A stretch of 64,000 nt of DNA from Bacteroidetes bacterium GWC2_46_850 (lineage in GTDB: Bacteria; Bacteroidota; Bacteroidia; Bacteroidales; Dysgonomonadaceae): contig MENQ01000021.1 of assembly GCA_001768325.1 (NCBI GenBank), forward strand, positions 124,001-188,000, read 5' to 3'. Shown here piece after piece: positions 1 through 64,000 of this stretch. The notes under the pieces are model-generated. The model searched no databases, was not told the origin of the DNA, and saw only the letters and a program-made list of their open reading frames with translations. The translations under genes and the position numbers were made by a program. How positions within the stretch are numbered: position 1 is the first letter of the stretch; each line of letters opens with the position of its first letter.

Positions 1-84
1 TCAGGATTGCATCTTTCGGGATTGCCGGAAGAAGAAGTGGATATTGCAACTGATGTGACCAAAAAATCGGTTGAATTTAATTAA
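1..84 (+). CDS. 3' end of an upstream gene (27 C-terminal residues), function unknown
   Basis: The reading frame is open from base 1 and ends at the TAA at 82-84, giving 27 residues that end in KKSVEFN. The tail is too short to identify a family. It lies 17 bases before the GH105 gene on the same strand, so it is probably an upstream member of the same pectin-related operon. An intracellular or periplasmic carbohydrate enzyme would fit the context, but nothing in these residues shows it. Confidence 0.6.
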   Translation, partial: SGLHLSGLPEEEVDIATDVTKKSVEFN

Positions 85-101
85 TTTGTAAAATTACCAA
101 C

Positions 102-1292
102 ATGATGAAAAACGTATATTTTATTCTGTCAATTGCGATGATCACTCTTGCACAATGCACAGGTAGTAAGCAAGATAAATCGGAGACAAAACCATATTAT
201 GTAAGGATGGCCGACTCGGAAATACAACGCAATCCGGAAAGCTGGATGGTTGACTTTTCGAAGAATATCAAGTGGAACTACACACATGGGTTGGAGTTGC
301 AGGCGATGATCCAGGCATCTGAGAAGAGCGGTAATGAAAAATATTACAACTATGCCGAAAATTATGCCGACACGATGGTGAACGAAGACGGCACCATCAA
401 GACTTATACGCTGGAGCGGTACAACATTGATCACGTCAATCCCGGGAAGATATTGTTTCCCATATACAAGAAAACCCAAAATCCAAAATACCTGAAAGCA
501 TTGCAGTTGCTCAGGAGTCAGATGGAAACACATCCGCGTATCTCCAACGGAGGGTTCTGGCATAAGCAGATTTATCCGCATCAGGTATGGCTCGACGGAT
601 TGTACATGGCTTCCCCTTTCCTGGCAGAATATGGCAAGACCTTCAATGAACCGGCACTCTTCGATGAAGTGGCGTTGCAGCTTACAACGGCCTACGATGA
701 TCTGATCGATCAAGAGAGCGGACTGCTCTATCATGGTTGGGACGAAAGCCGCCAGCAGCGCTGGGCTGATCCCGTGACCGGGAAATCACCCCACTTCTGG
801 TCGAGAAGCATCGGCTGGTACATGATGGCCATGGTAGACGTGCTGGATTTCATGCCCGCTGATCATCCGAAAAGAGAAGAAATCATCACGATACTGAACA
901 AGGTCTCCGCCGCTATAGAAAAACAGCGTGATCCCGAAACCGGAATGTGGTATCAGGTGACAAACCTTCCCGACAGGGAAGGAAATTACCTGGAATCGTC
1001 CGGCTCCATCATGTTCATCTACAGCTGGGTGAAAGGAGCCCAAAAAGGATACCTCCCCAAGGAATACCTGGAAAAAGGAGAAAAGGCCTTTACACAGTTT
1101 GTTGCCCGCTTTATCAGAGAGAATACCGATGGAACCATATCGGTCACCGACGTATGCTCCGTCGCCGGCCTGGGCGGGGAACAGAGATACCGTGACGGCA
1201 GCTTCGAGTATTATATATCTGAACCGGTGAGAGATGATGACCCAAAGGCAGTGGGCCCGTTTATCATGACTGGTGTCTTGTTGGATAAGTAA
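102..1292 (+). CDS. GH105 unsaturated rhamnogalacturonyl hydrolase, lipoprotein
   Basis: The protein has 396 residues and begins with a lipoprotein-type signal (hydrophobic residues 6-17, lipobox LAQC with Cys19), so it is probably anchored in the envelope. The rest is a YteR/YesR-like (alpha/alpha)6 barrel. It opens with the ADSEIQRNPESW element and contains the motif PHQVWLDGLYM around residue 165, whose Asp165 matches the catalytic Asp of YteR. GH105 enzymes hydrate the 4,5-unsaturated uronic acid left at the non-reducing end of lyase products, releasing the sugar. The PL1-CE8 gene follows after 26 bases, which fits removal of unsaturated galacturonate from pectin fragments. A second GH105 of the same type lies at 13133-14293. 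ATG105 is an equally possible start. Family assignment is firm; linkage specificity is inferred from context. Confidence 0.9.
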   Translation: MMKNVYFILSIAMITLAQCTGSKQDKSETKPYYVRMADSEIQRNPESWMVDFSKNIKWNYTHGLELQAMIQASEKSGNEKYYNYAENYADTMVNEDGTIKTYTLERYNIDHVNPGKILFPIYKKTQNPKYLKALQLLRSQMETHPRISNGGFWHKQIYPHQVWLDGLYMASPFLAEYGKTFNEPALFDEVALQLTTAYDDLIDQESGLLYHGWDESRQQRWADPVTGKSPHFWSRSIGWYMMAMVDVLDFMPADHPKREEIITILNKVSAAIEKQRDPETGMWYQVTNLPDREGNYLESSGSIMFIYSWVKGAQKGYLPKEYLEKGEKAFTQFVARFIRENTDGTISVTDVCSVAGLGGEQRYRDGSFEYYISEPVRDDDPKAVGPFIMTGVLLDK

Positions 1293-1318
1293 ATAAAAAT
1301 TACAACCTTTGCCTGATC

Positions 1319-3649
1319 ATGTTGAGATTCATCAAAATTCACCTTATTCTGATGCTGCTGCTTGTCGCGACAGCCATCGCCGCGCAGACACCTGCCTTCC
1401 CGGGTGCCGAAGGAGCCGGCAAATTTACTACCGGTGGCAGGGGAGGCAAGGTGCTCTATGTAACCTCACTCGATGATACTGAAGAGCCAGGCACATTGCG
1501 CTGGGCTGTCAGACAAAAGGGCGTCCGGACTGTGCTGTTTAAGGTGTCGGGACAGATCCGGTTGAAGAGTCCGTTAAAAATCAACAATGGTGATCTCACC
1601 ATTGCAGGCCAGTCGGCACCTGGCGATGGCATCTGCATCAGCGATTACGAAACAATTGTCAGTGCCGACAATGTAATCATCCGTTTTCTGCGCTTCCGTC
1701 TCGGAGACAGGTCGGGATCCGCGGTGGATGCCCTTTCGGGTTATAAAAACAGCCATGTTATCATCGACCATTGCAGCATGAGCTGGGGCGTGGATGAGTT
1801 GTCCTCTTTTTACGACAACAGCCATTTTACCCTACAGTGGTGCTTTCTTGCGGAAAGTCTGAGAAATTCGGTTCATCCAAAAGGAAAACATGGTTATGGC
1901 GGTATATGGGGTGGACAGCAGGCATCGTTTCACCACAATTTGCTGGCCCACAACGACAGTCGCAATCCCCGTTTCTGCGGGAGTCGTTATTCCAATAGCC
2001 CTGATCTGGAAAAAGTTGATTTCAGAAACAATGTGATCTACAACTGGGGATCAAACAACATTTATGCCGGCGAAGGGGGGAGCTATAACATCGTTGCCAA
2101 TTATTTCAAACCCGGACCTGCTTCAGGCAAGGGCTCACAAAAAAGAATCCTCAATCCGTATGCCGATGACGGCAAAAATCAACAGCCTTCAGGAGTGCTT
2201 GGTCACTTTTATGTGATGGGCAACTACCTCCATGGTGATCTTTCCGTCACGAATGAAAATGTGCTGGGCATTGAGATGGACGGCACATTTAAGCAGTATG
2301 CACCGGCAGCAGCGCTGAAGGATATCCTTTCGGACAAGGAATTTTCAATGCTTCCGGTAACCACCCACACGGCCGCTGAAGCTTATGAGAAAGTGTTGGC
2401 CTACGGCGGTTGTTCTTTGGTAAGGGACATCCATGATGCGCGTTATGTTGCCGATGTGAAAAATGGTTCATACAGTTTTGAAGGATCCGCCGGCAGTTCC
2501 CGAGGGCTCATCGACAGCCAGCAGGATGTTGGGGGATGGCCGGAATACAAGATCTACAACCTTTATAGCGATGAGGATGGTGACGGCATCCCCGATGGAT
2601 GGCTCGATAAAAATCATCCCGGCAAAACAGCATCTGACCTGAACAACGAGGGATACACCTTCCTGGAAGTATATCTCAACAGCCGGGTGGAACATCTGAT
2701 GTCTGGCTACAGTAAGGAGGTTGTGCAGGAAGACAACATAAACAGTAGAGCAAAAAGGGAGAAGCGTTTTGTGGTCGACAAGAGTGGAAACGGCGATTTT
2801 ACCACGCTGCAGCAAGCCATTGATGCTGTGAGAGCTTTCGATCCGGACTACGTTACCACGATCTTCGTCAAGGAGGGTACCTATTATGAGAAGATCGTCG
2901 TTCCCGACTATGTGCGCGACCTCAAAATCGTGGGTGAGAGCAGGGAAAAAACCATCATCTCCAACAACGATCATGCACTGATCAACAACATGGGTACTTT
3001 CCGGACATATACCATGCAGATCAGGGGCGACGACATCACACTGGAAAATATCACCATCGTAAACAATGCGCCCATAGTAGCACAGGCGGTGGCACTGCAC
3101 ACCGAAGGTGACCGGATCATTCTGAAAAACTGCAGGCTCCTGGGTAATCAGGATACCCTCTATACCGGAGGAGAAAATGCCCGGCTCTATTTTCACGGTT
3201 GTTATATAGAGGGTACTACCGATTTTATCTTCGGTCCCTCCACAGTATGGTTTGAAAACTGTGATATCCACTGCAAGAAAAACTCCTATATTACTGCAGC
3301 CAGTACGCCTGCAACAGTTGAGTTCGGTTATATCTTCAACCAATGCAGGGTGACAGCTGCCGATGATGTCACCTCGGTTTATCTGGGACGTCCCTGGAGA
3401 CCCTACGCCATGACCCTCTTCATGCGGTGCGAACTACCAGCGGCAATCAACCCCCTGGGCTGGCACAACTGGGGTAAGCCGGAAAACGAACAAACAGCCC
3501 GGTACGAAGAGTATAAAAATACCGGAAAAGGCAGTGACACCACACAACGGGTGCAATGGATGAAATTACTCACCCCGGAGGAAGCAGAGAATGTAACACT
3601 CAAAAATGTGATGGGACAGTTTATCGAAAACATACAAGCCGCATTATAA
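1319..3649 (+). CDS. pectate lyase (PL1) - pectin methylesterase (CE8) fusion, secreted
   Basis: This 776-residue protein has a signal peptide (about residues 1-22, ending AAQ) and two catalytic modules. Residues about 26-450 are a PL1 parallel beta-helix, with the opening motif FPGAEGAGKFTTGGRGG, the IAGQSAPGDGI turn and the HNDSRNPRF segment that carries the PL1 arginines. Residues about 482-776 are a CE8 pectinesterase: GNQDTLY with Asp612, the EGTTDFIFG block with Asp635, and YLGRPWRPY with Arg691 and Trp693, so the expected acid/base, nucleophile and Arg/Trp are all present. One polypeptide could demethylate homogalacturonan and cleave the exposed stretch by beta-elimination. A short Asp-rich segment near residues 420-440 (DEDGDGIPDGW) resembles a calcium-binding or dockerin-like linker repeat. 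The DUF6807 gene starts one base after the stop, indicating tight cotranscription. Confidence 0.92.
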   Translation: MLRFIKIHLILMLLLVATAIAAQTPAFPGAEGAGKFTTGGRGGKVLYVTSLDDTEEPGTLRWAVRQKGVRTVLFKVSGQIRLKSPLKINNGDLTIAGQSAPGDGICISDYETIVSADNVIIRFLRFRLGDRSGSAVDALSGYKNSHVIIDHCSMSWGVDELSSFYDNSHFTLQWCFLAESLRNSVHPKGKHGYGGIWGGQQASFHHNLLAHNDSRNPRFCGSRYSNSPDLEKVDFRNNVIYNWGSNNIYAGEGGSYNIVANYFKPGPASGKGSQKRILNPYADDGKNQQPSGVLGHFYVMGNYLHGDLSVTNENVLGIEMDGTFKQYAPAAALKDILSDKEFSMLPVTTHTAAEAYEKVLAYGGCSLVRDIHDARYVADVKNGSYSFEGSAGSSRGLIDSQQDVGGWPEYKIYNLYSDEDGDGIPDGWLDKNHPGKTASDLNNEGYTFLEVYLNSRVEHLMSGYSKEVVQEDNINSRAKREKRFVVDKSGNGDFTTLQQAIDAVRAFDPDYVTTIFVKEGTYYEKIVVPDYVRDLKIVGESREKTIISNNDHALINNMGTFRTYTMQIRGDDITLENITIVNNAPIVAQAVALHTEGDRIILKNCRLLGNQDTLYTGGENARLYFHGCYIEGTTDFIFGPSTVWFENCDIHCKKNSYITAASTPATVEFGYIFNQCRVTAADDVTSVYLGRPWRPYAMTLFMRCELPAAINPLGWHNWGKPENEQTARYEEYKNTGKGSDTTQRVQWMKLLTPEEAENVTLKNVMGQFIENIQAAL

Positions 3650-3650
3650 A

Positions 3651-4697
3651 ATGAAGATGATGAGAAAGAGGAGTCTGTTGTATCTTGTCGTATCGGTGTG
3701 GATGATTATTTCTGCCTGCACCTCAGCGCGGGATGGCGTTGTGACCTTTCAGCATGACACGGAGAACGACAAAATAAACGTCATCGTCAACGACCGATAC
3801 TTCACCTCATTGATTTATTCCGACACGCTGGAAAAGCCGAGCCTTTATCCCATCAAAATGCCATCGGGGAAATTCATCACCCGAGGATATCCACTCGAAC
3901 CGAGACCCTTTGAGCGGACAGATCATCCCCACCATGTGGGATTGTGGTTCAACTTCGGAGATGTGAACGGGATTGATTTCTGGAACAACTCATCGGCTAT
4001 CCCCCCCGAGAGAAAAACAGATTACGGCTCTGTGCGACTCGACACCATCCTGCAATCAGACGCCGCAAAAGGAGCACTGAAAATCCGCTGCTCCTGGGTC
4101 AATTCCCGGGGTGAGAGACTCCTGTCGGAAGAGGCGACCTACCTTTTTAGTGGCATAAAGAACCGATATCGGTTTATTGAGCGAGAAACGCGCTTAACCG
4201 CGATACAGAAGATCACCCTCAGAAGTAACAAGGAGGGATTGATTGCACTACGTGTGGACGGATCCTTTGAGGCACCCGACAGCACAGCGGTGAAGAGAGT
4301 GGATGCGGATGGGAAAGTAACTGATGTACCATTTGTTCATAACGATGCAAACGGTCGCTACAGGAACCAGCAGGGAGCCACGGGCGAGGAAGAAGTATGG
4401 GGCAGGAGAACACCCTGGGTGGCATTGCGTGCCGACAAGGCTGGGGAAACCATCACCATCGTCGTCCTCGATCATGTCCAAAATCCAAACTACCCGGGAT
4501 GGCCACACGCACGGGGTTACGGACTTTTCTCGATGAACAACCTGGCGGGAAAGGCCATGAACGAAGCATCGGAGCCCATACAGATAAACTTATCACCCGG
4601 AGAAAGTATCTCCTTCAAACACAAAGTGATCATCGGCGGCGACATGAGCGATGCGGACATTAATCACATGATGCAACAATTCAACCAACCAAAATAA
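3651..4697 (+). CDS. DUF6807 (PmoA-like) family lipoprotein
   Basis: The protein has 348 residues, with a signal peptide ending in the lipobox IISAC. The body matches the beta-rich DUF6807 family, often labelled 'methane oxygenase PmoA'. Its hallmark is the DHPHHVGLWFNFGDVNG segment around residues 89-107, followed by FWNN. No enzymatic activity is established for this family as far as I know, and the methane label is misleading in this context. Such genes are often found beside Gfo/Idh/MocA oxidoreductases in Bacteroidota glycan clusters, and that is the arrangement here: the Tat-type oxidoreductase follows after 32 bases. A role in recognising or processing an oxidised or keto sugar is inference. 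The start is set by the ATG one base after the preceding stop. Confidence 0.75.
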   Translation: MKMMRKRSLLYLVVSVWMIISACTSARDGVVTFQHDTENDKINVIVNDRYFTSLIYSDTLEKPSLYPIKMPSGKFITRGYPLEPRPFERTDHPHHVGLWFNFGDVNGIDFWNNSSAIPPERKTDYGSVRLDTILQSDAAKGALKIRCSWVNSRGERLLSEEATYLFSGIKNRYRFIERETRLTAIQKITLRSNKEGLIALRVDGSFEAPDSTAVKRVDADGKVTDVPFVHNDANGRYRNQQGATGEEEVWGRRTPWVALRADKAGETITIVVLDHVQNPNYPGWPHARGYGLFSMNNLAGKAMNEASEPIQINLSPGESISFKHKVIIGGDMSDADINHMMQQFNQPK

Positions 4698-4729
4698 CCT
4701 GATTATTCACCTTTAAAACCTGAAATAAA

Positions 4730-6100
4730 ATGAAACATACTGAGAATGCAATGTCGAGAAGAAAATTCCTGGCAGTCTCCGGAGCCATTGCCGGGACAAC
4801 TCTTGTGGACCCCAAATCGCAAATTCTTGCCGCCAATATCCCAGGCGCTAAGCAAAAAAGCGTAAAAACCAAAGTAGCAGTCGTGGGACTTGGTAACAGA
4901 GGTACCGGCATGTGGGGCGGCGATATTGTGAAGGATTATGCCGACCAGGTGCAATATGTGGGTCTCTGCGACCACAACCCGGGAAGGCTGGAAGTGGGCA
5001 GCCAGATGATTGGCGCCAATTGCCCCACCTACACCAATTTTGAACAGATGATGCGCGAGACCAAACCCGACCAGCTGATCATCACCACCGATGATAATAC
5101 CCACGACTATTTTGTGGAGAAAGGAATGGAGATGGGCGCGGACATCATCTGTGAAAAACCCATGGCAATAGATGAGAAGAAAATTCAGACCATCATCGAT
5201 GCGGAAAAAAGAACCGGCAAAGATTGCAGGATCACCTTTAACTACCGCTATTCTCCGCACCGCGCCAAAATGTGGGAGATACTGCGCTCTGGAGAGATCG
5301 GGGAACTGACTTCCGTCGATTTTCACTGGTACCTCGACACGTCGCACGGAGCCGATTACTTCAGAAGATGGCACCGGCTCGTAGAAAAGGGAGGTTCATT
5401 ATGGGTGCACAAAGCCAGTCATCATTTCGACCTGCTCAACTGGTGGATCCAAAGTGATCCTGAGAGCGTTTATGCATTGGGGGACTTGCAGTTTTACGGT
5501 AAAAACGGTCCCTTCAGGGCAGAAAACTGCAGAAATTGTCCTCACACGAAAGCATGTGATTTTTACTGGGACATTACGAAAGACCAACGGTTGAAAAGGT
5601 TGTATGTCGATAATGAGAAGTATGACGGCTATCACCGCGATGGCTGCGTGTTCAGAAATGATGTCAATATCTACGATAAAATGGCTGCCACCATCAAATA
5701 TATGAATGGGGTGCAGGTGGCCTACTCGCTAACGACCTATTCTCCCTATGAAGGTTATAGAATAGCATTTAACGGCACCAAGGGCCGGATGGATGCATGG
5801 ATTCAGGAATCGAATCCCACCACGGATGCCAATTACGATGAGATTGTGGTTGCCAGAAATTTCGGCCGAAGAGAATATATACAAATTCCGCAGGGCAGCG
5901 GGCATGGAGGTGGCGACAAGCTCCTGAAAGATCAGGTATTCATTCCGGGTACGCCCGATCCGCTGAAGCAGGCTGCCGGCGTGAGAGATGGTGCACTGGC
6001 CTGCCTGGTGGGTATCGCAGCGAGGAAAAGTATCGCAGCAAAGGATAAGATATACATAAAAGATCTGACCACCATCATACCGCAGGAAAAGAAAATATAA
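4730..6100 (+). CDS. Tat-exported Gfo/Idh/MocA family NAD(P)-dependent oxidoreductase
   Basis: The protein has 456 residues and an N-terminal twin-arginine motif (SRRKFLAVSG, residues 9-18), so it is probably exported already folded with its cofactor bound. The Rossmann part shows VAVVGLGNRGTGMWGG and the CEKPMA block with Glu142-Lys143-Pro144. A histidine-rich stretch (HKASHHFDLLNWW) carries the likely catalytic His. Four cysteines (267, 270, 276 and 306; CxxC-x5-C and a later Cys) form a possible metal site in the C-terminal domain. Related periplasmic enzymes oxidise or epimerise sugars, some cleaving glycosides through a keto intermediate (GH109-like or 3-keto pathways). The neighbours (DUF6807, a TIM-barrel isomerase and a second oxidoreductase) support a redox step on a sugar. 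The substrate is unknown. An internal ATG at 4751 would shorten the n-region but keep the RR motif. Confidence 0.85.
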   Translation: MKHTENAMSRRKFLAVSGAIAGTTLVDPKSQILAANIPGAKQKSVKTKVAVVGLGNRGTGMWGGDIVKDYADQVQYVGLCDHNPGRLEVGSQMIGANCPTYTNFEQMMRETKPDQLIITTDDNTHDYFVEKGMEMGADIICEKPMAIDEKKIQTIIDAEKRTGKDCRITFNYRYSPHRAKMWEILRSGEIGELTSVDFHWYLDTSHGADYFRRWHRLVEKGGSLWVHKASHHFDLLNWWIQSDPESVYALGDLQFYGKNGPFRAENCRNCPHTKACDFYWDITKDQRLKRLYVDNEKYDGYHRDGCVFRNDVNIYDKMAATIKYMNGVQVAYSLTTYSPYEGYRIAFNGTKGRMDAWIQESNPTTDANYDEIVVARNFGRREYIQIPQGSGHGGGDKLLKDQVFIPGTPDPLKQAAGVRDGALACLVGIAARKSIAAKDKIYIKDLTTIIPQEKKI

Positions 6101-6149
6101 ATCCTGACCGGAAGTGGAAACGAAAACATCCATCACAACAAACAAAACA

Positions 6150-7772
6150 ATGCAAAAAAGAAGCGCATTCCTGATTTTATTTATTGCCACGGGCATATGC
6201 TCCCTGTTCGCACAAGGAGAAGTATCAAAGACATGGGTGGCCGACCTGGGAAACGGGAACTATCAGAACCCCATCCTATATGCCGATTATTCCGATCCGG
6301 ATGTCTGTCGCGTGGGTGACGATTATTATATGACCGCCTCCAGCTTTAACTGTGTGCCGGGGCTGCCCATTCTGCACTCCAAAGACATGGTAAACTGGCA
6401 GCTGATTGGTCATGCGATCGACCGGCTTAAACCGGATGATCTTTTTTCTTCACCGCAACATGGAAATGGTGTATGGGCTCCATCTATCCGGCACCACAAA
6501 GGTGAGTTTTACATCTACTACGGCGATCCCGATTATGGTATTTATATGCTGAAGGCCAAAGATCCGGCCGGAAAATGGAGCGATCCGGTGTTGGTAAAGG
6601 CAGGTAAAGGGCTCATCGATTCCACTCCTCTGTGGGATGAGAATGGCAAAGCCTATCTGGTATATGCCTACGCCGGAAGTCGTGCCGGCATCAAAAGTGT
6701 GCTCAATATCGCCGAAATGAACGAAGAGGGTACAAAGGCAATCACACCGGGAAGAATCATCTATGATGGGCATGCCGATGACCCAACCATTGAAGGACCC
6801 AAGTTCCATAAAAAAGATGGGTACTATTACATCTTTGCACCCGCTGGCGGTGTTGCTACCGGATGGCAGACCGTGCTACGCTCTAAGAACGTCTATGGAC
6901 CCTACGAGCGCAAAGTGGTGATGGCACAGGGTAAAACAGCAATAAATGGTCCCCACCAGGGTGCATGGGTCGATACACCCCAGGGAGAACACTGGTTCTA
7001 CCACTTCCAGGATGTGGGAGCCATGGGACGCATCGTGCATCTGCAACCGATGACGTGGAAAAACGACTGGCCTGTGATTGGTGCAGACAAAGACAATGAT
7101 GGTTGCGGAGAGCCGGTTAAGACATACCGCAAACCAAAAGCAGGAGGCTCTCACCCCATCATAACCCCGGCAGAGAGTGACTCGTTCGAGGCCGACGTGC
7201 TTGGATTGCAGTGGCAGTGGCATGCCAACCCGATGGATTGGTGGTATTTCGCAGATGCGGGATCCAAAAAATTACACCTCTATTCGGTACCGGTATCAGA
7301 AAATTATATAAATTTGTGGGATGTGCCCAACCTGCTGTTACAGAAATTTCCTTCTAACGAATTCACAGCAACAGTGAAGCTTACCTTCCAGCCTTCGGCG
7401 GCCATCAAAGGAGAACGTACCGGGCTGGTCATTATGGGCATGGATTATGGATTGCTCTCACTCGAGAAGACCGACAAAGGATTTGTGCTTTCTCAAAATG
7501 AATGCATCAACGCCGACAAAGGTTCAAAAGAGAGTGTTAACGGAAGTGTGACGTTGAGTGAAGCTGCACTCTACCTCCGTGTGAAAGTTACGCCCGACGC
7601 CAAATGTCTCTTTAGCTACAGCACAGACGGTACAACCTACGCTGTTCTCGGGAAACCGTTTCAGGCGCGCGAAGGTAAATGGATCGGTGCCAAGGTGGGT
7701 TTCTTCTGCTCCCGGCCGGTGAGCAACAACGACGGCGGGAGAGTTTCACTGGATTGGTTCAAAATGGAATAA
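6150..7772 (+). CDS. GH43 family beta-xylosidase / alpha-L-arabinofuranosidase-like enzyme, secreted
   Basis: I place the start at ATG6150 (540 residues), because a good signal peptide begins there ([23 protein letters not shown]). An upstream in-frame GTG at 6114 would add twelve polar residues. Residues about 30-320 form a five-bladed GH43 propeller: YSDPDV with Asp49 as likely base, DSTPLWDE with Asp157 as pKa modulator, and IEGPKF with Glu215 as acid. The [14 protein letters not shown] segment is typical of GH43 enzymes with a C-terminal concanavalin-like domain, and residues about 355-540 fit that domain. The likely job is trimming arabinose or xylose side chains of pectin. The exact GH43 subfamily cannot be fixed by eye. 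Confidence 0.88.
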
Positions 7773-7800
7773 CCAACATATAAAAACAAAATATCGTATC

Positions 7801-8805
7801 ATGGCAAGACTGGTCACGTTGTATTCCCTCCAATGGGGAGACTTATCACTGGAAGATGTTTGTATAAAAGCAAAAGAATTCGGTTATGACGGCATCGAGA
7901 TCGGACTGCCGGATCATCTGGATGTGCGAAACACCGACCCTACCTATTATCAGGGTATTAGAAATCTGTTGACAAAACATGGGTTACAACTGCGCACCAT
8001 CTCCTCACACCTGGTGGGGCAGGCCCTGTGTGACCGGATTGATGAACGACACAAAGGCATCCTGCCCGATTATATCTGGGGTGATGGCGAACCGGAAGGC
8101 GTGCGGCAACGGGCCGCAGAGGAACTGATCCTCACTGCCAAAGCCGCCAGAGAGCTGGGGGTGGATACCGTGGTCGGTTTTACCGGTAGCCCCATCTGGC
8201 ACTTGCTCTATGCTTTTCCTCCTGTACCGGAAACGATGATCGAGGCCGGTTATGCCGAATTTGCCCGCCGATTTACTCCCATTCTCGATGAGTTTGAAAA
8301 AATGGGTGTCCGCTTTGCGCTGGAAGTACACCCAACAGAGATTGCCTTCGACACCTTTTCCGCCCGCAGGGCGCTGGAAGCGGTAAACCGGCACCCGGCA
8401 TTCGGATTTAATTACGATCCGAGCCATCTGGGCTACCAGGGTGTGGACTATGTGGCTTTCATCTATGAATTCTCCGACCGCATCTTCCATGTACACATGA
8501 AGGATGTCTACTGGAGTGACACCCCGAAACAGGTCGGCGTTTTTGGCGGACACCTCGCCTTTGGTGACCCGCGCCGCTTCTGGAACTTCCGGAGCGTGGG
8601 CAGGGGAAGAATCAATTTTGAAGAGATCATCCGCGCATTGAACACGATAAACTACCGGGGGCCGCTCTCCATTGAGTGGGAGGACAGCGCCATGGATCGC
8701 GAACAGGGCGCCCGCGAGTCCTGCGCATTCACCAAACAGATCGATTTCCAACCTTCAGCACACGCTTTTGATGCATTCTTTTCCAAAGAAGATATTGCTT
8801 TATAA
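7801..8805 (+). CDS. cytosolic sugar phosphate isomerase/epimerase-like TIM-barrel protein
   Basis: This 334-residue protein has no signal peptide. It belongs to the xylose isomerase-like / AP endonuclease 2 TIM-barrel superfamily. Putative metal ligands sit at the expected strand ends: Glu175 (ALEVHP), Asp206 and His209 (NYDPSHL), His232 (HVHMKD) and Glu292 (SIEWED). Members isomerise or epimerise free or oxidised sugars; some act as hydratases or lyases on 3-keto sugars in Bacteroides. The position between GH43 and a second Gfo/Idh/MocA oxidoreductase suggests cytosolic processing of a sugar released by this locus. The exact reaction is unknown. Confidence 0.82.
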
Positions 8806-8839
8806 AAGGGGAATACACTCAAGTTCCGTACGCAGTATG

Positions 8840-8879
8840 TTACGATTAAAACAAAGACAGTCGATTGTTTTAATCGTAA
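8840..8879. repeat. perfect 15-bp inverted repeat in the isomerase-oxidoreductase gap
   Basis: The arms TTACGATTAAAACAA (8840-8854) and TTGTTTTAATCGTAA (8865-8879) are exact reverse complements with a 10-base loop. They lie in the 120-base gap, the largest in this left arm, and end 46 bases before the next start codon. No T-run follows on either strand, so a classical intrinsic terminator is unlikely. A dimeric regulator site or an mRNA stem-loop that adjusts expression of the downstream oxidoreductase are the main options. Confidence 0.7.
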
Positions 8880-8925
8880 ATATCTCAATAAAAAAATGAT
8901 ACTTGTATAAATTAATTTTAATCAT

Positions 8926-10095
8926 ATGAAAAACAGAAAATTAAGAATGGGCATGGTAGGCGGCGGCAAGACCGGTTTTATCGGCGCCATTCACTTGCGT
9001 GCCGCATTGATGGAAAACATGATCGAGTTGGTGTGCGGTTGCTTCAGCTCAGATCCGGAGCGGTCGCTGAGTTCGGGGCGTGCCTATTTCCTGCCTGATG
9101 ACCGTATCTATGGTTCATACCAGGAGATGTTTGACCGCGAAATGGAACTGCCCGAAGCGGAACGAATGAATTTTGTGGTCATCGTCACACCCAACAAACA
9201 GCATTTTGAACCGGCCATGATGGCATTGGAACGCGGTATCCACGTGGTGCTTGACAAACCGATGACTTTCTCCCTGGAGGAGGCTTTAAAGCTTCAGCAG
9301 AAGGTGGAGGAGACCGGTCTGGTACTGGCGTTGACCCATGTCTATACCGGATACCCTGCAGTAAAAGAGATGAAGGCACGCATTGCAGCCGGTGAGCTGG
9401 GCAAGATCAGACGCGTCTATGTGGAATATCCACAAGGCTGGTTGTCCGATCGTATCGAGCTGCAGGAGGGAAACAATGCCGGATGGCGTACCGACCCGCA
9501 GTTATCGGGTAAAGCAGGCTGCATGGGCGACATTGGCACGCATGCCTGGCACTTGTGCGAATATGTCACCGGACTGAAGGTGGAGGAACTATGCGCCGAG
9601 CTCAACTCCTTTGTACCAGGGCGGATGATCGACGATGACGGAACCGCTTTTATGCGCCTGGAGCAGGGAGCAAAGGCCCTTCTCTCTGCCACACAGATTG
9701 CCATCGGCGAAGCCAACAAGGTGAATATACGTGTGTATGGCGACTGGGGAGGCTTGCAGTGGATACAGGAAAACCCGAACGAGCTGCGCGTAACATGGGG
9801 AGATAAGCCGGAAGAGATCATACGCATCGGCAACAACAGCTATCTTGGCAGTCAGGCCCTCTGGAATGCACGTACACCCGCTGGTCATCCCGAAGGATTT
9901 ATTGAAGCATTCGCCAATATCTACCGCAACTTCACCCTCACCGTGAAAGCGTTACAACAGGGTGAGGTCCCCACGGAAAACATGCTCGACTTCCCCAACG
10001 TATACGACGGGGTGAGAGGCATGCAATTTATCGAAACCGTTGTCACGTCGGGATACAGTGACAGCCCGAAATGGGTTAAATGGATTCTTTCCTGA
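8926..10095 (+). CDS. cytosolic Gfo/Idh/MocA family oxidoreductase
   Basis: The protein has 389 residues and no signal peptide. The N-terminal Rossmann fold shows MGMVGGGKTGFIGAIH, and the usual EKP block appears as Asp110-Lys111-Pro112. The C-terminal domain carries the GDIGTHAWHL motif with Asp202 and His206, the usual catalytic Asp/His pair of the family. It probably oxidises or reduces a monosaccharide or a sugar acid with NAD(P). Together with the isomerase-like protein upstream it may form a cytosolic finishing step for sugars taken up from pectin or from the exported oxidoreductase. The stop codon abuts the stop of the opposing GH28 gene with no bases between. Confidence 0.85.
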   Translation: MKNRKLRMGMVGGGKTGFIGAIHLRAALMENMIELVCGCFSSDPERSLSSGRAYFLPDDRIYGSYQEMFDREMELPEAERMNFVVIVTPNKQHFEPAMMALERGIHVVLDKPMTFSLEEALKLQQKVEETGLVLALTHVYTGYPAVKEMKARIAAGELGKIRRVYVEYPQGWLSDRIELQEGNNAGWRTDPQLSGKAGCMGDIGTHAWHLCEYVTGLKVEELCAELNSFVPGRMIDDDGTAFMRLEQGAKALLSATQIAIGEANKVNIRVYGDWGGLQWIQENPNELRVTWGDKPEEIIRIGNNSYLGSQALWNARTPAGHPEGFIEAFANIYRNFTLTVKALQQGEVPTENMLDFPNVYDGVRGMQFIETVVTSGYSDSPKWVKWILS

Positions 10096-11418
10096 TCAGA
10101 AGCGTTTCTGACCGTTTATCGTGATATTTTTCAGCTTCAGATTGCGGATAAAACCCTGCGGTATATCGTCCTTTTGTGCGGTGATGTGGAGGTTTTCGAG
10201 CGTGAAATCAGAGAGAACATACTGATCCGACTCATTCACATCAAAAAAAGTATTACACTCCAGGGTGATGTTGCGCAAGGTGACATGGCTGCCATAGGAA
10301 AGCGGCATCTTAGTCTGTCCCTGCAAATCGAAGAACTGTGTCCAGGGTTTTATATAGAGAAAGCTGCTGGCATTGCCGGTAATATCTTCCACCAGAATAT
10401 ATTCGTAGTTCTGGGGCGTGTCGGGGCGCATCTTCAGCCAGAGCAGGCGTACAGCCTGGTCGACCTGTAGACGTCGTACGACAATGTTTCGGTTGTGAAT
10501 CGACTCACTGCCACAGGTGAGCACGCCATGACAAAATCCAAAGTTACAATCTTCGATGATCACATTGCTGTTGCCACCATTGTTGTCATCCTTGTCAGCC
10601 AGCGGCCCTTTCCCTCCTTTCAGGGCAATGGCATCGTCGTTGACCGAGATGGAGCAACGGGTAATATGCACGTTCTTGCACACATCAATGTCTACCGCAT
10701 CGGAGCTGGGTGCTTTCACCGGCTCCCGTGGAGCAAAAATAGTCAGGTTGGAGAGTCTTACATTCTCACACTTGTACAGATGGGTGGTCCAGAAGGGTGA
10801 ATTGATCAGGCTCACGCCGGTGAGATGCACATTCTTGCTATTCGAAATAAAAACCAGTCGCGGGCGCATCTCATCCAGGTTGGTACACTTGGGATTTACC
10901 CTGCGACGCAACCAGAATGATTTCCAGTAACGCAGTCCGTTTCCGTTGATTGTTCCCTCACCCGTGATGGTGAAGCCGTCGAGTCCGTCGGCATTGATGA
11001 AGGCCGCAAAGTAATCGATGCTCTGACCCTCTATCCGGGTGGGCAGAACAGGATAGTTGCTGATATCGTCGCTCCCCTTAAGCACCGCATCCCTTTCCAG
11101 ATAAAGATGGGTATTTTGTTTGAAGAAGAGAGCACCGCTCAGATAAACACCTTGCGGCACAAATACTACCCCCCCTCCGTTCGCATAGGCCCGGTCGATC
11201 ACCGCCTGTATCTGCTCGGTCTGAAGAAGGGTGCTGTCATTCACCACACCGTAATCGGTAATTTTGTACAGCTTTCCCAACTGATTGATATCGACTTTTT
11301 CGTGTATTCTGAACCAGTCGGGTATGGGTGTTCCGTCCGGAAAAAACTCTTTGCCGAAAAATGGGAAAGTGAGCAGCGTGGCTAAAACCAACAGAATTAT
11401 TTTTTTATTTGTCTTCAT
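10096..11418 (-). CDS. GH28 polygalacturonase family hydrolase
   Basis: The protein has 440 residues, with a signal peptide at about 1-22. It is a right-handed parallel beta-helix of the pectate-hydrolase type, opening with KITDYGVVNDS near residue 52. The GH28 active-site pattern is present but divergent: SSDAVDID (Asp240, Asp243) replaces the usual NTDGID, VNDDAIALKGG gives Asp261-Asp262, CHGVLTCGSE gives His297, and RLLWLKMR supplies the Arg/Lys segment. The likely activity is exo-type hydrolysis of galacturonosyl or rhamnogalacturonan linkages. It is the last gene of the eight-gene minus-strand operon, 17 bases after the other GH28. The altered Asp motif suggests a specificity different from plain polygalacturonase, for example a rhamnogalacturonan linkage. 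Confidence 0.88.
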   Translation of the reverse strand: MKTNKKIILLVLATLLTFPFFGKEFFPDGTPIPDWFRIHEKVDINQLGKLYKITDYGVVNDSTLLQTEQIQAVIDRAYANGGGVVFVPQGVYLSGALFFKQNTHLYLERDAVLKGSDDISNYPVLPTRIEGQSIDYFAAFINADGLDGFTITGEGTINGNGLRYWKSFWLRRRVNPKCTNLDEMRPRLVFISNSKNVHLTGVSLINSPFWTTHLYKCENVRLSNLTIFAPREPVKAPSSDAVDIDVCKNVHITRCSISVNDDAIALKGGKGPLADKDDNNGGNSNVIIEDCNFGFCHGVLTCGSESIHNRNIVVRRLQVDQAVRLLWLKMRPDTPQNYEYILVEDITGNASSFLYIKPWTQFFDLQGQTKMPLSYGSHVTLRNITLECNTFFDVNESDQYVLSDFTLENLHITAQKDDIPQGFIRNLKLKNITINGQKRF

Positions 11419-11435
11419 TGTTATTACATACTAAG

Positions 11436-13121
11436 TTATTTTTTCAAAAATGAAATCTGTTCCTCGCCCACCTCACCGGCCACGTAGACTTTATCACTTC
11501 CTGAAACAGTATCCAGAACTATTTTGCGTGTTCTATTCCCTCGGATCTCGTAGATGACCTCTGTCTGTTCTCCGGTTTGCAGTCCCTCCACCTGCAGGTT
11601 GCCCACATTATGCAGTTTGATTGCGGCACCTGTTTCAGGATAGATGGCCACGTTCTTCAGTGTGATATGGTCGGCTTCGATCAACTCTCCCCCCACCTGG
11701 GCATGTACCACAAAGTCACTGATATGGATATTTTCGATATTTTGCTCCGGCAGGCCGTGAAAATAAAGGGCCCGGCGTGCATTGCGACAGGTAATGCCTT
11801 CAATATAGATATTCCGGAAGAGAGGTGTTGTTTCGTCTACCTGGGGGATTGAAGTTCCCAGTTTAATCTCATCACCCTCTTCCAGCGATTCCACGGCCGA
11901 TTTACCGCCATAATAAAGGTTGAATAATACCGGTTCCGTAGCAATGTCGAACATGCTGACGTTTGATATATAGATGTTCTCCACCACACCACCACGCCCT
12001 CTGCTGCTTTTGAACCGAAGACCCACGTCGGTACCCAGAAACTGGCAGTTGGAGACGGAAACGTTCTTTACTCCGCCCGACATCTCACTGCCTACCACAA
12101 ATCCGCCATGACCTTTAAAGACGGTGCAGTTGTCCACAATCAGATTCTCGGTCGGCATGTTGCGCTTTCTGCCATCTTCACCTTTCCCCGACTTCACACA
12201 GATGCCATCATCTCCCACATCGAAGCTGCTGTTAACGATGATGCTGTTTTTGCAGGATTCCAGATCGATGCCATCTCCATTTTGTGCATAGGAGGGATTG
12301 CGCACCTGAATGCCATCGATGATCACATTCTCACACATCAGTGGGTGAATGTTCCAGGCAGCAGAGTTTTGGAAGATCACCCCCTGCAGGAACACATCCT
12401 TGCAGTTTTGCAGGCTGACCATCACAGGGCGCAAAAAGTCTCTTAACGCAAGCCATTCCTCCTCCGATTTCAGGTTACGGGGCACATTCATGTCACTGGT
12501 GGTATCCCCATGCAGATAGGCGGCAGAAGGCATCCAGTAGTCCGCACGTTTGTATACGCCACCACCCGCAGTCATTCTCTCCCACTGTCTGTCGGTCACT
12601 TTATCCTTTTTCAGCGGACGCCAGTAATGGCCGTTGCCATCGATGGCACCACTGCCGGTGATGGCGATGTTCTGCAGATTCTTTCCCCAGATGGGCGACT
12701 GGCAACGACGGGTATCCAATCCCTCGAAAGAGGTCTCCACAAGCGGATAGAGATCTTTGTCGGGTGAAAACAAGATGATGGATCTATCTTCAAGATGCAG
12801 GTTGATGTTGCTCTGTAGCACAATGGGTCCAGTGAACCAAACTCCTGCAGGCACGATCAGCCGTCCTCCCCCCCTGGAAGAGAGATGAGAAATGGCGCTT
12901 GCGAAGGCGTCGCTGTTCAGAAAAGTCCCGTCGCCTCTGCCTCCAAAATCGACAATGGAAACGCTGTAGTCGGGAAATGAGGGTGGTGAAAGAAGCGGCA
13001 TCTCAAAAGGGAGATCCTTATAGAGATAGCCGTAAGTTGAATCCTGCGGGGAGATGTTTCCACAGGAAAGAAGCAGTAAAAAGGAAAGCAATAAAAAGGT
13101 GAATCCTGAAAGCCTGTACAT
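11436..13121 (-). CDS. GH28 exo-polygalacturonase-type lipoprotein
   Basis: I use the ATG at 13121 (561 residues), which gives a lipoprotein signal with Cys20 (LLLLSC). A GTG at 13127 would add only two residues. All canonical GH28 motifs are present: NGDGID with Asp283, GDDGICVKSGK with Asp304-Asp305, GHGGFVVGSEMSGG with His338, and RFKSSRGRGG with Arg369 and Lys371. This is the textbook pattern of inverting exo-acting polygalacturonases. An insertion at about residues 165-225 makes it longer than the minimal family. It lies 11 bases after GH105 and 17 before the second GH28. It likely trims galacturonate from oligogalacturonides at the cell envelope. Confidence 0.93.
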   Translation of the reverse strand: MYRLSGFTFLLLSFLLLLSCGNISPQDSTYGYLYKDLPFEMPLLSPPSFPDYSVSIVDFGGRGDGTFLNSDAFASAISHLSSRGGGRLIVPAGVWFTGPIVLQSNINLHLEDRSIILFSPDKDLYPLVETSFEGLDTRRCQSPIWGKNLQNIAITGSGAIDGNGHYWRPLKKDKVTDRQWERMTAGGGVYKRADYWMPSAAYLHGDTTSDMNVPRNLKSEEEWLALRDFLRPVMVSLQNCKDVFLQGVIFQNSAAWNIHPLMCENVIIDGIQVRNPSYAQNGDGIDLESCKNSIIVNSSFDVGDDGICVKSGKGEDGRKRNMPTENLIVDNCTVFKGHGGFVVGSEMSGGVKNVSVSNCQFLGTDVGLRFKSSRGRGGVVENIYISNVSMFDIATEPVLFNLYYGGKSAVESLEEGDEIKLGTSIPQVDETTPLFRNIYIEGITCRNARRALYFHGLPEQNIENIHISDFVVHAQVGGELIEADHITLKNVAIYPETGAAIKLHNVGNLQVEGLQTGEQTEVIYEIRGNRTRKIVLDTVSGSDKVYVAGEVGEEQISFLKK

Positions 13122-13132
13122 AGTCACAATGG

Positions 13133-14293
13133 TTATTTATTTAATTCGAGGCAGCCCATGATAAAGGGGCCGGTCGCCTTGGCATCATTATCCCTGATCT
13201 TCTCGCTGATATAATATTCGAAGCTCCCGTCACGGTAGGGATTCCCGCCTAGTCCGCCCACCGAACAGCATTTTGTGAGTGTTAACGTGCCGTCGCCATT
13301 TTCCACAATCAGCTCTCTCATGAGGCCCTCGTATGCTTTTTCAGCTACGGCACGGTATGTTTGACTGATATATCCTTTGTTCGCCGCTTTGGCATAGGCA
13401 TACATGAACATGGAAGAAACCGATGCCTCGAGGTAGTTCCCTTCCCGGTCACCCTGATCCGGCACCTGGTACCAGAGTCCTGTTTTATCCTGATAGCGGG
13501 TCAGCGTGTCGGCCAGTCCCTGAATCATGTTGATCAGCTCGGGCCGCTGCGGATGATCGGCAGGAATAAAATCAAGCACATCCACCAGCGCCATGAACCA
13601 CCATCCGATGCTACGCCCCCAGAAGTTGGGCGACTGTCCGGTCACCTTATTTGCCCACTGTTGATTTTTGCTTTCATCCCATGCATGATAGTACAATCCG
13701 GTGGCCTGATCGTAGGTATGCCGGGCGCAGACAATGAATTGGTTGATCACATCATCTATGAGCTGCGGCTGATTGAAGGTAACGGCATATTCTGCCAGGA
13801 AGGGAGAGCCCATATACAAGCCATCAAGCCAGATCTGGTGGGGATAGATCAGCTTATGCCAGAACACTCCCTCATGGGTGCGGGGGTGATGTTTCATCTG
13901 GTTCACCAGCCGGTCCATTGCCAGCTTGTATTTCTCATCGCCGGTCTGGCGATACACCTCAAACAGCACCTTGCCGGAGTTGATATAGTCGATGTTGTAG
14001 GTCTCCACCTTGTAGAGATGTATTTCTCCCTCGTTGTTGATGAGTGTGTCGGCCCACTCCACAACATAATCGAGATACTTGTCATCACCGGTTTCCTCCC
14101 ACACTTTCAGCATGGCCAATGTACCCACACCCTGTGCATATCCAAAGTAAAGCCGTTTGCCGTGATCGAGTTGCCATGCCTGCGGGGCACGCTTCATTTC
14201 AGAATCTGCAAAGCGGATGGCTGTTTGCTGTCCTGACAAAAGCTGACAAAAAATCAGCGCTGTCACAGTGATGCCTATTGTTCTTTGTATCAT
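13133..14293 (-). CDS. GH105 unsaturated rhamnogalacturonyl hydrolase
   Basis: The protein has 386 residues, with a signal peptide at about 1-21 (ending LLSGQQ). It aligns throughout with the GH105 at 102-1292: an ADSEMKRAPQAW start, the TYNIDYINSGKVLF block and PHQIWLDGLYM with catalytic Asp157. It would remove the unsaturated uronic acid from products of the PL1 lyases encoded in the same operon. Having one copy in each arm of the locus suggests separate substrates or compartments: this copy lacks a clear lipobox, while the other is a lipoprotein. Confidence 0.92.
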   Translation of the reverse strand: MIQRTIGITVTALIFCQLLSGQQTAIRFADSEMKRAPQAWQLDHGKRLYFGYAQGVGTLAMLKVWEETGDDKYLDYVVEWADTLINNEGEIHLYKVETYNIDYINSGKVLFEVYRQTGDEKYKLAMDRLVNQMKHHPRTHEGVFWHKLIYPHQIWLDGLYMGSPFLAEYAVTFNQPQLIDDVINQFIVCARHTYDQATGLYYHAWDESKNQQWANKVTGQSPNFWGRSIGWWFMALVDVLDFIPADHPQRPELINMIQGLADTLTRYQDKTGLWYQVPDQGDREGNYLEASVSSMFMYAYAKAANKGYISQTYRAVAEKAYEGLMRELIVENGDGTLTLTKCCSVGGLGGNPYRDGSFEYYISEKIRDNDAKATGPFIMGCLELNK

Positions 14294-14312
14294 ATCAATT
14301 TTTGTTTATTCA

Positions 14313-17300
14313 TTATCTGACCAGTGTAACCGACATCAATCCAATGATGACCTCGTTGGCAATGGTTTTCACCCGCAAACTCTCCAGCTCCTTTAGCGGA
14401 TCGAGCGGGAGATCCAGTATCACGCCGGCACCACCATCGATCGATCTGCCATATACTTCGTCTGTGGGTATATCCTCATCGAAATTGTGGCTTACCTTCC
14501 CGCTCTTCAGCGCTACCCGGTAGGGACGGGGAAGATCCGACCGGAATGCCGCCCCATCGAGGTAAAAATCCTGTTCAATGGGCACCCAGTTTTCAGGATT
14601 CACCAGGGTCAACAACGACTCGCTTCCATCCGTATAGCGAACAACCACCTCACCATTGGGCACATGTGCCTGCATGTGGTTGGTGGTGCCTGCCATCAGC
14701 AGGTAGGCATGAGATGATTTACCGCTTAGGGGTACGATCACCTCCTCCGGGTAGTTATCCCATAGGCTGGTGAAGGCAATGTTGTGCCGCTGATCGGAAG
14801 GGGTACGGAAGGGTATTCCTAATGGAGTTTGAAAAATATTGTCTTTGCTTGATCTTCGAAGGCCCGAATCATCGATCTCCGCTGTGAGAGCGGGATGGCA
14901 CCATTCTCCGATACCCTGTTTTGGTATCTGCAGGGTGGTATAGGGAGAACGGGGTGAAAGATACTCCTGTGTGAAGATCTGGTTGACCGCAGTATTCAGA
15001 TATTGATCCATGCAGATGGGTTCGTACGTTGCCTGGTGATTGCGGATATTCCAGTTGACGATATTCCGGGAAAAGAGGATGGCTCCATTGTTACTTAGTT
15101 CCACCCGGTTGGTACCCATGCATGCATATTGCTCAGGCAGCGTGAAGGATATTGAATTCCCTTTTGCAGGAATCATCACTGCGGGGTGTAGGGTATAGCC
15201 ATTTACTTTCAACTCTATTCGGACAGATTGAGCCGTATGGTTGATGATGGCAAAGTTGAGCCGTTCCTCTTCGGGATGGTATACCACTTCAAACGGTTCG
15301 GTGACCTCCACTGCCACAGCTCTCCACCACGAAAGGTCACCCTGGGCGATTTTCAGAAAAAGTGTTCTGTGCCCCAATGCACCTTTTACTGTTCCGGTAA
15401 CTGTTTCTACCGTAACAACTGCATCTTGCAATAGCTGTTGTGGATCATACAACTCCGTTACAGGTTCATCGCTGTGGATAATCAGATTACTACCCTTGGC
15501 GGTTGTATACACCGCAGGCCCGTTGTCGATCTTTTCACCTCCCCATTCAATGGTTACCCGGTACTCGGCGGCAGCATTGCAAACGATGCTGATCATCGGG
15601 TCACCAGCCGCTTCAACGGGTTGCCAATCTGTTTTTTCTCCGTTTACCCGGATATGTTTGATCCGGTCGTATGGCGCTTTCAGCTGGAGCGTAAGTGCCA
15701 TCTCTCTTTCAAAAGAAGGAATGATGGTGTAATAATCGGTCTGCTGCTCTCTCTTGAAATTAAAATCCACGGTGGCAGTTTTCAGAGAGGCGTACTTCCA
15801 CTCGGCAGGAAATCCGGGACGGATAACCAGTTTGTCATTCATTGCATCTGGCAGAATCCCGTAGAGGCCCTGAATAAGTGCCCGGGAGTATACGCCAATG
15901 GGGTCGCCGAAGTCTCGGTAACACTCTCCCCGGGCGGCATCGTAAAAACTGATCTGCCCAATGTTCCCTGGACTCGATCCCAGGTACATCCCATCGAGGA
16001 TGTTGCTTTTGAAGAGGTTGAATGCTTCCTCGTTTCTGCCGGCCTGCCAGTAGGCAAGACTGGTATGGGCCACCTCCGCGAATGCAACGTTGTTCACTGA
16101 CCAGGAGTAGGGCAGCCAGTTGGTGGTGGCGATAGTTTGGTAATGATCCATCTCCAGTCCTTTGGCTCTCACCGGAATATGGGGTATCTCCTTGTCGATA
16201 TAACGTGTGGCCTGATATGCCTGGAAAGGGGTATGGATATCGGAATCGATGGCATGATAGACACTCCAGATGCCGGCATGGGGATGCATCATCTTGTTGC
16301 CCATCCTGTCTTTGTACTCTGCCCACCATCCCTGCTCAGGCAACCACAAGGTGCTGTTGATCGCTTGCAGAATCTTGTCGGCTTCATTGCGATAGGGTGT
16401 CGGATCTTCTCCTATCTTCTCCGCGATATCAGCAGCCATCCTGTTTGCCCTGTAGTTGTAGGCCGAGGAGTAAGTGACTCCCCCGCTGTTGTATTGCAGC
16501 GCGTCACTGGCCCAGATGCAGGCATAGGCATCATATAGACCGTCGTTGTCGGGATCGAAGTTTCTTTTCTCCCAGGCGAGATGGTGTTTCAGTACAGGCC
16601 ACATCTCCTTCACATAATCCATATCGCCAGTCCAGTTGAAATGCCAGAGGAGTTCATCGATATAAACCAGGTTCATGTCGTAGTGATGCATCTGGGTGCT
16701 GTTACGCGGGTTGCGGGAGATGTAGCCGTTGCTGTACATCTGCGTACCCCACCGCTTTTCGGCGCGGGTAAGGTTCAGCGTACTGTCCTGTGCAGGATGG
16801 GCGATCACAGGCTCCACTGTGGTGACCTGCGATGCGGCGTAACCGTTGAAATGCTTCCTGGCTCTTTCATGCCAGCCGATGGCATCACCGGTATATGCAG
16901 CCCGCCAGCCGTTGAGGGGCATGCGCCAGCCGATTGCGCCATGCTGCCACACTTCGGTTTCATCGTCCCAGATTCCATCGGCTGCCATGCTCAACACACC
17001 TCCCAGCGTATTTAAAAAAGGATCGGGTGTGCGGATCTCCACCGAGGAGGCAATGGTTGCTCTTCTCTCTTCAGCTTTGTTGAAAAGGGGAGCGAGCACT
17101 GCCGGCGAGAGTGTTTGTTTGTCTTCCGCTTTGACGGCGAAATAAACAGGATTGCCTGTCAGCGGGGTTTGAGCCACCAGGATAGGTTTGTTGTCGGTTG
17201 CTTCCGACTGTACCAAGGTGGAAACCGACTCCATGCTGTAAGGTGAGCCACTCTTCAATGTTGTTCCTTGTGAAAAGGTTCCCACCGTATTGCGGGGTCC

Positions 17301-17921
17301 GCCTCGTGTGTCTGCTCCATAAGTAAGGCGGAAAGACTCACTTTGGTAGGTAAAAATATTTCCCTCACAGGCTTCGGGTTTCAGGGAGAAAGCCTCAGGA
17401 TCATCCACACCCAGATCGCCGTTTCTGGAAAAACGACTGTTGCTGGCTCCGCCAAAGGTGGTGATCAACCGGCTCCCGGCAGGAAGGTTTTTAGGCTCTA
17501 TCTTTACGATGATTCCCTCGGCGTCGGCCATGGCCAGCGCGGTGATGATAATCTGTCCCGTGCCCAGCAACGGGTCATTGATATCATAGATCCTGCTGCC
17601 AGCTCTGTATCGCGATTTGATATGGCGGGCATCGTTCAGCCAGAGGCTTTTATCTCCGGAAAGAAAGCCCAGTTGTATGTTTCCACCCATGTGTGGCATA
17701 AAAAGGCCAAACTCAGGCATATCACCGGTTTCAACCCGGAAAGCGGTGTTTGTGCCGTAAAGTGCCCTATTAAAGCGCTTGTTACCATTCACAATCACGA
17801 AATCATCCCCCTCGGGGGTATATCGCAACTCCCGGGGCACCTCGTGCCAATAGCCTGCTGGTTGTGCTCCCAACATGGTGGCAATAGCCAGCAGCAGTAA
17901 AAAAGTAAAAAGGTACCTCAT
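14313..17921 (-). CDS. large DUF4450 family glycosidase, probably GH142-related
   Basis: This 1202-residue protein has a signal peptide (about 1-19). It opens with the element that I associate with DUF4450 (GDDFVIVNGNKRFNRALYGTN, about residues 38-58), in a beta-rich domain to about 300. An (alpha/alpha)6 barrel spans about 310-730 (WQHGAIGWRMPLNGWRAAY, DPDNDGLYDAYACIWASDA, NNVAFAEVAH). Further beta domains reach the C-terminus. DUF4450 proteins include the GH142 part of BT1020, a beta-L-arabinofuranosidase of the rhamnogalacturonan-II pathway; that link is from memory. The pectin setting fits removal of arabinose or another rare side-chain sugar. The C-terminal 450 residues look like ancillary beta domains and I could not assign them. 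Confidence 0.72.
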   Translation of the reverse strand: MRYLFTFLLLLAIATMLGAQPAGYWHEVPRELRYTPEGDDFVIVNGNKRFNRALYGTNTAFRVETGDMPEFGLFMPHMGGNIQLGFLSGDKSLWLNDARHIKSRYRAGSRIYDINDPLLGTGQIIITALAMADAEGIIVKIEPKNLPAGSRLITTFGGASNSRFSRNGDLGVDDPEAFSLKPEACEGNIFTYQSESFRLTYGADTRGGPRNTVGTFSQGTTLKSGSPYSMESVSTLVQSEATDNKPILVAQTPLTGNPVYFAVKAEDKQTLSPAVLAPLFNKAEERRATIASSVEIRTPDPFLNTLGGVLSMAADGIWDDETEVWQHGAIGWRMPLNGWRAAYTGDAIGWHERARKHFNGYAASQVTTVEPVIAHPAQDSTLNLTRAEKRWGTQMYSNGYISRNPRNSTQMHHYDMNLVYIDELLWHFNWTGDMDYVKEMWPVLKHHLAWEKRNFDPDNDGLYDAYACIWASDALQYNSGGVTYSSAYNYRANRMAADIAEKIGEDPTPYRNEADKILQAINSTLWLPEQGWWAEYKDRMGNKMMHPHAGIWSVYHAIDSDIHTPFQAYQATRYIDKEIPHIPVRAKGLEMDHYQTIATTNWLPYSWSVNNVAFAEVAHTSLAYWQAGRNEEAFNLFKSNILDGMYLGSSPGNIGQISFYDAARGECYRDFGDPIGVYSRALIQGLYGILPDAMNDKLVIRPGFPAEWKYASLKTATVDFNFKREQQTDYYTIIPSFEREMALTLQLKAPYDRIKHIRVNGEKTDWQPVEAAGDPMISIVCNAAAEYRVTIEWGGEKIDNGPAVYTTAKGSNLIIHSDEPVTELYDPQQLLQDAVVTVETVTGTVKGALGHRTLFLKIAQGDLSWWRAVAVEVTEPFEVVYHPEEERLNFAIINHTAQSVRIELKVNGYTLHPAVMIPAKGNSISFTLPEQYACMGTNRVELSNNGAILFSRNIVNWNIRNHQATYEPICMDQYLNTAVNQIFTQEYLSPRSPYTTLQIPKQGIGEWCHPALTAEIDDSGLRRSSKDNIFQTPLGIPFRTPSDQRHNIAFTSLWDNYPEEVIVPLSGKSSHAYLLMAGTTNHMQAHVPNGEVVVRYTDGSESLLTLVNPENWVPIEQDFYLDGAAFRSDLPRPYRVALKSGKVSHNFDEDIPTDEVYGRSIDGGAGVILDLPLDPLKELESLRVKTIANEVIIGLMSVTLVR

Positions 17922-17983
17922 TGAAAAAATATTAAGCAGGTATCACGTCACATCACGGATCCCTGCCACCGTAACCATTCTAT

Positions 17984-20113
17984 TCAGGGCATGGGTTTCA
18001 GACCCTCCCATTTCACATTCCACGTACCATCTTTAGGAAATCCGGGATTCATCTCCTGGTTTCCATCCCAACCGGCACACATCATGGCCACTGCGGTAAG
18101 AAGTCCACCGTTGCCGGGCAGATACACGCGCAGCCGGTCATCCTGGTAGTTGTGCCCGTTTATCAGGTAGGTGTTGGTGCGTTTATCCATCAGCAGGGCA
18201 CCCACAGCTTTTTCCGGATCGCCCAGCCGGGCGGCACTCATGGCGGTCATCGGGTAGTCCCATCCCCAGGTCTTACCCCAGTTCCAGTTCTCCCAGATCC
18301 AGTTGAGTGTATTTTGCATGTAGTCGGTTCGCACTAGTTTATTCTGGGGCATCATCCCCAGTGCACCCAGCACGGCGGGGTGATCGGAGGTGAAACGAAT
18401 ATCTTTATAGGTGTCCACAGCATCTTCCGAAGCCAGATAGAGCCCGTCGGCATTGTAGGCCAGTGGCGAGAGCTTGTCGATCAGTTCGTCCCACTTGGGA
18501 TCGCGCTGTTGACCGATGCGTTCTCTCCAAAGTTGTGCCACGGTCATCCCGTAGTGCCAGTAAGACAATTCAAACGGTGGGTTGATTGTTTCGGAGGCGC
18601 GCAGGGTCTCCTGAGCTGGGATAACTCCTTTGAGCAGGTAGCGTCCTTCCAGCTCATCATAGGTGGCAAAGGATGCCATAAACTTCGCAGTCTCCTCCAC
18701 CAGGAAGCCATATCGATCGAGTACCTCCTGTGACGGATTGTTGCGGTAAATAAGTTCTGCCATATAAATGAAATGGGGCTGCTGCCAGATCAGGAACGAA
18801 CCCACCTTCGAAGGTGCTTCGATAGCCGAGGGGTCGGTCATCTTCATCCAGCGGGCACCCTCAAAACCCTGTCGTTCGGCAATTTCTTTGGCGTTGGGAT
18901 AGGCGACAGCATACCAGTTCATGCTTCTCTCCAGCAGTTCTGGTCTGTTCCAGAGTGCAAAATGAACGGCGTGCCACCAGTGCATCTCGAGGTGAAACTT
19001 ACCATACCAGCTGTTGTATGTGAGTCCCGTCTCCTGGGGTGGATAAGTTCCTGCCGATTGGATGGTCATCAGATATTGGGAAAGCACCACGCGGCGTTCC
19101 AGCTCAGGAGCTCGTTCATCGGTACAATCGGAAAAGTCCACTGCGGCACCATCCTGCCAGAATGAGGCCCAATAATGGGAGGAGGCATCCATCACTGCCT
19201 GGCTATCGCAATCGGTCTGCTGCGGCATCTCTTCCAAAAATTCGCAGGTGAATGCGAACTGGTCAGCTCCGGGTATCAACACAAAATAGTGTGGTTCCTT
19301 CTCCGTCAAGGTAGCTTCTCCCTCGTAGGTTACCCGAACGTAATAGATGGTTTCATCGAGTGTTCTTTTCAGAATAAAGGAATGTGCATCCTGAGAAATG
19401 ATCTCGGTTCGGTGTTTTTCAGGTACAGTCCAGTCGGTGGCTTCGTCGGAATGGCCGCCGGTAGGATAGGGAAACCGGAAATGTACCTTCATCTGCTCTT
19501 TGTCTATCAGCGAAGAGTGTAGTTTTGCTACCAGCAGATCTTTTTCGGGGTGTACGGCTGTGACGACAGCAACAGAATCATTGTCCACCATAAAACGACT
19601 GTGAAGGATACCTTCCCATAGATTGAGTTCCTGACTGATGCCGCTTATTTCTTCCGCATTCATCGGCTCCCCGTGATCATCTGTCAGCTCCAGTCCCACA
19701 TACCCCAAATGGAGGCGGTGGGGATTGACCCGGTAGTAATTGGCTGCATCCTGTGCCCTCCCCGGTTCATTGAACTGCACCGCATAGGGTTCTTCCCGTC
19801 CTCTGAAATTGTAATTCTTCAAAGCCTCGTCAGGTTTGTAGTTATCCTTGTTGGGGAAGCTATGCCATCCCCATTGCGATTGTGTCCCCAAGGGTACCCC
19901 GCTCGCATAAATCTCGGGAAATGTCTGGAGACCAGTAGCATCGGCTGTAAAAGCAAAATTCCCGTTCCCCAGCGAGAGGGAAGCGTGTTTGTCGAATGCA
20001 GTCACTTTGGGACTGTTCCGCGCCACCAGCGCTTGTCGGTCGATCTTCTCCGGTTGATTGGCTCCACAGGATAACAACAGCCCTGTCAAAAGCACACAAA
20101 ATACATTTCTCAT
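17984..20113 (-). CDS. GH65-like (alpha/alpha)6-barrel lipoprotein
   Basis: The protein has 709 residues, with a lipoprotein signal (LLTGLLLSC). The N-terminal ~320 residues form a beta-sandwich-like domain beginning with SLSLGNGNFAFTADATGLQ, as in clan GH-L enzymes. Residues about 340-690 are an (alpha/alpha)6 barrel with the element KFHLEMHWWHAVHFALW and the C-terminal WGWDYPMTAMSAARLGDPEKA block, both recalling GH65, GH95 and related families. The precise family and the catalytic acid cannot be fixed by eye. It sits between the DUF4450 protein and the PL1-propeller protein, with 13 bases to the latter. The likely role is removal of a side-chain residue from pectic oligosaccharides. Confidence 0.65.
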   Translation of the reverse strand: MRNVFCVLLTGLLLSCGANQPEKIDRQALVARNSPKVTAFDKHASLSLGNGNFAFTADATGLQTFPEIYASGVPLGTQSQWGWHSFPNKDNYKPDEALKNYNFRGREEPYAVQFNEPGRAQDAANYYRVNPHRLHLGYVGLELTDDHGEPMNAEEISGISQELNLWEGILHSRFMVDNDSVAVVTAVHPEKDLLVAKLHSSLIDKEQMKVHFRFPYPTGGHSDEATDWTVPEKHRTEIISQDAHSFILKRTLDETIYYVRVTYEGEATLTEKEPHYFVLIPGADQFAFTCEFLEEMPQQTDCDSQAVMDASSHYWASFWQDGAAVDFSDCTDERAPELERRVVLSQYLMTIQSAGTYPPQETGLTYNSWYGKFHLEMHWWHAVHFALWNRPELLERSMNWYAVAYPNAKEIAERQGFEGARWMKMTDPSAIEAPSKVGSFLIWQQPHFIYMAELIYRNNPSQEVLDRYGFLVEETAKFMASFATYDELEGRYLLKGVIPAQETLRASETINPPFELSYWHYGMTVAQLWRERIGQQRDPKWDELIDKLSPLAYNADGLYLASEDAVDTYKDIRFTSDHPAVLGALGMMPQNKLVRTDYMQNTLNWIWENWNWGKTWGWDYPMTAMSAARLGDPEKAVGALLMDKRTNTYLINGHNYQDDRLRVYLPGNGGLLTAVAMMCAGWDGNQEMNPGFPKDGTWNVKWEGLKPMP

Positions 20114-20126
20114 TTTTACTTTTTTA

Positions 20127-22493
20127 TTAGTTGTCTGTCACTATTTGAAAAACAAACCCGGAGGCTGTTTCATATTTACCTCCCTGAATGGCATTAAACA
20201 GATAAGCAGGTTTTCCATCTTTCATCAACAGTTGCGGACGCTCAAAGCGCCCATATCTCTTTAAATGTCTGGGTGCAGGGGGTTCTGTCAGATAGGCATC
20301 GGCACCAAACCAGGCTATCTTGGGCTCAGACCAGTGAATACCATCTTCCGATGTGAAGATAAGACCTACGACATGGTCAAAATAACCCATGTCGCGCATC
20401 AACATTTTATATTTTCCATCTTCGATGTAAACATACGCATCTTCCACTTGTTTGTTGTCCCCATGTATGGAAAGGTCGATGACCGGATTGCTCCCGGAAC
20501 GTTTGTAGGGGCCATCAACTTGGTCAGCAATGGCCAACCCATACTTTCGGTTTGCCCGAATAGTACCTTGCTGATCCTGATACTCTTTTTTATTCCATGA
20601 TTTGTAATAAAGCCAGGCTTTTCCGTCGGGGTGCAATACAAACGCAGGATTGGTGGTGTTACAATCATCCCATGCACCTGCTTCACCTGCATCCAGCAGG
20701 GGCTTATCGCTTCTTTCCCATGGCCCGTAGAGTGATTTGGATTGGGCCAAACCGATTCTTTTGGTATAAACGGTGCCGTCGCTGTTACCCATATAAAAAA
20801 GATAATAGGTATCTCCGATCTTTTGTATATGGGGATTGTGGCAGGTAGTCGCATCAAAATATCCGAGGCGTGGTGTAAGCACTGTTTCGAGATAGGTATA
20901 GGGGCCCTCGGGTTTGTCGGCCACGGCATGTGCAATTTCACTTTTGTGTATCCAGCCACCCATGCCATATTTTTCTGGCCAACGGGAGTAGAAAAGATGC
21001 ACCTTGCCATCATCCCCAAATATGGGAGCGCAACACCATACATAGTACCCTTCCGTCTCCATGATCCGCCCGAGCGGTTTTAATTTCTTGCTAAAGTCTG
21101 AAATCTTTTCTGTTGGATATTTTGCTATTATACCTGATTCACTGGAATCTTTTAGGATGGAATAATGTTTCCGATCATCCTCTACAAGAGAATTCAGATA
21201 CACCTCCACATTGGTATAATTTGCATCAATCTGAAACAAAGGACCATCTGCTGCATTACGTGGATTCAATCCATGTGCAATCTCCCAACTGTCGGGCATA
21301 CCGTCTCTGTCGTTATCCGCAGGATAAGCACCCCGTTTCAGTTCAGGCCAGCCGCCCACGGCATCCTGCGAATCAATGATTCCCTGGTTGCCTCCTCCGT
21401 AGGTTTCTCCCCCGCTGACAGTGCCTGTTCTTACCTCTTCGATCACCCGGGTATCGTATGCATCCCTGCGATGGCTGGCACCTGCATACTGAAGTACTTT
21501 TTTATAGGCAACTTCTGGAGAATCCTGCTGTATGGGTTCAAAAGGAAATGGATCAGTGGCTCTTACCCGGTTGTTATTGTTGCCTACACCTCTCCAGTTG
21601 TCTGCCGTAACCTCCGGAGAGCCTTCCATGATGTTATCGGCCATATAATAAGCGCCGGTACCATCTTCTGCCGGATCGAGAAACCAGGCTCTCTTGTCTG
21701 TCGACGTGGCGGGGCCAGGTTTGTAATAATTTGCCACAAAATTAATCTTTCCCTGACGTCCTCCTCCGTAAGCCGACTTATAACCCCAGTTATACACCAC
21801 ATTATTTCTGAAGTCGACAGGTGTATAACCGTCGGAAGCAAAACGGGGATTGCGGCTACTATGATGAGCCATCAGGTTGTGATGAAAGGTGGCCCTGCTA
21901 CCACCCCAGATACCTCCAAATCCATGTGCACCTTTGCTGTGTGCTGATTTGGAGAGACTGTGCGTGACCATGCACCATTGCACGGTTACATTCTCGGAGC
22001 GGTATACGCTAAGGCACTCATCAACCGACCAGGAAACGGAGCAGTGATCTATCATCAGATCACGTACCCGCATCGCACCCATGGCATCGTCTTCGATAGC
22101 ATGCAAGTTGCCCATTCTTGTTCTGATATAGCGGATAACCACATTGTTTGCGCTGATGTACAAAGGGTACCCCTTGAGACATATCCCATCGCCGGGCGCA
22201 CTCTGCCCGGCGATGGTGATGCTGTCATTTAATATGACCAGTTTGGATTGCAACGCTATTGTACCGTCCACCGCAAAAACGACTATACGGGACCCTTTCT
22301 GTTCGATGGCATGACGCAGGCTGCCCTCACCTGAATCATTCAGGTTGGTTACAGTAATGACCCTGCCGCCCCTGCCGCCGGATGTATATTTACCCGATCC
22401 CTCTGCTGAAGGGAAAGCCAGAGACTGTGCATGGACCGTCCCCATAAAAACCAGCATCGCAAGCATATAAATGACCAATCGTTTCATTGTCAT
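20127..22493 (-). CDS. pectate lyase (PL1) fused to a GH43/sucrase-like five-bladed propeller
   Basis: This 788-residue secreted protein has a signal peptide ending VHAQ. Residues about 25-440 are PL1: FPSAEGSGKYTSGGRGG, IAGQSAPGDGICLKG, DHCSVSWSVDECLS and the HHSSRNPRF arginine segment. An Asp-rich linker (DNDRDGMPDSW) follows near residue 395. From about 470 to the end the sequence changes to a beta-propeller resembling the 'glycoside hydrolase family protein' group near GH43 (LGRIMETEGYYVWCCAPIFG, HNPHIQKIGDTYYLFYMGN, YGRFERPQLL). A single protein could therefore cut the galacturonan backbone and trim or bind a side chain. It is separated from susD by 86 bases, the largest gap in this operon. 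Whether the propeller is catalytic is unknown. Start codons at 22493 and 22487 are both possible. Confidence 0.85.
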   Translation of the reverse strand: MTMKRLVIYMLAMLVFMGTVHAQSLAFPSAEGSGKYTSGGRGGRVITVTNLNDSGEGSLRHAIEQKGSRIVVFAVDGTIALQSKLVILNDSITIAGQSAPGDGICLKGYPLYISANNVVIRYIRTRMGNLHAIEDDAMGAMRVRDLMIDHCSVSWSVDECLSVYRSENVTVQWCMVTHSLSKSAHSKGAHGFGGIWGGSRATFHHNLMAHHSSRNPRFASDGYTPVDFRNNVVYNWGYKSAYGGGRQGKINFVANYYKPGPATSTDKRAWFLDPAEDGTGAYYMADNIMEGSPEVTADNWRGVGNNNNRVRATDPFPFEPIQQDSPEVAYKKVLQYAGASHRRDAYDTRVIEEVRTGTVSGGETYGGGNQGIIDSQDAVGGWPELKRGAYPADNDRDGMPDSWEIAHGLNPRNAADGPLFQIDANYTNVEVYLNSLVEDDRKHYSILKDSSESGIIAKYPTEKISDFSKKLKPLGRIMETEGYYVWCCAPIFGDDGKVHLFYSRWPEKYGMGGWIHKSEIAHAVADKPEGPYTYLETVLTPRLGYFDATTCHNPHIQKIGDTYYLFYMGNSDGTVYTKRIGLAQSKSLYGPWERSDKPLLDAGEAGAWDDCNTTNPAFVLHPDGKAWLYYKSWNKKEYQDQQGTIRANRKYGLAIADQVDGPYKRSGSNPVIDLSIHGDNKQVEDAYVYIEDGKYKMLMRDMGYFDHVVGLIFTSEDGIHWSEPKIAWFGADAYLTEPPAPRHLKRYGRFERPQLLMKDGKPAYLFNAIQGGKYETASGFVFQIVTDN

Positions 22494-22579
22494 GGGTTAA
22501 AGATACATAGCTTTTTATTGATAAACTTCTTTTTTTTAATAATTTTGTTGCTCCCCTCCCGTAGGATAATGAGCAGATA

Positions 22580-24556
22580 TCAATAGCAAGGATGTTGTTG
22601 ACCGGCAAGGCCGGGATTCACATCGATGATGCTGGTGGTATTGAAAGGCAGGATCTCTACCTTGTTCTTTTCCAGTGCATAAAACATCTGCTCAATCCAC
22701 TCGTTTTTGGAAGCAAGGCCTGTTACGTCTTCCACCGAGAGACCTCCCTTTTGTTTCACCGAGTGGCTACCAAACATATTCAATATGGTATAGGGCACCG
22801 CTGTGACCTCGACATCCGCTGGGATGTCACCTTCCGTGAAATACACCTTACCTCCGGATTTGCTTTCATAGAATGTCTTCTGCAGATAACCCTTGCTGGA
22901 AGAGTTCAGCGTATTGAGGGTGGTTGTTTCGGAAGCCGTTAAATTCAATGATGCGATATCGGCATCACTCATAGAAATAGATGGCACGGCGATAACCGGA
23001 TTTTGCAGAACCCCCTTCACCATCTTGTAGGCACGGTAAACATCTACATCGGCATAGGCTCCCTCACGACGGGCAAGCTGATACAGTTTTTCCTTTTCGG
23101 CTGTCAGGTGCTCATAGAGAATACCCCAGCGTGTAAGGTCTGTCTTGCGAAGCGACTCATTGGAAAGTTCCAGCTTTCTCTCTTTGATGATCGCCTCTTT
23201 GAAGCCTTCATAACCGGAAGGTATGGTGCCGATCTTGGAGGCATCGTTACCAAATGCTCTCAAACGTACCGTTCTGAATGCATTGATTGCATCTGTCGTG
23301 GGTCCGTTGTTCAGCTCATTCAGTGCTTCTGCATGCATCAGCAGCACGTCGGAGTAACGTAACAGTGGGAAGTTGATATTCCTTTTGCTGTCGGATGCAC
23401 CCCTGTCTTTCATCCAGTCGATGCGGTATTTTCCGATACAAGTGCCGATATAGGTACTCATCTGCAGATCATCATTGGCTAGAATACCAAAATTACATAC
23501 GGCCACATCGCGACGCTGATCTCCCTCATCAAACTCGAAGTAGAGGGTGGGCATGGTGATCATTTGCGGACCACCCTTTCCGAAAGTTACGGAGGTGCCG
23601 CTGGTGGGTATGCCGTTGGTATAACCTGTGCGGACATCTACCGAATTGGGGCCATACCATCCATACTCAAGCATCGATTCGTCATTGTATTGCTTCAGAG
23701 CCAAGTCACGAAACACCTGATCGTAATCGCTCAGCAGGTGATTCTCATTCCGTGCGATCACGGCAGCCGAAGCATCTGCCGCTATTTGAAGAAGCTCTCT
23801 CACCCTGGCCTGATCGTCTCTTTTTGCAATCTTCACGGAAGACTTGTTATAAGGTACCGTGCTTAGATCCCAGCGTAATGAATAACCGGCTGCATATAAT
23901 GCCACACGGGAAAGGATCCCATAAGCTGAGTTTTTGGTGAAACGCTCACCTGTAGCCACCACCCCTTCGCTCTTCCAGGGAAGAAGCTCGACGGCTTGCT
24001 GCAGGTCCGACACGCACTGATCCCAGATGGTGTCGCGACTGACCCGCGAAGAAGAGAAGGTGGTCAATTCGGCTGTGGGCTTCAGTGAGAAAGGGACATC
24101 GCCAAAGAAACGCACCAGGTTCCAATAGGCATAAGCCCTTATGGCGAGCGATTCTCCAAGCAAAGCATCGATCTTCTTCTGCTCACCCTCGGAGGAGGCC
24201 TGCATGGCGGGCAGGTTTGCAATGCATACATTGGCATATTCAATGGCTTTGTACATTGTAGTATAGGTGGAATTCAACATACCCGTGAGATTGGTGTAGT
24301 CGTAATTCGACATCACATATTTGGAATTCGACTCCGTGGAACTAGCTTCATCGGTGCCCATCAACAACTGATATCCAAGCTCCTGTGTATGCAGAAAGGG
24401 GTACGCACCCACTACGGTCATTTCGGCCCTGTTGATCGAAGCAAAAATGGAAGAACTGTCGGCTTTGGACTCTGAAGGCATGTCGAGCCACTCCTCACAC
24501 GATGTGAAGAGAACCAGAAAAGCCAGTAGGCTTAGTATATTTTGTATCTTTTTCAT
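22580..24556 (-). CDS. SusD/RagB family outer-membrane glycan-binding lipoprotein
   Basis: I start at ATG24556 (658 residues), where the lipoprotein signal MKKIQNILSLLAFLVLFTSC begins. An upstream ATG at 24580 overlaps the susC stop by one base and would add eight residues. The family pattern is clear: CEEWLDMPSES after the lipid Cys, a TPR-like helical core (ESLAIRAYAYWNLVRFFGDVPF, about residues 120-145), RYSDVLLMHAEALNELNN, and a C-terminal ERKLELSNESLRKTDLTRWG block. SusD caps the SusC transporter and binds oligosaccharide at the surface. With SusC directly upstream it forms the uptake system for the pectin locus. Confidence 0.93.
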   Translation of the reverse strand: MKKIQNILSLLAFLVLFTSCEEWLDMPSESKADSSSIFASINRAEMTVVGAYPFLHTQELGYQLLMGTDEASSTESNSKYVMSNYDYTNLTGMLNSTYTTMYKAIEYANVCIANLPAMQASSEGEQKKIDALLGESLAIRAYAYWNLVRFFGDVPFSLKPTAELTTFSSSRVSRDTIWDQCVSDLQQAVELLPWKSEGVVATGERFTKNSAYGILSRVALYAAGYSLRWDLSTVPYNKSSVKIAKRDDQARVRELLQIAADASAAVIARNENHLLSDYDQVFRDLALKQYNDESMLEYGWYGPNSVDVRTGYTNGIPTSGTSVTFGKGGPQMITMPTLYFEFDEGDQRRDVAVCNFGILANDDLQMSTYIGTCIGKYRIDWMKDRGASDSKRNINFPLLRYSDVLLMHAEALNELNNGPTTDAINAFRTVRLRAFGNDASKIGTIPSGYEGFKEAIIKERKLELSNESLRKTDLTRWGILYEHLTAEKEKLYQLARREGAYADVDVYRAYKMVKGVLQNPVIAVPSISMSDADIASLNLTASETTTLNTLNSSSKGYLQKTFYESKSGGKVYFTEGDIPADVEVTAVPYTILNMFGSHSVKQKGGLSVEDVTGLASKNEWIEQMFYALEKNKVEILPFNTTSIIDVNPGLAGQQHPCY

Positions 24557-24579
24557 ATGATTAAAATTATCTATTTTCA

Positions 24580-27500
24580 TTAAAAAGTCAAATTAACACC
24601 CACAACCCAGCTCTTGGAGCGTGGATAGGCGGAGTCATCGATACCGGGTGTCAATGCGCTTCCCGAAGCTGAAACTTCCGGATCATACCCGCTGTAGCGT
24701 GTAAATGTATGGATGTTGTTCAATGTACAGTAGAGACGTATATTGCTGATTTTTGCCTTTTGTACAAGCTGCCCCGGTAAGGTATATCCAAAGGTGAGGG
24801 TGTTGAGGCGCAGATAGGAGCCATCTTCGAGATAATAGCTGCTGTGATCGCTAATTGCCGTTTTGTTGTTCTGCGATATATTCCAGAGCATCGAACTATC
24901 GTGCTGATCAGGATTCATGGCTGCAAGCCTCGCCAGATCGGTTGCTTCTTTCCCGGTGAGGGGATCGATTAACATGAAGCGGTTGGCCATCTTGGCCACA
25001 CTGTTTTGGTTGGCCATATAAGGGCCGATGAAACGCTGTGTGCTCATATTAAAAACCTCGTTTCCATAGACAAAATTCATAAAGAGTGTCAGGTCAAATC
25101 CTTTGTAGGTAAATGTGTTATTAAGACCTCCTGTAAATTTAGGCTGGCCATTTCCGATGACAGTGCGGTCGTTCACAGAAAAAACCGGAAATCCATTGGC
25201 GTCTTTCTCACCTGCCACGTCCACGTATTTTACATCTCCCGGTTTTACCCCTGCCCGTGCACTGCCCTTCAGATAAGGCACATCAGCATTCAGGGTATAG
25301 GTGCCATCACCGTTTTGGGTAAAATCAGCGGTGGTATAAATACCGTCATAGATCAAACCGTAATATTGACCCAAAGGCGATCCTACTTCCACCTTGTATC
25401 CCATGCGTGAGTTGTAATCCTGAATGAAATAGTTCTGTTCACTGTCGCCATACAGGGCCAACACCTTCGATCGGTTGAATGAGATATTGAAATCGGTCAT
25501 CCAGCTGAAATCCTTTGTACGCACGTTGACTGTGTTCATGATGATTTCAACACCCCGGTTGCGGATAGATCCCAGGTTCTGAATCTGGGACGTATATCCC
25601 GTAGAGCTTGGTATCTTATTTGATATCAGAAGATTATCCGACTCATTATTATAAAGATCAAACGATAGATTGAAACGGCTTTTGAATAAAGTGAGGTCAA
25701 GTCCGATGTTGGCGGTAGTGGTTTTTTCCCACTTGAGGGCAGGATTTCCCAGTGTAGAGCCCGGCACATAGGTGATGAAGTCACCACCATTGTACCCGTA
25801 ATGACCCGATCCATAGTTGGTAGCGTACATATTGTTGTCGATGTTGTTGTTCCCTGCCGTACCGTAACCTGCGCGCAGCTTCAAATTCTCTAGATAACTC
25901 AGCGATTCCATGAAACTCTCTTCCGATATACGCCAGGCAGCTGAAGCAGAAGGGAAGTAGCCCCATTGATTACCCTTGGCAAATTTAGAAGAACCATCGG
26001 CACGCAGCGTTCCGGTAAATAGGTACCGGTCGTCGTAATTATAGAATAGACGACCAAAACCTGAGACAATGCCACTACTTTCTTTCCCGGAATTCCAGGT
26101 ATAGGGAGATCCCATGCTTACATCATTCAGTCCGAAGTTTCCGTCTGAAAAAGAACGATACTCATTGTCAAGCTTCATGCTTTCCATATAATAGGTCTCC
26201 TGTCCCAACAGCAGCGTGAAATTATGCAGTTCATTCAGGTTGAATCCATAATTCAGGGTGTTTGTGATCTGCCACGAAAAACGTTCGTTGTTATCCCTCG
26301 ATCCATATCCATACGGGCTTTTGTTGGCCTTGGCCTGTTTGGTGCTGCCGTCATCCCAGTAATCCTGCCGCACTTGCTGCCACATATAACTTCCGGCTGT
26401 ACGGAAAGTGAGGTCCTTCATCAAATCGACTTCCAGTCCAGCATTCACATTCACCAAACGGGTAAACTTTTCGTTGGTAATAGCCAGGTTATCGAGAATG
26501 GGATTCTGCGCATCATAATTGGCATCGTTCATGATGTCGCCAATTACAGTACCGATGTCAGAACTGACCATCTCTTCATTTGTCCAGCGTTCCCCTCCGG
26601 TAATAGGTTGTAGAATGGTTTGTTTTAGCTTACCACCCAATGAGCCACCTCCCTCTATTTTAGAGGACTGAAGGCTGGATGAGAAGTCGAGTCTGACTCC
26701 TTTCCATAATTCGTGGTTTATTTTGCTGCGGATGCTATTTTTCTGGTATCCGTGGCGCTCCATGATTCCGTCTTCCCCGGTGTAATTATAACTCAGAATA
26801 TATTTTGTCTTTTCACTGCCACCCGATACATTGATATTGTGATTGTTCGTCACACCGGTATTCCCGAATACCAGATCCTGCCAGTCAATGGCGGCACGGT
26901 TGCCATATTCATCAGCTATCCGTCCGTAAGCACCAGTATAGAAGTCGGGCGTGTTGATGTCACCGCCAAAGAAGTTGGCGTAAGCGTTGATATTGCCCCG
27001 TAGCGACTGGAACTCATACTGATACTTCACATAATCTTCCACCCCCATCAGGTCGAGCTTCTTTCCAAGATGATCAAAGCTGACAAATCCATTGTAGGAG
27101 ACCTCTGTTTTTCCCGATCTCCCCGATTTGGTGGTAATCAAGATTACCCCGTTGGAACCGCGTGCTCCGTAGATGGCTGTAGCTGAAGCATCTTTCATGA
27201 CATCAATTGATTCAATGTCATTGATGTCGACATGCCGTAGTCCGTTTTCCATTTGAAAACCATCTACGATATAGAGCGGTTCAGTACCTTGCGTAATGGA
27301 GGTACCCCCCCGCACGGTGATCTGGATATCGGCACCCGGAGCACCACTCTGGGTAATCACATTCACCCCGGCAACCTTACCGGTGATAGCCTGGGCAGCG
27401 GTTGTTACCGGAATTTGTGAAATATCGCTTCCACTGATGGAGGAGGTGGCTCCGGTGAGATCTTTTTTCCTTGCGGTACCATATCCAATTACCACCAGTT

Positions 27501-27840
27501 CATCGAGCAAAAGCTCGTCGGACTTCAGGATAATGGACAGATGACGCTGACGACCCACCACCCTGCGCTGGGTCACATATCCCATATAGGTGAAGATCAG
27601 TTCATTTTTTTCATTTGGCACATTCAGTGTAAAATTGCCGTCAATATCGGTAATCGTACCAAGTGTTGTTCCATCAACCAGAATGCTGACACCCGGAAGT
27701 GTCTCTGTTCCATCAGTCACATTTCCGGTTACCGTAATTCCATTTTGTGCAGACAGAGTGCCGCACACAATCATAAAAGCCCAAGTCATAAGCATCATTG
27801 TGTTCAATGATCTCTTCCGATTTTTCATGTTCATTCTCAT
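24580..27840 (-). CDS. SusC/RagA family TonB-dependent outer-membrane transporter
   Basis: The frame is open from 27951, but I start at ATG27840 (1086 residues), where a normal n-region and signal peptide begin (LMTWAFMIVCGTLSAQ). ATGs at 27834 and 27828 are also possible. After the signal come a carboxypeptidase-regulatory-like domain (ITVTGNVTDGTETLPGVS, about residues 35-110), the TonB-box/plug region (ELVVIGYGTARKKDLTG, then DASATAIYGARGSNGVILITTKSG), and a long beta-barrel ending in Phe (VGVNLTF). It imports oligosaccharides across the outer membrane with SusD. It is the first gene of the eight-gene pectin operon and is divergent from the HTCS gene. Confidence 0.95.
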   Translation of the reverse strand: MRMNMKNRKRSLNTMMLMTWAFMIVCGTLSAQNGITVTGNVTDGTETLPGVSILVDGTTLGTITDIDGNFTLNVPNEKNELIFTYMGYVTQRRVVGRQRHLSIILKSDELLLDELVVIGYGTARKKDLTGATSSISGSDISQIPVTTAAQAITGKVAGVNVITQSGAPGADIQITVRGGTSITQGTEPLYIVDGFQMENGLRHVDINDIESIDVMKDASATAIYGARGSNGVILITTKSGRSGKTEVSYNGFVSFDHLGKKLDLMGVEDYVKYQYEFQSLRGNINAYANFFGGDINTPDFYTGAYGRIADEYGNRAAIDWQDLVFGNTGVTNNHNINVSGGSEKTKYILSYNYTGEDGIMERHGYQKNSIRSKINHELWKGVRLDFSSSLQSSKIEGGGSLGGKLKQTILQPITGGERWTNEEMVSSDIGTVIGDIMNDANYDAQNPILDNLAITNEKFTRLVNVNAGLEVDLMKDLTFRTAGSYMWQQVRQDYWDDGSTKQAKANKSPYGYGSRDNNERFSWQITNTLNYGFNLNELHNFTLLLGQETYYMESMKLDNEYRSFSDGNFGLNDVSMGSPYTWNSGKESSGIVSGFGRLFYNYDDRYLFTGTLRADGSSKFAKGNQWGYFPSASAAWRISEESFMESLSYLENLKLRAGYGTAGNNNIDNNMYATNYGSGHYGYNGGDFITYVPGSTLGNPALKWEKTTTANIGLDLTLFKSRFNLSFDLYNNESDNLLISNKIPSSTGYTSQIQNLGSIRNRGVEIIMNTVNVRTKDFSWMTDFNISFNRSKVLALYGDSEQNYFIQDYNSRMGYKVEVGSPLGQYYGLIYDGIYTTADFTQNGDGTYTLNADVPYLKGSARAGVKPGDVKYVDVAGEKDANGFPVFSVNDRTVIGNGQPKFTGGLNNTFTYKGFDLTLFMNFVYGNEVFNMSTQRFIGPYMANQNSVAKMANRFMLIDPLTGKEATDLARLAAMNPDQHDSSMLWNISQNNKTAISDHSSYYLEDGSYLRLNTLTFGYTLPGQLVQKAKISNIRLYCTLNNIHTFTRYSGYDPEVSASGSALTPGIDDSAYPRSKSWVVGVNLTF

Positions 27841-27964
27841 GTTATTGCAGTTTATATAAAAGGATTCGGCAGAATGAGTAACAGTTACTGAAAAAGCCCG
27901 ACAATAATTCCATGTAGGTATTAGAAAGCCCTTCAGGTACCATGCCCTCATACAACCTGAGGCG

Positions 27965-27972
27965 CAAAACTA
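27965..27972 (-). promoter_or_regulatory. candidate -7 element of the pectin susC promoter
   Basis: On the minus strand this reads TAGTTTTG, matching the Bacteroidetes -7 consensus TAnnTTTG. Transcription would start near 27958, leaving a leader of about 120 bases before the susC start. No TTTG is visible at the -33 position. That would fit a promoter that depends on an activator such as the divergent HTCS, but a single short match is weak evidence. Confidence 0.4.
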
Positions 27973-27996
27973 CATACTTCGTCTTTCCTGGAGCCC

Positions 27997-28046
27997 TATT
28001 TTTGTTCACATTATCCCTAATTTTGTCCATTTTCTTTATAATTTTG
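27997..28046. repeat. three TAWTTTTG elements at 21-bp spacing, candidate HTCS/AraC-type binding sites
   Basis: TATTTTTG at 27997, TAATTTTG at 28018 and TAATTTTG at 28039 begin exactly 21 bases apart, two helical turns. The first two units stay similar beyond the core (TAnTTTTGTnCAnnTT). They lie in the 289-base gap between the divergent susC and HTCS genes, upstream of the candidate susC -7 element. Direct repeats at about 21 bp are typical of AraC-family DNA-binding domains, which the HTCS carries. Each copy also matches TAnnTTTG, so one or more may instead be the HTCS promoter. Confidence 0.5.
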
Positions 28047-28129
28047 CATTCCCCAGCGCCGACACTGTCATGTATCCGTTCCATATGGCATACATCCCGG
28101 GTATATACAGTAAACAGTATATTATATCA

Positions 28130-31100
28130 ATGAAAATAGTATTCATCACTGTACTTCTTACTATCCTGTCATTTTCGTTGGCGGGCATGAATGATATTCG
28201 CTTTGAATACATCGACAACAGAGCGGGTTTGTCTCACAATACAGTCAGATATATCATTCAGGATCATCAGGGATTGGTGTGGATTGCTACAGTAAACGGT
28301 CTTGCAAGATATGACGGCTACACCTTTCAAACATTTTATCCTGATTTTACGGATCTGTCGCCTTCTGAAAGCAACATCAGAATGATGGTGGAGGACAAAC
28401 AGGGATATTTATGGGTTCAGACTTCATCGCGATATGTCAACTGCTACGATCTTAAAAATGAATCTTTTGTAGATTACTCCGGCAGAAATGAAGTCCGCAA
28501 ATACCTGGAAGTAAAGATGGTATCCAACGGTGATGTTTGGCTCTGGGGTGATGAAAAAGGATTGTGTCATGTTTCACATCATACAAATGGGTTAACCGGG
28601 ATCATGTACGATGAGACAAATATCGGTACGGATAAAATTTCATTTGTGCTGGAAGAGCAGTCGGGAAAAATATGGATCGGGACAGATGCCGGTTTGTTTC
28701 AATACATTGTCGCCGATTCAGGACTTAAGAGGGTTGGTATTCCTAAGTATGACTTCCACAGTGCTTTTGACATGGGTGGTTATATTTATTTCCTCACAAA
28801 TGATGCCGGCATCATAATGTATGATAAAAAACAGAAATCATTTTTACCCTTTATTTCATACGGTTCCCGATTTCCTAACTTCCGGATACACCATGCCGCA
28901 GCGACAGATGACAATAAAATCATTATATCCGGGAGCGACAGAACACTGATTTTCGACATCGGTTTATCTGAAGTTTACGACGCACATCCTACCCAAATCG
29001 GTGAGATCATTGGAAATGCATCGATCATTGTCGATAACAACAAGCAAATCTGGCTATATAACAGAACAGGAAACCTATGGCGTTATAACACAATCAATCT
29101 GAAATTTGAGAAGATCAATCTGATACCAGAGTCCATCCTGTCGTTTATCGATCTGGAACGATATTGGATCTTCACCGACTCCCGTGGCATTACCTGGATA
29201 TCAACCTACGGAAATGGACTGTTTGCAATTGATACAAATGGAAAGATCGAACATTTTACCACTGCAAATAGCGATCTGAGAACAAACTACCTGCTCTTTA
29301 TCACGGAAGATCGTACCGGAAACTTATGGGTGGGCACCGAAAATGCAGGCATTGCCATGATTTCATTCCCCGAATACGACAAATCCGTGCTGATGCCGCT
29401 CACCCTCCGAACAAATGCTTTGGAAAGAACCATCAGAAGCATGTTCGAAGACGAACAGGGAACACTCTGGGTAGGTACAAAAAACGGAGACATTTTTGTG
29501 TGCGACAGCACCTGGGAGCCACAATACCTGTTTAGCGGAAAACAAAAAGGAATCTATGCCATACAGGCAGACAAGCAGAAGAATATATGGGTTGGGACCA
29601 AAGGAGACGGTATACGGATCTTTCCTGCAGATGAAAATTATCACAACAGTTATGCTTATCTTCTCTCCAAAGATCTGAATGCAGGGGAGAATAACATCTA
29701 TGCCATTCTGTGTGACCAGGATGGTCGCATGTGGATCGGGACCTTTGGTAATGGTTTGTTTTTGGCTCAATGGGAAAAGAATCAATTTCAGTTCCGGCGG
29801 TTACCCAGCATTTCTGATACGCAGCGACAAGTCAGATCACTTCTGCAGGATAGCAAGGGACGCATATGGGCTGGAGGTGAGAATGGCGTTGTGATATTCG
29901 ATCCGGACACATTGCTCCGGAATGACAAGGCCTTTGACTGGTACTCTTTTGACAAACACAACCCCTCTTCTCTCAACAACAACATTGTGAAAACAATATT
30001 TGAAGACAGTCAACAGCAAATCTGGCTGGGTACTGCAGGCGGAGGAGTCAACCTGGCGGTTCAGGATTCAGAAAGTGGCAAGATTACATTTAAGCACTTC
30101 ACCACAGAAAACGGATTAACCAATAATATTGTACAGACCCTACTCGAAGATCATGATCACAATCTGTGGATCAGTACCGAGAGCGGCCTCTCCAAACTGA
30201 ACAGTCATACACTTTTTTTTGAAAACTATCTTCTTACCGACAGTTGGGAAAGTGATTATTTTGTTGAATCAGTCGCGTTAAGAAGAAGAAATGGGGATCT
30301 GCTGTTTGGTAACTACAGCGGCATATTGATCGTCAACCCCGACACATTTAAAAAAAACAATTATTCACTACCTGTTATTCTGACGGGGTTGAGCATCAAC
30401 GGGGTATATGCAAGGCCCAATTCACAGGAATCACCCCTGACAGTGAGTATAGGCAATACCAAAAAGCTGGAATTGCATTATAATCAAAATTCATTTGCAC
30501 TGGAATTTTCATCTCTCATTTATCAGAATGTGCATGCAAACAGATATACCTATATTCTGGTGAATTACGACAAAGAATGGAATCCCATTACCCAGTATAA
30601 TATAGCTACTTACAAGAATATACCTCCCGGGAAATATCAGTTTAAGGTCAGGTGTGTCACCAATTCGAAAGATAGTGAAGATACGATCCTCGATATTGTC
30701 ATAAAACCACCCTTCTGGAGATCAACCCAGGCCATTATATTATACATCATCACCGGATTGGTCTTGATTTATCTGACCATGCTTACCCTGACGAAGATGA
30801 ATCGCCTGAACAATGAGATTGTTATTGAGAAAAGTATTACCGAACAACGACTGCGTTTTTTCACCAATATCTCGCATGAATTCAGGACTCCGCTCACGCT
30901 CATACTTGGTAGCATCGAGAGCATGTATGACATACAACTTTCCACCCTGCTTCGCAAACATCTCCGTATCCTGGATAAAAGTTCAGCCAAACTTTTACGG
31001 TTGATCGATCAGCTGCTGGAATTCAGAAAATTACAGCACGAAGAGTTGAATCTTGAGCTCGAAGAAACTGACATTGTATCTTTCTCTCGAGGTATTTTTG

Positions 31101-32401
31101 AAATTTTTACCGAAGCAGCAGCAAAAAAACAGATCGATTTTAACTTTTCTACGCTGGAGATGGACAGGTGGGTCTCACTGGACAGGGGAAAGATGGAAAA
31201 AATCATTTTCAATCTCCTGTCCAATGCATTCAAACACACACCTGAAAAGGGAAAAATTAAATTGGAACTGGTCTGTGATGAGGATGTCGGGGAATTCACA
31301 ATCCGCGTCTCCGATTCGGGTATCGGTATTCCTTCCGATAAAGCTTATTTGCTGTTCAAACGATTTAAACAAATCAACTACACACCTACAGGAATCGGCA
31401 TCGGATTGCACTTATCAGCCGAGCTGGCACAGGCTCACCATGGTCGTATCGAATACAGTGAGTCGGAGTGGGGAGGGGCGTGTTTTACTGTGACCATTCC
31501 CATGATAACAACGTTATCCGACACACAATCTCCCGACAAATCATCCACTCCTGTAAAACATCAACTTGTAGAGACAATATCTAAAGATGTGTCTGCTGAT
31601 GTGGAAGCTTCTTTGACCAGGATTCAAACCCATAAATACAAAGTACTGCTCATAGAAGATGATGACGAAATTAGTGAATTCCTGGAAGATACTCTGAAAT
31701 CATTCTTTCAAATATCTGTTGCGGCCAATGGTCTGATCGGATTGGAACTTGCGGGTGAATTTCAACCTGATCTCATTGTATGTGATGTGATGATGCCGGA
31801 AATGAACGGATTCGAGTTGACAAGATCAATAAAAAATAATTTTGAAACCAGCCATATACCCATTATCTTACTCACAGCCTACGCTTCACTGGAACATCAG
31901 CTGGAAGGAATACAGGCAGGCGCAGATTCCTATATTGTCAAACCGTTCAGCACAAAGTATCTTATCTCACGCATCACAAAACTTATTGAGCAACGGGAAA
32001 TGCTGCAACACAAATTTGCTCATGAGCCAGGGATGTTGACTCCTTCCATCAACGGCCGATCAGAAAAAGACAACGCTTTTATGGAGAAGGTGCATGCCGT
32101 GATAGAAGAACATTTGGACAATCCTGAATTTTCCATTGATGATTTTGCAAAAGAGATGAACATCGGGAGAACCGTTTTTTACAAAAAAATTAAAGGACTT
32201 ACCCACTATTCTCCCAACGAGTATATACGCATCATCCGCTTGAAGAAAGCAACCGATCTATTGAAAGGAAGTGATTTGAACATTGCAGAGATTGCCTATG
32301 GAGTAGGATTTAATGACCCCGATTATTTCAGTAAATGCTTCAAGGAACAATTTGGACATACTCCACGTCAATTCAGAACAGAAAATATCCATGAAAGATA
32401 A
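28130..32401 (+). CDS. hybrid two-component system sensor-regulator (HTCS) of the pectin locus
   Basis: I start at ATG28130 (1423 residues), where a signal peptide begins (MKIVFITVLLTILSFSLAG); the frame is open from ATG28070. The periplasmic part (about 20-750) consists of two-component-regulator propeller repeats (GLVWIATVNGLARYDG and many similar), followed by a Y_Y_Y domain to about 860. One membrane segment lies near 866-886. The cytosolic part has a histidine kinase with FFTNISHEFRTPL (His916) and an ATPase domain (NLLSNAFKHTPEKG, SGIGIPSDKA), a receiver domain (LIEDDDE, phospho-acceptor Asp1219 in VCDVMMPEMNG, and KPF) and an AraC-type helix-turn-helix at about 1320-1423. Such sensors bind an oligosaccharide in the periplasm and activate the adjacent susC operon. 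Its divergent position points to control of the pectin operon. Confidence 0.95.
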   Translation: MKIVFITVLLTILSFSLAGMNDIRFEYIDNRAGLSHNTVRYIIQDHQGLVWIATVNGLARYDGYTFQTFYPDFTDLSPSESNIRMMVEDKQGYLWVQTSSRYVNCYDLKNESFVDYSGRNEVRKYLEVKMVSNGDVWLWGDEKGLCHVSHHTNGLTGIMYDETNIGTDKISFVLEEQSGKIWIGTDAGLFQYIVADSGLKRVGIPKYDFHSAFDMGGYIYFLTNDAGIIMYDKKQKSFLPFISYGSRFPNFRIHHAAATDDNKIIISGSDRTLIFDIGLSEVYDAHPTQIGEIIGNASIIVDNNKQIWLYNRTGNLWRYNTINLKFEKINLIPESILSFIDLERYWIFTDSRGITWISTYGNGLFAIDTNGKIEHFTTANSDLRTNYLLFITEDRTGNLWVGTENAGIAMISFPEYDKSVLMPLTLRTNALERTIRSMFEDEQGTLWVGTKNGDIFVCDSTWEPQYLFSGKQKGIYAIQADKQKNIWVGTKGDGIRIFPADENYHNSYAYLLSKDLNAGENNIYAILCDQDGRMWIGTFGNGLFLAQWEKNQFQFRRLPSISDTQRQVRSLLQDSKGRIWAGGENGVVIFDPDTLLRNDKAFDWYSFDKHNPSSLNNNIVKTIFEDSQQQIWLGTAGGGVNLAVQDSESGKITFKHFTTENGLTNNIVQTLLEDHDHNLWISTESGLSKLNSHTLFFENYLLTDSWESDYFVESVALRRRNGDLLFGNYSGILIVNPDTFKKNNYSLPVILTGLSINGVYARPNSQESPLTVSIGNTKKLELHYNQNSFALEFSSLIYQNVHANRYTYILVNYDKEWNPITQYNIATYKNIPPGKYQFKVRCVTNSKDSEDTILDIVIKPPFWRSTQAIILYIITGLVLIYLTMLTLTKMNRLNNEIVIEKSITEQRLRFFTNISHEFRTPLTLILGSIESMYDIQLSTLLRKHLRILDKSSAKLLRLIDQLLEFRKLQHEELNLELEETDIVSFSRGIFEIFTEAAAKKQIDFNFSTLEMDRWVSLDRGKMEKIIFNLLSNAFKHTPEKGKIKLELVCDEDVGEFTIRVSDSGIGIPSDKAYLLFKRFKQINYTPTGIGIGLHLSAELAQAHHGRIEYSESEWGGACFTVTIPMITTLSDTQSPDKSSTPVKHQLVETISKDVSADVEASLTRIQTHKYKVLLIEDDDEISEFLEDTLKSFFQISVAANGLIGLELAGEFQPDLIVCDVMMPEMNGFELTRSIKNNFETSHIPIILLTAYASLEHQLEGIQAGADSYIVKPFSTKYLISRITKLIEQREMLQHKFAHEPGMLTPSINGRSEKDNAFMEKVHAVIEEHLDNPEFSIDDFAKEMNIGRTVFYKKIKGLTHYSPNEYIRIIRLKKATDLLKGSDLNIAEIAYGVGFNDPDYFSKCFKEQFGHTPRQFRTENIHER

Positions 32402-32500
32402 AAACTGTGGCTTTCTAAAATAACTTGCTCTTCACCCGATACCTAGACTGGTTTTTGATTTATATTTTAATTTTTGAGAAATAGGTAATTAAATCCTTCT

Positions 32501-32530
32501 TTTGTTGGTAAGAAATAATTTGTACCTTTG
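32501..32530 (+). promoter_or_regulatory. predicted promoter of the lacI gene
   Basis: TTTG at 32501-32504 and TACCTTTG at 32523-32530 match the Bacteroidetes -33 and -7 elements (TTTG, TAnnTTTG) with 18 bases between. Transcription would begin near 32536, about 80 bases before the start codon. The -7 element overlaps the candidate LacI operator in the same register as at the downstream susC promoter, which strengthens the call. Confidence 0.65.
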
Positions 32531-32543
32531 TGCACGAACACAG
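32528..32543. promoter_or_regulatory. candidate LacI-family operator before the lacI gene
   Basis: TTGTGCACGAACACAG is a pseudo-palindrome with five of eight positions paired and a central CpG, the hallmark of LacI/GalR-type operators. It is identical at 13 of 16 positions to the site at 33854-33869 and starts five bases after the first base of the -7 element, exactly as that site does. This predicts autorepression of the LacI gene. Confidence 0.65.
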
Positions 32544-32618
32544 AATTATTTGTATAATTCGCATACCCGCGTTCCAGATATAAGACCATTAGAAATTAAT
32601 TAACTGAACAAATCATAC

Positions 32619-33689
32619 ATGCAAAAGAAAGTCAGGATAATCGACATTGCAAAGATGGCTGGTGTTTCAAAAGGAACAGTCGACAGGGTACTTCACAGCC
32701 GGGGGAACGTATCGGAGGCGGCCCGTATAGCCATTGAGGGGGTATTGGAAAAAGTAAATTACAAGCCAAATATCCATGTTTCTGCCATTTCCTTAAAGCG
32801 AAGTTACAAGATTATTGTTACGACTCCCGAGATATCTCTCGGCGCATATTGGGAAAGCATCCACAACGGTATCCACCATGCATTGGAGGAATATGAAAAT
32901 GTAAAAATCGAATTGCAGGTATTTACATACAATCAATATGATATATACTCCTGCCGTCATATTTTTGAAAAGATTGCCGGTTTTGAAATGGACGCATTGA
33001 TTGTTGGTCCGACTTTTCCAGAGGAGACGATTAATCTGTGCAAGAAGATGGACGACAGGGATATACCTTATATCTTCGTGGATTCTACCATTGATTCCAC
33101 CGCCCCGCTTGCCTTCTACTCTGCTGATCATTACGTGTGCGGCTTCATGATGGCCAAACTAATCACTTCCATTATTCCGGAAAATGCCAATATCGCAATC
33201 TTTCAGGCGGTCAGAACAGGCGATAAAAGCGCCAATACCACTGTACTTCGAAAGAAGGGATTTACCGACTATCTTGAAAACAACAGATGCTCAAACCTGA
33301 TACTGACCATTCCCTTTTCTGTGACCGCACCCGAAGATAACGAAATGTACCTGTCCCGACTGTTTCAAAGTCAACGGGAAGTTCCCGCCATCGTGGTTTT
33401 AAATTCACGGGGTAACTTTATTGCCGATTACCTCGAAGCCAATCATATAAAGGGAGTCAGAATGATCTGCATGGATTTAACCGCAGCCAACGTGGAAGCA
33501 CTCAAAAAAGGACAAATTGATTACCTGATCGGGCAGGAGCCCGAATACCAGGGATTCTCTTCCATGAAAACACTGTTAGAGTATTTAATCTTCAAAAGTC
33601 CGGTGAAAAAACAAAATTATGTCCAGCTGGATATCATCACCCGGGAAAATGTCGGCTTTTACAAGCGATTTAATAATACCGTGTATTAA
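32619..33689 (+). CDS. LacI-family transcriptional regulator
   Basis: The protein has 356 residues. The N-terminal helix-turn-helix spans about residues 5-55 (IDIAKMAGVSKGTVDRVLHS, then NYKPN at the hinge). It is followed by a periplasmic-binding-protein-like sensor domain (about 63-345; IIVTTPEISLGAYWESIHNG, ALIVGPTFPEE, KSANTTVLRKKGF). Such regulators bind a sugar or sugar derivative in the cytosol and usually release DNA on binding. The gene stands alone between the pectin HTCS and the region 2 transport operon. Matching operators lie upstream of it and upstream of the next susC, so it is the probable local regulator of region 2. The inducer is unknown; an unsaturated uronate breakdown product would fit. 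Confidence 0.92.
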   Translation: MQKKVRIIDIAKMAGVSKGTVDRVLHSRGNVSEAARIAIEGVLEKVNYKPNIHVSAISLKRSYKIIVTTPEISLGAYWESIHNGIHHALEEYENVKIELQVFTYNQYDIYSCRHIFEKIAGFEMDALIVGPTFPEETINLCKKMDDRDIPYIFVDSTIDSTAPLAFYSADHYVCGFMMAKLITSIIPENANIAIFQAVRTGDKSANTTVLRKKGFTDYLENNRCSNLILTIPFSVTAPEDNEMYLSRLFQSQREVPAIVVLNSRGNFIADYLEANHIKGVRMICMDLTAANVEALKKGQIDYLIGQEPEYQGFSSMKTLLEYLIFKSPVKKQNYVQLDIITRENVGFYKRFNNTVY

Positions 33690-33824
33690 ACTTCCTTCCT
33701 GTTTCCTCGACTGAATTATTTATTAAAAATATTCTAAAAATGATAAAGGGTATCTCCTATTTTTTGCCCCATAAATGGAATTTAGTCAAAACTTCATATT
33801 TTTAATTTTAATTAAGTAAATTAT

Positions 33825-33856
33825 TTTGATATATGTAAACAATCAATTTATATTTG
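33825..33856 (+). promoter_or_regulatory. predicted promoter of the region 2 susC operon
   Basis: TTTG (33825-33828) and TATATTTG (33849-33856) match the Bacteroidetes -33 and -7 elements with a 20-base spacer. Transcription would start near 33862, giving an unusually long leader of about 355 bases before the susC start codon. The 3' half of the -7 element is also the first part of the LacI-type operator, so repressor binding would block polymerase directly. Confidence 0.7.
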
Positions 33857-33869
33857 TGCCCGAGCACAA
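33854..33869. promoter_or_regulatory. candidate LacI-family operator before the region 2 susC
   Basis: TTGTGCCCGAGCACAA pairs at seven of eight positions and has a central CpG. The arms TTGTGC and GCACAA are exact reverse complements. It overlaps the -7 element and the expected start of transcription. Its near-identical partner lies at 32528-32543 before the lacI gene. Two related sites in identical promoter geometry, flanking the only LacI gene in the window, make this a well-supported operator prediction. Confidence 0.75.
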
Positions 33870-34217
33870 TCCAAATAAACCTGTTTTTATTCGAATTCAA
33901 ACAGGTTATTGATGGATTATTAAATTTATAATTACAAATACCAAAAATTACCTAATTAATTCATTTTAAACATATTATAAAAATATCAGTCATATTAAAT
34001 TTATTTGTTTTACACTTATCTTGTTCACAATCAGTAAAAAAATAAAACCATCCTTTAATATCCCAATTGAGGATGTTATACGTGCACAGTTTGAGTAAAT
34101 CATAAAATTTAATTCAATTTAATAGTTTATCAAAGTATACTGTTTAAAACATTATATAGAAAAAGATTGTCAAATAAGCATTTATTTTTTATTAATCTAA
34201 ACAAATGAAAAAATGAG
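33870..34217 (+). other. long AT-rich untranslated leader of the region 2 susC mRNA
   Basis: This part of the 528-base gap 33690-34217 lies downstream of the predicted start of transcription. It contains no convincing reading frame and is strongly AT-rich. A perfect 9-bp stem-loop occupies 33878-33907 (AACCTGTTT ... AAACAGGTT, 12-base loop), close to the 5' end of the predicted transcript. I see no terminator in it and no known riboswitch pattern. The part before the promoter (33690-33824) is also AT-rich and shows nothing further. Confidence 0.5.
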
Positions 34218-37200
34218 ATGAAAAGTAAAATTTCAATTCTATCAAGAGGGATTTTGTTCATGTTATTGTGGACATTTTCACTGTGTATCTTTTCTCAAAA
34301 CGTAGCAGTAACAGGAGTAGTACACGATATTAACGGAGATCCATTAATTGGAGTGACCATACAGGTAAAGGGAACTACTCATGGAACAGTAACCGATTTT
34401 GACGGAAAATTCAACCTGCCCAATGTACCTTCCAACGCAAGTCTGGAGGTAACCTATGTCGGAATGTCAAGTCAAACAGTTCCGGTTAACGGCAGGTCAA
34501 CAATCAATATTGTCATGTCGGAAGATGCTGAGTTGCTGGAAGAAGTAGTTGTTGTAGGTTATGGGGTTCAAAAGAAAGAAACTGTTGTGGGTTCGGTGGC
34601 AATAGCCAGTGAAGAGGACCTGCAAAAGATTGGGACAGTGACCGATATTTCTCAGGCGTTGTCCGGCCAGTTGCCGGGTATTGTCTCGCTTACTTCATCG
34701 GGAGAACCCGGTGGAATTCTTACCGGTGAAAGCTCTACCAACATTTTCATTCGCGGACAGAATACCTGGAACGGTGGACAGCCACTTGTTCTGGTGGACG
34801 GCGTGGAACGAAATATGAATAACGTAGACGTGAACGAGGTTTCCAGCATCTCCGTATTAAAAGATGCTTCAGCCACTGCTGTTTACGGGGTAAAAGGAGC
34901 CAACGGCGTTATTCTGATTACAACAAAGAGAGGACAAGTGGGAAAGACGGTCCTCAACTTCAACTACACGACCATGGGACAAATGGTCTCCAAGTTACCG
35001 GAAAAACTGGATTCCTATGAAGCCATGATGGCTAAGAACGAGATGATTGAGAGGGAGGTCGTGTTAAATGAACCTTCCTGGGGTGCCTACGTTCCGTATG
35101 AAATCGTTCAGCGTTACAGACGCCCGCAATCGGAGGAATATTCACTGATTTATCCGAACGTAGATTGGGCAGATGCCATGTTCAAGGATCTGGGATTGTC
35201 CCATCGTGCCACATTGAGCATCAGAGGCGGAAGTAAAGCAATTCAGTTTTTCGGATCGCTGGCTTACCTACATGAAGGAGATATGTTTGAAGATTATGAC
35301 AACGGAAAAGGATACTATCCGAATTATAATTTTGACCGGTTTAACTTCAGAAGCAATATTGATGCACAATTGACAAACAGTACCAAGCTGAAATTGGATA
35401 TTTCCGGTTTTTACAGCTTAAAGAATACAAACTACAACAACGAAGGCAGTACCGGTAGAGCCGACCACTGGCTCTGGGCCTCTGCCTACAGACTGGCACC
35501 CAATCTGTTTATTCCTATGCACCCCGACGGCAGATGGGGAGCTTATCAGGAAGGAGGCAACAATACAGTGAATCCTTTGGCTGCAGTTTATAACATCGGC
35601 ATCAGGCAGACCCGCCAGACCCAGTTGAATTTCGACCTGAGCCTGGAACAGGATCTGAAGTTTATCACCGAAGGACTTACCGCCAAAGCGTCCCTTTTTT
35701 ATGACAACAGCATCCGCTCGGAAGGGGGAATTTATGATAATGCAAACAGCATACGCCCCAATGAATCTGCGACCAATGTACCATTCAAACAGATTTATCC
35801 CAATTTGTACGAAGGACCTGATCAGGATCCAAGTGAATACACCGTCCTGTTACCTATCTCTTCCGAAGAATACGACTGGATTATACGCCCATGGACCATC
35901 CGTCAGGAAGCCATTTCCGACGCCAACTGGTCTGGATATATTCCGGTTTTCAGAAGAATGATGTATCAGGGTCAATTAAATTATGCACGCAGGTTTGATC
36001 GCCACAATGTATCAGCAATGGGAGTTTTCAAACGGGAGGAGTACGCACGTGGTAGTATGTTCAAGAACTTCCGCGAAGACTGGGTTTTCAGGGCCACATA
36101 CGATTATGACTCCAGGTACCTGTTTGAAGCCAACGGTGCATATAATGGCTCAGAGCAGTTCGGTCCCGGATACCGGTTCGCCTTTTTCCCATCTGTAGCC
36201 TTGGGTTGGGTTGTCTCAAATGAAAAGTTTTTTGATAAATTTGAGTGGGTCGATAACCTTAAACTCAGATACAGTATTGGCAAGGTGGGTGACGACAGAG
36301 TAAGCGGTGGACGTTGGTTGTATTCATCACAGTATGCTTATGGAGGACGTTCGAGAATCAGTAACATCACCAACAGCTACAGCCCCTATTATTTTTACCG
36401 GGAGTCTGTTGTTGGCAATCCCAATATTCAGTGGGAAACTGCCCTAAAAAACAACTATGGTGTAGATTTCAGCATGTTGAAAAATCTCTTTTCCCTGAGT
36501 TTTGATTATTTTACGGAAGACAGAACAAATATCTTGATGTCGGGAGGCAGCAGGAACATACCACCGTTCTTTGGTGTTACGCCACCCAGCGCCAATCTGG
36601 GGCAGGTAAAGTCAAACGGCTTCGAAATTGAACTGGGTTTGAATAAAAAAATCAATCGCGACGTAAGTATCTGGTCCAGCCTTGCACTTACTCACAATGA
36701 AAACAAGGTCATATTCCGGGATGATGCACCCCTGCAGTTTGAATATCTGAAAAATGCCGGTTATCCAATCGGGCAGAACAGACGTCAGCTGAGTTCCGGT
36801 TTTTATAACAACTGGGATGATATCTATGCAAGTGTTCCTACTGAAAACAATGACCTGGACAAACTACCGGGATACTACAACATCATCGATTTCAATGCCG
36901 ATGGCATTATAAAAAGCAGCGAAGACACACCACCGATAGGCTATTCCAATGTACCGCAAAATACGGCCAACCTGACTTTGGGTGCTTCCTATAAACGTTT
37001 CAGTGCTTATGTCCAACTATTCGGAATAAACAATGTAAACAGGTATGTAAGCCAGCACAATTTCTATGCTGATACCGACATTCTTTTTGCTCATGTAAGA
37101 GATTATTGGTCAAAGGACAATCAGGATGCCACCTCTTTCCTGCCCAGATGGAAGACACAGGCAGAAAATATCGGCGATTACTATCTGCTTGACGCTTCTT

Positions 37201-37424
37201 CTTTCAGGTTGCGTACAGCGGAAATATCCTATTCTCTGACAGGAATGAAATGGGTGAAAAATTCCGGAATATCTAATTTGAGAATCTATATCAACGGAAA
37301 TAATCTTTTCTTCTGGTCACGTCTGACCGACGACAGAGAAGATACCTACTCCGGAGGATCAGCAGAGGATGGTGCTTATCCTACTATGCGCAGAATCAAT
37401 TTAGGAATCGATTTAAGTTTTTAA
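34218..37424 (+). CDS. SusC/RagA family TonB-dependent transporter (first pair of region 2)
   Basis: The protein has 1068 residues, with a signal peptide at about 1-27. A carboxypeptidase-regulatory-like domain follows (VAVTGVVHDINGDPLIGVT, about 29-105), then the TonB box (EEVVVVGYGVQKKETVVG) and plug (VLVDGVERNMNNVDVNEVSS, DASATAVYGVKGANGVILITTKRG). The beta-barrel extends to the C-terminal LGIDLSF. It takes up the oligosaccharides of the region 2 substrate together with the SusD six bases downstream. A LacI-type operator lies at its predicted promoter, about 350 bases upstream. Confidence 0.95.
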   Translation: MKSKISILSRGILFMLLWTFSLCIFSQNVAVTGVVHDINGDPLIGVTIQVKGTTHGTVTDFDGKFNLPNVPSNASLEVTYVGMSSQTVPVNGRSTINIVMSEDAELLEEVVVVGYGVQKKETVVGSVAIASEEDLQKIGTVTDISQALSGQLPGIVSLTSSGEPGGILTGESSTNIFIRGQNTWNGGQPLVLVDGVERNMNNVDVNEVSSISVLKDASATAVYGVKGANGVILITTKRGQVGKTVLNFNYTTMGQMVSKLPEKLDSYEAMMAKNEMIEREVVLNEPSWGAYVPYEIVQRYRRPQSEEYSLIYPNVDWADAMFKDLGLSHRATLSIRGGSKAIQFFGSLAYLHEGDMFEDYDNGKGYYPNYNFDRFNFRSNIDAQLTNSTKLKLDISGFYSLKNTNYNNEGSTGRADHWLWASAYRLAPNLFIPMHPDGRWGAYQEGGNNTVNPLAAVYNIGIRQTRQTQLNFDLSLEQDLKFITEGLTAKASLFYDNSIRSEGGIYDNANSIRPNESATNVPFKQIYPNLYEGPDQDPSEYTVLLPISSEEYDWIIRPWTIRQEAISDANWSGYIPVFRRMMYQGQLNYARRFDRHNVSAMGVFKREEYARGSMFKNFREDWVFRATYDYDSRYLFEANGAYNGSEQFGPGYRFAFFPSVALGWVVSNEKFFDKFEWVDNLKLRYSIGKVGDDRVSGGRWLYSSQYAYGGRSRISNITNSYSPYYFYRESVVGNPNIQWETALKNNYGVDFSMLKNLFSLSFDYFTEDRTNILMSGGSRNIPPFFGVTPPSANLGQVKSNGFEIELGLNKKINRDVSIWSSLALTHNENKVIFRDDAPLQFEYLKNAGYPIGQNRRQLSSGFYNNWDDIYASVPTENNDLDKLPGYYNIIDFNADGIIKSSEDTPPIGYSNVPQNTANLTLGASYKRFSAYVQLFGINNVNRYVSQHNFYADTDILFAHVRDYWSKDNQDATSFLPRWKTQAENIGDYYLLDASSFRLRTAEISYSLTGMKWVKNSGISNLRIYINGNNLFFWSRLTDDREDTYSGGSAEDGAYPTMRRINLGIDLSF

Positions 37425-37430
37425 AACATT

Positions 37431-39233
37431 ATGAAAAAGATGAAACGATATATTACCTATAGTTTGTTGACATTTGCGATGCTCTTCTTCGCGCTGTCTT
37501 GCGAGGATTATCTGAATAAGGCACCAGAGGCTGATATTACCGAAAAAGATGTATTCGGTAATTTCAACAGTTTCCAGGGTTTTGTGGAACAGATGTATAA
37601 TTGCATCATGGACCCCGATAAAGGGCAGGCATGGAACCCGTATTCATTTGCCGATGAAACGTTGAATAACAAACCCTACAACTTCGATTACGGGAACTAT
37701 TGGGGTAGTGAAAATTATTTCTATGGAAAATCAGTGAGCGTGACCAGTACCAATCCGCGTGACAGAAGAATATGGGAATGGGCATGGTACGGAATAAGGG
37801 CAGCAAACATCGCATTGGAGAAAATAGATGAAGAAGGCCTGTTTGAAGGTACACCCGAAGAAAAAAATCACATCAAGGGACAGGCACTCTTTTTCAGAGG
37901 CTGGTTTTATTTTGAGATCTGTCGCTTCTGGGGAGGTATGCCTTATATAAACCGGATACTCGATCCCACCGAAAGCCTGGTGACCGATGAATTTAAAAGA
38001 CTTAATTTTCAGGAAACGGCGAAACTGATGGCACAGGATTTCAGGGCAGCAGCCGATCTGTTACCCGACCACTGGGATAATTCTCAACCCGGCGAGGCTA
38101 CCATAGGCCACAATCAGGATCGAATCAATAAATTTCATGCGCTCGGCTATCTGGGTAAATCGTTGCTGTACGCCGCCAGTCCGATGATCAATGAAGAGGC
38201 AACCGGTAACAATGCCTATGATGCCGATCTGGCAGGCCAGGCAGCAAAAGCATTTGGTGAATTGCTGGCATTGGCAGATCAAACCGGGATTTACAAACTG
38301 CAAACATGGGAAACTGTAACCGATAATTTCTGGCGTCTCAATAACCAGAGAACCGGAGGGGACGAATGCATCATGATACCCATCATATACGACCGGGGCC
38401 GTGTAAGATGGTCGGCACTGGGTGCCACAGTACCCTCATCATTCGCACTGAACAGCGGTTCCGATGCCGATGTACCAACCCATAATTACATCCAAAACTA
38501 TGGAATGGCAAACGGATTGCCCATTGATGATCCCGCTTCCGGATATAATCCCGAAGACCCCTGGACAGGAAGAGAACCCCGTTTTTACAAATTTGTGGTC
38601 AAAGACGGAGATCGGATTCACCGCGATGCTGCCCTCGATAAGTATGCAGAACTTTACAACGGAGGCAGACACCGATCACAGATTAATCCCCCCAGTGTGA
38701 CCGGTTATTACTGGAAAAAATTCGTGCCAATGGGTCCGAGTTTCAACACTTCACAGGCAAACGGATTGCAGGAATACGTTCCCTACCTTAGACTGGCCGA
38801 TATTTATCTGATGTATGCCGAAGCGGTTCTTTTCAGCACTGGCGGGAGCCCGAATGCTACTTCCGGAAATTATACCATGACAGCAGTACAGGCGTTTAAC
38901 GTCATCAGAAACCGGGCACAGTTACCTGATCTTGACCCGAAATATACTGCCAGTAACGATCTTTTCTTTGAGGAAATTGTCAGAGAAAGAGCCGTGGAAC
39001 TGGCCATGGAAGGTGCCCGTTTTTGCGACTTGCGAAGATGGAACAGAAACGGGGATCCCAGATACCTGGATAAAACAGCCATCGACTTTGACAGAGGTTC
39101 TGATGGTAAGCCAATCAACATAAAGGAGCGGGTAATCGTAAGAAGAACCGTGGAGAAAAAACACAACTGGCTGCCTATACAGGTTAAATTCACCAAACAA
39201 TATGAAGGATTCCCTCAAAATCCAGGATGGTAA
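37431..39233 (+). CDS. SusD/RagB family lipoprotein (first pair of region 2)
   Basis: The protein has 600 residues, with lipobox FFALSC followed by EDYLNKAPEADITEKDVF, a typical SusD N-terminus. The helical core includes GQALFFRGWFYFEICRFWGGMPYINR (from about residue 149) and the domain ends with ERAVELAMEGARFCDLRRWNRNG. It pairs with the SusC six bases upstream. Aromatic and acidic residues are abundant, but the binding residues cannot be assigned by eye. Confidence 0.93.
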   Translation: MKKMKRYITYSLLTFAMLFFALSCEDYLNKAPEADITEKDVFGNFNSFQGFVEQMYNCIMDPDKGQAWNPYSFADETLNNKPYNFDYGNYWGSENYFYGKSVSVTSTNPRDRRIWEWAWYGIRAANIALEKIDEEGLFEGTPEEKNHIKGQALFFRGWFYFEICRFWGGMPYINRILDPTESLVTDEFKRLNFQETAKLMAQDFRAAADLLPDHWDNSQPGEATIGHNQDRINKFHALGYLGKSLLYAASPMINEEATGNNAYDADLAGQAAKAFGELLALADQTGIYKLQTWETVTDNFWRLNNQRTGGDECIMIPIIYDRGRVRWSALGATVPSSFALNSGSDADVPTHNYIQNYGMANGLPIDDPASGYNPEDPWTGREPRFYKFVVKDGDRIHRDAALDKYAELYNGGRHRSQINPPSVTGYYWKKFVPMGPSFNTSQANGLQEYVPYLRLADIYLMYAEAVLFSTGGSPNATSGNYTMTAVQAFNVIRNRAQLPDLDPKYTASNDLFFEEIVRERAVELAMEGARFCDLRRWNRNGDPRYLDKTAIDFDRGSDGKPINIKERVIVRRTVEKKHNWLPIQVKFTKQYEGFPQNPGW

Positions 39234-39265
39234 TTCGAGTTATTAATTAAAAATTTTCAGAAGTA

Positions 39266-42118
39266 ATGAAAAGTTATCATATAATAATTGTTTCCATACT
39301 GTTTTTCTTTTCCACATTCCATTCAGTTATTGCGAATTACAACCTTTCTCTTGGAAAGAGAGCCTATTCTGAAATAATCAATGAAGAGGATGAAAAGAAA
39401 GATTCAGTAGATGTGGCATTCAAAAGAATAGAAACAGACAACATTGTGGGTGCGATCAGTTCATTAAAAGCATCTGATATCAACGAGTCGGACAACTCAA
39501 TTTGGGTTAGTGATGTTTTGGCCGGCCGTACGTTGGGTATGCTCGGAAATACCAATATCCGCGGTATCGGAATCAGCATTGATGTGGCCGACATCACGGG
39601 AAGTGGAACCCTGTCAGGGAATGCACTGTTTGTGGTGGACGGACTGCCTCGGGATATCGATGGCCTTCGCATGTCGGAGATTGAAGATATCACCGTACTG
39701 AAGGATGTAAATTCTGCCATCCTTTACGGTAGTACTGCCATTAACGGAGTGGTTCTCATCACTACGAAACGCGGGAAGATAAATGAAAACAGGAAGAATA
39801 TCTCGTTAAATTACGGGATTTCAACACCGTTGGCATTACCCAAATACTTAAACTCTGCCGATTATATGACCTATTATAATCAGGCCAGGAAAAACGATGG
39901 TCTTGATCCGCAGTACAGCGAAGAGATGATTGAAAATTACCGCAATGGGAATAAATACAGATATCCGGATGTGGATTATTATTCCAATGAATATGTGAGA
40001 TCCTTCAGGCCTTATCTCGATTTAAACGGAGAGTTTTCGGGAGGGAATCAGAGCGCCAAATACTATCTGAATTTCGGCATGAACTCGTTGGGAGGATGGT
40101 TAAACTTTGGCGAAGGTGCCAAGGCAAGGTATAATACATTTAACGTAAGAGGGAATGTGGATCTCGAAATCATTGATTGGATCAATACTTCCATTGATGC
40201 CACAGCGCTCTTCGGTACCGATAGCGGTCCCAGGGGAAGTTATTTTGGAGACGCACAAAATTTGAAACCCAACGATTTTACACCACTGATTCCCTTCAAT
40301 CTGATTGATCCGGAAAACTCCTTATTGTTGGGAAGAAAATTCGATGTGGATGGCATGTATTTACTAGGCGGACATATAAACCGACAAACATCGCCATTTG
40401 GAAACGGCTATGCAGGAGGAGTATTTGAAAGAATAGACAGAAAGTTCTCTTTTAACAACAGAATCAACTTTGATCTGGATATGCTTACGGAAGGACTCTC
40501 ACTGCATACCAATATTAGTTTCGATTATTATACAAGGTATGATCAAACGGTTGCCAATCAGTATTCTGTATACGAACCGGTATGGTCCGACGTGGAAGGT
40601 GAAGATAAAATCATAGATCTGAAACAATATGGCAAAGATGCCAAATCAGGAAGCCAGAGCGTTGGAAATACATACTTCAGAAGAAGAATCGGATTCTACG
40701 GTCTCCTCAATTATGACAGAACGTTTAATGATCTGCACAATTTTTCCGCATCCATGGTAGGATTCGGAAGCCTTTTCAAAGAACTGAATGACTTTCAGGG
40801 AGTAAAAAACGCTCACCTGGGCATGCGGCTGGCATATACATTCGACCGGAAATATCTGGTTGACTTTAGCAGCGCTTACGTAAATTCTGTGAAATTGGCA
40901 TCGGGTAATAACAGAGGGTTCTCTCCTTCACTTGGTATAGCCTGGATGATGAACGCTGAAGATTTCCTTTCTTCTGCTGACAATATAGATCTGCTGAAAC
41001 TGAGACTCTCCGGAGGGATTTTAAACTCAGACATACCCATTAACGGATTCTTCTATTACGATAATGTATATGGCGGCTCCGGAAGTTATAACTGGTATGA
41101 AGGAACCAGAAGCAGAAGCGGAGTCATGTCGAATAGAGAGCAAAATCTGGATCTGGGATTTGCCAAGAGAAAAGAGGTGAACATCGGATTGGAAGGGCTG
41201 TTTTTTGATAAGATGATTGGACTGAATGCCAATTTCTTTTATGATATATACAGCGATCTGATCGCAAGACCATACACCAGATATCCGGGATATTACAACG
41301 ACTTTATTCCTTATGAGAATTATGAAAAAGACAGCTATACGGGTCTTGAAGTAGGATTGAACTTCAACAAATCTATCGGTGACTGGGATTTTATGCTTGG
41401 TGTAAATACCTTGTATGTGACATCGAAAAGATTGATTGTGGATGAAGTATACGAGGATGCATACCGTTACAGAAAAGGATATCCCAAGGATGCTACATTC
41501 GGACTGGAAGCACTCGGCTTATTTAAAGATCAGGCTGATATAGACAATAGTCCGGTTCAGTCATTCGGTACTGTTCGTCCAGGCGATATAAAGTACAAAG
41601 ATCAAAACGGAGATGGCGTTATTGACGGAAACGACGAGGTGTATCTCAGAAGATGGCAGACTCCTCTTTCAGCCGGACTACAATTGAAGGTTGCCTACAA
41701 AAACCTGACCTTGTATGCGCTGGGTGAAGGACGTGCAGGAGCTGATACTTTCATGGAAGGAAACTATTATTGGGTCGATGGAAACGACAAGTATTCAGAA
41801 GTGGTACTCAACAGCTGGACTCCCGAGACCGCTGCCACGGCAACTTATCCCAGACTAAGCTCCCTGGCCAACAGCAACAATTCCAGAAGATCAACCTATT
41901 GGATGTATAACAATGATTTTTTTCAAATACGTACGATTCAGCTGACATACAAAATGCCCGAGTTCGTCACACGACCTCTCAAAATGAATCATTTTGATAT
42001 TTTTGTGGACGCCTCCAATGTGTATCAGTTCGCAAAGAATAGAAAAATCAGAGACACAAGAGTTGGAGGAGATCCTTATACCCGCACATTTTCAGTAGGA
42101 TTAAGAACAAAATTTTAA
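39266..42118 (+). CDS. SusC-like TonB-dependent transporter lacking the N-terminal regulatory-like domain
   Basis: The protein has 950 residues, with a signal peptide at about 1-23. Unlike the other two SusC proteins here it has no carboxypeptidase-regulatory-like domain. After a charged linker (EEDEKKDSVDVAFKRIETDN) it goes directly to the plug (LFVVDGLPRDIDGLRMSEIED, VLKDVNSAILYGSTAINGVVLITTKRG) and then the barrel, ending VGLRTKF. A canonical EEVVVVGYG TonB box is absent; the VDVAFKRIE segment near residues 50-58 probably serves instead. It is 32 bases after the first SusD and 10 before the second. This subgroup often occurs as the second transporter of tandem pairs. Confidence 0.9.
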   Translation: MKSYHIIIVSILFFFSTFHSVIANYNLSLGKRAYSEIINEEDEKKDSVDVAFKRIETDNIVGAISSLKASDINESDNSIWVSDVLAGRTLGMLGNTNIRGIGISIDVADITGSGTLSGNALFVVDGLPRDIDGLRMSEIEDITVLKDVNSAILYGSTAINGVVLITTKRGKINENRKNISLNYGISTPLALPKYLNSADYMTYYNQARKNDGLDPQYSEEMIENYRNGNKYRYPDVDYYSNEYVRSFRPYLDLNGEFSGGNQSAKYYLNFGMNSLGGWLNFGEGAKARYNTFNVRGNVDLEIIDWINTSIDATALFGTDSGPRGSYFGDAQNLKPNDFTPLIPFNLIDPENSLLLGRKFDVDGMYLLGGHINRQTSPFGNGYAGGVFERIDRKFSFNNRINFDLDMLTEGLSLHTNISFDYYTRYDQTVANQYSVYEPVWSDVEGEDKIIDLKQYGKDAKSGSQSVGNTYFRRRIGFYGLLNYDRTFNDLHNFSASMVGFGSLFKELNDFQGVKNAHLGMRLAYTFDRKYLVDFSSAYVNSVKLASGNNRGFSPSLGIAWMMNAEDFLSSADNIDLLKLRLSGGILNSDIPINGFFYYDNVYGGSGSYNWYEGTRSRSGVMSNREQNLDLGFAKRKEVNIGLEGLFFDKMIGLNANFFYDIYSDLIARPYTRYPGYYNDFIPYENYEKDSYTGLEVGLNFNKSIGDWDFMLGVNTLYVTSKRLIVDEVYEDAYRYRKGYPKDATFGLEALGLFKDQADIDNSPVQSFGTVRPGDIKYKDQNGDGVIDGNDEVYLRRWQTPLSAGLQLKVAYKNLTLYALGEGRAGADTFMEGNYYWVDGNDKYSEVVLNSWTPETAATATYPRLSSLANSNNSRRSTYWMYNNDFFQIRTIQLTYKMPEFVTRPLKMNHFDIFVDASNVYQFAKNRKIRDTRVGGDPYTRTFSVGLRTKF

Positions 42119-42128
42119 ACGATGAATT

Positions 42129-43886
42129 ATGAAATTTAAAACGATATATTTTTTATTCTTAGGATTACTTTTGGTACTGCCCGCATGTACGATGCTGGAA
42201 CCGGAAGATGACAATCACAGTACCTTTGATCGCGTCTTTGATGATCCTAACTTTGCCGAAGGTTTGCTGATCAGAGCCTATACCTTTATTCCGACCAATG
42301 ACTATAGGTTCGACGAAGTAGCTACCGACGATGCCGTTTCTAACGATCGTTTCAACTCTTTCATGAGAATGGCCACGGGAGAATGGTCGGCTCTTTATAA
42401 CCCACAGGATTTATGGACCAATTCAAACAGGGCAATCACTTACATCAATGAGTTTTTGACCATTGTGAATGATGTACCCTGGAAATGGACCGATGAAGAG
42501 CTAAACGATCTATATATAAGGAGATTAACTGGCGAAGCGTATGCCCTGAGAGGTCTGTTCAAATATTATCTGCTGCGAAATCACGGCGGGCTGGATGCCA
42601 GCGGTCAAATGCTAGGACTGCAGATACTGGATAATTATCCTGTCGGACAGAGCGATTTCAATAAAACAAGATCTCCTCTGGAAGAGTATATTAACAGTAT
42701 CTACGCAGACCTGGATGAGGCTCTCAAATATATTCCACTCGATTACGGAAATAAAAGCAGTTTATCAGATCTTCCCACTTCCTTCAGCGGAATATCAACA
42801 ATTGATCAATACAACACTGTTTTTGGAGACTACTCATTGCAGAGGATGAGCGGCAGACATGTCATTGCAATAAAAGGTCGACTGGCTCTTCTGGTAGCCA
42901 GCCCGGCATTCAATCCCTCCACCGATGTGAATTTGTGGAAAAAGGGCGCCGACTACCATGCACAATTGATTAATGATATCGGAGGTGTGGGAGGTTTGGA
43001 TCCCAAGGGACACACCTTTTATCTGAAAGCACAAATTGATGATTCCGATTTGAACAGCGGAAACAAAAAGGATATCGCTGAGATGCTGTGGAGAAGACCA
43101 ATCTATACAAATAGGACAAGAGAAGTGGATAATTTCCCGCCCTCTCTCTTTGGCAACGGAGAAATCAACCCTTCTCAAAATTTGGTGGATGCATTTCCCA
43201 CCTTGACAGGATATCCCATTTCTCATCCCCTGTCGGGATACGACCCCTCTTCTCCTTATTCGAACAGAGACCCCAGACTGGATTTGTATATTATCCGTGA
43301 CGGCAGTAAATACAAGAACGAAACCATCAACACAGGTATTGGTGGTGGAGTAAATGCCGTGGACTCTGTATCAAATTCCACACGAACAGGTTATTATCTT
43401 AAAAAACTTCTTCGGGAAGATGTGAACGCAGATCCTATCAAGCCCAGCGATCAAAAACATTACAATACACACATGCGGTATACGGAAATATTTTTAAATT
43501 ATGCCGAAGCAGCCAATGAAACATGGGGACCCGCCAACAGCGATTACGGATATACAGCGAAAGATGTCATCGCAGCAATCCGCAAAAGGGCCGGAATCAA
43601 ACAACCGGATGTATACCTCATGTCGGTTACGGATAAAGAAACCATGCGCACTTTGATTCAGAATGAGAGAAGACTTGAGCTGTGTTTCGAGGGATTTCGT
43701 TTTTGGGATCTGAGAAGATGGAAGAAGGATCTGACAGAAGCTGTAAAAGGAGTACATATTGATCAGGGATCCTATTCATATTTCACAGTAGAGGAACGTG
43801 TCTATAATAATGATCATATGCATTACGGTCCTATTCCCAATAACGATGTGATTAAGTTCGGGATAACCCAAAATGCCGGATGGTAA
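42129..43886 (+). CDS. SusD/RagB family lipoprotein (second pair of region 2)
   Basis: The protein has 585 residues, with lipobox LLVLPAC. The SusD architecture is clear: the LTGEAYALRGLFKYYLLRNHGG helix near residue 137, HMRYTEIFLNYAEAANETWGP, and the terminal QNERRLELCFEGFRFWDLRRWKKD block. It partners the shortened SusC immediately upstream. Its sequence differs strongly from the first SusD, so the two pairs probably accept different fragments of the same polysaccharide. Confidence 0.93.
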   Translation: MKFKTIYFLFLGLLLVLPACTMLEPEDDNHSTFDRVFDDPNFAEGLLIRAYTFIPTNDYRFDEVATDDAVSNDRFNSFMRMATGEWSALYNPQDLWTNSNRAITYINEFLTIVNDVPWKWTDEELNDLYIRRLTGEAYALRGLFKYYLLRNHGGLDASGQMLGLQILDNYPVGQSDFNKTRSPLEEYINSIYADLDEALKYIPLDYGNKSSLSDLPTSFSGISTIDQYNTVFGDYSLQRMSGRHVIAIKGRLALLVASPAFNPSTDVNLWKKGADYHAQLINDIGGVGGLDPKGHTFYLKAQIDDSDLNSGNKKDIAEMLWRRPIYTNRTREVDNFPPSLFGNGEINPSQNLVDAFPTLTGYPISHPLSGYDPSSPYSNRDPRLDLYIIRDGSKYKNETINTGIGGGVNAVDSVSNSTRTGYYLKKLLREDVNADPIKPSDQKHYNTHMRYTEIFLNYAEAANETWGPANSDYGYTAKDVIAAIRKRAGIKQPDVYLMSVTDKETMRTLIQNERRLELCFEGFRFWDLRRWKKDLTEAVKGVHIDQGSYSYFTVEERVYNNDHMHYGPIPNNDVIKFGITQNAGW

Positions 43887-43911
43887 AACGATAAATTTAA
43901 TACGTAAAAAG

Positions 43912-44928
43912 ATGAAGAAAATAGTATTCCTATCGGTACTTTTAATTGCAGGACTCACCTCATGCAAGAACTTTGATATAGATCATCCTGATTATGAATA
44001 TACTTCAGGCTATTTCCCATACCAGTTCCCTGTAAGAACCCTGGTGCTGGGTGACTATATCTACGACAATGAAAATGACAACAACCATAAGTTTTTAATA
44101 TCTGCCGGAATTGGCGGCGTTTATGCAAATGAGAAAGACAGAACATTCAATATACAGGTAGATAACAGCCTGTGTAATGGCATATTATTTGCAGCTGGCG
44201 GCGATCAGATTAAGGCTTTGCCGGAGAATTACTACAGTCTGAGCGGGAATAAAATAATTGTGCCCAAAGGTAAAATGAACGGAGGAGTTGAGGTTCAATT
44301 GACCGATGCCTTTTTCAATGATCCTGCAGCAATAAAAAACACCTATGTTGTACCGGTCAGGCTGGTGAGCTCCAATGATGTGGACACTATTCTGGTAGGA
44401 CAGTCTCCCAATCCTAGTGCAGATCCGCGTATTGCATCACAATGGCTTGTAGCTCCCAAGAATTTTACCATGTTTGCTGTGAAATACATCAACGAGTTTC
44501 ATGGTACATATTTTCGTTATGGAACAAGTACCGTGAAAGATCTTACCGGGGCGGTTGTTGAGAATACCAATTATAACACCGAGAAGTATGTGGAGAATTA
44601 TCCGATACTCAAACTAAATACTTCGGGAAGATACCAGGTATCCATCAGCACTTTCTTCCAGTCGAAGATAATGGAAAATTCAGTCAATCTGATCCTCACA
44701 TTTAACGGCAACAATTGTACCGTATCTGCACCGACTGGATCACCCTATACCATCACCGGTAGCGGAGAATTCCAGTCAAAAAAATACAGTTGGGGAAACA
44801 AGGAAAGAGACGGAATTGTATTGAATTACACAATTTCTGACGGAACCCATGTCTATCAGGCAAACGATGTCCTGGTGATCAGAGACAGGGGGGTAACGAT
44901 GGAAGTCTATTCACCCGTATTGCAGTAA
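43912..44928 (+). CDS. DUF1735-type surface glycan-binding lipoprotein
   Basis: I start at ATG43912 (338 residues), where the lipoprotein signal begins (MKKIVFLSVLLIAGLTSC). The frame is open from ATG43873, overlapping susD, which is unlikely. The N-terminal domain (about residues 20-150) fits DUF1735/BT_3987-like domains common in surface glycan-binding proteins encoded just after susD (FPVRTLVLGDYIYDN, YYSLSGNKIIVPKGKMNGGVEVQLTD, TYVVPVRLVSS). The C-terminal half is beta-rich and lipocalin-like and I could not assign it. It is the last gene before a strong terminator, so it closes the transport operon. Confidence 0.8.
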   Translation: MKKIVFLSVLLIAGLTSCKNFDIDHPDYEYTSGYFPYQFPVRTLVLGDYIYDNENDNNHKFLISAGIGGVYANEKDRTFNIQVDNSLCNGILFAAGGDQIKALPENYYSLSGNKIIVPKGKMNGGVEVQLTDAFFNDPAAIKNTYVVPVRLVSSNDVDTILVGQSPNPSADPRIASQWLVAPKNFTMFAVKYINEFHGTYFRYGTSTVKDLTGAVVENTNYNTEKYVENYPILKLNTSGRYQVSISTFFQSKIMENSVNLILTFNGNNCTVSAPTGSPYTITGSGEFQSKKYSWGNKERDGIVLNYTISDGTHVYQANDVLVIRDRGVTMEVYSPVLQ

Positions 44929-44936
44929 AGATGATT

Positions 44937-44974
44937 AAAAAAAGCCATAACTATGGGTAGTTATGGCTTTTTTT
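44937..44974. terminator. strong rho-independent terminator (bidirectional)
   Basis: The arms AAAAAAAGCCATAACTA (44937-44953) and TAGTTATGGCTTTTTTT (44958-44974) are perfect 17-bp reverse complements around a TGGG loop. The 3' arm ends in seven T, and the 5' arm starts with seven A, so it can act in both directions. It begins nine bases after the DUF1735 stop codon and separates the transport genes from the lyase genes. Confidence 0.92.
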
Positions 44975-45013
44975 ACCCCAGTATAAGCTATGAATCACTT
45001 CTTTATAACTTCG

Positions 45014-45027
45014 GGGAATTGATTCCC
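45014..45027. repeat. 14-bp palindrome before the lyase gene block
   Basis: GGGAATTGATTCCC has perfect 6-bp arms around TG. It lies 19 bases before the first enzyme gene and 40 bases after the terminator. It could be an operator for the enzyme block or a small mRNA hairpin near the start codon. No convincing -7/-33 pair is visible in this 118-base gap, so the promoter of the block is unresolved. Confidence 0.45.
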
Positions 45028-45046
45028 AACTTTTGATCAGGATAAT

Positions 45047-46147
45047 ATGATAAAACATTATTTTTTTCTTTTTGGATGTATCTCTTTTTTCACCTTACAA
45101 TCCTTTGGCAGCAATGACAATCGGGTGTTTGAACCCGAAGCGATTAAGGAAGTCATGCTCAAAACAGCAGCATGGCAGTTGAAACATCCAAAACATGCGC
45201 AAAACGACTGGACAAACGCCGCTTTTTATGCCGGGATGTTTGCCGCCTGGGAAGCAACAAGGTCACAAACAATTTATAATGCCATGTTGTCCATGGGTGA
45301 AGATTCTACACAATGGCGACCTTACAGGCGCTGGTACCATGCAGATGATATTGCCATCTGCCAGACCTATATCGACCTCTACCGGATAGAAAGGCAACAA
45401 AAAATGATCCAACCTACCCTGGACACACTCGCGATCTTATTGAACAACCCATATCCGTACAAAGGTATTCAGGTCATTAAGTGGTGGTGGTGCGATGCGC
45501 TGTTTATGGGTCCCCCGGTGCTTGCGAAGATGGCGAATGTGACGGATGATGACAAGTATGCAAAAGCGAACGACACCTACTTTAAGGAGTGCTATAACCT
45601 CCTTTATAACAAAGAGGAGAAGCTTTTTGCCCGCGACCTGAATTATGTGATTAAAGGAGATGGAAACGACCGTTGGGAAGCAAATGGAAAACGCATCTTT
45701 TGGTCACGTGGCAATGGGTGGGTCATGGGTGGCCTGGCCCGTATTCTTCAGGAACTCCCGGCCGATTACCCGGAACGCCCATTCTATGAGACACTTTTCA
45801 AAGAGATGGCCGAACGCATCCTATCTCTTCAACAGGAAGATGGTTTGTGGCGTGCAAGTCTGCTCGATCCTGAGTCTTATCCGGGAGGTGAAGTAAGTGG
45901 GTCGGGATTTTTCTGTTATGCTTTTGCATGGGGCATCAACAATGGCCTCCTGGACAGCAAATTATTTAAACCTGCTGTGGATAAATGCTGGATCGCATTG
46001 AATTCCTGTGTCAACGAAGAAGGGCGTGTAGGATGGGTGCAACCGATCGGTGCAGATCCTCGAAAGAACTTCAGTGAAGATAGCTGGGAAGTATATGGCA
46101 CGGGAGCCTTCCTTTTAGCAGGCAGCGAAATGCTTAAATTAAAGTGA
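45047..46147 (+). CDS. GH105/GH88-like unsaturated uronyl hydrolase
   Basis: The protein has 366 residues, with a signal peptide (about 1-20). The (alpha/alpha)6-barrel motifs are NDWTNAAFYAGMFAAWEAT (about 52-70), WYHADDIAICQTYIDLYR (about 96-113), KWWWCDALFMGPP with Asp150 as likely catalytic Asp, and FWSRGNGWVMGGLARIL. This fits GH105-type enzymes of the YteR/YesR kind, which hydrate 4,5-unsaturated uronic acids on lyase products. It begins the enzyme block and overlaps by no more than a few bases with the PL12-like gene. It differs in subgroup from the two pectin GH105 proteins. Confidence 0.87.
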   Translation: MIKHYFFLFGCISFFTLQSFGSNDNRVFEPEAIKEVMLKTAAWQLKHPKHAQNDWTNAAFYAGMFAAWEATRSQTIYNAMLSMGEDSTQWRPYRRWYHADDIAICQTYIDLYRIERQQKMIQPTLDTLAILLNNPYPYKGIQVIKWWWCDALFMGPPVLAKMANVTDDDKYAKANDTYFKECYNLLYNKEEKLFARDLNYVIKGDGNDRWEANGKRIFWSRGNGWVMGGLARILQELPADYPERPFYETLFKEMAERILSLQQEDGLWRASLLDPESYPGGEVSGSGFFCYAFAWGINNGLLDSKLFKPAVDKCWIALNSCVNEEGRVGWVQPIGADPRKNFSEDSWEVYGTGAFLLAGSEMLKLK

Positions 46148-46149
46148 CT

Positions 46150-48120
46150 ATGCACAGACTATATCTGTTGATTTTGTGGCTATTTTTTATCCTGACTGCT
46201 TTTGGACAAGGAGAAGGCAATTTGCAAACCGATAACGGGAAGACTACCAATCGGGGCGTAGCATATTTGCTCGACAAATTAGATGTCGAAACAGCACCGC
46301 TCAGTGAGGTTCAAAAAATTACCGACAGAGAAAATCAGGGAAAAGCCTTGTTGAACTACTTCCGGTCGCGGTATAATGTGCATCACCGGATTAACAGAGA
46401 CGACAGGGTTCGTAGTTTGGGAAATATCGCATCACAATCGGACTTCGAGTTGGCTGACGACGCATTGAAACATATCTTCGTGGGACAACCGGCCTATCCT
46501 CGTTTTTTTTGTGGTGAAGATATTGATTGGGGATCACGCCCCGTTCCCGATAATGAATGGGTTTGGCAGTTAAACAGGATGAATTTCTGGAATGCTATGG
46601 GAAGGACCTACTGGCATACGTCCGACGAAAAATATGCCCGGGCCTGGGGGGAACAGCTGATTGACTGGGTAAGCAAAAACCCCAACGATGAGGATCACCG
46701 GTATGCCTGGCGCTCCATTGAAGCCGGTATACGGGGTAACAGCTGGTGTGAACTGTATCAGCGTTTTATTGATTCTCCTTCATTTACCCCGGAAGTGTTG
46801 ACTGCTTTCCTGACCAGCCTGCACGATCATGCCTCATTCCTGATGACCAAATACACCACCAACAGCAACTGGGCTCTGATGGAAGCAGAGGGACTGGCAG
46901 CCATTGCCATACTCTTTCCTGAATTCAAAGAAGCTCCGTTATGGAGGGAAGAGGCTTTCAGAAGATTTAACATAGAAATAGACAAACAGGTATATTCAGA
47001 CGGGCAACAGAGAGAGCTCGCAATGGGATATCACGTGGGATGCATCAGCTGGTTCCTTAGAAGTTATGAACTGGCCAGAATGAACGAAATGAAGGATGCT
47101 TTTCCGCGAACCTACGTGGAAAAAATAGAAAAAATGTGTGAGGTACCCATGAAGCTGTGCCATCCGGATGGCACCGTGGTACAGTTTGGCGATGCCTGGA
47201 CCGGAAAGCCGGGACAATACAAAAATCAATTTATGGCCTGGTCAAAACTTTTTGACAGAGACGATTTTTTATATATGGCAACCGACGGAACCAAAGGAAA
47301 AGCACCCTATAAAACAGCTTTTGCACTGCCTGAAAGCGGGTTGTACTCGATGAGGAGTGGCTGGGATCCGGACGCCATCTTTCTGGCCTTGAAGTGTGGA
47401 CCCAATGGAGGGGGGCACGCTCAACCCGATAACGGAACCTTTGGCTTGTACGCAGGCGGCAGAATTTTAATGCCCGATGCCGGCAGTTACATTTATAGCG
47501 GCGATCCGGAAGGAAGAGCCTGGTTCAGGCAAACGAAGGTACATCAGACCATTACACTCGATGACCTGAATTCAGCATATGCTCCCAAACTACTTTATTG
47601 GAATACAAATAAAGGCCTGGATGTACTGGTAGTAGAGAACAACAGCTACGACGATCTGACGCATCGGCGTTCCCTGTTGTTTATCGACAAACGTTATTTT
47701 GTGATTGTTGACGAAGTTTACGGTGCAGCAACCGGAGAGGTAGGACTACATTTCCAGCTTGCTCCCGGAGAACCGGCTGTAGACAAGAAAAACTTCTCCG
47801 TTCAGACCAATTTTCCGGAGGGATGGAATGTTTACCTGCAAACTGCCCACAACCAAAACAAAATGCAACTACTGGAAGAAGAAGGATGGGTCTCCCATCA
47901 GTACACCATAAAGGAACCCCGACCTGCCTTTTGTTTCAATATAAATAAAACTGGTGACAATCCTGTTATTCGCTATGTCACTCTATTGGTGCCTTATAAA
48001 GACAGAAAACCTGATATAAAAGTAAGAATTCTCAATGAGTCAGAAAAAGAACCCATTTCAAAGATGAACCTGGAAATAACCGAAAACAGTAGCAAAAAAA
48101 TGATACAGTATAATCTTTAA
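46150..48120 (+). CDS. heparinase III-like polysaccharide lyase (PL12 type)
   Basis: I start at ATG46150 (656 residues; signal peptide ending TAFGQG); a GTG at 46144 would overlap the previous stop. The order is an N-terminal (alpha/alpha) toroid (NEWVWQLNRMNFWNAMGRTYWHTSDEKYARAWGEQ and neighbours) and a C-terminal beta-sandwich. Candidate catalytic residues are Asn240 (NSNWALMEAE), Tyr294 (GYHVG) and His423 (GGGHAQPDNGTF). Positions and context match Asn240, Tyr294 and His424 that I recall for Pedobacter heparinus heparinase III, and the HAQPDNGTF / PDAG / WFRQT / HQTITLDD blocks are shared. It should cut a glucuronate-containing chain by beta-elimination. Heparan sulfate is the known substrate of the family, but no sulfatase accompanies it here. 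Confidence 0.88.
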   Translation: MHRLYLLILWLFFILTAFGQGEGNLQTDNGKTTNRGVAYLLDKLDVETAPLSEVQKITDRENQGKALLNYFRSRYNVHHRINRDDRVRSLGNIASQSDFELADDALKHIFVGQPAYPRFFCGEDIDWGSRPVPDNEWVWQLNRMNFWNAMGRTYWHTSDEKYARAWGEQLIDWVSKNPNDEDHRYAWRSIEAGIRGNSWCELYQRFIDSPSFTPEVLTAFLTSLHDHASFLMTKYTTNSNWALMEAEGLAAIAILFPEFKEAPLWREEAFRRFNIEIDKQVYSDGQQRELAMGYHVGCISWFLRSYELARMNEMKDAFPRTYVEKIEKMCEVPMKLCHPDGTVVQFGDAWTGKPGQYKNQFMAWSKLFDRDDFLYMATDGTKGKAPYKTAFALPESGLYSMRSGWDPDAIFLALKCGPNGGGHAQPDNGTFGLYAGGRILMPDAGSYIYSGDPEGRAWFRQTKVHQTITLDDLNSAYAPKLLYWNTNKGLDVLVVENNSYDDLTHRRSLLFIDKRYFVIVDEVYGAATGEVGLHFQLAPGEPAVDKKNFSVQTNFPEGWNVYLQTAHNQNKMQLLEEEGWVSHQYTIKEPRPAFCFNINKTGDNPVIRYVTLLVPYKDRKPDIKVRILNESEKEPISKMNLEITENSSKKMIQYNL

Positions 48121-48131
48121 AACACCATTGT

Positions 48132-50030
48132 ATGAAATCATCAAAATTTTCAAAGATCTTCTTAACAATCTTTTCTATTTTGTTTGTCTGTCATGGTAGT
48201 GTACAGAAGCTATCTGCGCAGCAAGCTGAAGAGGATCAAATACCCAAACTCGAAAATCCATTTACACAACAATATCTAAAAAAGAATATCCGAAAATCAC
48301 ACCCGAGATTGGTTTTAAATTCAGCCATTGAAAAAGATTTGAAGAAAAAAATTAAATCCGATCCGGTTGTCAGGAATATGTATGCAGCAATTAAGCTAAA
48401 TGCGGAATCTATTTATGATAAACCACTGCTGGAAAGAATTCAGATTGGCAGAAGGCTGCTCAGTGTATCCCGGGAGATGCTCTTCCGGGTAAATATGCTG
48501 GGGATGGTCTACCGCATGGAAAAAGATCCGGCCGTGCTGAAAAGGCTGAATGATGAGTTGGTGGCTGTATGTAATTTCAGAGATTGGAATCCCTCTCATT
48601 ATCTCGACGTGGCGGAGATGTCTATGGCTGTGGCATTGGCACTCGATTGGACAATGGGCGATTTACCTAAAACGACCGAGGAACTGGCGATACAATCTTT
48701 GATTGAAAAAGGAATTAAACCCAGCTGGCCCGAAAACGGGAAAAATCCAGGCTGGGCTTACGGCAACAACAACTGGAACCAGGTTTGTAACGGAGGTATG
48801 ATAGCGGCATCCATCGCTATTGCTGAGAGAGATCCTGAACTGGCAGCCAAAACCATATCAAGGGCATTGGACGGAATTCCTCATTCCCTGGTTGAATACA
48901 TGCCCGACGGTGTTTATCCGGAAGGATCTACCTACTGGGGATATGGTACCGGTTTTTCGGTCATTACCATTGCCATGTTGGAAAGTGCTTTTGGCAAAGA
49001 TTTCGGACACAGTGATTATCCCGGATTCAAGGAAAGTGCCTTGTTCCGGGTGCTGTCCAACGCTCCTTCTGGCTGGTATTATAATTTTGCCGACTGTGGC
49101 GATAAAAGAGGAGTGAATGGTGATGCAACACTCGCCTGGTTTGCCAGTAAGACAGGGAACAAGGCTTTTTTCGAGAAAGAAAGATTTCTGATGCCTGTTG
49201 ACCAGATGAGCAGACTGGGCCGTCTAGACGGATCAGCCCTGGTATGGATTTCACAATATAAAGAAAAAGAAGACATACAGGTTCCTTCTTCCTGGAAAGG
49301 AGAAGGAGCAAATCCGGTCGTAATTTTCACTGGCGAAAGCAATGATTCGCATCAGTATTATTTTGGCGGAAAAGGTGGCCGGGGCACTGTAAACCACGGC
49401 AATATGGATGGAGGATCATTTATTTTCGAGCTGAACGGCGTCCGCTGGGTTGTTGATCCGGGAAATCAGGATTACAACGACCTGGAACAGACTGGATTTG
49501 ATCTATGGGGCAAATGTCAGGAATGTGAACGATGGACTTTGCTCACCAAAAACAACTTTGGTCACAGCACACTCACCGTGAATAATGAACTTCACGTAGT
49601 AGACGGATTGGCCACCATAAAAGACTTCAAAAACGGAAATAATCCCGAAGCGACCTTCGAGCTGACACCGGCGTTTCAGGGACTGCTCAAGAGTGCCCAA
49701 AGAAAATTCAGGAAAGACTCACCTGTTTCTCTTGTCGTGGAAGATATGATTGACGTGTCGGACTCCACAAAGCTGATCACCTGGCAGTTGATGACTACTG
49801 CCGATGTGGAACTGACGAAAGATGGAGCCATTCTCAGACAGGACAACAAAAGTCTGAAAATCGAAAATCTTTCACACCCCGGTTTATCCATGTCGGTGGT
49901 ATCGCTCGATCCGGCACCTTTAAAGCTTGACAGACAAATAGCAGGTTTAAAACGGATTGAATTGAGAATACCTGCCTGGACCATAGAAGATAATAAAACG
50001 AATATCCTGATAAGACTTGCAGAAAATTAA
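48132..50030 (+). CDS. heparinase II/III-fold polysaccharide lyase
   Basis: The protein has 632 residues, with a signal peptide ending LSAQQ. The N-terminal helical domain starts with HPRLVLN (about residue 57) and contains IGRRLLSVSREMLFR, DWNPSHYLDVAEMSMAVALALDW and NNNWNQVCNGGM (Asn212-216). The PEGSTYWGYGTGF segment supplies the likely catalytic Tyr. The C-terminal beta-sandwich has NHGNMDGGSFIFELNGVRW, with His422 as the likely partner. The layout is that of heparinase II and alginate/glucuronan lyase relatives; the exact PL family cannot be named by eye. It is a clear paralog of the protein at 58918-60813. It lies 11 bases after the PL12-like gene. Confidence 0.83.
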   Translation: MKSSKFSKIFLTIFSILFVCHGSVQKLSAQQAEEDQIPKLENPFTQQYLKKNIRKSHPRLVLNSAIEKDLKKKIKSDPVVRNMYAAIKLNAESIYDKPLLERIQIGRRLLSVSREMLFRVNMLGMVYRMEKDPAVLKRLNDELVAVCNFRDWNPSHYLDVAEMSMAVALALDWTMGDLPKTTEELAIQSLIEKGIKPSWPENGKNPGWAYGNNNWNQVCNGGMIAASIAIAERDPELAAKTISRALDGIPHSLVEYMPDGVYPEGSTYWGYGTGFSVITIAMLESAFGKDFGHSDYPGFKESALFRVLSNAPSGWYYNFADCGDKRGVNGDATLAWFASKTGNKAFFEKERFLMPVDQMSRLGRLDGSALVWISQYKEKEDIQVPSSWKGEGANPVVIFTGESNDSHQYYFGGKGGRGTVNHGNMDGGSFIFELNGVRWVVDPGNQDYNDLEQTGFDLWGKCQECERWTLLTKNNFGHSTLTVNNELHVVDGLATIKDFKNGNNPEATFELTPAFQGLLKSAQRKFRKDSPVSLVVEDMIDVSDSTKLITWQLMTTADVELTKDGAILRQDNKSLKIENLSHPGLSMSVVSLDPAPLKLDRQIAGLKRIELRIPAWTIEDNKTNILIRLAEN

Positions 50031-50063
50031 ACAAGAAAATATGAACAATCAAAAATAAAAAAA

Positions 50064-51263
50064 ATGAAAAAATTACTATCTCTGTGCATTTTAATTATTT
50101 CCATCCTGTTTACAACGCAATCTTGCACAAACGCCCAACAAAAAAACCAGGACAGCGCTCAATTCATGGAAGAGAATATTTCTTTTGCTGCAGAACAGTA
50201 TGGGTTGATGCTCAATAAAGTGGAAGACTCGGCAAGCATCGTCAATCCCAAATCATTTATTGAGGGGAAAATGAAATATATCCGTCCCCAGGAATGGACA
50301 TCGGGCTTCTTCCCGGGAAATCTCTGGTATATCTACGAATTGACGGGAGATGAGAAATGGAAAACAATGGCTACAAAATATACCGAAGCGCTGGATACCA
50401 TTCAATACTATACAGGCAACCATGATGTGGGATTTATGATCTACTGTAGCTACGGAAACGGACTTCGTTTGGCTGGAACTGAAGCTTACAAGGAAGTTAT
50501 TGTGAATGCTGCAAAATCACTCTCAACCCGCTATATCCCGGAAGCAGGCATTATTCAGTCGTGGAATGCCAACAAATCGAAAGACTGGGAATGTCCGGTG
50601 ATTATTGATAACATGATGAACCTGGAACTGCTGTTCGAAGCGACAAAGCTTTCAGGTGACTCCTCTTTTTATCACATCGCTGTTACACATGCCGACAATA
50701 CCATCAGAAACCATTACCGTCCCGATTACAGTACCTGGCACGTGATCGATTACAGCAAAAGTGACGGTAGCGTCAGACACAGAAATACCCATCAGGGGTA
50801 TTCCGATGATAGTGCCTGGGCCAGAGGACAATCTTGGGGCATTTATGGATTCATTCTTTGCTATAGGGAAACAAAAGACCAGAAATATCTGGATCAGGCA
50901 GAAAAGGCCCTGAATTTCATAGCCAGTCATCCAAATTATCCCGAAGACGGAGTTCCGTACTGGGATTTTGATGCACCCGATATCCCGAACACTTACCGCG
51001 ATGCTTCCGCCGGTGCTATCCTGGCCTCTGCCTTGTATGAGCTGTCGACCTATTCCGATAAAATGGATTATAAGGCATGGGCTGACACAATTGTCGCTTC
51101 GCTTGCAAGCCCGGTATACCGTGCTCCACTGGGCGAGAACGGCAATTTCCTGCTGATGCATTCCGTCGGCAGTCTGCCCCACAACTCTGAGGTTGATGTA
51201 CCCCTGAACTACGCAGACTATTATTTCCTGGAAGCATTGAAACGCAAGAGAGATCTGGAATAA
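50064..51263 (+). CDS. GH88 unsaturated glucuronyl hydrolase, lipoprotein
   Basis: The protein has 399 residues, with a lipoprotein signal (TTQSC). The GH88 motifs are unmistakable: WTSGFFPGNLWYIYELTGD, HDVGFMIYCSYGNGLR with Asp121, VIIDNMMNLELLFEA with Asp182, HQGYSDDSAWARGQSWGIYGF, and VPYWDFDAP...DASAGAI. Asp121 and Asp182 are 61 residues apart, the same spacing as the catalytic Asp88 and Asp149 I recall for Bacillus UGL. The enzyme hydrates the unsaturated glucuronic acid that lyases leave at the non-reducing end. It is the downstream partner of the lyases in this block and points to glucuronate, rather than galacturonate, in the substrate. Confidence 0.93.
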   Translation: MKKLLSLCILIISILFTTQSCTNAQQKNQDSAQFMEENISFAAEQYGLMLNKVEDSASIVNPKSFIEGKMKYIRPQEWTSGFFPGNLWYIYELTGDEKWKTMATKYTEALDTIQYYTGNHDVGFMIYCSYGNGLRLAGTEAYKEVIVNAAKSLSTRYIPEAGIIQSWNANKSKDWECPVIIDNMMNLELLFEATKLSGDSSFYHIAVTHADNTIRNHYRPDYSTWHVIDYSKSDGSVRHRNTHQGYSDDSAWARGQSWGIYGFILCYRETKDQKYLDQAEKALNFIASHPNYPEDGVPYWDFDAPDIPNTYRDASAGAILASALYELSTYSDKMDYKAWADTIVASLASPVYRAPLGENGNFLLMHSVGSLPHNSEVDVPLNYADYYFLEALKRKRDLE

Positions 51264-51280
51264 ACGGAGAGAAACCTGCA

Positions 51281-52678
51281 ATGAAAACCCGGTTACCACT
51301 TGTTTTACTCTTATTGTGGAGTGTTGCAACTGTCGCCCACAGCCAGTCCAATTTGAATAACACAAAATTTGACGGATACAAAGGCATCTGGTTTGAACTC
51401 AATCAAAAATATGAACTGGGCGATAAATACTCGGGAGCTCTATCTACCTACACTGCCAAACACATGCCTTTGGCAGTGTATTCCGCCGAAGCCAACAAGA
51501 CCTTTTTCGTATATGGTGGCACCACTGGCGAAACAGCGCGTTATCTGTTATGCATGATCGGATATTTTGACCATAAAACCGGCATGGTAGCGAAGCCCAC
51601 TGTGGTATATGACAAGAAAGGAGTGAACGATCCACATGATAATCCTTCCTTGATGATAGACGATGAGGGGTATATCTGGGTATTCATCAGCGGGCGCGGA
51701 CAGAAGCGCCCCGGATTTAAATACAGGAGTAAACTTCCGTACAATATCGATGGCTTCGACGAAATACGTACAGAAGAGATGACCTATCCACAGCCCTGGA
51801 ACACAGGTCTGGGTTATTTCCACTTTTTCACAAAATATAAGGGAAACCGATTACTTTACTTCGAGACCAGTACCGATGGCATTCACTGGTCGGAAGATCA
51901 GCCACTTGCTGCCATACCACAAAAAGAAGGAGAACAGGCCGGTCATTACCAGGTTAGCGGACTTTATCATAACCGGAAACTGGGTACTTTCTTCAATCGT
52001 CATCCCAACGGAGATGTAGATAAAAGAACAGATCTCTACTATATAGAAACCTCCGATCTGGGTAAGACGTGGAACGACGTGCAAAAAAGAAACCTCTCGA
52101 TCCCGCTGTTGCAAAAAGAGAACACAGCATTGGTAATCGATTATCAGTCAAAGCACAAGAATGTGTATGTAAAAGATATGGATTTTGATAAAAAAGGAAA
52201 TCCAATCTGTCTCTATATCAGAAGTAACGGACATGAACCTGGACCCGCAAGTGCTCCCTATGAATGGTGCATCACACACTGGAATGGGAAGGAATGGCGT
52301 ACGAATGTAATCACTGAGTCTGATCACAACTACGACATGGGTAGTTTATATGTTGGGAACAATGAATGGAGGATTGCAGCACCCACCGCCACTGGCCCGC
52401 AAAAGTGGGGCGTTGGTGGAGAAGTGGAGATATGGTCTTCCACTGATAAAGGTATTCACTGGACAAAGAGGAGAACAGTCACTTCAAACAGTCGCTTCAA
52501 TCACGCATATATACGCCGACCTTTACATTTCAAAGCTCCTTTCTGTTTCTTCTGGTCTGATGGCGATGCCCATCATTTCAGTAAGTCACAACTTTACTTT
52601 GGTGATTTCAAAGGAAATGTATGGCAACTCCCGTATGAGATGAGAAACGATTTTGAAAAACCAAAACAGATAAATTAG
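51281..52678 (+). CDS. BNR-repeat seven-bladed propeller protein, possible polysaccharide lyase
   Basis: The protein has 465 residues, with a signal peptide at about 1-21. It fits the BNR_4-type beta-propeller family: FDGYKGIWFELNQ, HMPLAVYSAEANKTFFVYGGT, DPHDNPSLMIDDEGYIWVFISGRG (His119), and HYQVSGLYHNRKLGTFFNRHP. This fold occurs in lyase families PL24, PL25, PL27 and PL42, including ulvan lyases and rhamnose-glucuronate lyases. His119 and the Tyr/His-rich segment near residue 225 are in places compatible with a catalytic site. Its position inside a block of lyases and unsaturated-uronyl hydrolases supports a lyase role. The activity is inferred; a sialidase-like or binding role cannot be excluded. 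Confidence 0.72.
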   Translation: MKTRLPLVLLLLWSVATVAHSQSNLNNTKFDGYKGIWFELNQKYELGDKYSGALSTYTAKHMPLAVYSAEANKTFFVYGGTTGETARYLLCMIGYFDHKTGMVAKPTVVYDKKGVNDPHDNPSLMIDDEGYIWVFISGRGQKRPGFKYRSKLPYNIDGFDEIRTEEMTYPQPWNTGLGYFHFFTKYKGNRLLYFETSTDGIHWSEDQPLAAIPQKEGEQAGHYQVSGLYHNRKLGTFFNRHPNGDVDKRTDLYYIETSDLGKTWNDVQKRNLSIPLLQKENTALVIDYQSKHKNVYVKDMDFDKKGNPICLYIRSNGHEPGPASAPYEWCITHWNGKEWRTNVITESDHNYDMGSLYVGNNEWRIAAPTATGPQKWGVGGEVEIWSSTDKGIHWTKRRTVTSNSRFNHAYIRRPLHFKAPFCFFWSDGDAHHFSKSQLYFGDFKGNVWQLPYEMRNDFEKPKQIN

Positions 52679-52680
52679 TC

Positions 52681-54696
52681 ATGCGAAAAAGTTTATTATC
52701 ATTCATTTTCTTACTCATACTGATCGTTTCAGGTAAAGTATATGCTCAGGGTTGGCACGATATGAAAACAGTGGAAGATGTTTGCATTGCATATCCCGAA
52801 GAGATGAAAAAAATGCTGGGAGAGTTTGATCTCAACCGCCCCGGAATGGAACAGGTAAAAGAGGCCTTCGCATCGAAAAATATTTCAGCAGCTTGTACCC
52901 TCCTGCTGGAATATTATCAAAACAGCATTCATGCCCAGCATTTAAGGGAAAAAAATATGCCCGCTCACTCCGAAAAGACAGAGGCCGAAGCCGATTCCAT
53001 CCTCAATAATATATTTGTTATTCAGAATGTGAGAGGTGTCGTCCCCTGGGGAGAAGACGGCCATCGCGACTGGCACTACAGAGGCCCGAATAACGACCGG
53101 GAATGGGCGTGGCTTTCCAATCGGCACAGCCAGTTAAATCACGTCTTTGATGTCTATCTCGAGACCGGGAATCCCAAATATGCCATCTATGTGGACGAGT
53201 TCCTGCGTGATTTTATCATCAAAAGTATGCCTTACCCCGGCGTAAAGGGAAGTGACGCAGTATGGAGAGGTCTTGAAGTGAGTTTTCGCTCAAAGGTCTG
53301 GTCCCGGATTTTCTATGGTTTGCTGCAATCTGAATATCTGCAACCTTCAACCCGTCTGCTGATGCTAAGCAGCTTACCCGATCATGCACACTACAATCGT
53401 CATTTTCACAGCGGCAACAACTGGCTTACCATGGAAATATCGGCATTGGCAACCGTCGCTACAAATTTTCCGGAGTACAATGATGCGGAGGAGTGGTTAA
53501 ATTATTCCATAGACACCATGGCGGAAAGTATGAAAAATCAGGTCTATCCCGATGGCGCACAAACAGAACTGACCTCGCATTATCACAACGTCTCTCTGAG
53601 CAATTTTGACCTGTTCAAGGAGATATGTGACCGGGCAGGCAAACCACTGCCTCCCTTTTTTAACAGGACCCTTGAAGCGATGTATGCCTATATCGCTCAT
53701 GCCGTACGACCCGATGGCAACCGGATCCTGAATAATGACGGCGACCTGGGCAGCGATCGGTCCCTGATCCTGAAAGGAGCGCACACCTATGATAAACCCG
53801 ACTGGGAATATATTGTGACAAATGGGAAATCAGGTATAAATCCCACTGAAGACCCCTCATACCTCTTTCCGTGGGCTGGCCAGTTGATTTCACGGAGTGG
53901 ATTTGATGCAGATGCACATTGGTCGTTTTTCGACATCGGTCCCTGGGGTAGTGGCCATCAGCACAACGACAAGCTTAATATCTCCGTTTCCGCCTATGGA
54001 CGCGATCTGCTTGTGGATGCAGGCCGGTTTGCTTATACGGGAGAAGTAGCTGATAAATTCAGGTCCTACGCAAGGGGAAGCCAGGGGCACAACGTGCTTC
54101 TTTTCGACCATAAAGGACAGGGAGCAGGTCCGCTGCTTGCTGAACAACCTCTTTCCGAAGAACAGTGGGAAATGACAGATGCGTATGACTATGCCAAAGG
54201 ATCGTTTGACATTTTTCCGGGACTCGAAGGCAAACTGAAACATACCCGCCACCTTTACTATTCACGTGGCGACTTTTGGATTGTGGTCGATGAAATTGAA
54301 ACCGACAGGCCACGAAAGATAGATGCACTATGGCACTGGCACCCAACCTGCAAGGTGGCTGTCAACGGAAATAAAGTGTATACCGAAAATGACAGGGGTA
54401 ACCTGCAGATTGTCCCTGTCGGTAACCGGAAATGGGAGATTAATCTTATCGAAGGGCAGGAGGAACCTGAAATTCAGGGATGGTACAGCAAAGAATACAA
54501 TGAGTTTGAACCCAATGTGACTTCCCTGTATACAACACAAATCAAATCGGACAGTAAGCTTGTATGGCTTTTATTTCCTTCCGAAAAGGTTGAAACGGAT
54601 GTCCGGGCTGAAATCGTTTCTGAATCCCCAAAAGGAATAATAGTAAGTGTGACGGATCAAAAGGGAAATAAGTGGAATGTGACTGTTCCGCTGTAA
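52681..54696 (+). CDS. heparinase II/III-fold polysaccharide lyase
   Basis: The protein has 671 residues, with a signal peptide ending KVYAQ. The helical domain includes NNDREWAWLSNRHSQLNHVF, VWRGLEVSFRSKVW and SGNNWLTMEISAL (Asn246-247), followed by TSHYHNVSLSNF with the likely catalytic Tyr. The beta-sandwich has SGHQHNDKLNISV (His426, His428) and the typical VDAGRFAYTGE segment. It is closest in style to the PL12-like protein of this block but clearly distinct. It starts two bases after the BNR gene, so translation is probably coupled. Confidence 0.83.
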   Translation: MRKSLLSFIFLLILIVSGKVYAQGWHDMKTVEDVCIAYPEEMKKMLGEFDLNRPGMEQVKEAFASKNISAACTLLLEYYQNSIHAQHLREKNMPAHSEKTEAEADSILNNIFVIQNVRGVVPWGEDGHRDWHYRGPNNDREWAWLSNRHSQLNHVFDVYLETGNPKYAIYVDEFLRDFIIKSMPYPGVKGSDAVWRGLEVSFRSKVWSRIFYGLLQSEYLQPSTRLLMLSSLPDHAHYNRHFHSGNNWLTMEISALATVATNFPEYNDAEEWLNYSIDTMAESMKNQVYPDGAQTELTSHYHNVSLSNFDLFKEICDRAGKPLPPFFNRTLEAMYAYIAHAVRPDGNRILNNDGDLGSDRSLILKGAHTYDKPDWEYIVTNGKSGINPTEDPSYLFPWAGQLISRSGFDADAHWSFFDIGPWGSGHQHNDKLNISVSAYGRDLLVDAGRFAYTGEVADKFRSYARGSQGHNVLLFDHKGQGAGPLLAEQPLSEEQWEMTDAYDYAKGSFDIFPGLEGKLKHTRHLYYSRGDFWIVVDEIETDRPRKIDALWHWHPTCKVAVNGNKVYTENDRGNLQIVPVGNRKWEINLIEGQEEPEIQGWYSKEYNEFEPNVTSLYTTQIKSDSKLVWLLFPSEKVETDVRAEIVSESPKGIIVSVTDQKGNKWNVTVPL

Positions 54697-54744
54697 GAGT
54701 GCTTCTCTTTTATTAACAAACCCTGTATAGAAAAAACTTTAAAT

Positions 54745-56682
54745 ATGAATAAGATGAAAAAAGAACTGTTCCTGGTACTTGTCATGGTTATTTCAACCCA
54801 TGCTTTTTCTTTCGAAAAAAGAGATATCCTTCAGCAAGAATCCCAAAAAATCGGATTGTCAGACGTCCTTGTAAAAGATTTCTCGGAGATTGGATTTCCT
54901 GATTACGCCAATCGAAAGTTTTGGAACAATCTTCCCGCTACCATTAGACAGCAATATATTGAAGCAGCAGAAAAATATCTGGATTACGACTGGCCTGCCG
55001 TAAAAGCAACAGATTATCTGGAGATTATCCGATCTGGCGACCGCAGACAAGAGGCATACGCTGCACCCAGCGGTGCCCTTCAGGCGCTGGTAATGGGTGA
55101 ACTGGCTGAAGGAAAAGGAAGATTCACCGACCAGATTGTGAACGGTGTCTGGTATTACAGTGAACAAACATGGTGGGGCTGGTCGGCTCACCTGACAGCC
55201 CAAAAAGCAAAACACGGCCTGCCCGATGTGAACGAACCGGTGATTGACCTGGGGGTCGGCGAAATTGCCAATGTACTCTCCTGGACATGGTTTCTTTTCA
55301 AAGATGAGTTCGATAAAATACATCCCTTAATTTCACAACGACTGAAACAGGAGATCATGCACAAGGCAGTAATCCCGTATTATGAGCGGGAAGACTTCTG
55401 GTGGATGGGATTTGGTTCACGGTCGGTAAACAACTGGAATCCATGGACTAATCACAATATGCTCACAGCCATATTGATTCTGGAGGACGATCAGCAAAAG
55501 AAAATCAAAAACGTTGAAAAGGTGATCCGTTCGCTTGATGTCTTTGTCAACGGCTATCCCGACGACGGTGGGTGTGATGAAGGTCCCTCCTACTGGGGAA
55601 GAGCGGGAGCCTCGTTGTATCAATGTCTCGACTTGTTGAAAAGAGCGACCGGTGGTAAGTTTGATGTATATGACAATCAACTGATTAAGAATATGGGCAG
55701 CTATATTTACAAAGCATATATTACATATCCCTATTTCATCAATTTTGCCGATGCGGATGCAACAACCGGAGGAAGACCTTCCATCATTTACCACTATGGT
55801 AAAGACACCAAAGATCCGGTGATGCAGAAATTTGGTGCCTTCCTTGCACACAAACAGGGATGGGGAGAGGAAAAACCTGGAGGTAAACCCGACGAACAGA
55901 TTATGCAGCTTCTCTATCTGGATGAAATTAAAAATGCAAAAGCTGAGGAAGCATTGATCAGTGATTTTTGGTTACCTCAAACCGAAGTTGCGGGTGGAAG
56001 AGACAAAGCAGGCAGCTCCGATGGATTCTTTTTTGCAGCAAAAGGAGGGCATAATGCCGAAAGCCACAACCATAACGACCTGGGCTCGTGTGTGCTATAT
56101 ATCAATGGCAAACCCTGTCTGATTGACTTGGGCAGAGAAACTTATACGGCAAAAACATTCAGCAGTGAACGTTATCAGATATGGACCATGCAATCACAGT
56201 TCCATAATCTGCCAAAAATAAATGGTTACGACCAACTTGCCGGAAGAAATTACAAAGCGACCAATGGTCAATTCAGCGCCGACAAAAAACAAGTGAATTT
56301 TTCAACCGATATTGCAGCTGCTTATCCGAAAGAGGCCGGCATAAACAAATGGGTACGTTCCTACCAGCTCGACAGGGGCAAACGGTTTGTAGTCAAAGAT
56401 GAATACGTATTCAATAAAATGCCGGAGAACCCCACAACACTGAATTTCGTCACCTATTGCAAGGTAACGGAAAGCAAACCGGGCACGTTAATACTACAAG
56501 GTGAAGATTATAACCTGGAGCTGACTTACAATTCCAAAACAACAAAACCGACCATTGAATTTATAGAAGTTACAGACGACGGACTGAAACGTTACTGGCC
56601 CAACGGCGTGACAAGGATTGTCTTCAACCTGAAAAATCCCGGACTGAAAGGAGAAAACCGGATTACCATCACAAATAAATAA
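54745..56682 (+). CDS. heparinase II/III-fold polysaccharide lyase
   Basis: The protein has 645 residues, with a signal peptide of about 22 residues (THAFSF). The helical toroid holds SVNNWNPWTNHNMLTA and DDGGCDEGPSYWGRAGASLYQ, giving the expected Asn and Tyr. The beta-sandwich has AESHNHNDLGSCVLYINGKP (His441, His443) and IDLGRETYTAKTFSSERY. This is a third subgroup, unlike the 48132/58918 pair or the PL12-like protein. PL15- or PL21-like exo-lyases are possible relatives, but the family cannot be fixed by eye. A 48-base gap precedes it without obvious promoter elements. Confidence 0.82.
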   Translation: MNKMKKELFLVLVMVISTHAFSFEKRDILQQESQKIGLSDVLVKDFSEIGFPDYANRKFWNNLPATIRQQYIEAAEKYLDYDWPAVKATDYLEIIRSGDRRQEAYAAPSGALQALVMGELAEGKGRFTDQIVNGVWYYSEQTWWGWSAHLTAQKAKHGLPDVNEPVIDLGVGEIANVLSWTWFLFKDEFDKIHPLISQRLKQEIMHKAVIPYYEREDFWWMGFGSRSVNNWNPWTNHNMLTAILILEDDQQKKIKNVEKVIRSLDVFVNGYPDDGGCDEGPSYWGRAGASLYQCLDLLKRATGGKFDVYDNQLIKNMGSYIYKAYITYPYFINFADADATTGGRPSIIYHYGKDTKDPVMQKFGAFLAHKQGWGEEKPGGKPDEQIMQLLYLDEIKNAKAEEALISDFWLPQTEVAGGRDKAGSSDGFFFAAKGGHNAESHNHNDLGSCVLYINGKPCLIDLGRETYTAKTFSSERYQIWTMQSQFHNLPKINGYDQLAGRNYKATNGQFSADKKQVNFSTDIAAAYPKEAGINKWVRSYQLDRGKRFVVKDEYVFNKMPENPTTLNFVTYCKVTESKPGTLILQGEDYNLELTYNSKTTKPTIEFIEVTDDGLKRYWPNGVTRIVFNLKNPGLKGENRITITNK

Positions 56683-56695
56683 TAACAGGGTGACA

Positions 56696-58921
56696 ATGAA
56701 AAAAATATGTATAAATCTGGTTTTTTGGGCCTCCCTTTTGACCTTTCATATCAGTCAGGCTACTGCTTCCGATTTTGATGTGATCAAAAAAAGGGTCATT
56801 GCAAACCTTCTGGAACAGGATGTCCCTGACAAGGCAGTTGAGACGATGGTGAACACCATCAATCCCGACGGGACATGGCCTCATATTAACTATGAAGATG
56901 TGTCGAATGAAGGCTTTCAACACAGTGAACATGCAGCCAATATGGTTACGATGGCCAGAGCATACAAAAAAAAGGGATCTGCTTTTTATAAAAGCAAAAA
57001 AGTAAAGCAGGCCATCACACTGGCATTCAAGCATTGGGTAGAAAACGATTACATCTGCAAAAACTGGTGGCACAATGAAGTGGGTACACCCACCAATCTC
57101 GTGAACCTGATGCTGCTGATTGGTGATGAATTACCAAAGGATCTGGTGGAAAAGGGACAACCGATCATCGGACGTGCGCACGTCGATGGACCGGGAGCAC
57201 GACCAGGTGGAGACAGGATCAAGATCGCTGGTATCCAGGCAAAGAACATGTTGTTCACGGGTGACTTTCAGACCTTTAATGAAGTGATCAGGATAATTGA
57301 GAATGAGATAAAATCAGTAGAATGGATCGGCAGAGAATATGGGTATACCTTCAAACAGCATGAGGGCGGTTTCTCCAATCGCTCTGCCGGAGGTCGTGGA
57401 ATACAATACGACAACAGTTTTCATCACAGAACCGACGGTGTAAACAATACGCTTTCCTATGGGATGGGTTATGCAGAAGCATTCATAGAATGGGCAGTCT
57501 ATACTGCCGGTACCAGCTACGCTTTTTCCGGGGAAAAGATTGAAAAACTGGTGGATTATTATCTGGATGGAATCTGCAAGACAGCTGTCTTTGGAAAATA
57601 TCCCGATCCAGGCAAGAAAAACAGAAGCATAAGCCGACGGGGAGATCTGCGTCCCTATAGCGCGAAGAGTGCCGAAAACCTGCTCAAAACAACGAACTAC
57701 AGAAGAGCGGAACTACAGGATATTGCAGATATCCGGAACAAGGGAATCAAACCAACGCTGTCACATGCCACTTTTTTCTGGAACACGGAACATTTTACTT
57801 TTCAACGTCCCGATTGGTTCACATCGGTGAGAATGTATTCCACCCGTACGCACAATATGGAGGAACCTTACAACAGCGAAGGACTGTTAAACCACCACAG
57901 AGGCGACGGAGCCAACCATATTTCACGCACTGGCGATGAGTATTATGATATCTTTCCTGTTTTTGATTATCAGATGATACCGGGTGCCACCATCATGCAA
58001 AAAGAATCTTTGCCAGGTCCTGGTCAGATCCAGAAACTGGGGCAAACCCATTTTGTGGGTGCTGTAACCGATGGAACCTATGGTGCCGTTTCTTTCGACT
58101 TTAAAAGTCCGCACGATCCATTGATTGCCCGTAAATCCTGGTTCTTTTTCGACGATACGTATGTGGCTTTGGGTACTGGAATTTCATGCACGCAACAGTT
58201 GCCGGTGGTTACAACCCTCAATCAGTGTCTCCTCCGTGGCGATGTGATTATGTCGACTGAGGGACAACAATCGGTGCTTTCCAGAGGTGAAAAAAATTAT
58301 GACAACGTCGATTGGGTATTTCATGATGGAATTGGATATCTGTTTCCACAAAAGACATCTGTGGGACTCCAAAACGATCGTGTAACCGGTTCATGGTGGA
58401 ATATCAGCAAACAAACCAGCACCGACAAATCGTCCGTCACCAAAGATATTTTTAAGCTCTGGATCGACCATGGAAAGCGTCCGTCAGACAAGCTCTATGC
58501 GTATATTGTAGTACCGGCAACCACACCGGAAAAAATGAGACAACTTCGTTCAGAAAGCCACATTGATATTCTCATGAACAGTCCGGAAATACAAGCCGTC
58601 AGAAACAAAGATCTGGACATGACTCAGGCTGTTTTTTACAGAGGAGGCAAAATCAGCATGGATGAGAACCTACAGATAAAAAGCGATAATCAGGGAATCG
58701 TCATGATAAAAATGAAAGAAGGTCGGCTTGCTGAAATATCAGTCTCCGACCCCAGTAGGGAACTGGAGCGCTTCAACCTTTCTGTTACGACAAGAATCGA
58801 TAAGAAGGGAAGCAACTTTTGGACAGTCTGGAATGAAGACGAGCAGGCAACGCACATCTCCATCGCATTACCGCAGGATAATTATGCGGGGGATAGTGTC
58901 ACCATCCAACTTAATGAATGA
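56696..58921 (+). CDS. PL8-type polysaccharide lyase (hyaluronate/chondroitin/xanthan lyase family)
   Basis: I start at ATG56696 (741 residues), where the signal peptide begins; a GTG at 56690 would add two residues. The N-terminal (alpha/alpha) toroid carries NWWHNEVGTPTNLV (Asn123), DNSFHHRTDGVN (His243-His244) and LSYGMGYAEAF (Tyr255). STRTHNMEEPYNSEG (Arg384) and the super-beta-sandwich (FDYQMIPGATI, SWFFFDDTYVALGTGI) follow. The Asn/His/Tyr/Arg set is that of PL8 lyases. Known members cleave hyaluronan, chondroitin or xanthan. The sequence around His243 differs from classical chondroitin lyases, so the substrate remains open. Its stop overlaps the next start by four bases (ATGA). Confidence 0.85.
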   Translation: MKKICINLVFWASLLTFHISQATASDFDVIKKRVIANLLEQDVPDKAVETMVNTINPDGTWPHINYEDVSNEGFQHSEHAANMVTMARAYKKKGSAFYKSKKVKQAITLAFKHWVENDYICKNWWHNEVGTPTNLVNLMLLIGDELPKDLVEKGQPIIGRAHVDGPGARPGGDRIKIAGIQAKNMLFTGDFQTFNEVIRIIENEIKSVEWIGREYGYTFKQHEGGFSNRSAGGRGIQYDNSFHHRTDGVNNTLSYGMGYAEAFIEWAVYTAGTSYAFSGEKIEKLVDYYLDGICKTAVFGKYPDPGKKNRSISRRGDLRPYSAKSAENLLKTTNYRRAELQDIADIRNKGIKPTLSHATFFWNTEHFTFQRPDWFTSVRMYSTRTHNMEEPYNSEGLLNHHRGDGANHISRTGDEYYDIFPVFDYQMIPGATIMQKESLPGPGQIQKLGQTHFVGAVTDGTYGAVSFDFKSPHDPLIARKSWFFFDDTYVALGTGISCTQQLPVVTTLNQCLLRGDVIMSTEGQQSVLSRGEKNYDNVDWVFHDGIGYLFPQKTSVGLQNDRVTGSWWNISKQTSTDKSSVTKDIFKLWIDHGKRPSDKLYAYIVVPATTPEKMRQLRSESHIDILMNSPEIQAVRNKDLDMTQAVFYRGGKISMDENLQIKSDNQGIVMIKMKEGRLAEISVSDPSRELERFNLSVTTRIDKKGSNFWTVWNEDEQATHISIALPQDNYAGDSVTIQLNE

Positions 58922-60813
58922 ATGTCATGAAAATTAACTCTATTATTCTTTTGTGTCTGTTCATCTTATTATTTGGGGGGAGTACGTGCGATAAAAATGA
59001 ACCGGAAACCGGGCAGACCGATGTGGAAAACAACAAAACCGGACATCCGCGCATCATGCTCCTGGAGGGTGAAGAAGCGCAGATAAAGGAATTAATTGCC
59101 GGTGACGCCACGTGGAAGAAGATGCACGATGCTATCATCGGGGAATGCAATGTAATCATCACCAAACCCGAATTGGAAAGGGTCATGACGGGAAGGAGGC
59201 TGCTCGGCACCTCCAGAGAATTGTTGCGGAGGGTTTTCTTTCTTTCATACGGATACCGAATGACCGCAAATAAGCGTTACCTGGAAAAGGCAGAGAAGGA
59301 AATGCTGGCTGTCTCCCGGTTTACCGACTGGAATCCATCTCACTTCCTGGATGTAGCAGAGATGACTATGGGCGTAGCCATCGGCTATGACTGGCTTTTT
59401 AATGGACTCCCTGATAGTACCAGAGAAACGATCAAACAGGCGATTGTACAAAAAGGGTTGAACCCCTCCAAAGAGAGCAAATACAACTGGTGGCTCAAAA
59501 CCGAAAACAACTGGAACCAGGTCTGCAATGCCGGAATGACTTTTGGTGCAATGGCTGTGCAGGAAGATTATCCATTATTGGCCAATGAAATTATTGAACG
59601 GGCCTTCACCTCAATTCCTCTTTCCATGGAAGTATATAAACCGGGAGGAGTTTATCCGGAGGGATATGGATATTGGGGTTATGGCACCACATTTAACATT
59701 CTATTTCTCTGCGCTGTGGAAAAGGCTTTAGGCAGTGACAGAGGGCTTTCCCGTTCTCCCGGGTTCTTGGAAACGGGCGACTTCCTAAAACACATGATTA
59801 CGCCGGGCGGTAAAAATTTTAACTGGTCCGACAATGGGCTTGGCGCAAACCTGAGTCCGGCAATGTTCTGGATTGCACAAAAAAGTAATAAGCCCTCAGT
59901 CTTGTGGTCTGAGAAAGAGTTTCTGAAAACAGATAATTTTTCAAAATTCAAGGGGATCAGAGAGTTGCCTGCCATCATGATCTGGGGTAGGAATATTCCG
60001 CTGGACAAGATCACCGAACCCAAAGAAAAATTCTGGTTCGGCCAGGGAACCAATCCGGTTGCGATGATGAGAACATCCTGGACAGATCCCAATGCCATCT
60101 ATCTCGGATTTAAAGCCGGCTCACCTTCGGTGAATCACGGACATATGGATGTCGGCTCCTTTGTAATGGAAGCAAATGGTGTGCGTTGGGCATCCGATCC
60201 GGGCATGCAAAACTACGAATCGCTGGAGTCGAAAGGAATGAACATCTTTGGAAGAACGCAGGACGCACAACGATGGACAATTTATCGGATGAACAATCAT
60301 TCACACAATGTGATCACAATAAATGACCAGCATCAGCAGGTGAAAGGGTATGGAAAGATTGATGCATATTCCGATGCGGAAGCATTTTCTTATGTTGTCT
60401 CAGACATATCCTCAGTTTATGATGGTCAGATGAAGCAGGTTGTAAGAGGTGTAGCCATAAAGGATGGAAAATATGTAGTAATACGCGATGAGGTGGAAAC
60501 CCTGGGGAAAGAAACAAAATTGAAATGGGCCATGTTCACTTTCGCAGATGTTGAACTGGGTGACAATTCAGCGGTACTGACACAAGATAATAAAAAACTC
60601 TACATCCGGGTCAATGGTTCGGAAAATATCGTGATGAAAACATGGAGTACGACACCAGAAAACGATTATGATGCCACCAACCCGGGTACGGTGATGGTGG
60701 GATTTGAATGTATGCTACCGGCCGATACACAAGCATCCTTCGAAGTATTGCTGATTCCGGAGGAATCACGCAACAGCGCCACCTGTACCCATAAAAACCT
60801 GAAAGATTGGTGA
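58918..60813 (+). CDS. heparinase II/III-fold polysaccharide lyase, lipoprotein
   Basis: The protein has 631 residues, with a lipobox ending GGSTC. It is a paralog of the protein at 48132-50030: the HPRIMLL start, MTGRRLLGTSRELLRRVFFLSYGYR, DWNPSHFLDVAEMTMGVAIGYDW, NNWNQVCNAGM, PEGYGYWGYGTTF and VNHGHMDVGSFVMEANGVRW with His407. The two have nearly the same length and domain order but different anchoring: this one is a lipoprotein, the other has an ordinary signal peptide. The ATG overlaps the PL8 stop by four bases, indicating coupled translation; ATG58927 is an alternative start. It ends the enzyme block. Confidence 0.84.
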   Translation: MNVMKINSIILLCLFILLFGGSTCDKNEPETGQTDVENNKTGHPRIMLLEGEEAQIKELIAGDATWKKMHDAIIGECNVIITKPELERVMTGRRLLGTSRELLRRVFFLSYGYRMTANKRYLEKAEKEMLAVSRFTDWNPSHFLDVAEMTMGVAIGYDWLFNGLPDSTRETIKQAIVQKGLNPSKESKYNWWLKTENNWNQVCNAGMTFGAMAVQEDYPLLANEIIERAFTSIPLSMEVYKPGGVYPEGYGYWGYGTTFNILFLCAVEKALGSDRGLSRSPGFLETGDFLKHMITPGGKNFNWSDNGLGANLSPAMFWIAQKSNKPSVLWSEKEFLKTDNFSKFKGIRELPAIMIWGRNIPLDKITEPKEKFWFGQGTNPVAMMRTSWTDPNAIYLGFKAGSPSVNHGHMDVGSFVMEANGVRWASDPGMQNYESLESKGMNIFGRTQDAQRWTIYRMNNHSHNVITINDQHQQVKGYGKIDAYSDAEAFSYVVSDISSVYDGQMKQVVRGVAIKDGKYVVIRDEVETLGKETKLKWAMFTFADVELGDNSAVLTQDNKKLYIRVNGSENIVMKTWSTTPENDYDATNPGTVMVGFECMLPADTQASFEVLLIPEESRNSATCTHKNLKDW

Positions 60814-60832
60814 TAATCTGATATTTTTTTTG

Positions 60833-60867
60833 CATCTTTGTCTCAATAGCATAATCCCGGCTATTGA
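60833..60867 (+). promoter_or_regulatory. weak promoter-like element and stem-loop before the second HTCS
   Basis: CATCTTTG at 60833-60840 differs from the TAnnTTTG -7 consensus at one base. Just downstream, TCAATAGC (60843-60850) and GCTATTGA (60860-60867) form a perfect 8-bp inverted repeat with a 9-base loop, at the place where transcription would start. No T-run follows, so it is not a classical terminator. Both calls are tentative. Confidence 0.3.
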
Positions 60868-60881
60868 TTCTTTCAGATCAG

Positions 60882-63800
60882 ATGTATACAACAATAAGCC
60901 GTCGATACCTGTTTCGGCATAGTAAAATTATATCAGCCACATTACTTATATGGCTCCATGTGCTTTTCGTACATGGCCGGGACGATGTCTATTTTTCAAA
61001 AATCGGTATCGAAGAGGGTCTGTCTCAGCTTTCGGTGATGACAATTTACCAGGATGAACTGGGCAGCATGTGGTTTGGCACCCGGGAAGGATTAAATATC
61101 TACGACGGCAACAGGATTACAATCCTACAACCTACCGGAGAATCGGAAAACGCATTATCGGGAAATCTGATAAAGGAGATTCAAGGAAACGCGCAGGGTT
61201 TGGTGTTTATTCATACCCAGAATGGTATCGATCAATATGATCTCAAAACGGGAACAATCACACACATTGTAACCATTCAGGTCAATGCGATGAGTTACGG
61301 CAACAATCGCCTCTGGTATGCAAAAGACAACAGGATTTTTCATGTAAGTAACGGACAATCAATATTTTTTAGCGAAATAGACAGCGACGCCCAGATATCA
61401 GCCATCCTTTCGGTTTCAGGCAACCGCCTGTATGTGGGCACGATTACCTCCGGCATCTTTGTGATCGATCAAAACAAAAATATAGAGAGGCTGCTTCCCC
61501 ACTGCAGCCGTGTAGCGTCTCTTTTCGAAGATTCCGAAAAGAATGTATGGGTAAGCACTTGGGAAAATGGCGCATACATGATCACGCCGGATCACGCCAT
61601 TGTGAATTATCGTCGATATCGGAAAGATCCAGCCGATGGATTGTCTTCAGATTTCGCAAGAACCGTGTGTGAAGATGAAAACGGGGACATATGGATTGGC
61701 ACAAAGGAAGGATTAAATAAACTGGACAGGGCTTCGGCGCGGTTCCATCACTACGACTCCGAAATAAACAATGATAAAAGCCTCTCCAATGAATCGGTCT
61801 GGTCACTTTACAAAGACAACGGGGGAAACTTGTGGGTCGGCACTTATTTTGGAGGAGCAAATTATTTTAACCCGAAATCCAACGGCTACACTTTTCATGA
61901 TTTGGCCAATGGATCTTTTGCCAACAAACCCTTTCCCATCATCAGTGAAATAATTCCTTACAATGACAGCACTACTTTTCTCTGTACCGAAGGAGACGGA
62001 TTAATCCTGTATCATACCCGAAATAAAACATATGCTCAAATAGCGGCACTGGAGAATGACAATATCAAGTCGGCATGGCTCGACAGGGACGATAACCTCT
62101 TGTTTCTGGGATTACATCTTGGAGGATTGTGTATTCTGGATTTAAATGGCATGAAACTGAAAAGATACAGCCATATCAGAACGGATCTAAACCAATCCAA
62201 TATTGTAAGAAGGATCCTGCCCTGGCATGATAAATATCTGATAGCCACTTACAATGGCTTGTACATCTTTGATAGGGAGGAAGAAACATTTTCAGTTTTT
62301 TCAGAGGAACTGCATCAGCATGTGACCTATTTTGTGGATATCGCCATCGATAAACAAAACAATTTATGGGTGGCCAGCAGGGGAGTTTTTAAATATAACA
62401 TCACAACCAAAGAGGTTCGGCAGTTTTTTCATGATCCTGCCAACAGTCAATCGTTAAGCAACATAAATGCCAGCAAATTGTTTATTGACTCTCAGGATAG
62501 ACTTTGGGTTGCAACCAGCGGAGGTGGTGTGAATCTATACAACCCCGATGGGATGGCATTTTTCAGATTCACTTCCCGAAACACCAATCTGAAGAACGAT
62601 TACGTCAGTAACATAACCGAATCTCCTCTCGGCTACCTCTACCTGACAACAACCCGGGGATTGTCCTACATCAACCCCGCTAACAACGAAGTAGTTAATT
62701 TTGCCTCAAAAGATGGCATCACACTCAACTCCCTGTTTAACGGCGGGATAGCTGCAAAACCGGATGGAGAGATATATGTAGCCGGCATGAACGGGATGGT
62801 TACATTTTACGAACAGGATATTCTGGAATCACTGAAACCCGTGAATTTGTATTTTTCAAACCTCTGGGTAAACAACCGGGAAGTAATACCTGAAAACTCC
62901 GGACTGCTAACCGAGACGCTCCCTTTTACCCGACATGTAAAATTCAATCACAAGCAGTCGATCCTCAAGTTTGAATTTTCATCCGATCACATCACTGCGC
63001 TCGACAGATACCGCTATCAATACCGGATTAAAGGGCTCTCCAATGAATGGGTGTCCCTCAGAGAAGGACTTCATGAGGTGAACCTGATGAATCTGGATGC
63101 CGGACATTACATATTGGAGCTAACAGCTCTTTCTCTGAATTCAAAAGAGACGGCAGGCACCACTTCCATTGCTTTTCGTGTCACCCCGCCCTTTTACAGG
63201 AGTACATGGGCTTACATACTTTATTTATTGGCAGGAGTGGCTTTGATACTCTTTTATATAAGATACCTGAAATATAAAATCAGACTGCAATCATCGTTGG
63301 AATATGAGAAAAAAGAAAAAGCGCATATTGAAGAGGTAAATCAATCGAAACTCCGCTTTTTCACCAATATTTCTCACGAATTCAGGACACCGCTTACGTT
63401 AATTACCAGTCAGGTCGACATGCTCTTGCAACAGAAAAAACTGCATCCCGGAATATCAAACAGGATCTTAAGCATCAGCAGGAATGCAGCAATGCTCACC
63501 AGTCTGATCAATGAACTACTCGACTTCAGGAAGATCGACAACGAAAAGATGCCAATTAAAGCGGGTGAATATAATGTTGTTCAATTTGTCCATGAGATAT
63601 ACCTCTCTTTCGAAGAATATGCCGAAGTACAAAAAATCGATTTTTCCTTCCACACTATGGAGGAAACAATCTTACTCTGGTTCGATCAGAATCAGATGCA
63701 AAAGGTCTTCTTCAATTTAATATCCAACGCATTTAAGTATACTCCTAAGGGAGGTAAAATAGCCATCACCATCTCACAGGATGAGAAAAAAGTAGATATC

Positions 63801-64000
63801 TCGGTAAAAGACAGCGGCATCGGCATCTCCGCGGAGAACAAAAATAAAATATTCGATCAGTTTTATCAGATCAGCACCATTGCCGAATCCATCGGTACTA
63901 CGATCCCCGGGACGGGACTGGGGCTTGCTTTAACAAAAGGGATCCTGGAGGCCCATCATGCAGTGATCAATGTTGAAAGTGAAGTAAATAAAGGAAGCAA
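60882..64000 (+). CDS. second hybrid two-component system sensor-regulator (HTCS), 3' end beyond the window
   Basis: The frame is open from ATG60882 to the end of the window (1039 residues seen). It starts with a signal peptide (LLIWLHVLFVHG). Propeller repeats follow (LGSMWFGTREGLNIYDG, GDIWIGTKEGLNKLD and others, about 35-680), then a Y_Y_Y domain to about 770 and a membrane segment near 775-795. The kinase has FFTNISHEFRTPL (His832) and an ATPase domain (NLISNAFKYTPKGG with Asn945/Asn949, SGIGISAENK, GTGLGLA). A receiver and AraC-type DNA-binding domain are expected beyond base 64000. It may control the lyase PUL upstream or another locus downstream. Confidence 0.93.
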   Translation, partial: MYTTISRRYLFRHSKIISATLLIWLHVLFVHGRDDVYFSKIGIEEGLSQLSVMTIYQDELGSMWFGTREGLNIYDGNRITILQPTGESENALSGNLIKEIQGNAQGLVFIHTQNGIDQYDLKTGTITHIVTIQVNAMSYGNNRLWYAKDNRIFHVSNGQSIFFSEIDSDAQISAILSVSGNRLYVGTITSGIFVIDQNKNIERLLPHCSRVASLFEDSEKNVWVSTWENGAYMITPDHAIVNYRRYRKDPADGLSSDFARTVCEDENGDIWIGTKEGLNKLDRASARFHHYDSEINNDKSLSNESVWSLYKDNGGNLWVGTYFGGANYFNPKSNGYTFHDLANGSFANKPFPIISEIIPYNDSTTFLCTEGDGLILYHTRNKTYAQIAALENDNIKSAWLDRDDNLLFLGLHLGGLCILDLNGMKLKRYSHIRTDLNQSNIVRRILPWHDKYLIATYNGLYIFDREEETFSVFSEELHQHVTYFVDIAIDKQNNLWVASRGVFKYNITTKEVRQFFHDPANSQSLSNINASKLFIDSQDRLWVATSGGGVNLYNPDGMAFFRFTSRNTNLKNDYVSNITESPLGYLYLTTTRGLSYINPANNEVVNFASKDGITLNSLFNGGIAAKPDGEIYVAGMNGMVTFYEQDILESLKPVNLYFSNLWVNNREVIPENSGLLTETLPFTRHVKFNHKQSILKFEFSSDHITALDRYRYQYRIKGLSNEWVSLREGLHEVNLMNLDAGHYILELTALSLNSKETAGTTSIAFRVTPPFYRSTWAYILYLLAGVALILFYIRYLKYKIRLQSSLEYEKKEKAHIEEVNQSKLRFFTNISHEFRTPLTLITSQVDMLLQQKKLHPGISNRILSISRNAAMLTSLINELLDFRKIDNEKMPIKAGEYNVVQFVHEIYLSFEEYAEVQKIDFSFHTMEETILLWFDQNQMQKVFFNLISNAFKYTPKGGKIAITISQDEKKVDISVKDSGIGISAENKNKIFDQFYQISTIAESIGTTIPGTGLGLALTKGILEAHHAVINVESEVNKGS

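Follow-up and report, generated by a model that had tools for sequence, protein, structure and literature searches.

A lyase-dominated, sulfatase-free nine-gene operon in a Proteiniphilum-like bacterium and its likely action on glucuronate polysaccharides

Results

Layout of the locus

The window, that is, the whole stretch of 64,000 nucleotides analysed here, belongs to a Proteiniphilum-like bacterium and carries nine consecutive enzyme genes on the plus strand between positions 45047 and 60813, as the sequence-only reading of this DNA had described. All nine frames are open in the ORF listing. The intergenic gaps, worked out from the coordinates, are -4, 11, 33, 17, 2, 48, 7 and -4 bases, a spacing from which we infer a single transcription unit. 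The gene order is GH105-like, PL12, PL35, GH88, BNR propeller, divergent PL12, PL33, PL8 and PL35.

Upstream of the block lie two SusCD pairs, a candidate lipoprotein and, before these, two regulators, all encoded on the plus strand. The candidate upstream regulator is a hybrid two-component sensor (HTCS; 28070..32401; Pfam Reg_prop, HisKA, HATPase_c, Response_reg and HTH_18), followed by a LacI-type regulator with a periplasmic-binding-protein domain (32619..33689; LacI, Peripla_BP_4). The first pair consists of a SusC-like TonB-dependent transporter (34218..37424; Plug, CarbopepD_reg_2) and a SusD-like protein (37431..39233; SusD_RagB 4e-44). In the second pair, the SusC-like transporter (39266..42118; Plug 2e-6), whose relatives adjoin the second SusD-like protein in loci L105 and L107, stands before the SusD-like protein itself (42129..43886; SusD_RagB 1.5e-42). 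The candidate glycan-binding lipoprotein (43873..44928) combines a BT_3987-like N domain with DUF5627, has a lipobox-like start and would be located at the cell surface.

Pfam confirmed the proposed inventory of five heparinase II/III-fold proteins (genes starting at 46144, 48132, 52681, 54745 and 58918), one PL8 and one BNR_4 propeller, and it returned one strong GH88/105-type match and one weaker GH88 match for the proposed GH105-like and GH88 pair. PDB sequence searches refined the block to PL12, PL35, PL12-like, PL33, PL35, PL8, GH105-like and GH88. The PL21 part of the earlier PL12/PL21-type label found no support, as none of the PDB chains that these five proteins matched at E 0.001 belongs to PL21. 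By family assignment, the operon comprises two finishing enzymes and six lyases from four known families, with a seventh lyase probable. Apart from these lyases and the unsaturated-uronyl hydrolases, Pfam recognised in the operon no enzyme that would hydrolyse side chains or additional backbone sugars.

No endo-acting glycoside hydrolase was recognised in the block, as had been claimed. For the rest of the window the same claim is unproven, not shown false, because two GH28 proteins (10096-11418 and 11436-13127, both on the minus strand) are present there and the GH28 family includes both endo- and exo-polygalacturonases. Both are part of a pectin-type cluster that also contains a pectinesterase and GH43. 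The upstream scan covered 10 of the 13 main ORFs before position 22493, leaving out 102-1292, 3651-4697 and 8926-10095.

Uronyl hydrolases and heparinase-fold lyases

The GH105-like unsaturated uronyl hydrolase (45047..46147, plus strand; Pfam GH88 1.5e-78) has as its nearest PDB match 4ce7 (4e-104), an unsaturated 3S-rhamnoglycuronyl hydrolase. The GH88 unsaturated glucuronyl hydrolase (50064..51263, plus strand; Pfam GH88 1.2e-9) matched 3wiw at 4e-107.

The catalytic Asn/Tyr/His triad is retained in all five heparinase-fold lyases, which are spread over three families and hence are not assignable to one known heparan-sulfate PUL. The heparinase III-type PL12 lyase (PL12a; 46144..48120, plus strand; PDB 4mmi 1e-132) scored 547 bits against NCBIfam HepC, under the cut-off of 700. 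Its triad N242/Y296/H425, placed by spacing from the reference N240/Y294/H424, is conserved throughout the seven aligned rows (a single L002 gene accounts for two of them). The divergent PL12-type lyase (PL12b; 52681..54696, plus strand; Pfam Hepar_II_III N and C) is only remotely homologous to HepIII (4mmi 5.5e-28; NCBIfam 146 bits against the cut-off of 700). Its triad N247/Y301/H426 aligned with that of PL12a; N247 and H426 were found in 18/18 rows and Y301 in 16/18, the rows without it being L064 and L065 (35% identical).

Both PL35 enzymes lie on the plus strand and matched 8khv. PL35a (58918..60813; 2e-207) is closest to GAGase II; its triad N198/Y252/H407 has the same spacing as N192/Y246/H401, its metal ligands H409/D411 match H403/D405, and both sets are kept in 7/7 rows. 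In PL35b (48132..50030; 1.5e-111), the triad N214/Y268/H422 is kept in 9/9 rows, and so is Asn424, which in the motif NHGN occupies the position of the GAGase II metal-ligand His (H403). The PL33 lyase (54745..56682, plus strand; PDB 8r73/8r6z) showed homology across both domains (8r73 up to 5.8e-149 over 23-641; 8r6z 2e-142). Its N230, Y283 and H441 align with N238, Y291 and H444 of 8r6z, which are catalytic in BtPL33-HA, and Arg286 aligns at the place of 8r6z His294. The subfamily 1 marker residue numbered 301 found no clear place in the alignment.

Proven GAG lyases are the closest solved structures for PL12a, PL33 and PL35a. According to PMC11848413, tested PL33_1 enzymes act on hyaluronan (HA) or heparosan, one PL33_2 enzyme cleaves gellan, a marine PL33 of Maribacter forsetii was inactive on the tested panel, and the PL33 relatives with solved structures are HA enzymes from Bacteroides. 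Further papers describe PL33 BT4410 as restricted by sulfation (PMC6994673), HA, CS and HS as substrates of PL35 GAGases (PMC12088678), and BcPL35 as acting on chondroitin after a sulfatase (PMC12269599).

PL8 with an altered catalytic motif

The chondroitinase AC-type PL8 lyase (56690..58921, plus strand; Pfam Lyase_8 4e-75; PDB 1hm2 1e-92) has Lyase_8, Lyase_8_N and Lyase_8_C all above the Pfam cut-off. Chondroitinase AC, at 315 bits, is a closer match than xanthan lyase, at 139 bits; the latter enzyme appears among the PDB matches as 2e22 and 1x1h. The usual His-x8-Tyr motif (His and Tyr nine residues on), corresponding to H233/Y242 of 1RWA in a table of PMC12088678, is absent from its catalytic loop, which makes the activity of this PL8 uncertain. 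The loop instead reads SFHHRxDxVNNTLSYG; the same type occurred in 8 of 12 relatives, and the other four had canonical spacing.

The BNR_4 propeller

The least expected part of the operon is the BNR_4 beta-propeller protein (51281..52678, plus strand; Pfam BNR_4 8e-18), a candidate uronate lyase. Its AlphaFold model (pLDDT 94.2) was compared with the PDB by Foldseek, and ranks 1-17 were all members of the PL25/PL24/PL42(GH145) group (E 6e-19 to 9e-12), including 4irt and the Alteromonas lyase 6jq9, at identities of 12-17%. Sialidases entered the list only from 9e-8. The model has the fold of the PL24/PL25/PL42 group, with a Foldseek TM of 0.70 to 5uam.

In the sequence comparisons made, the protein falls outside these three families: the PDB search at E 0.001 returned no match, the comparison with the BT3686 model gave a weak 28.9 bits, below the cut-off of 700, and the identities were low, as given above. 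The alignment of 66 sequences contained many invariant residues; H98 is present in 64 of them and H119, Y169, R190 and Y223 in all. This His/His/Tyr/Arg/Tyr set follows the order of FoRham1 with similar spacing, a comparison made at the sequence level. Kinship with the ulvan dehydratase P29 was considered and rejected, as no matching pattern was seen by eye against the residue numbers in the available part of PMC8511951. A search for the propeller on plasmids gave no match at 1e-5. Taken from the model, the protein is a candidate for a new lyase family of PL24/PL25/PL42 fold, and its target may be rhamnose-glucuronate.

Related loci in other genomes

The search for propeller relatives found 131, and the best 80 of these, which fall in Bacteroidota, Verrucomicrobiota and Hydrogenedentota, were used for locus analysis. 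Lyases of the operon were also present in 19 of these 80 loci. A sulfatase-GH78 rhamnosidase fusion adjoined the propeller relative in 9/80, one of them with the sulfatase half only; six of the 19 loci with lyases had it, all in relatives outside the host family, and one of these six (L031) also carried GH106. Contigs of at least 15 kb accounted for 53 of the 80 loci, 15 of the 53 having a lyase, and the neighbour counts are lower bounds owing to the many short contigs. The count of 19 leaves out L064 and L065, and L024 and L038, on short contigs, were counted as unlinked. The propeller tree has 66 rows and excludes fragments, L026, L050 and L086 among them; in it, L064 is labelled lyase-linked on the 35% PL12b match alone. 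As a separate observation, HepC906 of Maribellus (L027:3801-6518) was considered as a PL40 ulvan lyase, and its residue spacing spoke clearly neither for nor against this.

Within the family, L105 of genome G051 again shows the PL33-PL8-PL35b-GH88 core preceded by these SusCD pairs and the lipoprotein; G051 has no PL12b match and a propeller match of only 70 residues. The propeller frame is interrupted in copies L108 and L111, and PL12b has a stop codon in one relative. Five sulfatase baits, searched by BLASTP at 1e-6 in ORFs of at least 120 aa, had no match in 7 of 8 stretches from seven family genomes; GH78 and GH106 baits had none in 8/8. The DNA after PL35a in L106 (3.8 kb) and L108 (10.6 kb) contained no sulfatase-bait or HTCS-bait match, so the neighbourhood seen in the host is not conserved there.

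Sulfatases and the adjoining PULs

The lack of sulfatases noted in the sequence-only reading held throughout the window: the genome has 14 PF00884 matches, all of them elsewhere. Six lie in two PULs directly after the window, 5.9 to 39 kb past its end, the first being 9.1 kb past the block, and these PULs place them next to chondroitinase-ABC-type and heparinase-type genes. The nearer PUL begins with an HTCS recognised by Pfam (60864..64000, plus strand, running past the window end and continuing in L001 to 3934), followed by SusCD, a sulfatase and two PL8 genes. Sulfatases of the same regulon just outside the window had been named as grounds for giving up the sulfatase-free reading. Those found nearby weaken that reading in part; since a separate SusCD and HTCS belong to each adjoining PUL, a shared regulon does not follow. 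From their sequences, the two PULs appear to be chondroitin- and heparan-type. Within a glycosaminoglycan island of about 80 kb, the block would appear to be the arm for unsulfated glucuronate.

Discussion

A lyase-dominated, sulfatase-free block for glucuronate polysaccharides, as put forward in the sequence-only reading, is supported, also by the misses of the sulfatase baits in relatives, and several uronic linkage types are likely; hyaluronan had been among the examples named there. A complex, branched target found no support: since only lyases and uronyl hydrolases were recognised, alternating disaccharide polymers fit better. With a probability of about one half, the operon breaks down alternating, GAG-type glucuronate chains with little or no sulfate, the presumed substrates being hyaluronan, chondroitin and heparosan. 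This is favoured by the family assignments, the five retained triads and the activities reported for PL33_1 and PL35 relatives; by a catabolic set sufficient for disaccharide-repeat uronate polymers; by the chondroitin- and heparan-type PULs with sulfatases next to it; and by the recurrence of the core in L105.

The lipoprotein and the two SusCD pairs would bind and import the chains, the secretion sites of the proteins being putative. Several lyases, each acting on its own linkage next to glucuronate, would then release unsaturated disaccharides by beta-elimination, PL8, PL33 and PL35 at HexNAc-beta-1,4-GlcA and PL12 at HexNAc-alpha-1,4-GlcA. GH88 and the GH105-like enzyme would strip off the unsaturated uronate, which leaves the second sugar free. 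As a further lyase of PL24/25/42 fold, the propeller would probably remove or cut an alpha-1,4-linked sugar on glucuronate, which is rhamnose in characterised structural relatives. Sulfated chondroitin and heparan sulfate would be handled by the two adjoining PULs, from which desulfated chains could pass to the operon, itself presumably co-regulated.

GAG specificity is not fixed by sequence, and several features weaken this reading. The nearest solved relatives of the propeller and of GH105 act on rhamnose-glucuronate, which is absent from GAGs, the PL8 lacks the usual motif, PL35b lacks one GAGase II metal ligand, and outside the family the same lyases accompany the sulfatase-rhamnosidase fusion. 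The first and last of these points, together with the likeness of that fusion to Formosa P36 (PMC8511951, as excerpted), the GH106 of L031 and a rhamnose isomerase encoded by the host, would suit a rhamnose-glucuronate polymer, either ulvan-like or a bacterial or algal one with Rha-alpha-1,4-GlcA units, for which heparinase-fold lyases had been recruited. An ulvanolytic role has been proposed for a marine PUL that combines PL33 and two PL40 with sulfatases (PMC8072126). This alternative is unlikely, if worth keeping in mind: the operon has no recognised rhamnosidase or sulfatase, the GH78 and GH106 baits missed every family stretch, none of the genome's 13 GH78 matches shares a contig with the operon, the solved structures nearest to PL12a, PL33 and PL35a are those of proven GAG lyases, and the tested marine PL33 was inactive on its panel. 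A bolder and rather doubtful proposal takes the propeller family as a new family of polysaccharide lyases acting on Rha-alpha-1,4-GlcA linkages. Together with the altered PL8, PL12b and PL33, it would make up a kit that has been put together repeatedly for polysaccharides of a class not yet described, in which glucuronate alternates with both hexosamine and (sulfated) rhamnose.

The three adjoining PULs could also form one regulon of an ordinary sulfated-GAG system, in which the six nearby sulfatases serve the lyases of the block, much as the unlinked BT4410 of B. thetaiotaomicron is co-regulated with the CS/DS/HA PUL (PMC6994673, in the text available). Such an arrangement is improbable given the separate SusCD and HTCS of each neighbour and the lack of sulfatase and HTCS matches after PL35a in L106 and L108. 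A sulfated-GAG PUL would carry a sulfatase, and the window has none. The branched exopolysaccharide of gellan or xanthan type suggested from sequence alone is very unlikely. The gellan-cleaving PL33_2, the xanthan lyases among the PL8 matches and the presence of lyases of several families are consistent with it, but no beta-glucosidase, mannosidase or rhamnosidase was recognised in the block, the PL8 scores favour chondroitinase AC, and the solved PL33 relatives are HA enzymes. Least probable of all is a partly redundant or decaying operon in which duplicated lyases of overlapping activity are kept by chance; broken propeller and PL12b frames in relatives and the altered PL8 motif point that way, against nine open frames, five kept triads and the invariant propeller residues over 66 sequences.

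With six lyases of four known families and the propeller, a single regulon could attack most types of 4-linked glucuronate, and the operon lends itself to asking why bacteria maintain numerous lyases in one PUL. The altered PL8 motif would show how freely the catalytic histidine can move in a long-studied family of lyases. The propeller, whose residues are strongly conserved and which recurs in the company of the same lyases, is a convenient target in the search for a new lyase family, and its substrate would tell whether GAG-type and ulvan-type degradation share enzymes.

Comparison with Known Systems

In the literature searched, no published PUL combining five of PL33, PL35, PL12, PL8, GH88 and GH105 was found. 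The comparisons below refer to the available parts of the sources cited. The CS/DS/HA PUL of B. thetaiotaomicron with the unlinked PL33 BT4410 (PMC6994673, PMC12877422) has SusCD, PL8, GH88, a PL33 hyaluronidase and an HTCS in common with the operon, and in both several lyases supply one GH88. It differs in having sulfatases, PL29 and one SusCD pair instead of two; its PL33 is unlinked and its sulfatases are within the PUL, whereas in the operon PL33 lies inside and the sulfatases outside. PL35, PL12, GH105 and BNR_4 are not named for that system in these parts. Clustering of PL8 and GH88 was reported not to separate HA degraders from non-degraders (PMC12877422).

The chondroitin PUL25 of B. 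caccae (PMC12269599) shares PL35 and GH88, a pair that serves unsulfated chondroitin there after the action of a sulfatase encoded elsewhere. B. caccae relies there on a single PL35 along with GH109 and a dehydratase of GH154 type, in contrast to the six or seven lyases of the operon, in which GH109 and GH154 were not recognised by Pfam. In the GAG-PUL of Roseihalotalea indica (PMC13027841), PL8 and PL35 likewise stand next to SusCD, and the part available names no sulfatase; it includes PL38 and CE19, and the operon has PL33, PL12, GH88, GH105 and the propeller.

The ulvan PUL of Formosa agariphila (PMC8511951) has an ulvan-type GH105 in common with the operon, which is without sulfatase and in which no further enzyme of the ulvan PUL as excerpted was recognised; the sulfatase-GH78 fusion P36 has similar counterparts in relatives of the operon. 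The propeller shares its fold with FoRham1, a PL42 Rha-GlcA lyase, and with PL25/PL24 ulvan lyases (PMC8377490); at identities of only 12-17% to the PL25/PL24/PL42 enzymes, it has two His 20-21 residues apart, followed by Tyr, Arg and Tyr in the order of FoRham1.

Organization and Gene Content of the Lyase Block

In the source genome (3.75 Mb, 32 contigs), where the window corresponds to C21:124001-188000, window positions 45047-60813 were filled by nine open reading frames on the plus strand, separated by gaps of -4 to 48 bases. A hybrid two-component sensor (HTCS), a LacI-type regulator, two SusCD pairs and a candidate BT_3987-like/DUF5627 lipoprotein lie 5′ of them. Pfam and PDB-sequence searches were employed for family assignment. 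The first protein was GH105-like, with 4ce7, an unsaturated 3S-rhamnoglycuronyl hydrolase, as the closest solved enzyme. It was followed by PL12a (from 46144; PL12, 4mmi, 1e-132), PL35b (48132-50030; PL35, 8khv, 1.5e-111), a GH88 protein (3wiw, 4e-107), a propeller (from 51281; Pfam BNR_4), PL12b (from 52681; remote PL12, 4mmi, 5.5e-28), PL33 (from 54745; 8r73, 5.8e-149), PL8 (56690-58921; chondroitinase AC 1hm2, 1e-92) and PL35a (from 58918; PL35, 8khv, 2e-207). PL33 entries include 8R6Z, 8R70-8R73 and 8R75 (data statement of PMC11848413), and 8KHV and 8KHW are the PL35 enzymes GAGase II and VII (available text of PMC12088678). Against NCBIfam models, five of the nine had matches, every one under its cut-off.

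The lyase-dominated block of nine genes noted in the sequence-only reading was thus borne out, and at sequence level its gene content, residues, fold class and neighbors can be taken as established. The same reading saw no endo-acting glycoside hydrolase elsewhere in the window, which is left unproven, as two GH28 genes are present. These belong to a pectin-type cluster on the minus strand (1-27951), together with a pectinesterase gene, two GH43 genes, a GH105-type protein, a DUF4450 protein and a SusCD pair.

Sulfatases and Adjoining Loci

None of the 14 sulfatase (PF00884) matches in the genome was located inside the window. Nine were found on its contig, C21, and six of these, at C21:193974-227263, lie past the window in two chondroitin- and heparan-type polysaccharide utilization loci (PULs) that come immediately after the block (C21:184864 to ~233560; host-contig stretches L001 and L002-L003). 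The first carries an HTCS (from window 60864) and SusCD, two sulfatases, a pair of PL8s of the chondroitinase ABC type between them, GH88, and a DUF4962/heparinase protein; in the second, SusCD and an HTCS are accompanied by GH88, PL12, four matches to sulfatases and, again, a DUF4962/heparinase protein. The resulting glycosaminoglycan (GAG) island spans ~75 kb from the first SusC to the end of the last gene of the second downstream PUL, and ~80 kb if the HTCS 5′ of the block is counted in. The block is therefore sulfatase-free and its neighborhood is not. The interpretation given in the sequence-only reading is supported in part: the block lacks sulfatases and is probably directed at glucuronate, with sulfatases in the adjoining PULs.

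Conservation of the block was followed in eight stretches from seven family genomes, where its surroundings were not the same. Five sulfatase baits gave no match in seven stretches (L104-L108, L110, L111) and one match in L109. An HTCS bait gave no match after PL35a in L106 (3.8 kb flank) or L108 (10.6 kb flank), which, within these limited flanks, favors placing the end of the unit at 60813. Genome G046 (L107, L108) retained SusC1-SusD1-SusC2-SusD2-lipoprotein-PL12a-PL35b-GH88-propeller-PL12b-PL33-PL8-PL35a, with no GH105 match. Its PL12b frame was interrupted, as was the propeller frame in two relatives (L108:577-2939, L111:3366-4936), which could be true decay or assembly error. The L105 stretch of G051 retained both SusCD pairs, the lipoprotein, PL35b, GH88, PL33 and PL8, with no propeller or PL12 match. 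In G041, an IS110-type transposase was located between PL12b and PL33 (L104:9627-10592), and no propeller match was found. At L109:7591-13547, a SusCD pair precedes three tandem PL33-like genes, with GH105-like and sulfatase-like genes beyond. At E 1e-3, a threshold that also admits remote paralogues, 13 of 101 family genomes had a match to the propeller, 36 to PL33, 36 to PL35a and 25 to PL12b.

Catalytic Residues of the Lyases

The Asn-Tyr-His set named in the available text of PMC11848413 and PMC12088678 was found in all five heparinase-fold proteins, in PL33 (N230/Y283/H441) by aligning it to the solved chain and in the other four by spacing. It was kept in all aligned rows of PL35a (N198/Y252/H407; 7/7), PL35b (N214/Y268/H422; 9/9) and PL12a (N242/Y296/H425; 7/7, two rows being the same L002 gene). 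For PL12b (N247/Y301/H426), Asn and His were kept in 18/18 rows and Tyr in 16/18. In PL35b, Asn424 occupies the place of His403, the metal ligand that GAGase II needs, in all nine rows.

In the PL8 of the block, a putative lyase, an SFHHRxDxVNNTLSYG-type loop replaces the usual His-x8-Tyr catalytic loop. Among 13 aligned rows, this loop was common to the window protein and 8 of 12 relatives; the second PL8 genes of L029, L030, L034 and L035 showed the normal loop, with His and Tyr nine apart. Judged from these alignments, the altered-loop proteins may form a new PL8 subgroup.

Proposed Substrate of the Block and Possible Role of the Propeller

Lyases and unsaturated-uronyl hydrolases were the only catabolic enzymes recognized in the operon. 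Such a set could finish polymers of a sugar-glucuronate disaccharide repeat and would presumably come to a halt on gellan, xanthan or a branched polymer, whose breakdown calls for additional hydrolases; a GAG-type target is thus more likely than the complex, branched one suggested earlier. In the available published text, PL33_1, PL35, PL8 and PL12 enzymes act on hyaluronan, chondroitin, heparosan or HS, BT4410 is limited by sulfation (PMC6994673), and GAGase II is hindered by 4-O-sulfation (PMC12088678). Because of this enzyme set, these substrates and these sulfation limits, the block would serve as an unsulfated-glucuronate arm beside two sulfated-GAG PULs; its substrates, localization and co-regulation are presumptive.

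The propeller (BNR_4, 8e-18) gave no match to PDB sequences at E 0.001 and a weak one to the NCBIfam model of the alpha-L-rhamnosidase BT3686 (28.9 bits against a cut-off of 700). For its structural model, built from 66 aligned sequences (pLDDT 94.2), Foldseek ranks 1-17 were taken by ulvan lyases of PL25 (TM 0.70) and PL24, by FoRham1 and other former GH145/PL42 proteins, and by the Alteromonas lyase 6jq9 and the putative neuraminidase 4irt. E-values ran from 5.8e-19 to 8.9e-12, followed by the first sialidase at 8.6e-8. Residues H98 (64/66 rows), H119, Y169, R190 and Y223 (66/66 each) match His85, His105, Tyr150, Arg166 and Tyr202 of FoRham1, as given in the available text of PMC8377490, by order only, at similar spacing.

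The genomic company of the propeller was analyzed in the best 80 of 131 loci, from hosts including Dysgonomonadaceae, Prolixibacteraceae, Cyclobacteriaceae, Lewinellaceae and Chitinophagaceae; its closest named relatives there were Proteiniphilum MAGs (L024, L025, L026, L086; 81-97% identity), which makes Proteiniphilum, placed in Dysgonomonadaceae by the tree, the most likely genus of the source genome. At the thresholds used, an orthologue of PL12b, PL33, PL8 or PL35 was also present in 19 of the 80 loci, and a lyase orthologue in 15 of the 53 loci of at least 15 kb. On a tree of 66 propeller rows, the 18 lyase-linked rows clustered, yet not as a single group (shuffled mean 15.9 against 9 changes in the data, at least 7 by starred branches; 0/500 shuffles as low), which implies several gains or losses of the association. 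A sulfatase-GH78 fusion adjoined the propeller in nine loci (L030:11477-15010, L031, L032, L035, L038, L043, L066, L087, and L040, counted on its sulfatase half alone), six of them also with lyases, and a stand-alone GH78 in four more (L054, L056, L057, L059). At the thresholds used, with part of the neighbors covered by the Pfam scan, 53 loci had neither lyase nor rhamnosidase (80 - 19 - 8 rhamnosidase-only). In relatives of the operon, a second, canonical BNR_4 protein was also observed (L030:4444-5853 and L031:2484-3875, Pfam about 1e-88; L035, L041, L043, L066), a candidate PL42/GH145-type enzyme with no counterpart in the block.

The lyases and rhamnosidases beside it are evidence for the propeller acting on rhamnose linked to glucuronate, and mainly for this reason a rhamnose-glucuronate polymer is retained as a target, if an unlikely one, next to the preferred unsulfated-glucuronate GAG. 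The scattered propeller loci speak against a role bound to any single PUL. A sulfatase-GH78 fusion with 65% identity is encoded on the unannotated Persicobacter plasmid CP012863.1. In the L030 fusion, both the sulfatase and the GH78 alpha-L-rhamnosidase domains were found by Pfam, and this two-domain arrangement resembles that of Formosa P36 of the ulvan pathway, as described in the available text of PMC8511951.
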